Part shown: one piece after another, positions 1-43,404 of the stretch | Layout: each line of letters opens with the position of its first letter | How positions within the stretch are numbered: position 1 is the stretch's first letter | Assembly: GCA_949494735.1 (NCBI GenBank) | Contig: CATABD010000014.1 | Location: 1-43,404, forward strand | Direction of reading: 5' to 3' | DNA from: an uncultured Oscillospiraceae bacterium | GTDB lineage: Bacteria; Bacillota; Clostridia; Oscillospirales; Oscillospiraceae | Length of the DNA: 43,404 bases | The notes under the pieces: model-generated | Told to the model about the DNA's origin: nothing | Seen by the model: only the letters and a program-made list of their open reading frames with translations | Database searches by the model: none | Made by a program: the position numbers and the translations under genes

Positions 1-26
1 GGGGACCGTCGGGATCGACGGTCCCC
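1..26 (-). terminator. Hairpin, probable terminator at window edge
   Basis: A perfect 10-bp stem (GGGGACCGTC / GACGGTCCCC) with a 6-nt loop lies just beyond the stop of the last gene of the leftward operon. Any U-tract for leftward transcription would fall outside the window, so the call rests on position and stem strength. Confidence 0.5.
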
Positions 27-60
27 GGGGCTCCTGCTTTCCCCCGTTCGGGTTCGGGCG

Positions 61-1119
61 TCAGCACTTGGGATGGGCCAGCGCCTCGCCTCGAAGCAGC
101 CGTTCCACGTCGGCCACGATGATGTCCAGGGAGATGGCGGCCAGATTGCTGCAATTCCCGGCCCGGTGGGGCGTCAGCGTCACATTGTCCAGCCTCAGGA
201 TGGGGTGCCCTGCGGGGATGGGCTCCACAGAGAACACGTCCAACCCGGCCCCGCCAATCTTTTTCGCGGCCAGGGCTTCTACCAGGGCGTCCTCGTCCAC
301 CAGCCCCGCGCGGGCGGTGTTGATGAAGAAAGCGTGGGGCTTCATCATCCCGATCAGCTCCCGGCTCACCAGTCCCTGGGTGTCCTTGGACAGGCGGGCG
401 TGGACGCTGACGTAATCGGCGGTGCGCATCAGCTCGTCCAACGGCACACTGCGGCAGCCGGTCCGTTCAAAGACCTCCGCCGGACAGAAGGGGTCGTAGG
501 CGATCATTTCACAGCCAAACGCCGCCAGCTTGGCCGCCACCCGCTGCCCGATGATGCCGTAACCCACCAGGCCCACCACACAGCCCCTCAGGCTTTTGAT
601 GTACGAGGCGTTGGGGCAGTCGTTCATCCACGCCCCGCCGTGGTCGGTGATGCTCATGCGGGCTATGTTCCGGGATTCAGCCAGGATCAGCCCCACCGTG
701 TAGTCGGACACCGGCTCCGCCAGCCGGCCGGGGGCCACCGCCACCTTCACCCCCGCTTTTGCCGCCGCCTCCAGGTTCACATTTTCCGCCCCGCTCCGGG
801 TTACGCCGATCATCTTCAGCTTCTTCGCGGCCTCTATGACCTTCGAGCCCACCGGGGCGAAGTTCACCAGGATGATGTCCGCATCCGCCGCTTCGCGCAG
901 CAGGTCCTCATTGACCGGGAAGGGCTCTGGCCCCATTTTTTCCACCTGGGAGGCATATTCCACGAACTGTCCCCGGTCCCAGCCCTTCTGCGCCTCCACG
1001 TATACCAGCTCAGCGCCGTATCCCTCCAGGCGCTTCAACACACGCTGGGCATCCTCCGCCATCACCTTCTCATAGGTCATGGAGGCGTCCACCAGCATCA
1101 CCACTTTATATTTTGCCAT
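61..1119 (-). CDS. D-2-hydroxyacid dehydrogenase (first copy)
   Basis: NAD-dependent D-isomer-specific 2-hydroxyacid dehydrogenase of 352 aa, expected to interconvert a 2-keto acid and a D-2-hydroxy acid in the cytoplasm. The Rossmann motif GYGIIG is at residues 186-191, with an acidic residue (Asp209) after strand 2 that favours NAD. The catalytic Arg270 (in NTARAGLVDE), Glu299 (in FSVEP) and His318 (in TPHRAG) are all present. The family also includes phosphoglycerate dehydrogenase, but no C-terminal ACT domain is seen. It is the last gene of the PTS operon, 19 bp after enzyme I, so a role in the same pathway is likely; the substrate is unknown. A Shine-Dalgarno AAAGGAG lies rather far (about 13 nt) from the ATG. 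A paralogue lies at 13158-14243. Confidence 0.9.
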   Translation of the reverse strand: MAKYKVVMLVDASMTYEKVMAEDAQRVLKRLEGYGAELVYVEAQKGWDRGQFVEYASQVEKMGPEPFPVNEDLLREAADADIILVNFAPVGSKVIEAAKKLKMIGVTRSGAENVNLEAAAKAGVKVAVAPGRLAEPVSDYTVGLILAESRNIARMSITDHGGAWMNDCPNASYIKSLRGCVVGLVGYGIIGQRVAAKLAAFGCEMIAYDPFCPAEVFERTGCRSVPLDELMRTADYVSVHARLSKDTQGLVSRELIGMMKPHAFFINTARAGLVDEDALVEALAAKKIGGAGLDVFSVEPIPAGHPILRLDNVTLTPHRAGNCSNLAAISLDIIVADVERLLRGEALAHPKC

Positions 1120-1138
1120 CGCTTTGTCATTGCTCCTT

Positions 1139-2866
1139 TCAAATACCTTCCCGCGGGCCGATGAGCCGCCGCACCCCGTCCGCCGTAGACGCCCTCAATG
1201 CGAGCCCAGCCAGGGCTTGGGCGTCGGAGAGATACATCTCCCGCAGCTGTTTTTTCACTCCCGGAATGGAGGACGCAGTCATGCTGAACTCGTCCAGCCC
1301 CATTCCCGCCAGCAAAACGGCGGCCCGGACATCACCCGCCAGCTCGCCGCACATGCCCGTCCATTTCCCCGCGGCGTGGGAGGCGTCAATCACCCGCTTG
1401 ATAGAGCGCAGCACCGCCGGATGCAGCGGATCATAGCGGGCGGCGATGCGGGGGTTCCCGCGGTCTACCGCCAAGGTGTACTGGGTCAGATCGTTGGTGC
1501 CGATGGAAAAGAAATCCACATGCTCCGCCAGCACGTCCGCCATCATGACGGCGGCGGGCGTCTCCACCATGATTCCCACCTCGATGTCCGCCTGGAACGG
1601 GACGTCCCGCGCCCGCAGCTCCTCTTTACACTCCTCCAGAAGCCCCTTGGCGGCCAGCAGCTCATCCAGCGAGATAATCATGGGAAACATGATCCTCAGT
1701 TTCCCGAACACGCCCGCCCGCAGGATGGCCCGCAGCTGGGTCTTGAACAGGTCCGTCCGGTCCAGGCACATTCGGATGGCCCGCCAGCCCAGAAAGGGGT
1801 TCTCCTCCGGCTCGAAAGCATAGTAGGGCAGCGCTTTATCCCCGCCGATGTCCAGTGTGCGGACAATCACCGGGCGCTGCGCCCCCATTTCGGCGGCCAC
1901 CTCCCGGTAGGCGGCAAACTGCGCCTCCTCATCGGGGAAGTGGGTATCGTTCATGTACAAAAGTTCTGTGCGGTACAGTCCAACGCCCTGTGCGCCGTAT
2001 TTTACCGCCCCGGCCAGGTCGCCGGGGCCGCCGATGTTGGCGCACAGCTCGAAGCACTTCCCGTCGCGGGCCTGGGCGGGCAGCTCCCGCAGAGCGCCCA
2101 GGGCCTCCCGCCCGCGCAGGAACTCCTGCCGCTTCTGCGCATAGCGCTCCAGCTCCTCGGGCTCCGGGTTCACCACCACACAGCCGTCCAGCGCGTCCAG
2201 GATCACCGTCTCGCCGCCGGCGAGATGCTCCAGCACGCCGGCCGTCCCCACCACCGCCGGGATCTCCAGACTGCGGGAGATGATGGCGGTGTGGGAGGTC
2301 CTCCCCCCCAGCTCCGTGACGAAGCCCAAGGTGTGGGCAAAGTCCATGCTCACCGTTTCGGAGGGCGTCAGATCCCGCGCGGCGACAATGCAATCCTCCG
2401 GCAGGCAGCTCAGCTCCACCCGGGCCACCCCCGCGGCGTTCTCCAGGATACGGCGGCCCACGTCCCGAATGTCCGCCGCCCGCTCCTGGAGGTAGGGGTC
2501 GCGCAGCTGGGCGAACAGGGCCGCGATCTCCTCAATTCCCTCCGCGATGGCGTAGGGCGCGTTGTGCCGCTCCTGGGCGATCTTATCCTGTATGGTCTCC
2601 TCCAGCACCGGGTCCTCCAGCACGGAGAGGTGGGCGGAAAAAATCTCCGCCTGCTCCTCCCCCAGCCGCCGTGCGGCCTCTCCGGCCAGCGCCTCGATCT
2701 GCTCCCGCGCCGCCGCCAGGGCGCCCGCAAAACGCCCCAGCTCCGCCTCCACCTGGTCCGGCCCGATCTCCGCCGGGTCGGGCGCGATGTCCACCGGACG
2801 CAGGACCACCGCCCGGGCGATGGCGATGCCGTCGGAAACCGGGACGCCCTTATATTCAAATCTCAT
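1139..2866 (-). CDS. ptsI: PTS enzyme I (phosphoenolpyruvate-protein phosphotransferase)
   Basis: Cytoplasmic enzyme I takes phosphate from PEP and passes it to HPr. At 575 aa it has the normal length. The phosphohistidine is in GGRTSHTAI (about residue 192), and the PEP-binding barrel shows YRTELLYM, FFSIGTNDLTQYTLAVDRG and the active-site Cys in GMCGELAGD. I chose the ATG at 2866 because MRFEYKGV matches the usual N-terminus and has GAGAG 7 nt upstream. An in-frame ATG at 2884 would overlap the end of ptsH by 8 bp. It sits between ptsH and a 2-hydroxyacid dehydrogenase inside a sugar-specific operon, which is an unusual place for a general PTS gene. Confidence 0.97.
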   Translation of the reverse strand: MRFEYKGVPVSDGIAIARAVVLRPVDIAPDPAEIGPDQVEAELGRFAGALAAAREQIEALAGEAARRLGEEQAEIFSAHLSVLEDPVLEETIQDKIAQERHNAPYAIAEGIEEIAALFAQLRDPYLQERAADIRDVGRRILENAAGVARVELSCLPEDCIVAARDLTPSETVSMDFAHTLGFVTELGGRTSHTAIISRSLEIPAVVGTAGVLEHLAGGETVILDALDGCVVVNPEPEELERYAQKRQEFLRGREALGALRELPAQARDGKCFELCANIGGPGDLAGAVKYGAQGVGLYRTELLYMNDTHFPDEEAQFAAYREVAAEMGAQRPVIVRTLDIGGDKALPYYAFEPEENPFLGWRAIRMCLDRTDLFKTQLRAILRAGVFGKLRIMFPMIISLDELLAAKGLLEECKEELRARDVPFQADIEVGIMVETPAAVMMADVLAEHVDFFSIGTNDLTQYTLAVDRGNPRIAARYDPLHPAVLRSIKRVIDASHAAGKWTGMCGELAGDVRAAVLLAGMGLDEFSMTASSIPGVKKQLREMYLSDAQALAGLALRASTADGVRRLIGPREGI

Positions 2867-2876
2867 GGCGGCTCTC

Positions 2877-3137
2877 TCATTCATCCAAGCTGGAGATGAA
2901 CCGGACCACAGCGGCCAGGGCCTCCTCCTCGTCCTCTCCCTCCGCCCGGACAGCGATCCGGCTGCCTGCGTTCACGTCAAGGGTGAGGATACGGATGATG
3001 CTTTTGGCGTCGCCGGTCTTGTCCCCGTGGATCAGGGTAATCCTGCTTTTGAACTTTTTTGCCAGCCCGGCCAGGCCGGAGGCGGGGCGGGCGTGGAGCC
3101 CGGTCTTGTTGACCACCTGAACGTTTGCTTCGATCAA
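2877..3137 (-). CDS. ptsH: Phosphocarrier protein HPr
   Basis: HPr, 86 aa, relays phosphate from enzyme I to EIIA. The catalytic site GLHARPAS is at residues 13-20, with His15 and Arg17. Ser46 is present in DAKSI, so the Firmicute HPr kinase/phosphorylase control point for catabolite repression is conserved. The residues after Ser46 (IIRILTL) differ from the common IMGVMSL, which could affect CcpA or kinase contact; that is inference. The start is a TTG at 3137, 8 nt after AGGAGG. It is followed by ptsI, and preceded 40 bp upstream by a GntR regulator of the same operon. Confidence 0.96.
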   Translation of the reverse strand: MIEANVQVVNKTGLHARPASGLAGLAKKFKSRITLIHGDKTGDAKSIIRILTLDVNAGSRIAVRAEGEDEEEALAAVVRFISSLDE

Positions 3138-3177
3138 AGTAATTACCTCCTGTCAGGCCGGGCCCCTGGGCCCGGCC

Positions 3178-3897
3178 TTATCCGTGCCAAGTGAACGTGT
3201 ACTCCATCACCTCAGTCACCTGGAGCGACTCGGTGTATTTGACCACCCGGCCCCCGGTGTCCACGATGCTGCTGCTCACAGCCACCAGCGGCCTTTTCGT
3301 GGAGAGATTGAGCAGCTCCATTTGCTGCTTCGAGGGTATCTGGGGCGTCAGCGTCTGATTGGAATAGGCGATCTCCACGTGAAACTGCTCCTGCATGATG
3401 CGTACCAGGGACTGGTGCTCCAGATCCCACGGGTTGATGCCGAAAAAAATATCATCAGGCAGATAGATGTGTTCCAAGGATACCGGCGTGCTGTCCGCAA
3501 ACCGAACCCGGTAGATCATCACAAGGGGGCTTTCCGGCTCGATGCCGAACAGGTGCGCCAGGGCGGAGGTGGCGGGCTGCGTGGCCATGGTGATGATGCG
3601 GGAGGACGGCACCTTGCCCGACGCCTGGATGGCGCTGTACATGCTCCGGCTGTTGGTCATCTGCCGGTTTTTGATCTTGGCCACGAAATGCCCCTTGTTG
3701 GGCTCCCGTTTGATGATGCCCTGGGCACACAGCTCCTCCAGGGCGTTGCGCACAGTTACCCGGCTGACCTGATAGGACTGGCACAGGGCGCTCTCCGCGG
3801 GCAGCTTGGTGCCAGGCTTGAGGATGCCGTCCTGGACCTGCTGCTTGATGTCGGTGACGATCTGATAGTACAGGGGCATTGTGGAATTCAGTTTCAT
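3178..3897 (-). CDS. GntR/UTRA-family transcriptional regulator (first copy)
   Basis: A 239-aa regulator of the HutC/UTRA branch of GntR. The N-terminal winged helix (about residues 5-70) includes YQIVTDIKQQVQDGILKPG, KLPAESALCQSYQVSRVTVR and a wing ending KREPNKGHFV. The rest is a UTRA effector domain (about 95-237), a fold that commonly binds sugar phosphates. The ATG at 3897 is chosen because GGGTGGTG precedes it and the encoded MKLNSTMPLYYQ is the usual N-terminus; the frame stays open 87 bp further upstream. It has its own promoter but sits inside the PTS operon, so it probably controls this locus in response to an intermediate. A paralogue is at 12380-13108. Confidence 0.93.
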   Translation of the reverse strand: MKLNSTMPLYYQIVTDIKQQVQDGILKPGTKLPAESALCQSYQVSRVTVRNALEELCAQGIIKREPNKGHFVAKIKNRQMTNSRSMYSAIQASGKVPSSRIITMATQPATSALAHLFGIEPESPLVMIYRVRFADSTPVSLEHIYLPDDIFFGINPWDLEHQSLVRIMQEQFHVEIAYSNQTLTPQIPSKQQMELLNLSTKRPLVAVSSSIVDTGGRVVKYTESLQVTEVMEYTFTWHG

Positions 3898-3940
3898 GAT
3901 GGACACCACCCAAATCAAAATGTTGGATACTTTTGTCTCT

Positions 3941-3970
3941 ATTTTATCACCGGTGCGACATCCCTGGCAA
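3941..3970 (-). promoter_or_regulatory. Promoter for the GntR-ptsHI part of the operon
   Basis: Reading leftward, TTGCCA (3970-3965), an 18-bp spacer and TAAAAT (3946-3941) lie about 45 bp before the GntR start. This internal promoter would allow the regulator, HPr, enzyme I and the dehydrogenase to be expressed apart from the upstream PTS genes. Confidence 0.6.
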
Positions 3971-4008
3971 CCAATGCCTGACAAAAATATTCAACTTTTT
4001 GTGGGCCC

Positions 4009-4770
4009 TTACAGCATGGTGCCGCCGCTGCAATCAATGGCCGCGCCGATGATCTGACCGGCGCAGTCGGAGCACAGAAACGCCACCACGCGGCCGATCT
4101 CGATGGGCGTGGTAAACGCCCCTGTGGGCAGCAGCTGCCGCATCCGCTCGGTGCGGGGCTCACCGTCGGGGTAGGTGCGTTCTGTCTGGACATAGCCGGG
4201 CACCACGCCGTTCACCCGGATCTTATAGGGCGCCATCTCGTTGGCAACGCCCTTCGTCAGCCCGTAGGCTCCTGATTTTGCGCAGATGTAGGATGTATTG
4301 TCCTTGCTGTTGGTGGTGAAGGCGGACTTGGACAGCACGTTGACGATGGCCCCCGCCCTGTCCCGCTCCCTGCACAGCCGGACGAAGGCCCGGCTCATGA
4401 AGAACTGGCTGTTAAGGGTGATCTCCTGCACCGAGCGCCAGTCCTCTGTGGTCAGCTCATGGAACGGCTTGCGGATGGCGCCGCGCCCCGCGTTGTTGAC
4501 CAGGATATCCACCTGTCCGAACCGCTCCAGGGCGGTGCGAAAAATTTCCTCCACCGCCTCCTCGCGGCTCACGTCCCCGTCCACCGGGACCAGGGCGGCG
4601 CCGGTCCGCCTGCCGAGCTCCTCCAAAAAGGCGCGGGTCTCGGCGTTATGGCTCAGGTCGGCGACCACCACATTGCAGCCCTCCTCGGCCAGCGCGGTGA
4701 CGCAGCCCTTTCCGATCCCCCGGCCCCCGCCGGTCACAATGGCCGTTTTCCCCTTCAGTTGAAGATCCAT
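4009..4770 (-). CDS. SDR-family oxidoreductase (first copy)
   Basis: Classical short-chain dehydrogenase of 253 aa, expected to oxidise or reduce a hydroxyl/keto group on a sugar or sugar phosphate with NAD(P). The nucleotide motif TGGGRGIG is at residues 13-20, NNAG at 92-95, and the catalytic Tyr161 and Lys165 are in YICAK. The segment before the Tyr reads NVLSKSAF rather than the common ISS; the other SDR of this locus (8603-9376) shares LSK, so the two belong to one subfamily. The ATG at 4770 is preceded by AAAGGAGGG. It lies 23 bp after the IIA gene. The exact substrate is unknown. Confidence 0.93.
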   Translation of the reverse strand: MDLQLKGKTAIVTGGGRGIGKGCVTALAEEGCNVVVADLSHNAETRAFLEELGRRTGAALVPVDGDVSREEAVEEIFRTALERFGQVDILVNNAGRGAIRKPFHELTTEDWRSVQEITLNSQFFMSRAFVRLCRERDRAGAIVNVLSKSAFTTNSKDNTSYICAKSGAYGLTKGVANEMAPYKIRVNGVVPGYVQTERTYPDGEPRTERMRQLLPTGAFTTPIEIGRVVAFLCSDCAGQIIGAAIDCSGGTML

Positions 4771-4793
4771 ATCCTGTTTTCCCTCCTTTGCGG

Positions 4794-5210
4794 TCACATA
4801 TGATAGAGTTTTTTCATCAGTGCGGTCAGGTCGGTGTCCATTCCGGCGCAGTTCTCCGCCACTCGGGCGGCCAGCTCGTCCCCGGCGCACTCCTCCCGGT
4901 CGGAGAGGACCTCAATGAGCATCGGAACGCTGACCCCCGCCACCGCCGACAGCCGCCGGGTCTTGGCGAGCTTGGCCATGCACTTGAAAGGGGTTCCGCC
5001 CATAATGTCCACGCACACAAACACATTGCCGTCATATTTCTCCACGAGGGCCCTCAGCGCCGCCTCATAGGCATCCGGGTCCATCCCCTCCTCCAACGGC
5101 AGCGCCTCCAGCCGCTGGGCGTCGCCAAAGATCATTTTCACTGAATCAATGAGGGCCTGGCAGAAAAAGCCGTGGGATATCACCAGGACCGCCGGGATAT
5201 TCTGCTCCAT
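4794..5210 (-). CDS. PTS mannose-family component IIA
   Basis: A 138-aa EIIA of the mannose/fructose/sorbose superfamily. The phosphorylated histidine is His13 in VISHG near the N-terminus, and DIMGGTPF in the middle is the characteristic loop of EIIA-Man. It accepts phosphate from HPr and passes it to IIB (7811-8302). The ATG at 5210 follows AAGGAGG with normal spacing. It is a free-standing domain, not fused to IIB. It sits 14 bp after the aldolase gene and is cotranscribed with the other PTS parts. Confidence 0.95.
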   Translation of the reverse strand: MEQNIPAVLVISHGFFCQALIDSVKMIFGDAQRLEALPLEEGMDPDAYEAALRALVEKYDGNVFVCVDIMGGTPFKCMAKLAKTRRLSAVAGVSVPMLIEVLSDREECAGDELAARVAENCAGMDTDLTALMKKLYHM

Positions 5211-5224
5211 TGAAAACCGCCTCC

Positions 5225-6055
5225 TTACGCCTTCCCGCATTGATCCACCAGCTTCATGTAGTGGGTCAGCTTGGCCTTATATCCCTCGCTGAGCAGGCGG
5301 TAGCCCAGGTGGGCCCGCTTCAGCTCACCGTGATGGGCCAGCAGGTTGTCAATCCCGGCCTGGAACAGATCCGTGCCGATATTGACCTTTGTGATCCCCT
5401 CCCGGGTGGCGCGAGCCAGGTTTTCGTCGCCAGAGCCGGAGCCGCCGTGAAGGACCAGCGGCACCTCCACCTCCTCATAGATGGCGCGGAGCAGGGCGAA
5501 GTCCAGATGGGGCGTGCCCACGTATTTGCCGTGGGCCGTGCCGATGGCCACGGCCAGCGCGTCCACGCCGGTGCGCTCCACGTACTCCCTGGCCTGCCGG
5601 GGATCTGTGAGGCCGGTGTCCCGGTCGGCGGCGTAACTCTCCCCGCTCCCCACATGGCCCAGCTCCGCCTCCACGCTCACCCCCACCGCATGGGCGATCT
5701 TCACCAGCTGCGCCACCTCGGCCACATTCTCCTCATAGGGCAGGCTGGATCGGTCCACCATGATAGACGAGAACCCGCAGCGTATGGCGGTGATTGCCTG
5801 CTCGAATGTGCCGCCGTGGTCCAGATTGAGGGCCACCGGCACCGGCGCCCTCCCGGCCATCTCCGCCGCCGCCCTGGCCAGCAGGGGCACGTCCTCCGCC
5901 GCATTGAAGATCAGATCCAGGATCATAGGAGCGCGGTTCTCCACCGCCGCCTCAATGGCCGCGCGGGCGGTGTCCTCGTTGCAGATATTGGGCGCAATCA
6001 CGCCGTACCTGCCCTCCCGGGACTTTTTCAAAATATCTGTCATGCTCACCAGCAT
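5225..6055 (-). CDS. Class II fructose/tagatose-bisphosphate-type aldolase (first copy)
   Basis: A 276-aa zinc-dependent aldolase of the GatY/KbaY/FbaA class, expected to cleave a ketose phosphate into dihydroxyacetone phosphate and an aldehyde. The catalytic Asp79 and metal ligand His80 are in NLDHGG; further ligands are His175 (GTAHGKY) and His203 (VLHGGSGSG). The phosphate-binding region reads TKVNIGTDLF. The ATG at 6055 has AAAGGAA 9 nt upstream; an in-frame GTG at 6064 is too close to that site. It lies between IICD and IIA, so it should act on a product of the imported sugar phosphate. The paralogue at 11476-12333 shares about the same architecture. Confidence 0.93.
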   Translation of the reverse strand: MLVSMTDILKKSREGRYGVIAPNICNEDTARAAIEAAVENRAPMILDLIFNAAEDVPLLARAAAEMAGRAPVPVALNLDHGGTFEQAITAIRCGFSSIMVDRSSLPYEENVAEVAQLVKIAHAVGVSVEAELGHVGSGESYAADRDTGLTDPRQAREYVERTGVDALAVAIGTAHGKYVGTPHLDFALLRAIYEEVEVPLVLHGGSGSGDENLARATREGITKVNIGTDLFQAGIDNLLAHHGELKRAHLGYRLLSEGYKAKLTHYMKLVDQCGKA

Positions 6056-6139
6056 GGGCTGCACTTCCTTTCCACTTGAATGGAGCGCCGCCGCAGGGCT
6101 GTCACGCCGCGCGGCGGCGCTTCGGCCGGCGCGTCCTTT

Positions 6140-7747
6140 TTATACGATCCCGAAGAAGGACAGGGCCAGCGCCGCGACCAGGGTAATGACGATCAGCTTC
6201 AGATACTTCCCACCCTTAGAGAAGTAGCGATAAGTACCCAGCAGCAGGAGGAAGGGGATCAAGCCGGGCATGATGCCGTCCAGCAGGCTCTGAATAACAT
6301 AGGTCTTGTCGATGGCGTCCGTGGCGATCTCCAGGGCCACGTTGAGCTTGCAGTAGCTGGAACCCATGCAGCCCAGCATGAACATACCCAGCACACCGCC
6401 GCCGGTCATCAGCTTCTTCATCCAGCCGCCTTTGAGCAGGGCCATGATGGAGCGGCGGCCCATCTTGTAGCCCAGGTCAAAGGAGAAAATGCTGGCGATG
6501 CAGGAGCCCAGGCGGATCAGGGGCTCCATCAGCAGGCCGGCCACCACAGACCCTCCCAGCGCAAAGGGCAGGAACACCGTGCGGATGACCGGGGCCAGGG
6601 TGGTCCACAGGATGCTGTCGCCAAACCCGGCGAAGGGCCCCATGAGGGAGGACTTCAAGGTGACCACATCCTCCCCGGTAATGCCCTCCTCACCCAAGGC
6701 GATCTGCTCCTCCATGGCCAGGGCCGCGCCCATAATGCAGTTGCCCAGGGACATCTCGGAGATGTACGGGAGCAGGTGGCGCTGAAGGGCGGCGGAAAGC
6801 TCCTCGTCGTTGTTTTTATAGAGCTTGCGCAGCACGGGCGTCATGGCGTGACCCACGCCGGTGCCGTACATGGCCTCCAAGCTGTTTCCGAAGCGGTGGA
6901 ACAGGATGACGCGCCATGCGGTCTTGTGGCAGTCAGATTTGCTGACCGATCCGTCAAAGCCCTGTCCCCCTCCAAAGAGCTCGGAGAAGTTGAAGGACTC
7001 CTCCCCCTCCGTCTTGGGGAAGGCCAGCTGGACGTAAAGGATGCCCAGGACCAGGCCGAACATAGTGGCTACCAGCATGGGCATGCCGGACAGCTTCATC
7101 ACGAAAAAGCCGGCGATGAAGAACGGGAACAGGTGCTTCCTGCCGATGAACGTGGCGCACAGCACCAGGCCGAAGCCGGGCAGCACGCCGCCCACCACCG
7201 ACAGCGCGTTCATGATCCAGGCCGGGATCACGTCCATGATGGCCGCGGTGCCGGTACTGACGCCGACCATGATGGCGGTGACAATGGGGACCCGGATGAT
7301 GAACTGCACCGCCCAGGGGCCCAGCGTATTGCAGATGGTAATGCCCTTGAAGTTCAGCTTCTCGGCGTAGGCAAGCGCCTTCCGGTTCCACACACCGTTG
7401 ACCATCCGGCGCAGGTTATCCATAAAGGTGCCCAGGATGCCAAAGGGGACCGCCAGAAGCACCGCGGTCTCCGGGTCCAGCCCGGAGCTGAGGGCGATGG
7501 GGATGGCCACGCAGGCGGCCAGGGAATCGTCGGCCGGCATATTCGCACCCACCGCCGCCACCGAGATATACATGATATTGATGCTGGCGCCCAGGATGGT
7601 TCCGGTCGTCACATCCCCATAGATCAGGCCGAAGAGTACGCCGATAAATGTAGGGTTCATCAGCGCGCGGCCCAGGTTTCCCAGGTCGAGGTTGCAGAGC
7701 CAGTAGTATACCGCGACCAAAATACAAACACCGATGGACAATTGCAT
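6140..7747 (-). CDS. PTS mannose-family IIC-IID fusion permease
   Basis: A single 535-aa membrane protein joining the two normally separate permease subunits. Residues 1 to about 255 are an IIC domain of hydrophobic helices with the motif GASINIMYISVAAVGANMPAD. A polar linker follows (near TEGEESFNFSELFGGG). From about residue 275 the IID domain begins (HKTAWRVILFHRFGNSLEAM, then MSLGNCIMGAALAMEEQI and SLMGPFAGFGDS) and ends in two or three membrane helices. The frame is open across the junction with no internal stop. The ATG follows AAAGGGAGG. IIB is upstream and the aldolase downstream. A joined IIC-IID in one chain is uncommon in this superfamily. Confidence 0.95.
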   Translation of the reverse strand: MQLSIGVCILVAVYYWLCNLDLGNLGRALMNPTFIGVLFGLIYGDVTTGTILGASINIMYISVAAVGANMPADDSLAACVAIPIALSSGLDPETAVLLAVPFGILGTFMDNLRRMVNGVWNRKALAYAEKLNFKGITICNTLGPWAVQFIIRVPIVTAIMVGVSTGTAAIMDVIPAWIMNALSVVGGVLPGFGLVLCATFIGRKHLFPFFIAGFFVMKLSGMPMLVATMFGLVLGILYVQLAFPKTEGEESFNFSELFGGGQGFDGSVSKSDCHKTAWRVILFHRFGNSLEAMYGTGVGHAMTPVLRKLYKNNDEELSAALQRHLLPYISEMSLGNCIMGAALAMEEQIALGEEGITGEDVVTLKSSLMGPFAGFGDSILWTTLAPVIRTVFLPFALGGSVVAGLLMEPLIRLGSCIASIFSFDLGYKMGRRSIMALLKGGWMKKLMTGGGVLGMFMLGCMGSSYCKLNVALEIATDAIDKTYVIQSLLDGIMPGLIPFLLLLGTYRYFSKGGKYLKLIVITLVAALALSFFGIV

Positions 7748-7810
7748 GTGCTTTTCCTCCCTTTATTCTGTTCTTTTGTTACATACATGGAGGTGCGGCG
7801 GCGTTCTCGC

Positions 7811-8302
7811 TCAGCCGCGCAGCTTGTGGACCACGGCATCCAGCGTGACCAGCCGGTCTTCCGGCGTGGGATGGAAGTAGACGTTGACGCCTGCGTCCTT
7901 CAGGCCTATGAGCGCGTCCAGCTCCGAGTCGCTCAGATGCACGGTGTTGTTGGCCTGCTTGCGCCCCGGAGCCTTGGGCACCTGTCCGATGTTGATGGAG
8001 CCGTAAGCAATCCCCGAATCATAGGCGCGCTTGGCTGAGTCCACGTTTTGAAACAGCAGGATGGTGTTGGCCGAACCATATCCGTTCTCGTTCCATTTCT
8101 GGAGCGCCTGCGCTTCATCGTAGACCACGACTTTGACCCCCTGCGGCGCCGCCATATAGAGCAGCTCCGTCAGGAAATCATCCGCCGCGGTCTTGTTGTC
8201 CACCACGACGATCTGCTGCGCCGCCAGCACCTTGGTCCAGCGGGTGGCTACCTGCCCGTGCACAAGTCTGGCATCCACTCTGGTCATGACGATATTGCCC
8301 AT
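7811..8302 (-). CDS. PTS mannose-family component IIB
   Basis: A 163-aa EIIB of the mannose/fructose/sorbose type, the cytoplasmic subunit that phosphorylates the incoming sugar. The active His15 lies in DARLVHGQVATRW. The ATG at 8302 is chosen because AAAGGAGGGG precedes it and the N-terminus MGNIVMTRVDARLVHG is typical; the open frame extends 150 bp further but lacks a good start. It is the first gene of the leftward operon, 63 bp ahead of IICD and about 130 bp after a good promoter with a palindromic operator. Confidence 0.95.
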   Translation of the reverse strand: MGNIVMTRVDARLVHGQVATRWTKVLAAQQIVVVDNKTAADDFLTELLYMAAPQGVKVVVYDEAQALQKWNENGYGSANTILLFQNVDSAKRAYDSGIAYGSINIGQVPKAPGRKQANNTVHLSDSELDALIGLKDAGVNVYFHPTPEDRLVTLDAVVHKLRG

Positions 8303-8435
8303 GCTTTCCCCTCCTTTCTTTGTAAGATGGCAGCGCTCCCGCCGGGAAGGGCCGCCGCCTTTATGGTCCGGCGTTGGGTTCGTTCTCCCATGTGCCGGCT
8401 GCCATGCGTAGTATGTGGCGCTTTTGCTAAAATTA

Positions 8436-8464
8436 ACAATACAGTATTGCATCTAATTTGTCAA
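8436..8464 (-). promoter_or_regulatory. Promoter of the PTS operon
   Basis: Reading leftward, TTGACA (8464-8459), a 17-bp spacer and TATTGT (8441-8436). The leader to the IIB start is about 130 nt. The 300 bp between the divergent operons (8303-8602) holds this promoter, the rightward promoter and two palindromes; nothing else was recognised. Confidence 0.75.
8437..8449. promoter_or_regulatory. Candidate operator (13-bp palindrome)
   Basis: CAATAC-A-GTATTG is a perfect palindrome around one central base and overlaps the -10 of the PTS promoter. A related 11-bp palindrome, CAATA-T-TATTG, is at 8520-8530 and overlaps the -10 of the rightward promoter. Binding by one of the two GntR/UTRA proteins is inferred. 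Confidence 0.5.
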
Positions 8465-8495
8465 TATATTTTTTCAAATTATAATAAAATTTGTC

Positions 8496-8523
8496 TTGAC
8501 ATTGATCTCAAAAAAGATACAAT
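8496..8523 (+). promoter_or_regulatory. Promoter of the SDR-HAD-ADH operon
   Basis: TTGACA (8496-8501), a 16-bp spacer and TACAAT (8518-8523), about 70 bp before the second SDR. The -10 is overlapped by the palindrome at 8520-8530. Confidence 0.75.
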
Positions 8524-8602
8524 ATTATTGGTACATGGAGCGTACAAATTGCGGCGACCACAAAAAATGCCAGCTTTCTATCAAAAAAAGGAGTGAATGC
8601 TT

Positions 8603-9376
8603 ATGGATCTAGGGCTTCGCGGAAAAACAGTGATCGTGACAGGGGGTTCGAAGGGAATCGGTGCCGGAATATGTGAAGTCTTTGCCAGAGAAGGCGCGAA
8701 TCTGGTGGTCAATTATCACAGCGACCCCCAAAGCGCAGAGGAACTCATCGCCCGGCTGACCGACAGCTATGGCTGCAGCGCAGCGGCGGTGAAGGGGGAC
8801 GTGGGGCGCGAGGCGGATGTGCAGCAGATCTTCGACACGGCGCTGGATGCCTTCGGCCAGGTGGACATCCTGGTGAACAACGCGGGACGGGGGTACACCA
8901 TCGACTTCCGGGAAACCACCCTGGAGCAGTGGAACCAGGCCCTGAACGACAATCTCACCGGACAGTTCCTCATGTCCCGGGAATTTGCCCGGCGGGTCAT
9001 CCCCACCGGGCGCAGGGGCTGGATCGTCAACATCCTCTCCAAAGCGTCCATGACCTCCACCACAAAGGGCCGGGTCTGCTACGTCGCCAACAAGGCAGGC
9101 GAGGTGGGGCTGACCCACTCCATGGCGGTGGACCTGACGGAGTATGGGATACACGTCAACGGCGTAATGCCCGGCTTCGTCCTGGCCAACACGCTGCTGG
9201 CCCAGCGGGAGCATAACCCGGAGGAATTCGCCCGCCGGGTGGAACGGGTCCCCATCAAACGAGTGGGGGAACCGTGGGAGATCGGCACCATGGTCGCTTT
9301 CCTGGCCAGCGAACAGTGCCAGCTCGCGGTGGGGACCGTCGTTGATATGACCGGCGGCCTGCTGCTGGGGTTCTGA
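8603..9376 (+). CDS. SDR-family oxidoreductase (second copy)
   Basis: Short-chain dehydrogenase of 257 aa. TGGSKGIG is at residues 13-20, NNAG at 92-95, and the catalytic Tyr160/Lys164 are in YVANK. It shares with the SDR at 4009-4770 the start MDL-L-GKT-IVTGG, the segment FGQVDILVNNAGRG and the LSK sequence before the active site, so the two are paralogues with probably related substrates. The ATG at 8603 is 9 nt after AAGGAG; an ATG at 8597 is only 3 nt from it. It is the first gene of the rightward operon, one base before the HAD phosphatase. Confidence 0.93.
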   Translation: MDLGLRGKTVIVTGGSKGIGAGICEVFAREGANLVVNYHSDPQSAEELIARLTDSYGCSAAAVKGDVGREADVQQIFDTALDAFGQVDILVNNAGRGYTIDFRETTLEQWNQALNDNLTGQFLMSREFARRVIPTGRRGWIVNILSKASMTSTTKGRVCYVANKAGEVGLTHSMAVDLTEYGIHVNGVMPGFVLANTLLAQREHNPEEFARRVERVPIKRVGEPWEIGTMVAFLASEQCQLAVGTVVDMTGGLLLGF

Positions 9377-9377
9377 C

Positions 9378-10256
9378 ATGGGGCCCTTCACCCTGATCTG
9401 CTCCGATCTGGACGGCACCCTGCTGGACAATTCCAGCCGGATCTCCCTGTACAGCGCGGAGATGATCGCCAGGGCGCGGGCGGAGGGCGCCATATTCTGC
9501 CTGACTTCCGGCCGCCCGCCGGCCATGATGGCGGCCTATCAGGCCCGCCTGGGGCTGGACTCGCCCCTCATCGCCAACAACGGCGCCATTGTCTGGCTGC
9601 CCCAGGCCGGGGTCTGCCTGCACCGCCGCCCCATCCCGCCGGCTCCCGCCCTGGATTTTTTGTCCTTCTGCCAGAGATCCGGCCTGGATTGGGCCGTCTT
9701 CACCCAGGAGAGCATCTATACTCCGGGCAGTCCCGCCCGGCTCCGGCGCTACGGCGAATACAATGCCCTTGCCAAGGCCCAGGGCGTCCAGCCTATCCGG
9801 GTACACACCGCCACGGTGGAGACGGCGGTCCAGATCCTCCTGACGCAGTGCGGCCTGCGCATCTCCGTGGTGTTCCGGGATGGCCGGGAAGAGCTGCTCC
9901 TCCAGGAGTATTTCTCCCAGCCCCGCGGCCTGACTCACGTGCATTCCACGCCGGAGTCCTATGACGTGCTGGCTCCCGGCGTCAACAAGTGGGACGGCAT
10001 CCTGGCCGTTAGCCGGTACTACGGCATTCCGGAGGAGCGCATCTGCGTGTTCGGAAACGATATAAACGATATGGAGATGGTGGCCCGGGCCAGGACCGCC
10101 TTTGCCGTCTCAAACGCGGAGCGGCCCCTGCTCGATCTGGCCCCCATCGTCATCGAAAGCAATCAGGACGAGGGCGTGGCCCACGCCATCCGGCGGTATA
10201 TCCTGGGCAATATCGTCCCGCCTCCCAAAAACAGACAGAAAGGGGAACGACCATGA
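9378..10256 (+). CDS. Cof-type HAD-superfamily phosphatase
   Basis: A 292-aa haloacid-dehalogenase-fold hydrolase of the Cof/subclass IIB type, which typically dephosphorylates sugar phosphates. Motif I is DLDGTLLD (residues 10-17), motif II is in LTSGRPPAM, the Lys motif is in GVNKWDG and motif III/IV is FGNDINDMEM; the cap domain lies between motifs II and III. It starts one base after the SDR stop and overlaps the next gene by 4 bp (ATGA), so the three are translationally coupled. In this context it may release the final free product or remove a dead-end phosphate; that is inference. Confidence 0.92.
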   Translation: MGPFTLICSDLDGTLLDNSSRISLYSAEMIARARAEGAIFCLTSGRPPAMMAAYQARLGLDSPLIANNGAIVWLPQAGVCLHRRPIPPAPALDFLSFCQRSGLDWAVFTQESIYTPGSPARLRRYGEYNALAKAQGVQPIRVHTATVETAVQILLTQCGLRISVVFRDGREELLLQEYFSQPRGLTHVHSTPESYDVLAPGVNKWDGILAVSRYYGIPEERICVFGNDINDMEMVARARTAFAVSNAERPLLDLAPIVIESNQDEGVAHAIRRYILGNIVPPPKNRQKGERP

Positions 10257-11425
10257 ACAATTTCAGCTTTTGCAGTCCCACCAGGTTCATATTCGGCCGG
10301 GGCGAGGAGGCCCGGGTCGGGGAATATGCCGCATCCTTCGGCGCGAAAAAAGTCCTCGTGCTCCACTACGGCACCGGTCAGGACTTTGAGAACCAGCTGA
10401 TGGACCGCGTGTTTGCCTCGCTGCGCAGCGCCGGCCTCAGCTGGGTGGACTTCACCGGCATCAAGCCGAACCCCACTGTGGAACGGGCCGAGGAGGGCGC
10501 CGCCCTGGTCCGGGCGCAGGGCATCGACTTCCTGCTGCCCGTGGGCGGCGGCAGCGTCATCGACACCGCCAAATACATCGCCGTGGCCGCCCTGTACGGC
10601 GGAAGCGTCTGGGATGACTTCTTCCTGAAAAAAGCCCCGGTCGGGGCCGCGCTGCCCGTAGGCGCCATCAACACCTTGCCCGGCACCGGCAGCGAAGGCT
10701 CCATGAGCGCGGTCATCACCAACGGCGTGCTCAAGCGCTCCCTGAACGACGACAAGATCCGCCCGGTTTTCGCCGTAATGAATCCGGAGCTTTCCTTTAC
10801 CCTGCCCCCCTTCCAGACCGCCAGCGGCGCGGTGGATATCATGGCCCACGTACATGAACGGTACTTCACCCGGGGCGGGGACAATTACCTCACCGACAAC
10901 CTGGGCGAGTCGGTATTCCGCACCGTCATCAAGTACCTCCCCATCGCCCTGCGGGAGCCGGACAATTACAACGCCCGGGCCCATCTCTTGTGGGCCAGCG
11001 TACTGGCCCACAACGACAGCTGCGGGGTGGGCCGGGTGGTGGACGGCGCCGTCCACGGCATCCAGTCGGAGATCGGCGGCATGTATGACTCCGCCCACGG
11101 CGCAGGCGTGGCGTGCGTCACCCCCGGCTGGATGAAATATGTCTACAAGGAGGATCCCCGCCGCTTCATCCGCTACTTCACCCAGGTCTGGGGGATGGAA
11201 AACGATCCCTACGACCCGGACGGCATGATTTTGGCCGGGATCGAGCGGCAGAAGGATTTTTACCGCTCGGTGGGCATCCCCGTTCACTACGCCCAGCTGG
11301 GCGTAAAAAAGGAGGACATCCCCACCCTGGCCTCCACCGTCCGCCGCGGTCCCGACGGGCTGGCCGGCAACTTCAAAAAGCTGACCACTGAGGATATTAT
11401 CAACATCTACGCACTGTTTGAATAA
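10253..11425 (+). CDS. Iron-containing alcohol dehydrogenase (BDH-like)
   Basis: A 390-aa group III metal-dependent alcohol dehydrogenase resembling butanol dehydrogenases, reducing an aldehyde with NAD(P)H. The coenzyme site shows PVGGGSVIDTAK (GGGS motif). Metal ligands are visible as Asp and His in GAVDIMAHVHE and two His in HGIQSEIGGMYDSAHG. AAAGGGGAA precedes the ATG, which overlaps the HAD stop. A likely role is reducing the aldehyde made by the neighbouring aldolase, which would regenerate NAD(P)+ under fermentation; this is inferred from position. Confidence 0.94.
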   Translation: MNNFSFCSPTRFIFGRGEEARVGEYAASFGAKKVLVLHYGTGQDFENQLMDRVFASLRSAGLSWVDFTGIKPNPTVERAEEGAALVRAQGIDFLLPVGGGSVIDTAKYIAVAALYGGSVWDDFFLKKAPVGAALPVGAINTLPGTGSEGSMSAVITNGVLKRSLNDDKIRPVFAVMNPELSFTLPPFQTASGAVDIMAHVHERYFTRGGDNYLTDNLGESVFRTVIKYLPIALREPDNYNARAHLLWASVLAHNDSCGVGRVVDGAVHGIQSEIGGMYDSAHGAGVACVTPGWMKYVYKEDPRRFIRYFTQVWGMENDPYDPDGMILAGIERQKDFYRSVGIPVHYAQLGVKKEDIPTLASTVRRGPDGLAGNFKKLTTEDIINIYALFE

Positions 11426-11429
11426 ATAT

Positions 11430-11458
11430 TTGCATTTCAACCCACGATCCGCTATAAT
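11430..11458 (+). promoter_or_regulatory. Possible internal promoter before the second aldolase
   Basis: TTGCAT (11430-11435), 17-bp spacer, TATAAT (11453-11458). The start point would fall within or next to the ribosome site AAGGAGG (11462-11468), leaving almost no leader, so activity is uncertain. Confidence 0.4.
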
Positions 11459-11475
11459 GATAAGGAGGAAATCCC

Positions 11476-12333
11476 ATGCCGCTGGTTACACTGAAAGAAA
11501 TTCTCGCCCCCGCCAAGGAACACAACTATGCCGTCGCCGCCTTCGACACCATGGACTTCACACTCACTGAGGGTATTATCCAGGCCGCCGAGCAGACCGG
11601 CAAGCCCGTCATCCTCATGCTGCCCGGCTTCATTTTTGACCGCCCCGACGCCCAGTCCATGCTGGACTTCAACCTGGACCGCATCGCCAAGTCCCCAGTG
11701 CCTATCTGCTACCACCTGGACCACGGTAAGGCCGACGAGTGCGTCAAGGCCATTCACGCGGGATGCTCCTCGGTGATGTACGACGGCTCCAGCCTCCCTA
11801 TGGAGGAAAATATCGCCGTCACCAAGGAGATCGTGAAAGTGGCCCATACTTGCGGGGTCAGCGTGGAGGCCGAGATCGGACACGTGGCCGCCCCGGAGGG
11901 CAGTGTGGAGGGCAGCGTGGCCGACGCCTCCAAGTTTACCCGCCCCGAGGACGCGGCCCGCTTCGTGGAGCAGACCGGCGTTGACGCCCTTGCCATCGCC
12001 TTCGGCACCGTTCACGGCGTGTACAAGGGAACGCCCCATCTGGACCTGGAGCGGCTGGCGGAGATCAAGCGCCTGGTGGACGTGCCCCTGGTCATGCACG
12101 GCGGCAGCGGCCTGCCTGAGCGTGATTTCCGCAACGCGGTGAAATACGGCATCAACAAGATCAATTTCTTCACCGGCATGTCCTTGGCCACCATCGCGGC
12201 CATGCGTAAGCTCATTGAGGAGACCGATGGCCGTGTGCGGTACATCAAGCTCTATGACACCGCGCTGCAAACCGTCATTGAGTGCGCCAAGGAGCAAATG
12301 GAGATTTTCGGCACCCAGTCGATCTATTCCTGA
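11476..12333 (+). CDS. Class II aldolase (second copy)
   Basis: A 285-aa zinc aldolase of the tagatose/fructose-bisphosphate type. Asp82 and His83 (HLDHGK), His180 (GTVHGVY) and His208 (MHGGSG) form the expected catalytic and metal set, at the spacing known for tagatose-bisphosphate aldolases. It shares CGVSVEAEIGHV, TGVDALA and GTPHLDLERL-type segments with the aldolase at 5225-6055. It has its own strong AAGGAGG site. It lies 50 bp after the alcohol dehydrogenase and 46 bp before a GntR regulator. Two aldolases in one locus suggest two substrates or two stereoisomers. Confidence 0.93.
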   Translation: MPLVTLKEILAPAKEHNYAVAAFDTMDFTLTEGIIQAAEQTGKPVILMLPGFIFDRPDAQSMLDFNLDRIAKSPVPICYHLDHGKADECVKAIHAGCSSVMYDGSSLPMEENIAVTKEIVKVAHTCGVSVEAEIGHVAAPEGSVEGSVADASKFTRPEDAARFVEQTGVDALAIAFGTVHGVYKGTPHLDLERLAEIKRLVDVPLVMHGGSGLPERDFRNAVKYGINKINFFTGMSLATIAAMRKLIEETDGRVRYIKLYDTALQTVIECAKEQMEIFGTQSIYS

Positions 12334-12379
12334 GTCAAAACGGCCGGCCTTCCGGCCCGCATGTGGGAGGGGACGCTCT

Positions 12380-13108
12380 TTGAAACAGACGGCGTCGTCG
12401 GGTTTGAGATACACGGAGGCTGTCTCTGCCCTGGAAAAAATGATTGAGTCCGGCACATTCCCCTATGGGGAGCGGCTGCCCAACGAGAAGTGGCTGTGCG
12501 AAAAGCTCTGCGTCAGCCGGCCCACACTGCGCAAGGCGGTGGATGAGATCATTGCCGCCGGTCTGGCCGAGCGCCGCCCAAACAGGGGAGTTTATGTGAC
12601 CCACTCCAAGTTCGGCGGCAATTTCGACCGGCCCTACAGCGTCTATCAGGAGCTGCTTCGGGCCGGCATCCATCCCTCCTCCAAGATTCTGTCCTTCTCC
12701 CGGACCGAAGCGGACAGCGCCCTCAGCGAGGTCATGCGCTGCCCGGTGGGCGAGCCCCTGCTGGAATTTTTCCGGGTGCGGTACGCCGACGGCCGGCCGT
12801 TCAACATCAACCACATCCGCCTGATCGAACGCTTTTTCCCCCAATTCAACCCCTGGCTCCTGACCGAACGCTCCCTCCATGAGATCATGAAAACCGACTA
12901 CAAGCTGGACATCGCCCAATCCGTGCAGTATGTCAGCGCGGCCCTGGCCACCAAGGAGCAGGCCAAGCATCTGGAAATCCCCATCCGCACCCCGCTGTTG
13001 ACCACCTCCAGCATCGTGACTGCGGAGGACGGCTGTGTCATCTCCCACCAGTTTTCCTGGATCAACACCAATGTGGTTCCCTACTCGTATAAATGCGTCT
13101 GGCGGTAA
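12380..13108 (+). CDS. GntR/UTRA-family transcriptional regulator (second copy)
   Basis: A 242-aa GntR regulator. The winged helix is at about residues 8-75 (LPNEKWLCEKLCVSRPTLRK, then AERRPNRGVYVTHS) and a UTRA domain follows (EPLLEFFRVRYADGRPF, then IAQSVQYVSAALA). The start is not an ATG: a TTG at 12380, 7 nt after GGGAGGGG, best fits the protein's start. It is the last gene of the rightward operon and ends at a strong terminator. It is probably a local regulator paired with the GntR at 3178-3897. Confidence 0.88.
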   Translation: MKQTASSGLRYTEAVSALEKMIESGTFPYGERLPNEKWLCEKLCVSRPTLRKAVDEIIAAGLAERRPNRGVYVTHSKFGGNFDRPYSVYQELLRAGIHPSSKILSFSRTEADSALSEVMRCPVGEPLLEFFRVRYADGRPFNINHIRLIERFFPQFNPWLLTERSLHEIMKTDYKLDIAQSVQYVSAALATKEQAKHLEIPIRTPLLTTSSIVTAEDGCVISHQFSWINTNVVPYSYKCVWR

Positions 13109-13111
13109 CAG

Positions 13112-13150
13112 AAAAGAGTGCGCTGCGGATCGTCCGCGGCGCACTCTTTT
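13112..13150. terminator. Bidirectional terminator between convergent genes
   Basis: An almost perfect 18-bp hairpin with a 3-nt loop, flanked by A's on the left and T's on the right (AAAAGAGTGCGC / GCGCACTCTTTT). It can end transcription of the GntR gene on the plus strand and of the dehydrogenase gene on the minus strand. Confidence 0.9.
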
Positions 13151-13157
13151 TTCCTGT

Positions 13158-14243
13158 TCACTGGCCGGCGCCGGTCTGCCCCTTCCCCCGCCGGCAGCCA
13201 TACAGCGTCCCGCCCCGCCCCTCAAACGCGGGGCAGTCCCAAACTTGAGGGTTACACACCCCCCGCTCCATGGCCTCCCCCTCCAGAAAGCGGGAGAGCA
13301 GCCCACAGAGCATTTCCGACTGGTACACGACCCGCTCCACGCTCAGCCCCGCCAGATGGGAGGTCATCAAGAGCCGGTCCTCCGGGATGGAATACCAAGG
13401 GGAGGCGGGCCCTACCGGCTCCTCGTCAAACACATCCAACGCCGCCCGGAGCCGCCCGGAGCGCAGCTGTTCCAGCAGGGCGCCGCTGTCCGCCAGCGCC
13501 GCCCGGGCGGCGTTGATGAAGCAGGCGCCGTCTTTCATCCTGGCAAACTCCCCGGCGCCTATCATCCCCCTGGTCTCCTGCGTCACCCTGGCCGCCATCA
13601 CCAGATAGTCGGCGCTTGACAGCACCTCCTCCAAGGCGCACAGCTTCACGCCCAGTTCCCGGGCCTTTTCCGGCGGCGCGTATGGGTCATAGGCCATCAT
13701 CTCCATCTCGAATCCGGCCGCCCGCTTCGCCACCCCCCGCCCGTTGCGCCCCAGGCCGACAATGCCCAGCGTTTTCCCCGCCAGTTCGGTGGACGCCTCG
13801 CAGATCCGGCGCAGGCAAAGGTCGTTCTCCTTTGTCCAGCCCTCCGTGCGGATCACCTGCGCAGAGCGCAGCGCAGGCTTGGCCATGAGCAGCATGGCCA
13901 AGAGCGTGAATTCCGGAACGGAGCGCTCACACCGCCCGCCGCTGAACAGTACCGGTATCCCCATCTGCGTGCAGGCAGCCACGTCGATATTCTCTTCCGG
14001 CCCGTCCCGGACGCTCAGGATGAGCTTCAGCTCAGGACAGGCCTCCAGCACCTGCCGGGTCACCTTTTCATAGCCGCAGAAGAAAATGTCGTACCCCTGC
14101 AGGCTCGCCCCAATCCGCTTCTCGTCCATCCTGCTGGCAGGGTTCAGGTCCAAGCTGAACCCGACCCGTTGGAAGCGCACCAGCTCCCCGGCCTTTTCCG
14201 CCCATTTTGGGTCGAATTCCGCTGTGCAAAGCGCTTTGAGCAT
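13158..14243 (-). CDS. D-2-hydroxyacid dehydrogenase (second copy)
   Basis: A 361-aa NAD-dependent 2-hydroxyacid dehydrogenase. The cofactor motif GLGRNG is at residues 163-168, with catalytic Arg247 (NAARAAL), Glu275 (DVFDEEP) and His296 (TSHLAG). The ATG at 14243 follows AGGAAGGGGG; the frame is open further upstream but that part overlaps the promoter. It belongs to the same family as the gene at 61-1119 but is clearly diverged, with a longer C-terminus. It is divergent from the aldo/keto reductase and has its own near-consensus promoter. Confidence 0.92.
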   Translation of the reverse strand: MLKALCTAEFDPKWAEKAGELVRFQRVGFSLDLNPASRMDEKRIGASLQGYDIFFCGYEKVTRQVLEACPELKLILSVRDGPEENIDVAACTQMGIPVLFSGGRCERSVPEFTLLAMLLMAKPALRSAQVIRTEGWTKENDLCLRRICEASTELAGKTLGIVGLGRNGRGVAKRAAGFEMEMMAYDPYAPPEKARELGVKLCALEEVLSSADYLVMAARVTQETRGMIGAGEFARMKDGACFINAARAALADSGALLEQLRSGRLRAALDVFDEEPVGPASPWYSIPEDRLLMTSHLAGLSVERVVYQSEMLCGLLSRFLEGEAMERGVCNPQVWDCPAFEGRGGTLYGCRRGKGQTGAGQ

Positions 14244-14264
14244 ACAAATTCCCCCTTCCTGTCC

Positions 14265-14293
14265 ATTATAAATTATTGTATTAATTTTGTCAA
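14265..14293 (-). promoter_or_regulatory. Promoter of the second 2-hydroxyacid dehydrogenase
   Basis: Leftward TTGACA (14293-14288), 17-bp spacer, TATAAT (14270-14265): consensus at both hexamers. The spacer contains AATACAATAAT on the minus strand (14282-14272), close to the motif in the two promoters at 8436-8523. Confidence 0.8.
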
Positions 14294-14312
14294 TTAAATA
14301 TTTAAATTTATA

Positions 14313-14341
14313 TTGCAATCTTCGGAAATATTCGATATAAT
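14313..14341 (+). promoter_or_regulatory. Promoter of the aldo/keto reductase
   Basis: TTGCAA (14313-14318), 17-bp spacer, TATAAT (14336-14341). A CAATAC half-site follows at 14344-14349. It is divergent from the promoter at 14265-14293. Confidence 0.75.
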
Positions 14342-14373
14342 AGCAATACATAAATATGAAAGGGGATCTGTTC

Positions 14374-15351
14374 ATGCGCTACAAACAATTTGGCAGTACC
14401 GGCCTCTCCCTCTCTGAAATTTCGGTGGGAACCTGGGCCCTGGGAGGAAAGGACATGGGGCCTGTGGACGAAAAGGACGCCATAGAGGCCATCCACGCCA
14501 TGATCGACAACGGGGTCAATTTCATCGACACCGCCCCCACCTACGGAAGGGGCGCTTCGGAGGAGATCGTGGGCAAGGCGCTGAAAGGCCGCCGGGATCA
14601 GGTGGCCCTTCTGACCAAATGCGGGATACGCTGGGACGAGGGCCCAAAGGATTTCACCAAGGGAGCCATACGGGACAGTAGCCGCGCCAGCATCCTCAGG
14701 CAGATTGATGACTCCCTCCACCGCCTCCAGACCGACCACGTGGACTTTTATCTCATCCACTGGCCCGACGTGAACACTCCCCTGGAAGAGACCGCAGATG
14801 TACTCAAGGAGCTGAAAAAGGCGGGAAAGATCCGCTATACCGGCGTATCCAACTTTGAACCGGCGCAGCTGGACGCGCTGTACCGGCTGGGCGTCCTGGA
14901 TGTGGTACAGTATCCCTATTCCATGGTCAACCGAAGCAAAGAAGCCCTCCTCAAGCAGTACCACGACAAAGGGGTGGCCGCCATGGGTTACGGCTCCCTG
15001 GGCGCGGGCATCCTCACCGGCGCCATCCGCCAGCTGCCCCATTTCGACTCCCACGACGCCCGGCTGGGCTTTTACGACTTCTTTGTAGAGCCCAGATTCT
15101 CCCAGGTCATGAAACTCCTGGCCGCGCTGGACATCATCGCCCAGCGGCGGAATGTCCCCGTGGCCCAGGTCGCCATCAATTGGACCACCCAGTGCGGCGT
15201 TGTGGACACTTCCCTCACGGGTGTCAGAAACGCGGCGGAGGCCGTGGAAAACACCGCTGCCATGTCCTGGTCCCTTGACGCGGAGGAAATCGCGCAGATC
15301 AATGCTGCCATCCACACACATCTGGATTCTGCGGACAAGGATGGCCGCTGA
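14374..15351 (+). CDS. Aldo/keto reductase
   Basis: A 325-aa TIM-barrel NADPH oxidoreductase. The catalytic tetrad is visible: Asp and Tyr in FIDTAPTYG, Lys in LLTKCG and His in LIHWPD. The family reduces aldehydes and ketones of sugars. The ATG at 14374 has AAAGGGG upstream; an earlier in-frame ATG at 14356 lies before that site. It is divergent from the second 2-hydroxyacid dehydrogenase and probably belongs to the same sugar locus, of which it is the last gene. Confidence 0.92.
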   Translation: MRYKQFGSTGLSLSEISVGTWALGGKDMGPVDEKDAIEAIHAMIDNGVNFIDTAPTYGRGASEEIVGKALKGRRDQVALLTKCGIRWDEGPKDFTKGAIRDSSRASILRQIDDSLHRLQTDHVDFYLIHWPDVNTPLEETADVLKELKKAGKIRYTGVSNFEPAQLDALYRLGVLDVVQYPYSMVNRSKEALLKQYHDKGVAAMGYGSLGAGILTGAIRQLPHFDSHDARLGFYDFFVEPRFSQVMKLLAALDIIAQRRNVPVAQVAINWTTQCGVVDTSLTGVRNAAEAVENTAAMSWSLDAEEIAQINAAIHTHLDSADKDGR

Positions 15352-15669
15352 AGCCTTTTACCCAAACCGCACGGGAATCCCCTGACAAGCGCAGCGCTGG
15401 AAGTACCTTGACGAAACATTTATTGGAAGCGCCATTTGGTTGATTGGTTTTTCCAAAAGCCAACATGGCTTCGCAGAACAGCCATCAGATATGACAGCTG
15501 GGGCTTGTTTGATATCATCGCTTTAATTGCGAAACGCTTTGTCCGGAACATGATTCAAGGCGCGGCAATCATAACTGACTGCCGCGCCTTGAATCATGGT
15601 CCGGACGGTTATTTTGTTGTCGTCTTTGCACGGGGTGGCCCTTCGCGTCCGCCGGATTTTGCGCCGGGA
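15352..15669. other. Intergenic region without a recognised gene
   Basis: This 318-bp stretch lies between the convergent aldo/keto reductase and cold-shock genes and is less GC-rich than its surroundings. It contains a long hairpin (15541-15606). No frame gives a convincing protein. The part at 15400-15540 could be a decayed coding fragment, but I cannot assign it. Confidence 0.6.
15541..15606. repeat. Long inverted repeat (27-bp arms)
   Basis: Arms 15541-15567 and 15580-15606 pair at 26 of 27 positions around a 12-nt loop; the core is CAAGGCGCGGCA / TGCCGCGCCTTG. No U-tract follows on either strand, so it is not a typical intrinsic terminator, although it sits between convergent genes. Confidence 0.75.
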
Positions 15670-15888
15670 TTACTCCTCCACGATGGCGACCACGTTGGTG
15701 GCGCGCACGCCCTTGGCGCCCCGGGGATCAGGCTCGGTCTCAAAGGTGACCTTCTGGCCCTCCAGCAGCTTCTTGTAGCCCTCGGCCACGATGGCGGAGA
15801 AGTGGACAAACACGTCCTCGCTGCCGTCGTCGGGAGTGATGAAGCCGTAGCCCTTTTCCGCATTGAACCATTTGACAGTACCGCTCAT
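15670..15888 (-). CDS. Cold-shock protein, CspA family
   Basis: A 72-aa single cold-shock domain that binds single-stranded RNA and DNA and melts RNA structure. RNP1 is KGYGFI (residues 12-17) and RNP2 is VFVHF (26-30). The length is slightly above the usual 65-67 aa. The ATG follows GGAGG by 9 nt. It is monocistronic, with a consensus promoter at 16003-16031 and a leader of about 110 nt containing a terminator-like hairpin. Confidence 0.96.
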
Positions 15889-15902
15889 TTCCTATATCCT
15901 CC

Positions 15903-15989
15903 TTATTTGTAAAAATTTCGTTTTGAAAGTAGAAGAAAAAAGTCCGCCCTTTCATGTACGAAAGAGCGGGCACAAATCAGTTCATACAT
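15903..15989 (-). CDS. Possible 28-codon leader ORF of the cold-shock gene
   Basis: An ATG at 15989 opens a 28-codon frame (beginning MYELICARSFV, ending RNFYK) that runs through the leader hairpin. Its TAA stop touches the AAGGAGG of the cold-shock gene. It lies only about 7-8 nt after the predicted transcription start and has no clear ribosome site, so it would need leaderless initiation. It may be a chance frame. Confidence 0.25.
   Translation of the reverse strand: MYELICARSFVHERADFFLLLSKRNFYK
15934..15969 (-). terminator. Terminator-like hairpin in the cold-shock leader
   Basis: Leftward RNA forms CCGCTCTTTC / GAAAGGGCGG (10 bp with one G-U) around a 6-nt loop, followed by ACTTTTTTC. 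It lies between the promoter at 16003-16031 and the ATG at 15888, so it can act as an attenuator as well as ending readthrough from tatD. Confidence 0.65.
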
Positions 15990-16002
15990 CAAAACCATTG
16001 TC

Positions 16003-16031
16003 AGTATAACACTGCGTAAAACAGCTGTCAA
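16003..16031 (-). promoter_or_regulatory. Promoter of the cold-shock gene
   Basis: Leftward TTGACA (16031-16026), 17-bp spacer, TATACT (16008-16003), close to full consensus. The predicted start is near 15996. Confidence 0.8.
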
Positions 16032-16124
16032 GCACACTTTGAAAAAAAACTGAAAACCGATACAATTTGGAACAAATTTTCACCAGCTTCCACAAAAAAC
16101 CACGTATTTCTTTGTTCTTCCAAT

Positions 16125-16901
16125 TCATACCTGGATATGGAAGAACCTGCGCCCATTTCCCTGGGTTATTGTGGAACATTCATCCGCCGGAATCCCTTTC
16201 AGCTCCGCCAGCCGTTCACAGACATGGCACACAAACCCCGAGTGGTTCCGCTCCCCCCGGTGGGGGACGGGGGCCATGTAGGGGCTGTCCGTCTCAATCA
16301 TGATATGGTCCAAGGGGACGGCCTGGGCGGCCTCCACCGCCTTACGGGCGTTTTTGTAGGTGAGCACCCCGGTAAAGGAGATCATCCAGCCCAGGCCCAC
16401 CAGCTCCCGGGCCATCTCGGCGCTGCCGGAGAAGCAGTGGAACACCCCCCGCACCTCCGGGAATTCCCTCACGATGGCCATACTGTCCCCATGGGCCTCC
16501 CGGTCGTGGACGATGACGGGCAGGCCCAGCTCCCGGGCCAGCGCCATCTGGGCCCGGAACACCCGCCTTTGCAGCTCCCGGGGCGGGTTTTCCTCCCAGT
16601 AATAATCCAGGCCGATCTCCCCCACCGCTACCACCCGGGGCAAGGCGGCCAAGAGGCGCAGCTCATCCAGCTGCGCCTCCTCCCAGTCCCCGCACTCCTC
16701 CGGGTGGACCCCCACGGCGGCATAGACGAAGGGATAGCGTCCGGCCAGCTCCACCGCCTGGCGGGAGCTGGCCAGGTCGCAGCCCGGGTTGACCACCAGC
16801 TCCACCCCCTGGCCGGGCAGGGCGGCAAGCACCTGGTCCCGGTCAGGGTCGAACTGGCGGGCGTCGTAGTGGGCGTGGGTGTCGAACAGGCCCCTCAGCA
16901 C
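16125..16901 (-). CDS. tatD: TatD-family metal-dependent hydrolase
   Basis: A 258-aa TIM-barrel phosphohydrolase/DNase. Metal-binding residues are visible in FDTHAH (His9, His11), GEIGLDYY, VIVHDREAH, FHCFSG and ETDSP. The start appears to be a GTG at 16901 within GTGCTGA, overlapping the metG stop by 7 bp and therefore translationally coupled. The pairing metG-tatD is common in Firmicutes. It is the last gene of the long housekeeping operon. The gene symbol is given at family level; tatD paralogues are hard to tell apart. Confidence 0.92.
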   Translation of the reverse strand: MLRGLFDTHAHYDARQFDPDRDQVLAALPGQGVELVVNPGCDLASSRQAVELAGRYPFVYAAVGVHPEECGDWEEAQLDELRLLAALPRVVAVGEIGLDYYWEENPPRELQRRVFRAQMALARELGLPVIVHDREAHGDSMAIVREFPEVRGVFHCFSGSAEMARELVGLGWMISFTGVLTYKNARKAVEAAQAVPLDHIMIETDSPYMAPVPHRGERNHSGFVCHVCERLAELKGIPADECSTITQGNGRRFFHIQV

Positions 16902-18871
16902 AGCTTGGCCCCGGCGGGGATGGCGTCGTCCACCATCAGCAGGTGGAGGACCTCCTCCCCCTTTTCCGTGTGGACGGCGGAGATGAGCATCCCCTGACTC
17001 TCCCGGCCCATCATCTTCCGGGGGGGCAGGTTGACGATGGCCACCAGCGTCTTGCCCACCAGCTCCTCCGGCTTATACCACTTGGCAATGCCGGAGAGAA
17101 TCTGCCGGTCCGTCCCTGTGCCGTCGTCCAGGATGAATTTCAGCAGCTTGTCCGACTTGCGCACGTTCTCGCAGCTCTTCACCTTCACCGCCCGGAAGTC
17201 AGACTTGCAGAAGGTGTCAAAGTCCACCTGCTCCTCAATAAAGGGCTCCACCTCCAGGGCAGGCAGGGCGGCCTTTTGGGCCTCCTCCATGATGGCGTCC
17301 AATTCACTCAGCTCCTTTGCCATGTCGATACGGGGGAACAAGTTCTCCCCCTTGGAGACGGGCACACTGGCGGGAAGCACCCCCCACTGCGCCGCACTGT
17401 CCCAGCCCCGGGCGTCCCCGCCGGCCCCGATCTGGGCAAAAATCCTGTCACAGCTGGCGGGCATGAAGGGGGTGAGCAGCACCGCGCAGATGCGGACGGT
17501 CTCCAGCAGGTTGTAGAGCACCCGGGCCAGCCGGGGGCCGTTGGCCCCCATATCCTTGGCCAGCGCCCAGGGGGCGTTCTCGTCGATATACTTGTTGGCC
17601 CGCTGGATCACCTTGAACACCTCTTCCAGGGCGTTCTGGAACTGGAACTTCTCCATCTGCTCCTCATAGCGGCAGCGCAGGCCGCCGGCCAGAGAGATGA
17701 GGCTGTCGTCCAGCGCCGGATCGGCCTGACCACCCCCGGGCAGCGTGCCGCCGAAATACTTCTCCGCCATGGCGGTGGTGCGGCTGACCAGGTTGCCCAG
17801 GTCGTTGGCCAGGTCGTTGTTGATGGTCTGGATGAGCAGCTCATTGGTGAAGTTCCCGTCGGAGCCGAAGGGGAAGGAGCGCAGCAGGAAGAAGCGCAGG
17901 GCGTCCACCCCGTACCGCTCGGAGAGCAGGTGGGGGTCCACCACATTGCCCTTGGATTTGGACATCTTGTCGCCGTTGAAGTTGAGCCAGCCGTGGCCAT
18001 ACACCTTTTTCGGCAGGGGCAGTTCCATGCTCATCAGGAAAGCGGGCCAGTAGATGGCATGGAAGCGGACGATCTCCTTGCCCACGAAGTGGGCGTCGGC
18101 GGGCCAGAATTTCTCCACATCGTTATATTTCTCGTTTTGATAACCCAGCGCGGTCATATAGTTGAACAGCGCGTCCAGCCACACATAGACCACGTGGCCG
18201 GGGTCGAAGTCCACCGGCACCCCCCAGGTGAAGGAGGTTCGGGACACGCACAGGTCCTGGAGGCCCCCCTCGCAGTCGATGAAGTTGTTCACCATCTCGT
18301 GCACCCGGCTCTTGGGCTCCAGGAAATCGGTATTCAGCAACAGCTCCCGCACCTGGCCGGCATACTTGGACGCCCGGAAGAAGTAGGCCTCCTCCTCCGC
18401 GTCCATCACCTCCCGGCCGCAGTCGGGGCACTTGCCGTCCCTGAGCTGGCTTTCCGTCCAGAAGGACTCGCAGGGCTTACAGTATTTGCCCTTGTAAGAG
18501 CCCTTGTAGATGTCGCCCTTGTCGTACATCTTTTTGAAAATCCTCTGGATGGCCTCCACGTGGTAGCCGTCGGTGGTACGGATGAAGCGGTCGTAGGAGA
18601 TGTTCATCAGCTTCCACAGATCCAGCACCCCGCCGGGGGCGGCCACAATGTCGTCCACGAACTGCTGGGGGGTGACCCCGGCCTCACGGGCCTTATCCTC
18701 AATCTTCTGCCCGTGCTCGTCGGTGCCGGTTAGGAACATCACCTCATAGCCGCACAGCCGCTTGTACCGGGCCATGGCGTCGGTGGCCACGGTGCAGTAG
18801 GCGTGGCCGATGTGCAGCTTGCCCGACGGGTAGTAGATAGGGGTGGTAATATAGAATTTTTTGTCAATCAT
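16895..18871 (-). CDS. metG: Methionine-tRNA ligase
   Basis: Class I methionyl-tRNA synthetase of 658 aa, charging tRNA-Met in the cytoplasm. HIGH is at residues 20-23 and KMSKS at 302-306. The four Cys of a zinc knuckle are at about 131, 134, 148 and 151 (CKPCESFW, CPDC). The C-terminus (about 555-658) is a tRNA-binding OB-fold domain (DFRAVKVKSCENVRKSDKL, then SGIAKWY). The ATG at 18871 follows GGAGGAG and overlaps the end of the upstream membrane-protein gene by 8 bp. Confidence 0.97.
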   Translation of the reverse strand: MIDKKFYITTPIYYPSGKLHIGHAYCTVATDAMARYKRLCGYEVMFLTGTDEHGQKIEDKAREAGVTPQQFVDDIVAAPGGVLDLWKLMNISYDRFIRTTDGYHVEAIQRIFKKMYDKGDIYKGSYKGKYCKPCESFWTESQLRDGKCPDCGREVMDAEEEAYFFRASKYAGQVRELLLNTDFLEPKSRVHEMVNNFIDCEGGLQDLCVSRTSFTWGVPVDFDPGHVVYVWLDALFNYMTALGYQNEKYNDVEKFWPADAHFVGKEIVRFHAIYWPAFLMSMELPLPKKVYGHGWLNFNGDKMSKSKGNVVDPHLLSERYGVDALRFFLLRSFPFGSDGNFTNELLIQTINNDLANDLGNLVSRTTAMAEKYFGGTLPGGGQADPALDDSLISLAGGLRCRYEEQMEKFQFQNALEEVFKVIQRANKYIDENAPWALAKDMGANGPRLARVLYNLLETVRICAVLLTPFMPASCDRIFAQIGAGGDARGWDSAAQWGVLPASVPVSKGENLFPRIDMAKELSELDAIMEEAQKAALPALEVEPFIEEQVDFDTFCKSDFRAVKVKSCENVRKSDKLLKFILDDGTGTDRQILSGIAKWYKPEELVGKTLVAIVNLPPRKMMGRESQGMLISAVHTEKGEEVLHLLMVDDAIPAGAKLC

Positions 18872-19793
18872 AGGTGGTCTCCTCCTGTGTGCTCTCCCCC
18901 CCAAAGGGTCTGGGGCGGGGCTTTGCTTTGGTTTTGGGCGGATTTTCCAGGCTGGGGGACAGCCGCCACAGCACCCCGGCCGCCGCCAGCATCTGGGACA
19001 GCAGCAGCAGTGCGTCCGCCCAGCCGCTCCCCACGGCGGACACCAGCGCGGCGGCGGAGAGGATCAGCGTCATCCCCGCCATCCACAGCAGCCTGCGGGG
19101 CCGGGCCGCCCCGGCGGAGATGCCCGCGAAGTCCATATAAAACAGCATCCCGCAGACGATGGAAAGCAGCAGCGGCGCGTAGTCCCACAGCACCGGGTTG
19201 GCGGCATGGGCCCGGAAGCTCTCCATCAGCCACACGCAGCCGGCCACGCCGGGCAGGGCGGCGGAAAAGCCCCCCTTGCCCCGTTTGCCGGGGCGCAGCC
19301 CGTCCCGCCCCAGCTGGAGCAGGCCCAGGAAAGACGCCAGCGCCCCCGCCGCCGTGGCCATGGCCAGCATCCCATTATTGCTGGGCAGCTGGACCTCTAT
19401 CCCCTGGGCCAGCATCGCCTTGGCCTGCTGGTAGGCCTCCCATTGCCCCCAGCCCATCCAAAGCAGGCAGGGCGCCGCGGCCAGCGCCAGGAGGGCCGCC
19501 AGCACCGCCAGGGCGGGATACACCCAGTCCCCCGTTCCCAGGAACACCAGGTCCCACCGGCAGCCCTGCCCCTCCGCCCTGGAGTATCCGGACAGGGCCA
19601 GGATTGCCAGCCACGCCGCCGCCATCAGCAGCACACACACCAGGATCACACTGGCCTGGGCCCCCGGCACGGACAGCCCCAGCGGCGGCTCAAAGGCGGA
19701 GGCCAGCTGCCAGCGCCGCAGGGCCGCCGCGGCCAGCGCCGCGGCCAGCGCGCACACCAGCCAGCGCGTCCGCTCTGAAATATTGTCTTTCAT
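18864..19793 (-). CDS. Unrecognised multi-pass membrane protein
   Basis: A 309-aa Ala/Leu-rich protein with about seven or eight predicted membrane helices (for example WLVCALAAALAAAAL, VILVCVLLMAAAWLAILAL and YPALAVLAALLALAAAPCLL) and a short basic, Pro-rich C-terminal tail. I do not recognise the family. The ATG at 19793 follows GGGGAGG; the frame is open upstream into lepB but without a better start. It sits between lepB and metG and overlaps metG by 8 bp, so it is expressed with the housekeeping operon. Confidence 0.8.
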   Translation of the reverse strand: MKDNISERTRWLVCALAAALAAAALRRWQLASAFEPPLGLSVPGAQASVILVCVLLMAAAWLAILALSGYSRAEGQGCRWDLVFLGTGDWVYPALAVLAALLALAAAPCLLWMGWGQWEAYQQAKAMLAQGIEVQLPSNNGMLAMATAAGALASFLGLLQLGRDGLRPGKRGKGGFSAALPGVAGCVWLMESFRAHAANPVLWDYAPLLLSIVCGMLFYMDFAGISAGAARPRRLLWMAGMTLILSAAALVSAVGSGWADALLLLSQMLAAAGVLWRLSPSLENPPKTKAKPRPRPFGGESTQEETTYD

Positions 19794-19819
19794 GCCAAAC
19801 CTCCCCGTCCGCGCCTTCG

Positions 19820-20449
19820 CTACAGTTTCTTCCAATGCTCAAAGGGGAACATCACTGCCAACCCCCGGCCAATGACGCACCGCGTGTCCACAATGCCGAT
19901 GTTGGGATACCGGCTGTCCGCGGACTGGTTGCGGTTGTCCCCCATGACGAAGAGGCATCCCTCGGGCACGGTGACGTGGTTGATCCCCTCGCCGTAGCTG
20001 GGGACAAACATCTGCTCTTTGATATAGTCTTCCTCCAGAAGCTCCCCATCCACCCGGACAGAGTTGGCGCTGTAGTCGATATCCACCCGCTGGCCTTCGG
20101 TGGCGATGACTCGCTTGACAATGGAATCCTCCTGGTAATTTTCCTGGGTGAGCACCACAATATCCCCCTGCTTTGGAGTATAGCCCAGCCCCCACACCAG
20201 GATCAGGTCGCCCCCCCACAAGGTGCTCTCCATGGATGGGCCGCTGACCACGATGATGCGGGCCACAAAGGTGAACACCATGACAAACACCGCCATCATG
20301 CTCACCAGCACCCGCACATTCATATACAGCTCCCGCCCGCCGGAGGTGTCCTTATGCGCCTTTCCCCCGGACAGCTCCCCGCCCTCCTGGGAGGGGTATC
20401 CGGGCCGGGCCTGCGGGTTGTTCTCCTCTTCCGATTTCCAATGCTCCAT
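19820..20449 (-). CDS. lepB: Signal peptidase I
   Basis: A 209-aa type I signal peptidase that cleaves signal peptides from exported proteins at the outer face of the membrane. One N-terminal helix (about residues 44-68) is followed by the Ser motif SGPSMEST (catalytic Ser72), the Lys motif VKRVIATEG (Lys112) and GDNRNQSADSR. A polar cytoplasmic stretch of about 40 residues precedes the helix. It lies 2 bp after ftsH in the same operon. Confidence 0.95.
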   Translation of the reverse strand: MEHWKSEEENNPQARPGYPSQEGGELSGGKAHKDTSGGRELYMNVRVLVSMMAVFVMVFTFVARIIVVSGPSMESTLWGGDLILVWGLGYTPKQGDIVVLTQENYQEDSIVKRVIATEGQRVDIDYSANSVRVDGELLEEDYIKEQMFVPSYGEGINHVTVPEGCLFVMGDNRNQSADSRYPNIGIVDTRCVIGRGLAVMFPFEHWKKL

Positions 20450-20451
20450 GC

Positions 20452-22320
20452 TCAGCTCTCCCGCATTCCGCCGGCGGCCTCCAGCGCCGCCGGGTCGTCA
20501 TATACCAGCTGGAACTGCGCGGCGTTCATCGTCTCGTGTTCCAGCAAAAACCGGGCTACCAGCTCCAGTTTGTCCCGATCCCGCTCCAATATCTCCCTGC
20601 ATTTGGCGTAGGCCCCGTCCAGCAGCGCCTTCACCTCCTGGTCGATCAGGGCGGCGGTCTGCTCGGAATAGGGCTTGGCCTGGGCCATGGAGCGGCCAAT
20701 AAACACCTCGTCGTGGCCGGTGTTGAAGGTGGCGTGGCCCAGCTTTTCGCTCATGCCGTACCTGGCCACCATGTTCCGGGCGATCTGGGTTGCCCGCTCC
20801 AGGTCGCTCACCGCCCCGGTGCACACAAAGCCTAGGGCGGTCTCCTCGGCACACCGCCCGCCCAGCAGGGTGGACAGGGTTTCCCGCAGCTTTTGGCTGG
20901 ACACATGATCCCGGTCCTCCTGGGGGCGGTTGATGGTCATGCCCGCCGCCTCCCCCCGGGGAACGATGGTGATCTGCTGCACCGGATCCTGGGTGGGCAG
21001 GGCGTGGCTGACCACCGCGTGGCCCGCCTCGTGGTAGGCAGTGATGCGCTTATCCTCCTCCAGCTTGATCCGGCTGCGCTTTTCCGGCCCGGCAATCACC
21101 TTGATGACCGACTCCTGTATGTCCGCCAGGGTGATATAGGGCTGGTTCCGCCGCGCCGCCAGCAGGGCGGACTCGTTCATCAGGTTCTCCAGATCGGCCC
21201 CGGTGAAGCCTATGGTCTCCCGGGCGATCTCCTTCAGATCCACGTCGTCCGCCAGGGGCTTTTTCCGGGTGTGCACCCGCAAAATCTCCTCCCGGCCCCT
21301 CATGTCCGGCCTGCCCACATACACCTGCCGGTCAAACCGGCCGGGGCGGAGCAGGGCGGGGTCCAGAATATCCTGCCGGTTGGTGGCGGCCAGCACAATG
21401 ACCCCCTCGTTGGCGGCAAAGCCGTCCATCTCCACCAGCAGCTGGTTCAGGGTCTGCTCCCGCTCGTCGTGGCCGCCGCCCAAGCCCGCGCCCCGCTGGC
21501 GGCCCACCGCGTCGATCTCGTCGATAAACACAATGGCGGGGGATTCCCGCTTGGCCTGGTCGAACAGGTCCCGGACGCGGGACGCGCCCACGCCCACGTA
21601 CAGCTCCACAAAATCGGAGCCGGAAATGGACAGGAAGCGCACCCCGGCCTCCCCCGCCACCGCTTTGGCCAGCAGGGTCTTGCCGGTGCCCGGCGGGCCC
21701 ACCAGCAGCACCCCCTTGGGGATGCGGGCCCCCAGGTCGATGAACTTCTGGGGCTCCTTGAGGAAGTCCACCAACTCCTGGAGCTCCTGCTTCTCCTCGT
21801 CCGCCCCGGCCACGTCGGCAAAGGTAACCGCAGTGTCCTTGGCCTCCACGGTGCGGGCGCGGCCAAACCGGCTCACCCCCGGCCCGCCGCCGCCACCGCC
21901 CTGAGCGCTTTGCTGGTGGGCGCCCAGCATCATCCAGATGACCATGGCCAGCGCCGCCGACGCCACCGCCGGCAGCAGCACCACCAGCCACATGGGCAGC
22001 TCGAAGCCCTGCTCAAAATCGTAGTTGCGGATGATCCCCCGCTTGTGCTGCTCCTCAATGAGGGGGCCCAGCTCCTCGCGGAAGGCGTCCACATCCGCCA
22101 GGGCGTGGCGGCGGACGGCACCGTCGGCGCCCTGCATGGTCAGCAGCCCGCCGCTGTCCACCACAAAATAGACCACCTGCTCCTGCTGGAAGCAGTCCAC
22201 CACAGCGGCGTAGCTCACCCGGTCCTTCCGCCCGACGCCGGTGAAAACGGCCAGCCCCCACAGCAGCGCCAGCAGCACCGCGGCGTAGAGGACCAGTCCC
22301 CTGATTTTATAACGGTTCAA
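20452..22320 (-). CDS. ftsH: ATP-dependent zinc metalloprotease FtsH
   Basis: A 622-aa membrane AAA+ protease that degrades membrane and regulatory proteins. Two N-terminal helices (about 8-28 and 109-132) flank an extracytoplasmic domain. Walker A GPPGTGKT is at 208-215, Walker B VFIDEID at 264-270, the second region of homology around [17 protein letters not shown], and the zinc motif HEAGH at 430-434. The initiation codon is a TTG at 22320, 10 nt after AAGGAG. It follows hpt, the conserved order tilS-hpt-ftsH. Confidence 0.97.
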
Positions 22321-22388
22321 AATAGTCGTTCTCCTTGGTCGCGGCCCTGCCGCTTATTTTCGCCGGGGGCACCCCCGCGCAGCCCCCT

Positions 22389-22931
22389 CTATTGATTGTA
22401 GACGGAGGGCTTGAGCACCCCAACGTAGGGCAGGTTGCGGTAGCGCTCGTCATAATCCAGCCCGTAGCCCACAATGAAGGCGTCCGGGATGGTGAAGCCC
22501 ACATAATCCGCCGTAATGGGCTTGGTGCGCCGCTCCGGCTTGTCCATCAGGGTGCAGATGCGGATGGAGGCGGGTTTACGCGCCCGCAGCACGTCCATCA
22601 GGTAATACAGGGTGTTGCCCGAGTCCAGAATATCCTCCACGATAATGAGATCCCGCCCCTCAATGGAGTCGGATAGGTCCTTTTTGATCTCCACCTGCCC
22701 CGAGCTGACGGTGCCAGCCCCGTAGGAGGACACCACCATAAAGTCCACCGTCACGTCCAGGCCGATGGCCCGGGTCAGGTCGGCCATGAAGATATAGGAC
22801 CCCCGCAGCACCGACACCAGCATGGGCTGCCGCCCGGCGTAATCGGCGGTGATCTGTCCGCCCAGCTGGGCAATCCGGCTGCGCAGCTCCTCTTCGGTGT
22901 ACAGTACCCGTTCTACGTCTGGATGGATCAT
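22389..22931 (-). CDS. hpt: Hypoxanthine phosphoribosyltransferase
   Basis: A 180-aa type I phosphoribosyltransferase that salvages hypoxanthine and/or guanine to IMP/GMP with PRPP. The PRPP loop VEDILDSGNTL has the acidic pair Glu99-Asp100, and SVLRGSYIF carries the loop I contact. The C-terminal PYVGVLKP segment is typical. The ATG at 22931 follows AGAGGAGAG and overlaps the tilS stop by 4 bp (ATGA), so translation is coupled. Confidence 0.96.
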   Translation of the reverse strand: MIHPDVERVLYTEEELRSRIAQLGGQITADYAGRQPMLVSVLRGSYIFMADLTRAIGLDVTVDFMVVSSYGAGTVSSGQVEIKKDLSDSIEGRDLIIVEDILDSGNTLYYLMDVLRARKPASIRICTLMDKPERRTKPITADYVGFTIPDAFIVGYGLDYDERYRNLPYVGVLKPSVYNQ

Positions 22932-24262
22932 AACACACTCTCCTCTGTTTTTATCATGATATGCAAAGCGGGCGCGCCCGGCTCTGCCAGACAATCCCTC
23001 TCCGGGCCCAGCCCCCCTACGGCGGCCACCCGATCCCCCAGGGCCAGCACAGGGATATGACCCCGGCGGCGAACGGGGACCTTCCCCTCTATCATCAGCT
23101 TTTTTACCGTTTTGGCGGGCCGCTTCCCCAGGGTGAGCGTATCCCCCTCCCTGCGGGAGCGGATGAAATACTCCCCCGGCCTCAGATAAAATTCCCAGGG
23201 GCTGATATACGCCTTTTGGGGGCAGGCCGCGGGCATACAGCGGATTCGCCAATTCCCCCAGCGGCCCTCCCCCCCCCTCAGTGGCTCCGACGCGGGGAGC
23301 TCCGGCTCCCCGGCGGGGGAAAACACCAGCAGCTCATACTGCCGGTATGCCCGCCCTCCAGGCAAGTCTATCCCGGCGGAGGGATTCTCTCCCAGGGCCA
23401 GGGCCAGCACCCGCTCCAGATGGACCGCCTCCGCCCCCAGCCCCGCCCGGTCCAGCGCCATGGCGCACGCCCGCAGGGCCAATGGCCGGGGGGCCTCCCG
23501 CACCACCCGGACAGGGAGGGCCACGCCGTCCGGGATCTCCAGCCCCTCCGCCGCCAGGGGGGCGGCCTGCCGGGCCAGCTCCTCCTCGTCCTCCCGCAGG
23601 CGGCGGGCGGCGGCGGCGATGTGGACGGCGGCCTGGGGGTTGATCTCCTCCAGCAGGGGCAGCAGCCGGTGCCGGATTTTATTCCGGGTGTAATTCAGCC
23701 CGGCGTTGGTTTCGTCCTCCACATGGGGGACGCCGTACCTTTGCAAATAGTCCTCAATCTCCTGGCGGGACACCTCCAGCATGGGCCGAACGATGTTCCC
23801 CCGGCGCTGCGGGATGCCGGTGAGCCCCTTGAGGCCGCATCCCCGAATCAGGTTCATCAAAACCGTCTCCGCGTTGTCCCCGGCGTGGTGGCCGGTGGCG
23901 ATGAGGACCGGGTGCTCACAGTCCCCCTTCTCCCAAGCGGCATCCTCCAGAAAACGGTAGCGCAGAACCCGACCCGCCTCCTCCACGGAGAGTTTATTTT
24001 TAAAAGCGTACTCCGCTACGTTTTCATGGCGGAGGGACAGAGGAACGTCCCGGCTTTCGCACCAGCTGCGGACAAATTCCTCGTCCCGCCCGGCGCTCTC
24101 CCGTAGGCCATGGTTCAGGTGGGCGGCGCATACCCTCCAGCCGTACCGCTCCTGCCCCTCCAGCAGGCGGCACAGCAGGTACATGGAGTCCGCCCCGCCG
24201 GACAGGGCGCACAGCACCCCGGCCCCGGGGGGGATCAGGCCGAATTGGAAGCTGTCCCCCAT
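22928..24262 (-). CDS. tilS: tRNA(Ile)-lysidine synthase
   Basis: A 444-aa enzyme that adds lysine to C34 of tRNA-Ile2, changing its identity to AUA decoding. The PP-loop SGGADS is at residues 21-26, followed by AAHLNHGLRE and TGHHAGDNAETVLMNLIRGCGL. The C-terminal TilS domain shows RPGEYFIRSRREGDT and KTVKKLM. The ATG at 24262 lies one base after the dnaB stop and uses GAGGAGGAG inside the dnaB end as ribosome site. Confidence 0.95.
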   Translation of the reverse strand: MGDSFQFGLIPPGAGVLCALSGGADSMYLLCRLLEGQERYGWRVCAAHLNHGLRESAGRDEEFVRSWCESRDVPLSLRHENVAEYAFKNKLSVEEAGRVLRYRFLEDAAWEKGDCEHPVLIATGHHAGDNAETVLMNLIRGCGLKGLTGIPQRRGNIVRPMLEVSRQEIEDYLQRYGVPHVEDETNAGLNYTRNKIRHRLLPLLEEINPQAAVHIAAAARRLREDEEELARQAAPLAAEGLEIPDGVALPVRVVREAPRPLALRACAMALDRAGLGAEAVHLERVLALALGENPSAGIDLPGGRAYRQYELLVFSPAGEPELPASEPLRGGEGRWGNWRIRCMPAACPQKAYISPWEFYLRPGEYFIRSRREGDTLTLGKRPAKTVKKLMIEGKVPVRRRGHIPVLALGDRVAAVGGLGPERDCLAEPGAPALHIMIKTEESVL

Positions 24263-24263
24263 G

Positions 24264-25625
24264 CTACTCCTCCTCGTCGTACTGGTAGGCCAGGTTGCGG
24301 AAAGTGGTGAATTCAGGCCGCCACTCCAGCATGACGGTTCCCGTCTCGCCGTGGCGGTTTTTGGACACAATGCACTCGGCCACGTTGGGGTTTTCCGCGT
24401 CGTCCTCGTAGTAGCTCTCCCGGTAGAGGAACATCACGATGTCCGCGTCCTGTTCGATGGCCCCCGAGTCCCGCAGGTCGGACAGCATGGGACGGCGCTG
24501 GCCGGACGCCCGGCTCTCGTTGGCGCGGGAGAGCTGGGACAGGCAGATCACCGGAACGTTGAGCTCCTTTGCCATCAGCTTCAGGGAGCGGGACATGTCG
24601 GACACCACCTGCTGGCGGTTGTCGCTCGCCTTGGGCGTCCCTCCGGCGGAGGTCATGAGCTGGAGGTAGTCCACAATGACCAGCCCCAGGTCGCTGATGC
24701 GCCGGCACTTGGCGTTGATGTCCGCCACCGACAGGGAAGCGTCGTCATCGATATACATTTTGGCCTGGCTGAGGCTGGCCACCGCCATGGCCACCCGGCC
24801 CCACTCGTCCTCCCCCACAATGCGCCCGGTGGACAGCTTTTTATTGTCTATCAGGCACTCGGTGGACACCAGGCGCAGCCCCAGCTGGGCCCGGCTCATT
24901 TCCAGGGAAAACACCGCCACGCTCTTGCCCGAGTGCTTGGCCGCCTCCACGGCGATGTTCATGGCGAAGGACGACTTGCCCACACCGGGCCGGGCGGCCA
25001 GGATGATGAGGTCGGAGTTGTTCAGGCCGGAGATGCGCCGGTCCAAATCCACAAGGCCGGTGGAAATGCCCGGGAACTCGTCCCCCGATGCCTGACGCTC
25101 CTTGATGGTGTCCCACACCTCGTTCATCACGGCGGAAATGTGGCTCATCCCCTGGGCGGAGCGTCCCTGGCGGATGGCATAGATGCGCTGCTCCGCCGCC
25201 TCCAGCACCTGGGCGGCGGTGCCCGCCTCGGCGCGAACCATCTCGGAAAGCTCCCCGGCGGCCTCCCCCACCCGGCGCAGCACCGCCTTGTCCGCCACAA
25301 TGTCCACGTAGTCCATCACGTTGGCGGCAGTGGGGGTGATCTCCATGAGCTGGCGCAGGTAGGGGACGGTGGCGTTCTCGTCGTACAGCCCCGCCTGCTT
25401 CATCCGGTCCACCACCGTCACCGGGTCGATGGTATCAAACCGGCTGAACATGGTGTAGAGCACCTGGTACAGCTCCCGGTTGGCCCGCATATAGAAGTCC
25501 TCGGGCGCCAGCCGCTCAATCACAGACGGCACGCACCGCTCGTCGATGAGCATGGAGCCCAGCACCGCCTGCTCCGCCATGACCGAGTGGGGCAGCTGCA
25601 GTTCGCTCAGTTCCTCGCCGGGCAT
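24264..25625 (-). CDS. dnaB: Replicative DNA helicase DnaB
   Basis: A 453-aa hexameric replication-fork helicase. The N-terminal domain covers about 10-110, and the RecA-like domain carries Walker A ARPGVGKS (211-218) and Walker B in LVIVDYLQLM. Motif H4 includes SDLRDSGAIEQDADIVMFL. No intein is seen. It lies 3 bp after rplI, and the order gdpP-rplI-dnaB is conserved in Firmicutes. Confidence 0.97.
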   Translation of the reverse strand: MPGEELSELQLPHSVMAEQAVLGSMLIDERCVPSVIERLAPEDFYMRANRELYQVLYTMFSRFDTIDPVTVVDRMKQAGLYDENATVPYLRQLMEITPTAANVMDYVDIVADKAVLRRVGEAAGELSEMVRAEAGTAAQVLEAAEQRIYAIRQGRSAQGMSHISAVMNEVWDTIKERQASGDEFPGISTGLVDLDRRISGLNNSDLIILAARPGVGKSSFAMNIAVEAAKHSGKSVAVFSLEMSRAQLGLRLVSTECLIDNKKLSTGRIVGEDEWGRVAMAVASLSQAKMYIDDDASLSVADINAKCRRISDLGLVIVDYLQLMTSAGGTPKASDNRQQVVSDMSRSLKLMAKELNVPVICLSQLSRANESRASGQRRPMLSDLRDSGAIEQDADIVMFLYRESYYEDDAENPNVAECIVSKNRHGETGTVMLEWRPEFTTFRNLAYQYDEEE

Positions 25626-25628
25626 GGC

Positions 25629-26078
25629 CTACTTATCCTCAATGACGAGCAAATTGATGGCCCCGCTGACCTCGCTGCCCAGCTTGCACTTCACCTCAAA
25701 GCTGCCGAAGGACTTGATGGGCTCGCCCAGTACGATCTTGCTCTTATTCACGTCGATCCCAAACTGTTTTTTCAGCTCCTCGGAGATCTCCTTATTGGTG
25801 ATGGAGCCGAACAGCTTGCCCCCCTGGCCCGCCCGGGCCTTGATGTTCACCTGCACGCCCTTGAGCTTCTCCGCCAGGGCCAGGGCCTGGGCCTTTTCCT
25901 CGGCCAGCCGGGCGGCCTTGGCCTTGTCCTGCATCTTCATGGTGTTCACGTTCTCCGCGGTGGCCTCCACCGCCAGCTTCCGGGGCAGGAGGAAGTTGCG
26001 GCCGTAGCCGTCGGACACCTCCACCATCTGGCCCTTCTTGCCCTGGCCCTTTACGTCCTGCTGTAAAATAACTTTCAT
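25629..26078 (-). CDS. rplI: Large ribosomal subunit protein L9
   Basis: L9, 149 aa, binds 23S rRNA near the L1 stalk. The N-terminal domain MKVILQQDVKGQGKKGQ with GYGRNFLLPRKLA is diagnostic, followed by a long connecting helix and the C-terminal domain (LFGSITNKEIS). The ATG at 26078 follows GGAGGAAACC. About 155 bp separate it from gdpP upstream; that stretch shows no gene. Confidence 0.97.
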   Translation of the reverse strand: MKVILQQDVKGQGKKGQMVEVSDGYGRNFLLPRKLAVEATAENVNTMKMQDKAKAARLAEEKAQALALAEKLKGVQVNIKARAGQGGKLFGSITNKEISEELKKQFGIDVNKSKIVLGEPIKSFGSFEVKCKLGSEVSGAINLLVIEDK

Positions 26079-26233
26079 AATTGGTTTCCTCCAAATCTCA
26101 CACGGGCCGCAGGCCCGGAAAATTGTCACGCTGCGCCTGTTCGCAACGCGCGGCTTCGCTCCGTCTCAAGCAAAACCCAGTCCCGCTGTGTGGGCCTTGG
26201 GCTTTTGCTTTCGCTCCGCTCCATCCGCGCTGC

Positions 26234-28243
26234 TCACGACGGCTCCGCGCCTCTATCGTCAAAATACTGGTCAAGCGCGGCGTGGAGCTCCTCCAGGACC
26301 TGCCCCACCGACTTGCCGGGGATCTGGGCGCCTGCCGCCCCGGCGTTCCCGCCCCCGCCCAAGGCCTCCAAAATCACCTGGACGTTGGTGTCGCTGAGGC
26401 TGCGGCCGGACACGACCACCCGCTCCCCGTCCGGGTAGAGGACGAACGACGCGCCGATGCCCGCAATATTCAAAAGCTCATCCGCCGCCTGGGCGGCGGT
26501 CACCCGGCCCACCGAATGCTCGGATGCGGCGATGGCAATGTCCCTGCGGTACATCTTGGCGTTCTGGATCAGGCCGTACTTGGCCACCGCGTCGTCCAGG
26601 TCGGTCTGGAACAGCTTGCGCACCTCGCCGGTGTCCCCCCCCGCCCGGCGGAGCATGGCCGCCGCCTCAAAGGTTCGCCCCCCGGTGCGCATGGTGAAAT
26701 TTTTGGTGTCCAGCATCAGCCCCGCCATCAGCGCCTCCGCCTCCCCGGGAAACAGGTCCGTGGGCTCCATCAGGTAGCCGATCAGCTCGCTGACCAGCTC
26801 GCTGGCGGAAGAGGCGTAGGGCTCGTGGAAATTGAGGTCCGCCCCCTCGATATAGGTGGCGGCCCGCCGGTGGTGGTCGATGACCGCCACCTTGTTGCAG
26901 GAGTCCAGCAGCTCCCGGTTCTGCACCTGCTCGGGGCGGTTGGTGTCCACCACCACCAGCAGGGAGCGGGAGTCCGCCCGGAGCATGGCCTCCTGGGGGT
27001 CCAGCAGCACCCCCTCGTACTGGGGCATCCGCGCCACCCGGTCATAGAGCTCATCCGCCGGGGTCCCCCCCGCCTCCCGGATGATATAGTGGCGCACCCC
27101 CTTCATCCGGGCGATGGCACATACGCCCACGGCTGCCCCCACCGCGTCGAAGTCGGGGGAGCGGTGGCCCATGACCATGACGCACGACGCGTCCGCCACC
27201 AGCTCGCCCATGGCGGAGGCCATCACCCGGCTCTTCACCTTGGTGCGCCGCTCGGTCTCCTTGCTGCGCCCGCCGAAGAACTCGAAGGTGAAGCGGTTCT
27301 TCACCACCGCCTGGTCGCCCCCCCGGCTCAGCGCCATCTCCACCGACAGGTTGGCAAAGCGGTAGAGCTCTTCGAAGGTGTCCCCGTCCACCCCCACGCC
27401 GATGGATACGGTGGCGGGGATGCCCGCTGGGTTGACCACCTCCCGCACGCTGTCCAGCAAGGAGAATTTTTCCTCCTTATACCCCTCCAGATACTGCTCC
27501 TCAAACAAAAACAGGAACCTGTCCCGGTCTAACCGGCAGAACACCCCGTGGGCGCGCTCCGCCCAGCGGGAGAAGCGCTGGCTGATTTCACTGAGCATGG
27601 CCGAGCGGATGTTTTCATCCTGGCCCTTGATGGCGTCCTCGTAATTGTCCAGCAGCAGCAGGGCCAGCACCGGCCGGGTGGCCTTGAAGATGTCCCTGGT
27701 ATCGGCAAGCTCGGTGACGTCCAGCCAGTAGGTGGTGGCCAGCAGACCCTCCTCCTTTCCAGCCGTGGGGCGGGCCATGTCGCCGAACACCTGGTAGCGC
27801 CGCTGGCCCAGCTCCACCTCCCCCGGGCACTCGCTCTTCCCCTCCAGCAGCCAGCGGGAGTCAAAGTTGGGGGCCAGGTCGGACATCTTGGTATCAAACA
27901 TCCGCTCCTGGTCTTCCGTAAGGCGCAGAAAGCGGTCGTTGGACCACACCACCTCGTCGGTGTCCGGGCGGAACATCACCAGGGGCAGGGGACAGTTGAG
28001 GGTGCTGTCCCTGGTGGCCTGGTCCATGCTGTCCATCAGTTCCTTCAGGTACTGGTCCGCCTCCCGCTTGCGCCGCAGGGCGGACGCCCCGCAGGCGACC
28101 AGCAGCACGCCCACCACAATGAGCTCCGCCACCGCCGCCTGGGTCTCCCCCAGCAGGGCGGTGATCCCCGCGAAGGCCAGCATCACCCCAAAGTACAGCC
28201 CGATGCGCGGGGCCAGCAGCCGCGTCAGCTTCTGATACACCAT
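26234..28243 (-). CDS. gdpP: Cyclic-di-AMP phosphodiesterase GdpP
   Basis: A 669-aa membrane protein that hydrolyses c-di-AMP. Two N-terminal helices (about 10-30 and 38-55) precede a PAS-like region, a degenerate GGDEF domain (SIGVGVDGDTFEELYRFANL) and a DHH-DHHA1 domain. Catalytic motifs are MGHRSPDFDAVGAAVG, VVVDTN and the DHH in AVIDHHRR. The C-terminal glycine motif reads GGGGNAGAAGAQ, with Asn where DHHA1 proteins usually have His (GGGH). I chose the ATG at 28243, which follows GAGGTGG; an in-frame GTG at 28249 is too close to that site. It is the first gene of the housekeeping operon. Confidence 0.94.
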   Translation of the reverse strand: MVYQKLTRLLAPRIGLYFGVMLAFAGITALLGETQAAVAELIVVGVLLVACGASALRRKREADQYLKELMDSMDQATRDSTLNCPLPLVMFRPDTDEVVWSNDRFLRLTEDQERMFDTKMSDLAPNFDSRWLLEGKSECPGEVELGQRRYQVFGDMARPTAGKEEGLLATTYWLDVTELADTRDIFKATRPVLALLLLDNYEDAIKGQDENIRSAMLSEISQRFSRWAERAHGVFCRLDRDRFLFLFEEQYLEGYKEEKFSLLDSVREVVNPAGIPATVSIGVGVDGDTFEELYRFANLSVEMALSRGGDQAVVKNRFTFEFFGGRSKETERRTKVKSRVMASAMGELVADASCVMVMGHRSPDFDAVGAAVGVCAIARMKGVRHYIIREAGGTPADELYDRVARMPQYEGVLLDPQEAMLRADSRSLLVVVDTNRPEQVQNRELLDSCNKVAVIDHHRRAATYIEGADLNFHEPYASSASELVSELIGYLMEPTDLFPGEAEALMAGLMLDTKNFTMRTGGRTFEAAAMLRRAGGDTGEVRKLFQTDLDDAVAKYGLIQNAKMYRRDIAIAASEHSVGRVTAAQAADELLNIAGIGASFVLYPDGERVVVSGRSLSDTNVQVILEALGGGGNAGAAGAQIPGKSVGQVLEELHAALDQYFDDRGAEPS

Positions 28244-28297
28244 CTCCACCTCTTTCCAACTCTATCCGGGGCAGGGGCCGCATTCCATAGATAATAG

Positions 28298-28326
28298 ATT
28301 ATACCAAATCGCCGACACAAAAACAA
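28298..28326 (-). promoter_or_regulatory. Promoter of the gdpP operon
   Basis: Leftward TTGTTT (28326-28321), 17-bp spacer, TATAAT (28303-28298) with an extended-type TTTGG before it. It probably drives the whole gdpP-to-tatD operon. Confidence 0.65.
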
Positions 28327-28350
28327 GGGCCGGATTTGGGAAAATCCCCA

Positions 28351-28379
28351 TTGCATCCCAAGCCCGGCGCTGGTATAAT
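28351..28379 (+). promoter_or_regulatory. Promoter of ilvE
   Basis: TTGCAT (28351-28356), 17-bp spacer, TGG-TATAAT (28374-28379). The leader of about 30 nt is too short for a T-box or other riboswitch. Confidence 0.75.
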
Positions 28380-28414
28380 AACTTTACTTTACATCGTCAA
28401 AGGAGCCGATCCCT

Positions 28415-29482
28415 ATGCTGGATATCAAAATCACCCCCGCCCAGGCCTTGAAGCCCCAGCCCGACCCGGACAAGCTGGTGTTCGGCAAGACCTTCACCGA
28501 CCACATGTTCCTCATGGACTACACCGGCGGCCAGGGCTGGCACGACCCCCGGGTGGTGCCCTACGGCCCGCTGCCCTTCGAGCTGTCCTGCATGGTGTTC
28601 CACTATGCCCAGGAGATTTTCGAGGGCATGAAGGCTTACCGCACCCCCGCCGGCCAGGTACAGCTCTTCCGGCCCTATGAGAACGCCGCCCGGCTCAACT
28701 CCTCCTGCCGCCGCATGTGCATCCCCGAGATCCCCGAGGAGGATTTTGTCCAGGCCGTCAAGGCCGTGGTGGGCATGGACCGGGCCTGGGTGCCCCACAA
28801 GGTGGGCGCGTCCCTCTACATCCGCCCCTTCATCATCGCCACCGACAACGGCCTGGGGGTGCACGCCTCCCACAGCTACCTGTTCGCCGTCATCTGCTGC
28901 CCGGTGGGGGCCTATTACCCCGAGGGGATCAACCCGGTGAAAATCTATGTGGAGGACGAGGACGTGCGGGCCGTCAAGGGGGGCACCGGCTTTACCAAGT
29001 GCGGCGGCAACTACGCCGCCTCCATCCGCGCCGGCGAGCGGGCGGAGGGGCAGGGCTTCTCCCAGGTGCTGTGGCTGGACGGCGTCCACCGCAGGTATAT
29101 CGAGGAAGTGGGCTCCATGAACGTGATGTTCAAGATCAGCGGCACGGTGGTCACCCCCGAGCTCACCGGGTCGGTGCTCCCCGGCATCACCCGCAAGAGC
29201 TGTCTGGAGCTGATCCGCTCCTGGGGCATCCCGGTGGAGGAGCGGCTCATCTCCGCCCAGGAGCTGTTCGACGCCGCCCGGGCGGGCGACCTGGAGGAGG
29301 CCTGGGGCACCGGCACGGCGGCGGTGGTGTCCCCCATCGGCCTGCTGGCCTGGGAGGACCGCAGGGAAACCGTCAGCGGGGGCAAGATTGGCCCCCTGAC
29401 CCAACGGCTGTACGACACCCTCACCGGCATCCAGTGGGGGACGGTGGCCGACCCCCACGGCTGGACCGTGCCCGTGGAATAA
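28415..29482 (+). CDS. ilvE: Branched-chain amino acid aminotransferase
   Basis: A 355-aa fold-type IV PLP enzyme that interconverts Leu, Ile and Val with their 2-keto acids. The PLP Lys195 is in GTGFTKCGGNYAAS, and YGPLPFELSCMVFHYAQEIF near the N-terminus fits the longer (type II) branched-chain transaminase group. EVGSMNVMF and the phosphate-binding GTGTAAVVSP are present. AAAGGAG precedes the ATG. It is a single-gene unit with its own promoter and terminator. Confidence 0.96.
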   Translation: MLDIKITPAQALKPQPDPDKLVFGKTFTDHMFLMDYTGGQGWHDPRVVPYGPLPFELSCMVFHYAQEIFEGMKAYRTPAGQVQLFRPYENAARLNSSCRRMCIPEIPEEDFVQAVKAVVGMDRAWVPHKVGASLYIRPFIIATDNGLGVHASHSYLFAVICCPVGAYYPEGINPVKIYVEDEDVRAVKGGTGFTKCGGNYAASIRAGERAEGQGFSQVLWLDGVHRRYIEEVGSMNVMFKISGTVVTPELTGSVLPGITRKSCLELIRSWGIPVEERLISAQELFDAARAGDLEEAWGTGTAAVVSPIGLLAWEDRRETVSGGKIGPLTQRLYDTLTGIQWGTVADPHGWTVPVE

Positions 29483-29493
29483 GGACAAGACGA

Positions 29494-29521
29494 AGCCCCG
29501 GCCGACGGCCGGGGCTCTTTT
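29494..29521 (+). terminator. Terminator of ilvE
   Basis: An 11-bp GC-rich stem (AGCCCCGGCCG / CGGCCGGGGCT) with a tiny loop, followed by CTTTTAT. Confidence 0.85.
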
Positions 29522-29526
29522 ATGCT

Positions 29527-29772
29527 TTATTTCAGCAGTTCATCCACAGAAACGCCTAAAACCTCGGCCAGCGTGCGCAGCTCAATATCCGTAACGAACC
29601 GCTGCCCGCTCTCAATCCGCTGGACCGCGTTTTTGTCTAAATCCAGCCCGGCGATTTGCAGGCGGTCGGCTAAATCCTTCTGAGATACCTTTGGAGCTAA
29701 AGCCAATCGCAGATGGGCTACATTCTTTCCACACAGATTCAATGTTCCGTCCGCATTTTTGTTTTTAAACAT
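29527..29772 (-). CDS. Small XRE-family HTH repressor
   Basis: An 81-aa protein that is essentially one Cro/C1-type helix-turn-helix (SQKDLADRLQIAGLDLDKNA, QRIESGQRFVTD). The ATG at 29772 has AAAAGGAGGAGGG upstream, better than the ATG at 29793. It is convergent with ilvE and divergent from the small gene at 29881. The shared region contains two TGACA-N9-TGTCA sites that it probably binds, suggesting autoregulation and repression of the neighbour. Such pairs occur in prophage remnants and toxin-antitoxin-like modules, but no toxin fold is recognised here. Confidence 0.87.
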   Translation of the reverse strand: MFKNKNADGTLNLCGKNVAHLRLALAPKVSQKDLADRLQIAGLDLDKNAVQRIESGQRFVTDIELRTLAEVLGVSVDELLK

Positions 29773-29787
29773 AAACCCTCCTCCTTT

Positions 29788-29806
29788 TGACATTTAGTTC
29801 TTGTCA
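29788..29806. promoter_or_regulatory. Operator O1 (TGACA-N9-TGTCA)
   Basis: A 19-bp inverted repeat with 5-bp arms, next to the repressor start and overlapping the -35 (29801-29806) of the rightward promoter. It has the same half-sites and spacing as the site at 29841-29859. Confidence 0.6.
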
Positions 29807-29829
29807 TTGAGGTAAGTTTATGTTATTAT
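29801..29829 (+). promoter_or_regulatory. Promoter of the small gene at 29881
   Basis: TTGTCA (29801-29806), 17-bp spacer, TATTAT (29824-29829). The -35 overlaps operator O1, and operator O2 lies just after the predicted start. Confidence 0.6.
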
Positions 29830-29840
29830 GCTACTATATT

Positions 29841-29859
29841 TGACATTCACTAAATGTCA
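29841..29859. promoter_or_regulatory. Operator O2 (TGACA-N9-TGTCA)
   Basis: The second 19-bp inverted repeat, TGACATTCACTAAATGTCA; the pairing extends to 7 bp per arm (TGACATT / AATGTCA). With O1 it brackets the rightward promoter. Confidence 0.6.
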
Positions 29860-29880
29860 TTTCGGGGTGGGGGATAAAGA

Positions 29881-30189
29881 ATGACAATTTTAGACATGAC
29901 CAGTCAATTGCTCTATGACAAAAAGCGTGAAGCCGAATTGATGGATATTTTAGGCATTCAAAGTATGGATGAGGTGACCATCATCCCATGGCGGCCGCCC
30001 GCAACGCCGCCAGAGGAAGCCTCCTATGTCTTTGTAAAGTATCGCGAACCCCATTTTGATGATATCAGTTTTGACTTTTTTGCCTATGAGCACGGCGTCT
30101 ATACCTATTGCAATGGCGATGGCAGCTCTTTTGAGTTGCCCCATTCACAGGTATTGGGCTGGTCCTATCCCATCAGCTACCGCAAATAG
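29881..30189 (+). CDS. Hypothetical protein
   Basis: A 102-aa acidic soluble protein with no signal peptide or membrane segment and no recognised family. It contains a Pro-rich stretch (IPWRPPATPPEEA) and an aromatic-rich C-terminal half (FDDISFDFFAYEHGVYTY). GGGGG lies 7 nt before the ATG. It has lower GC than its neighbours and shares a control region with the XRE repressor, so the two probably travelled together. The function is unknown. Confidence 0.75.
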   Translation: MTILDMTSQLLYDKKREAELMDILGIQSMDEVTIIPWRPPATPPEEASYVFVKYREPHFDDISFDFFAYEHGVYTYCNGDGSSFELPHSQVLGWSYPISYRK

Positions 30190-30191
30190 AA

Positions 30192-30219
30192 ACAGCCGCC
30201 GGGAGGCCCCGGCGGCTGT
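30192..30219. terminator. Hairpin between convergent genes
   Basis: A perfect 12-bp stem, ACAGCCGCCGGG / CCCGGCGGCTGT. On the minus strand it is followed by a modest U-rich tail (TTTCTATTT) and so could end pyrG; the plus-strand tail is weak. Confidence 0.65.
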
Positions 30220-30225
30220 CACCAT

Positions 30226-31836
30226 TTATTCACGTAGGGCCCTCTTCGCCGCCCCGATAAATTCCCGGAACAGCGGGTGGGCCCGGTTGGGCCGGGATTT
30301 CAGCTCCGGGTGGAACTGGCCCGCCACGAACCAGGGGTGGCCGGGCAGCTCCACCATTTCCACCAGCCGCCCGTCGGGGGACAGCCCGGACAGGGACAGC
30401 CCCGCCTTTGTCAGCGCCTCCCGGTAGTCGTTGTTGAACTCATAGCGGTGGCGGTGGCGCTCGTTGATCTCATTTGCGCCGTAGATGGACGCGGCCAGCG
30501 AACCCTCCGCCAGCCGGCAGGGATAGCTGCCCAGCCGCATGGTGCCCCCCTTGGCGGTCACCCCCACCTGGCCGGGCATCAGGTCAATGACGGGATAGGG
30601 GGTGGTGGGGTCCAGCTCGGAGGAGTGGGCCCCCGCCAGAGCGCACACGTGCCGGGCGTACTCCACCACCGCCAGCTGCATCCCCAGGCAGATGCCCAGG
30701 AAAGGAATTTTGTTCTCCCTGGCGTACCGGATGGCCTCAATCTTGCCCTCAATCCCCCGGCTGCCGAAGCCGCCGGGCACCAGGATGCCCTGGACATCCC
30801 CCAGCAGTTTGTCCGCCGTCTCCGCCGTGACCTCCTCCGAGTTCACCCAGCGCACGTCCACCGACACCTGGTTTTCGATCCCGCCGTGGGTGAGGGCCTC
30901 CGCCACCGACAGGTAGGCGTCGTGGAGCCCCACGTACTTGCCCACCAGGGCGATGGCGACGCTCCCCGCAGGGTGCTTGGCCCGGTGGACCATGGTGGCC
31001 CACTCGGTGAGGTCGGGCGCGTGGCAGATCAGCCCCAGCCGCCGCACCACCACGTCGGCCAGCCCCTCCCGCTCCAGCATCAGCGGCACCTCGTAGAGGA
31101 GATCCGCCGTCAGGTTGGGGATGGCGTGGTCCGCCGGGATATTGCAGAACAGGGATATCTTGTCCAAAATGTCCTGGGGGATGGGGGCGTCGCTGCGGCA
31201 CATAATGACGTCCGGCTGGATGCCCAGGCTGAGCAGCTCCTTGGCGGAGTGCTGGGTAGGCTTGGACTTCAATTCCCCGGAACCGGGGATGGACACGATG
31301 AGGGACACGTGGATGAACATCACGTTGTTCCTCCCCCGCTCGGCGGCCACCTGCCGGATGGCCTCCAGGAAGGGCTGGCTTTCGATATCGCCCACGGTGC
31401 CGCCGATCTCCACGATGGCCGCGTCTGTGTCCGGCCCCTCCAGGGAGTAGATGTGCCGCTTGATCTCATCGGTGATGTGGGGGATGATCTGCACCGTCCC
31501 CCCCAAATAGTCTCCCGCCCGCTCCCGGTTGAGTACGTTCCAATAGACCTTCCCCGCGGACACGGAGGAGTTAAAGGTCAGGTTCTCGTCGATAAACCGC
31601 TCATAGTGGCCCAGGTCCAGGTCGGTCTCCGCCCCGTCGTCGGTGACGAACACCTCCCCGTGCTGGTAGGGGGACATGGTGCCCGGGTCCACATTCAGAT
31701 AGGGGTCCAGCTTCTGCACCCGTACCCCAAGACCCCGCTGCTTCAGCAGCCGGCCCAGGGACGCCGCCGTGATCCCCTTGCCCAGCCCGGACACCACGCC
31801 GCCGGTGACAAAGATGAATTTCGTGCCTGTTGTCAT
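30226..31836 (-). CDS. pyrG: CTP synthase
   Basis: A 536-aa enzyme that converts UTP to CTP with glutamine as nitrogen donor. The N-terminal synthetase domain starts [16 protein letters not shown] (P-loop), with [20 protein letters not shown]. The C-terminal class I glutamine amidotransferase has the nucleophile Cys in FLGICLGMQ and a His-Glu pair near the end ([10 protein letters not shown]). The ATG follows GGGGAGG. The leader of about 75 nt lacks the G-run start and terminator used for pyrG attenuation in Bacillus. Confidence 0.97.
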
Positions 31837-31917
31837 ATGAATTCCTCCCCTGGCAGGCGCGGCCCCCTTGCGCCGGGTGCCCTTACCCTACCCTGCCCAA
31901 TTTCCATTTAACGGCTT

Positions 31918-31946
31918 ATTTTACGCCCCCGGCGGGGACAAGTCAA
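31918..31946 (-). promoter_or_regulatory. Promoter of pyrG
   Basis: Leftward TTGACT (31946-31941), 17-bp GC-rich spacer, TAAAAT (31923-31918). Confidence 0.65.
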
Positions 31947-31963
31947 GGGGCGTGCCGCCCCTT
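31945..31963. repeat. Short hairpin at the pyrG -35
   Basis: AAGGGGCG-TGC-CGCCCCTT is a perfect 8-bp palindrome touching the pyrG -35, followed on the plus strand by TTAATAA. No plus-strand gene ends here, so it may be an operator or a relic terminator. Confidence 0.4.
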
Positions 31964-32012
31964 TTAATAAGCGCCGCGGGCTTATCTCTTTGGCCGTTTC
32001 CGCAAAGAAAGA

Positions 32013-32041
32013 TTGCCGCGGCGGTTATTTTGTGCTATCAT
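32013..32041 (+). promoter_or_regulatory. Promoter of the membrane-protein gene at 32075
   Basis: TTGCCG (32013-32018), 17-bp spacer, TATCAT (32036-32041). The rest of 31837-32074 shows only the pyrG promoter and a short hairpin. Confidence 0.55.
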
Positions 32042-32074
32042 ACCAGCAAAATCATACTTTATGGGGGAAGCAGG

Positions 32075-32680
32075 ATGAACCGGACAATTCCCAGAATCGG
32101 CGCGGCGGTTGTCACCGTCACAGTTTTCCTTTTTGCCGTGTGTATGATCGCCGATTTTTCATTCGGCTCATACCTGGTTTGCATGGTTTTGCCCTTGGGA
32201 TATGTGATGATGGCAGCGGGGTTTCAATATGAGAGCTGCGAGAGCCGGCGAGTTCCCGCCAATATCGGTGTTTCCTTTGGCGTTATCTACGCGGTATTGA
32301 TCCTCTTAGTCTATTTCGCGCAGATGACCAGCGTCCGGCTGGAGGAGCTGAACGAACAGGCCGTTCGCATATTAGATTTTCAGCGCGGCGGCCTGCTGTT
32401 CAATTATGATTTGCTCGGTTATGGAATGATGGCCCTCTCCACATTTTTCATCGGCCTGTCCATCAACCCGGAATCCAAGCTGGACAAATGGCTGAAGTAC
32501 CTGATGATGGTACACGGCGTGTTCTTCATCAGCTGTCTCATTATGCCCATGACGGGAATGTTCACAGGCATGGCGAGCGGGAAAGCCGGAAACGGAGGAA
32601 CGGTTGCCCTGTTGGGCTGGTGCGGGTATTTCCTCCCTGTCGGCGTACTGGCATACAGGCATTTTCAAAGGGCTCCGTAA
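32075..32680 (+). CDS. Unrecognised small membrane protein
   Basis: A 201-aa protein with about six predicted membrane helices (IGAAVVTVTVFLFAVCMIA, LVCMVLPLGYVMMAAG, SFGVIYAVLILLVYFAQM and others). No catalytic motif or family is recognised. The ATG at 32075 has GGGGGAAG upstream. It is transcribed alone, divergent from pyrG, and is moderately lower in GC than the housekeeping genes. Confidence 0.8.
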   Translation: MNRTIPRIGAAVVTVTVFLFAVCMIADFSFGSYLVCMVLPLGYVMMAAGFQYESCESRRVPANIGVSFGVIYAVLILLVYFAQMTSVRLEELNEQAVRILDFQRGGLLFNYDLLGYGMMALSTFFIGLSINPESKLDKWLKYLMMVHGVFFISCLIMPMTGMFTGMASGKAGNGGTVALLGWCGYFLPVGVLAYRHFQRAP

Positions 32681-32777
32681 TGAATTCCCCGGCCCCGGCA
32701 AAGAAAAGAGTGGCAATTCCCGGAAAAGTATGTTAAAATAAAATAGATCTGCCATCACCCGGCGGGCCCTAGGCGCC

Positions 32778-32926
32778 GTTTGAAAATTGGTAATATGCCC
32801 AGCGGCAAGGGATTTTTTCGCCGGGCAGGGCGACTTGGCGCAGAAATACTTTGTGTATTTCAAGGCAAAGCAACGCAGTTCAGCGGAAAAAGGCCCGCCG
32901 ATTGGGCGTGTTGACAATTTTCAAAC
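32778..32926. repeat. MITE-like imperfect palindromic element
   Basis: A 149-bp noncoding element with perfect 12-bp terminal inverted repeats (GTTTGAAAATTG at 32778-32789 and CAATTTTCAAAC at 32915-32926), further pairing of GCCCA / TGGGC inside, and a small central hairpin, GAAATAC-TTTGT-GTATTTC. No transposase is present. It fills most of the gap between the genes at 32075 and 32972. I see no second copy in this window. Confidence 0.6.
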
Positions 32927-32971
32927 AAGCCCTGAGCGTCCCCGGGAATATTTACAAGGAGAACCACAAAC

Positions 32972-33775
32972 ATGGGCACCATGAAAGGCAAAACTGTCAT
33001 TATCACCGGCGGCGGTCGGGCCGTCCTCAGCGATGGCGCCAGCTGCGGCTCCATCGGCTACGGCATTGCCACCGCCTTTGCCAAGGAGGGGGCCAATCTC
33101 GTCATCACCGGACGGAACATGAAGAAACTGGAGGATGCCAAGGAGGAGCTGGAGCAGCTCTACGGTGTGAAGGTGCTCCCCATCCAGGCCGACGTGTCCG
33201 CGGGATCGGACAACAAGGCCGTGGTTCAAAACGTGGTGGATGAGACCATCAATGCGTTCGGCCGCATCGACGCGCTTATTAACAACGCCCAGGCCTCCGC
33301 TTCCGGCGTGACCCTGGCGGACCACTCCACGGAGCAGTTTGACCTGGCCGTCTACTCCGGGCTGTACGCCGCCTTCTACTATATGCAGGCCTGCTACCCC
33401 CATCTGAAAGAGACCCGTGGCTCCGTCATCAACTTCGCCTCGGGTGCCGGCCTCTTCGGCAACTACGGCCAGTGCGCTTACGCCGCCGCCAAGGAGGGCA
33501 TCCGGGGCCTTTCCCGGGTGGCCGCCACCGAGTGGGGTCCCGACGGTATCAACGTGAACGTGATCTGCCCCATCGCCTGGACCGCCCAGCTGGAGAACTT
33601 CCAGAAAGCCTATCCCGACGCCTTTAAGGCCAACGTGAAAATGCCTCCCATGGGCCACTACGGCGACCCCGAAACCGAGATCGGCCGGGTCTGCGTTCAG
33701 CTCACCCACCCTGATTTCAAATACCTCACCGGCGAAACGCTTACGCTGGAGGGCGGCATGGGCCTACGGCCCTGA
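32972..33775 (+). CDS. SDR-family oxidoreductase with a FabI-like cofactor loop
   Basis: A 267-aa short-chain dehydrogenase. The N-terminus starts as a classical SDR (VIITGGGR) but has an insertion, so the loop continues AVLSDGASCGSIGYGIATAF; SIGYGIA resembles the enoyl-ACP reductase FabI pattern. The active site is nevertheless the classical YxxxK (YAAAK), and NNAG is replaced by NNAQ. AAGGAGAA precedes the ATG. It is not closely related to the two SDRs of the PTS locus. It is monocistronic with a strong hairpin after it. The substrate is unknown. Confidence 0.9.
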   Translation: MGTMKGKTVIITGGGRAVLSDGASCGSIGYGIATAFAKEGANLVITGRNMKKLEDAKEELEQLYGVKVLPIQADVSAGSDNKAVVQNVVDETINAFGRIDALINNAQASASGVTLADHSTEQFDLAVYSGLYAAFYYMQACYPHLKETRGSVINFASGAGLFGNYGQCAYAAAKEGIRGLSRVAATEWGPDGINVNVICPIAWTAQLENFQKAYPDAFKANVKMPPMGHYGDPETEIGRVCVQLTHPDFKYLTGETLTLEGGMGLRP

Positions 33776-33792
33776 CCGGCACTCAAGACAAA

Positions 33793-33825
33793 CAAAGGCG
33801 CACACGCATGGCGTGTGCGCCTTTG
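33793..33825 (+). terminator. Hairpin after the SDR gene
   Basis: A perfect 15-bp stem, CAAAGGCGCACACGC / GCGTGTGCGCCTTTG, with an ATG loop. The U-tail is weak, and a second hairpin follows at 33855. Confidence 0.65.
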
Positions 33826-33854
33826 CGCATCCCCAGGGGCCCCCGCGAAGCCCA

Positions 33855-33876
33855 GCCCGCGAAGCGGGCGGGTTTT
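33855..33876 (+). terminator. Second terminator after the SDR gene
   Basis: GCCCGC-GAA-GCGGGC followed by GGGTTTT. It probably backs up the hairpin at 33793-33825. Confidence 0.6.
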
Positions 33877-33900
33877 GTACCGGCGATGTGTGCGCCCTTC

Positions 33901-43404: not shown

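Follow-up and report, generated by a model that had tools for sequence, protein, structure and literature searches.

A divergent PTS, aldolase and dehydrogenase island in an uncultured Oscillospiraceae bacterium: a candidate catabolic route for a sugar acid

The window analysed here (the whole stretch of 43,404 nucleotides) is the first part of a contig of an uncultured Oscillospiraceae bacterium, and the island that it carries may continue beyond the left end of this contig. Open reading frames were called with a simple rule on length and GC3. The following features were distinguished.

61..1119, minus strand: HDH1, D-2-hydroxyacid dehydrogenase family (NCBIfam PGDH/glyoxylate reductase below cut-offs; R270, E299, H318; clade)
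1139..2884, minus strand: EI, local PTS copy (TIGR01417, 664.7 bits, cut-off 341.7)
2877..3137, minus strand: HPr (TIGR01003, 89.9 bits, cut-off 47.9; His-containing GLHARP motif, by eye)
3178..3897, minus strand: GntR1, GntR/UTRA regulator (Pfam UTRA and GntR above cut-off)
4009..4770, minus strand: SDR1, short-chain dehydrogenase, sister of SDR2 (profile match, tree)
4794..5210, minus strand: mannose-family PTS IIA (TIGR00824, E 1.3e-19, below cut-off)
5225..6055, minus strand: ALD1, class II (FBA-type) aldolase without DPR motif (profile match, alignment, tree)
6140..7747, minus strand: PTS IIC-IID fusion, IICD (residues 7-244 match IIC families, 266-535 IID families)
7811..8302, minus strand: mannose-family PTS IIB (TIGR00854, E 6.3e-30, below cut-off)
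8303..8602, no strand: shared divergent control region between IIB and SDR2
8603..9376, plus strand: SDR2 (profile match, tree)
9378..10256, plus strand: Cof-type HAD hydrolase (TIGR00099, 143.7 bits, cut-off 137; Pfam Hydrolase_3)
10253..11425, plus strand: FeADH, iron alcohol dehydrogenase of the BdhA/YqhD type (profile and solved-structure matches)
11476..12333, plus strand: ALD2, second FBA-type aldolase without DPR motif (profile match, alignment, tree)
12380..13108, plus strand: GntR2, GntR/UTRA regulator, start codon uncertain (Pfam UTRA and GntR above cut-off)
13112..13150, no strand: hairpin with 18-nt arms, 94% complementary; right edge of the unit
13158..14243, minus strand: HDH2, neighbour, judged outside the unit
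14374..15351, plus strand: aldo/keto reductase, nearest YdjG, below cut-off; neighbour, judged outside the unit

The genes named in a preliminary description of this DNA are all real and lie at or near the positions it gave, but EI (1139-2884) and HPr (2877-3137) had been overlooked.

The conserved unit runs from approximately 61 to 13150 and comprises 14 genes in two divergent halves, HDH1-EI-HPr-GntR1-SDR1-IIA-ALD1-IICD-IIB and SDR2-HAD-FeADH-ALD2-GntR2. Between them, sigma70-like promoters were found on the plus strand at 8496-8523 (and also at 8458-8485) and on the minus strand at 8464-8436, in agreement with the earlier proposal of two divergent operons around a mannose-family PTS. The region 8303-8602 holds three promoter-like sites versus a mean of 0.9 in shuffles, and its promoter boxes are largely kept across four aligned loci. 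This shared region would be controlled by the GntR/UTRA proteins, which are 32% identical to each other. The hairpin at 13112-13150 is likely a terminator, although the terminator scan did not list it.

HDH2 and the aldo/keto reductase, which bring the set listed above to 16 genes, had previously been counted within a doubled module. They were rejected as members of the unit: the pair lies beyond the hairpin, has a 12/12 promoter match between its two genes and is carried by genome G091 away from the island. Since the two genes form a separate unit, the feature was taken as approximately 61-13150. The pair adjoins the unit in the window and at loci L022 and L023.

Among further genomes of the family, three keep the order of the island and a fourth has it rearranged; the two halves co-occur in all four, as the earlier proposal required. 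All 16 genes of the set are present at L022, 15 at L023 (without HAD) and 14 in G091 (without HDH2 and the aldo/keto reductase). The rearranged genome, G160, has 10 of the 16 gene kinds, with identities to the window of 83% for ALD1, 75% for FeADH, 74% and 71% for two SDR2-type proteins and 64% for HDH1. Its two SDRs are both SDR2-type (SDR1 is missing), it has a single aldolase (no ALD2), and a ribulose-phosphate-epimerase-like gene lies next to IICD. The gene set looks mobile, and the host looks like a gut-type bacterium. Searches of plasmids by tblastn gave 140 records for HDH1 and 5 for ALD1, all below 60% identity.

Each of the four families described earlier as doubled does occur twice, but only the SDR pair was shown to be sister. 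SDR1 and SDR2 are sister paralogues with 43% identity (support 100/99), whereas the two aldolases, and likewise HDH1 and HDH2 (31% identical), fall into different clades; for these two families the trees rule out module duplication. The group nearest SDR1/SDR2 consists of SDRs from FGGY/HDH clusters (88/80). Membership of the SDR family gives no substrate, and solved-structure searches with the SDRs, aldolases, HDH1 and FeADH found broad relatives only.

All four mannose-family PTS domains (IIA, IIB, IIC and IID) were matched, each scoring under the curated cut-offs of the NCBIfam families that fit it best, and the island subunits are therefore regarded as divergent family members. His motifs are visible by eye in the IIA and IIB translations. 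The PTS probably imports and phosphorylates a sugar, most likely a sugar acid. The local EI as the sole EI of the cell (a "private" phosphorelay) was ruled out by two further EI above the TIGR01417 cut-off elsewhere in this genome.

The DPR motif of bisphosphate class II aldolases contacts the second phosphate. In an alignment of 30 rows, DPR was present in four aldolases (the bisphosphate aldolases GatY and KbaY and two others of this genome) and absent in 26, including YdjI, ALD1 and ALD2. The seven metal/catalytic-site columns inspected (ALD1 D79, H80, E129, E131, H175, H203 and N225) were invariant in all rows. As DPR is also missing in unlinked aldolases (the Enterococcus and Citrobacter rows), its loss is no proof of substrate.

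With gene content, intact residues, synteny, promoters and DPR loss read from the sequence, we infer every reaction step given below, its order and the substrate. We propose, at a probability of roughly 0.45, that this is a catabolic island for one PTS sugar, or a few closely related ones, with a reductive step on the second fragment. PEP would supply the phosphate, which the local EI and HPr would hand on to IIA, IIB and IIC-IID, so that the substrate would arrive inside as a monophosphate. SDR2, and perhaps SDR1 too, would oxidise the hydroxyl beside the carbon that bears the phosphate. ALD1 may split the resulting ketose-1-phosphate-type compound into an unphosphorylated aldehyde and DHAP, which would feed glycolysis. 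The product from this second fragment would be reduced by FeADH and/or HDH1, rebalancing NADH. The general scheme of PTS, SDR, ALD1 and reductase has somewhat better than even odds; the gene content appears to fit the PTS-fed route of SDR, class II aldolase and reductases envisaged earlier. The presence of ALD1 relatives in PTS clusters of G820, G715, G760 and G775 also supports the proposal. Its sugar-acid version falls somewhat short of even odds: X-6-P would become 5-keto-hexonate-6-P, which would be split into DHAP and tartronate semialdehyde, the latter going to glycerate.

A sugar acid is favoured over a polyol as the predicted substrate. A neutral polyol or ketose route, in which an alditol enters by the PTS, SDR forms a ketose-1-phosphate, ALD1/ALD2 release DHAP and glyceraldehyde or a shorter aldehyde, FeADH makes glycerol or a diol and HDH1 acts as a general redox sink, is considered unlikely. 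The Arg/Glu/His set of 2-hydroxyacid dehydrogenases handles an alpha-carboxylate, and in HDH1 this set is intact (R270, E299 and H318 were kept in 54, 53 and 54 of the 54 rows of the dehydrogenase alignment), which argues against a neutral substrate. The family scores point the same way: HDH1 reaches 196 and 165 bits with PGDH/glyoxylate reductase but at most 123 bits with D-lactate dehydrogenase models.

The neighbourhoods of HDH1 relatives, drawn from 299 genomes of the phylum (26 places at 24 loci, outside this genome), bear on the same question. At the 24 loci the aldolase was FBA-type within 5 kb in nine, adducin-type in nine others, KDPG-type in three and absent in three; a kinase was present at 21. 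A GntP-family gluconate permease lies between the aldolase and an FGGY kinase at five of the nine FBA loci, all five above the TIGR00791 cut-off, which speaks against a polyol. An FBA-type aldolase occurred within about 1.5 kb of 10/26 HDH1 relatives versus 1/17 other 2-hydroxyacid dehydrogenases, the control loci coming from three genomes and the test loci from many; the single control with such a neighbour was HDH2 of this window. The GntP-linked aldolases form a clade separate from ALD1, which means that the hint of a sugar acid comes mostly with HDH1. The sister genes of HDH1 itself (L119, L126) adjoin galactitol-type PTS genes, not GntP.

Other evidence favours the polyol. FeADH belongs with the aldehyde reductases of the BdhA/YqhD type, and a galactitol-type IIC accompanies HDH and ALD in G820 and three other loci. 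In G775 a relative of ALD1 lies with a mannose-type PTS, EI/HPr, FeADH, a Zn-type dehydrogenase and an SDR, with no adjoining HDH, which also counts against the sugar-acid reading. The count of Zn-dehydrogenase neighbours depends on a single reference and may be too low, because the references MDR2 and KetoseIsoRpiB were cut out of frame; some labels (Zn-dehydrogenase in L030, L123 and L125, housekeeping genes) come from homology to one reference or were given by eye. Further points against the sugar-acid reading are that the closest ALD1 paralogue in this genome (C27, by tree) has an ABC-transporter/AtuA neighbourhood, with no PTS in the stretch seen, and that glycerate kinase family TIGR00045 was absent in 3/3 genomes checked, so glycerate would need excretion or handling by another family. 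Moreover, the substrates of 2-hydroxyacid dehydrogenases are alpha-keto acids, and tartronate semialdehyde would have to be isomerised to hydroxypyruvate beforehand.

Parallel branches for a pair of stereoisomers, in which SDR1/ALD1 would take one epimer and SDR2/ALD2 the other, are rather improbable. The sister SDRs and the distinct aldolase subfamilies agree with such a division, as does G160, where the Rpe-like enzyme beside IICD could replace the missing ALD2 by epimerising its substrate into that of ALD1. However, G160 pairs two SDR2-type SDRs with one aldolase and lacks SDR1, so SDR and aldolase are not paired one to one. A divergent form of a known bisphosphate route (tagatose, galactitol or N-acetylgalactosamine type) is very improbable: those broad families give the aldolases and PTS subunits their best scores, but all of these lie under curated cut-offs except that of ALD2 to the broad TIGR00167, both aldolases have lost DPR, and the 14 unit genes include no recognisable ketose-phosphate kinase, deacetylase, deaminase or KbaZ/GatZ-like gene.

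A literature search limited to open-licence papers found no paper describing this gene set, in keeping with the earlier remark that it matched no described pathway for the sugars considered there, and none of the 16 proteins reached the equivalog cut-offs for sorbose, mannose, GalNAc, galactitol or tagatose pathways. Distant bacteria carry related enzyme sets too, none found described as a pathway. IolJ of the myo-inositol pathway is an FBA-family aldolase that converts a 5-keto-6-phospho acid into DHAP and a 3-carbon semialdehyde; inositol enzymes and a kinase supply its substrate, and no gene for these was recognised in the unit. The E. coli ydjEFGHIJKL cluster resembles the ALD1/ALD2 setting: YdjI is an FBA-type aldolase without DPR, with oxidoreductases adjoining, and its predicted or demonstrated substrate is a carboxylate-bearing ketose-1-phosphate (name from RefSeq; DHAP plus L-arabinuronate in passages of PMC11194214). 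However, the ydj cluster has a kinase (YdjH) and non-PTS transporters where the island has a PTS. In the tree YdjI sits on a long branch apart from the ALD1 clade, with 82/86 support around it.

The RpiR-HDH-ALD-GntP-FGGY clusters of Bacillota (L118, L120, L121, L122, L124), themselves uncharacterised, resemble the island in having an HDH1-clade dehydrogenase next to an FBA-type aldolase, together with a step that phosphorylates, but with a gluconate-type permease and FGGY kinase in place of the PTS and, in 4/5, no SDR within 5 kb. Clusters with a galactitol-type PTS (G820, G715, G760; L119) have PTS, HDH and ALD together, and in the first three the aldolase belongs to the ALD1 clade; unlike the island with its mannose-type PTS, they have a sigma54/PRD activator and, in the same scan, no adjoining SDR, FeADH or HAD save a weak HAD match in L119. 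The catabolic enzymes of Salmonella dgaABCDEF (D-glucosaminate) differ from those of the island, but this system has a mannose-family PTS for a sugar acid, like the island as proposed. Passages of PMC4987338 describe entry of D-glucosaminate, a sugar acid, by that PTS and a LevR-like regulator, where the island has GntR/UTRA.

Returning to the sugar-acid reading, its widest form is speculative and considered unlikely: an undescribed Bacillota pathway, in a PTS form and a permease/FGGY-kinase form, would convert a sugar acid into a hex-5-ulosonate-6-phosphate (a uronate ketose-1-phosphate), from which an FBA-type aldolase would release tartronate semialdehyde and DHAP. HDH1/FeADH would reduce the acid fragment, which would then be excreted, and two epimers could be handled by two aldolases, or by one aldolase and an Rpe-like epimerase (G160). 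If true, this would give a function to the recurrent unnamed partnership of a 2-hydroxyacid dehydrogenase, a DHAP aldolase and a kinase or PTS, and would open annotations now labelled 'fructose-bisphosphate aldolase' and 'phosphoglycerate dehydrogenase'. It would also mean that a family of gut-type anaerobes has a sugar-acid route joining glycolysis via DHAP.

The unit lies at the start of contig C14, whose bases 1-43404 make up the window, in a source genome of 3.18 Mb (214 contigs, completeness 84.9%) and consists of two diverging operons:

61-8302, minus strand, operon of nine genes (promoter-distal end first): D-2-hydroxyacid dehydrogenase HDH1, EI, HPr, GntR1, short-chain dehydrogenase SDR1, IIA, FBA-type class II aldolase ALD1, fused IIC-IID, IIB
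8603-13108, plus strand, operon of five genes: SDR2, HAD, iron alcohol dehydrogenase FeADH, ALD2, GntR2

EI and HPr, absent from the preliminary description, both scored above the NCBIfam cut-offs. The PTS subunits matched the mannose family, yet remained under the curated scores of their best-matching models. The 300 bp gap between IIB and SDR2 contained promoter-like sites on both strands (3 found, shuffle mean 0.9), and their boxes were largely conserved in an alignment with L022, L023 and G091, three relatives carrying the island. A hairpin at 13112-13150, with 18-nt arms that are 94% complementary, closes the plus-strand operon; it was not picked up by a simple terminator scan. The left edge of the unit is the contig end. 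On the right, HDH2 (13158..14243) and an aldo/keto reductase (14374..15351) were left out, because the hairpin precedes the pair, the pair has its own promoter match (12/12, between the two genes), and in G091 it lies elsewhere, on the separate contig C15 (71% and 82% identical). No other reference gene was found beside it in the 15 kb seen of that contig. HAD is not essential to the scheme proposed below, since L023 has no such gene and the copy in the more distant relative G160 shares only 29% identity. The remainder of the window (15436-43301) is presumably mostly housekeeping, including TatD, MetG, signal peptidase, FtsH, TilS, DnaB, RplI, a branched-chain aminotransferase and PyrG (names assigned by eye).

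The gene set had been described as a doubled module, which holds for the SDRs but not for the aldolases or the dehydrogenases. SDR1 and SDR2 (43% identical) were mutually nearest among the SDRs of their own genome and were sisters in a 31-row tree (support 100/99). ALD1 was closer to a third aldolase of the genome, on contig C27 (48%), than to ALD2 (44%), and the two fell in different clades of the aldolase tree. When the genome was searched with HDH1, three other paralogues gave better E-values than HDH2. Because ALD1 and HDH1 are each closer to other genes, the SDR pair is, as far as sequence comparison goes, the only duplication, and an old one.

Seven metal- and catalytic-site columns were invariant in 30/30 aligned aldolases. 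Bisphosphate aldolases touch the second phosphate of their substrate through a DPR motif near the C-terminus. This motif was present in four of the 30 (GatY, KbaY and two others of the own genome) and missing in the other 26, which include both island aldolases, YdjI and those of the HDH clusters. With this motif missing and the metal and catalytic columns intact, ALD1 and ALD2 probably both act on monophosphates; the motif does not define the rest of the substrate. It was also gone from two aldolases with other neighbours (Enterococcus and Citrobacter); the Citrobacter gene adjoins those of a sugar isomerase and a kinase. The RefSeq name of YdjI is L-glycero-L-galacto-octuluronate-1-phosphate aldolase; a passage of a review (PMC11194214) describes such an enzyme as joining DHAP and L-arabinuronate.

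ALD1 relatives were rare: counting the own genome each time, they occurred in 2/394 genomes of the order (E <= 1e-95), 4/391 of the class (1e-78) and 1/299 of the phylum (1e-76). In genomes G820, G715 and G760 they adjoin an HDH, galactitol-type PTS genes and a sigma54/PRD activator; in G820 this PTS naming covers IIC and IIA, IIB being matched only as Pfam PTS_IIB. In G775 the relative is accompanied by a mannose-type PTS, EI, HPr, FeADH, an SDR and a Zn-type dehydrogenase, and no HDH was recognised at the locus. On own contig C27 (15000-32357, locus L019), positions 9613-12179 of the locus hold the ALD1-clade aldolase (48%), immediately followed by an AtuA-family protein (PF07287) and a small protein; peptide-type ABC transporter genes, read by eye, lie upstream.

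HDH1 relatives (E <= 1e-55) were found in 24 of 299 phylum genomes, own included, at 28 places; stretches were taken for all 26 outside the own genome, in 24 loci. Within 5 kb of the HDH, nine loci contained an FBA-type aldolase, nine others an adducin-type and three a KDPG-type aldolase, and three none; an FGGY- or PfkB-type kinase was present in 21/24 and PTS genes in 3/24. The best HDH scores were those of the nine FBA-aldolase loci, five of which carry a GntP-family gluconate symporter (all five above cut-off) between aldolase and FGGY kinase; one locus, L120, also has a 5-dehydro-4-deoxy-glucuronate isomerase. With equal 1.5-kb flanks, an FBA-type aldolase adjoined 10/26 HDH1 relatives versus 1/17 other 2-hydroxyacid dehydrogenases, the latter taken from the own genome, G091 and G160, a different genome sample; the single control gene with such an aldolase was HDH2 of the window.

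HDH1 fell in a 19-row clade with these relatives (100/98), nearest to the HDHs of L119 and L126 (99/95), both with galactitol-type PTS genes. At these two loci a single aldolase has a pair of differing HDH-clade dehydrogenases beside it or on either side, which suggests two distinct hydroxyacid steps within one pathway. The nearest group of SDR1/SDR2 comprised the SDRs of L123, L125 and L126 and of a Klebsiella FGGY-SDR-HDH-PTS cluster (88/80). The Klebsiella pneumoniae locus L044 (CP125156.1, 5151-11203) has a row of DhnA-type aldolase, GlpP-like antiterminator, FGGY kinase, SDR, HDH (44%) and PTS IIC. Own contig C8 (18000-37900, locus L089) carries at 7314-14414 a further sugar-acid-like cluster: TRAP-type permease (DctM), NMT1-like binding protein, HDH (42%), FGGY kinase, SDR and an adducin-type aldolase, nearest to 3-oxo-tetronate-4-phosphate decarboxylase, below cut-off. 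Locus L088 (G160:C1:2857000-2876900, 2227-15008) combines HPr, two EI genes, galactitol-type IIC, HDH (44%), a fuculose-phosphate-aldolase-like protein, a Zn-dehydrogenase and an iron ADH; it shares the island's logic of PTS, HDH and aldolase, but its aldolase fold is unrelated. A third aldolase type paired with HDH1-related dehydrogenases is the KDPG-type, found in L139, L140 and L141 with a PfkB-type kinase and TRAP-permease matches.

No equivalog model for a pathway of sorbose, mannose, GalNAc, galactitol or tagatose reached its cut-off, and no published description of the gene set was found in the open-licence literature, in agreement with the initial statement that the set could not be matched to a described pathway for these sugars. 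In the route we propose, the PTS would deliver a substrate monophosphate, an SDR would oxidise it to a ketone on the carbon adjoining the phosphate-bearing one, and ALD1 would cleave the product to DHAP, which enters glycolysis, and an aldehyde without phosphate. This would work as in other ketose-1-phosphate/DHAP-aldolase pathways, with the PTS replacing the kinase. FeADH, whose nearest solved structures are BdhA/YqhD-type aldehyde reductases, and HDH1, which keeps the Arg/Glu/His catalytic set, would dispose of the second fragment.

The HDH reaction requires an alpha-keto acid, and the GntP permeases of five HDH-aldolase clusters point to sugar acids. A precedent for sugar-acid uptake by such a PTS is D-glucosaminate, which enters by a mannose-family system (PMC4987338). 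On these grounds we favour a hexonate or hexulosonate, which would be cut to DHAP and tartronate semialdehyde. Against this version count the GntP-linked aldolases, which lie outside the ALD1 clade, the missing HDH in G775, and the glycerate kinase TIGR00045, found in none of three genomes (the family was found in 5/14 controls). A polyol version and a two-epimer version of the route are both still alive.

Among 250 family genomes, the fused IIC-IID had seven matches (E <= 1e-60): the own genome, G091 (90%), G160 (48%) and four more with 31-34% identity. Scanning genome contigs turned up four loci, L022 (95%), L023 (96%), L024 (90%, on a contig as long as G091:C17) and L025 (33%, Sporolactobacillus). 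L022 contains 16/16 window genes in the same order, L023 the set without HAD, and G091 the set without HDH2 and the aldo/keto reductase. The set in G160 is rearranged and lacks EI, HPr, SDR1, ALD2, HDH2 and the aldo/keto reductase; it includes two SDR2-type genes and one Rpe-like gene. The neighbours of the island differ among L022, L023 and G091. L022 is flanked on both sides by transposase pieces (PF02371, PF00872), and the G160 locus adjoins a relaxase and a serine recombinase; such neighbours are consistent with a mobile metabolic island.
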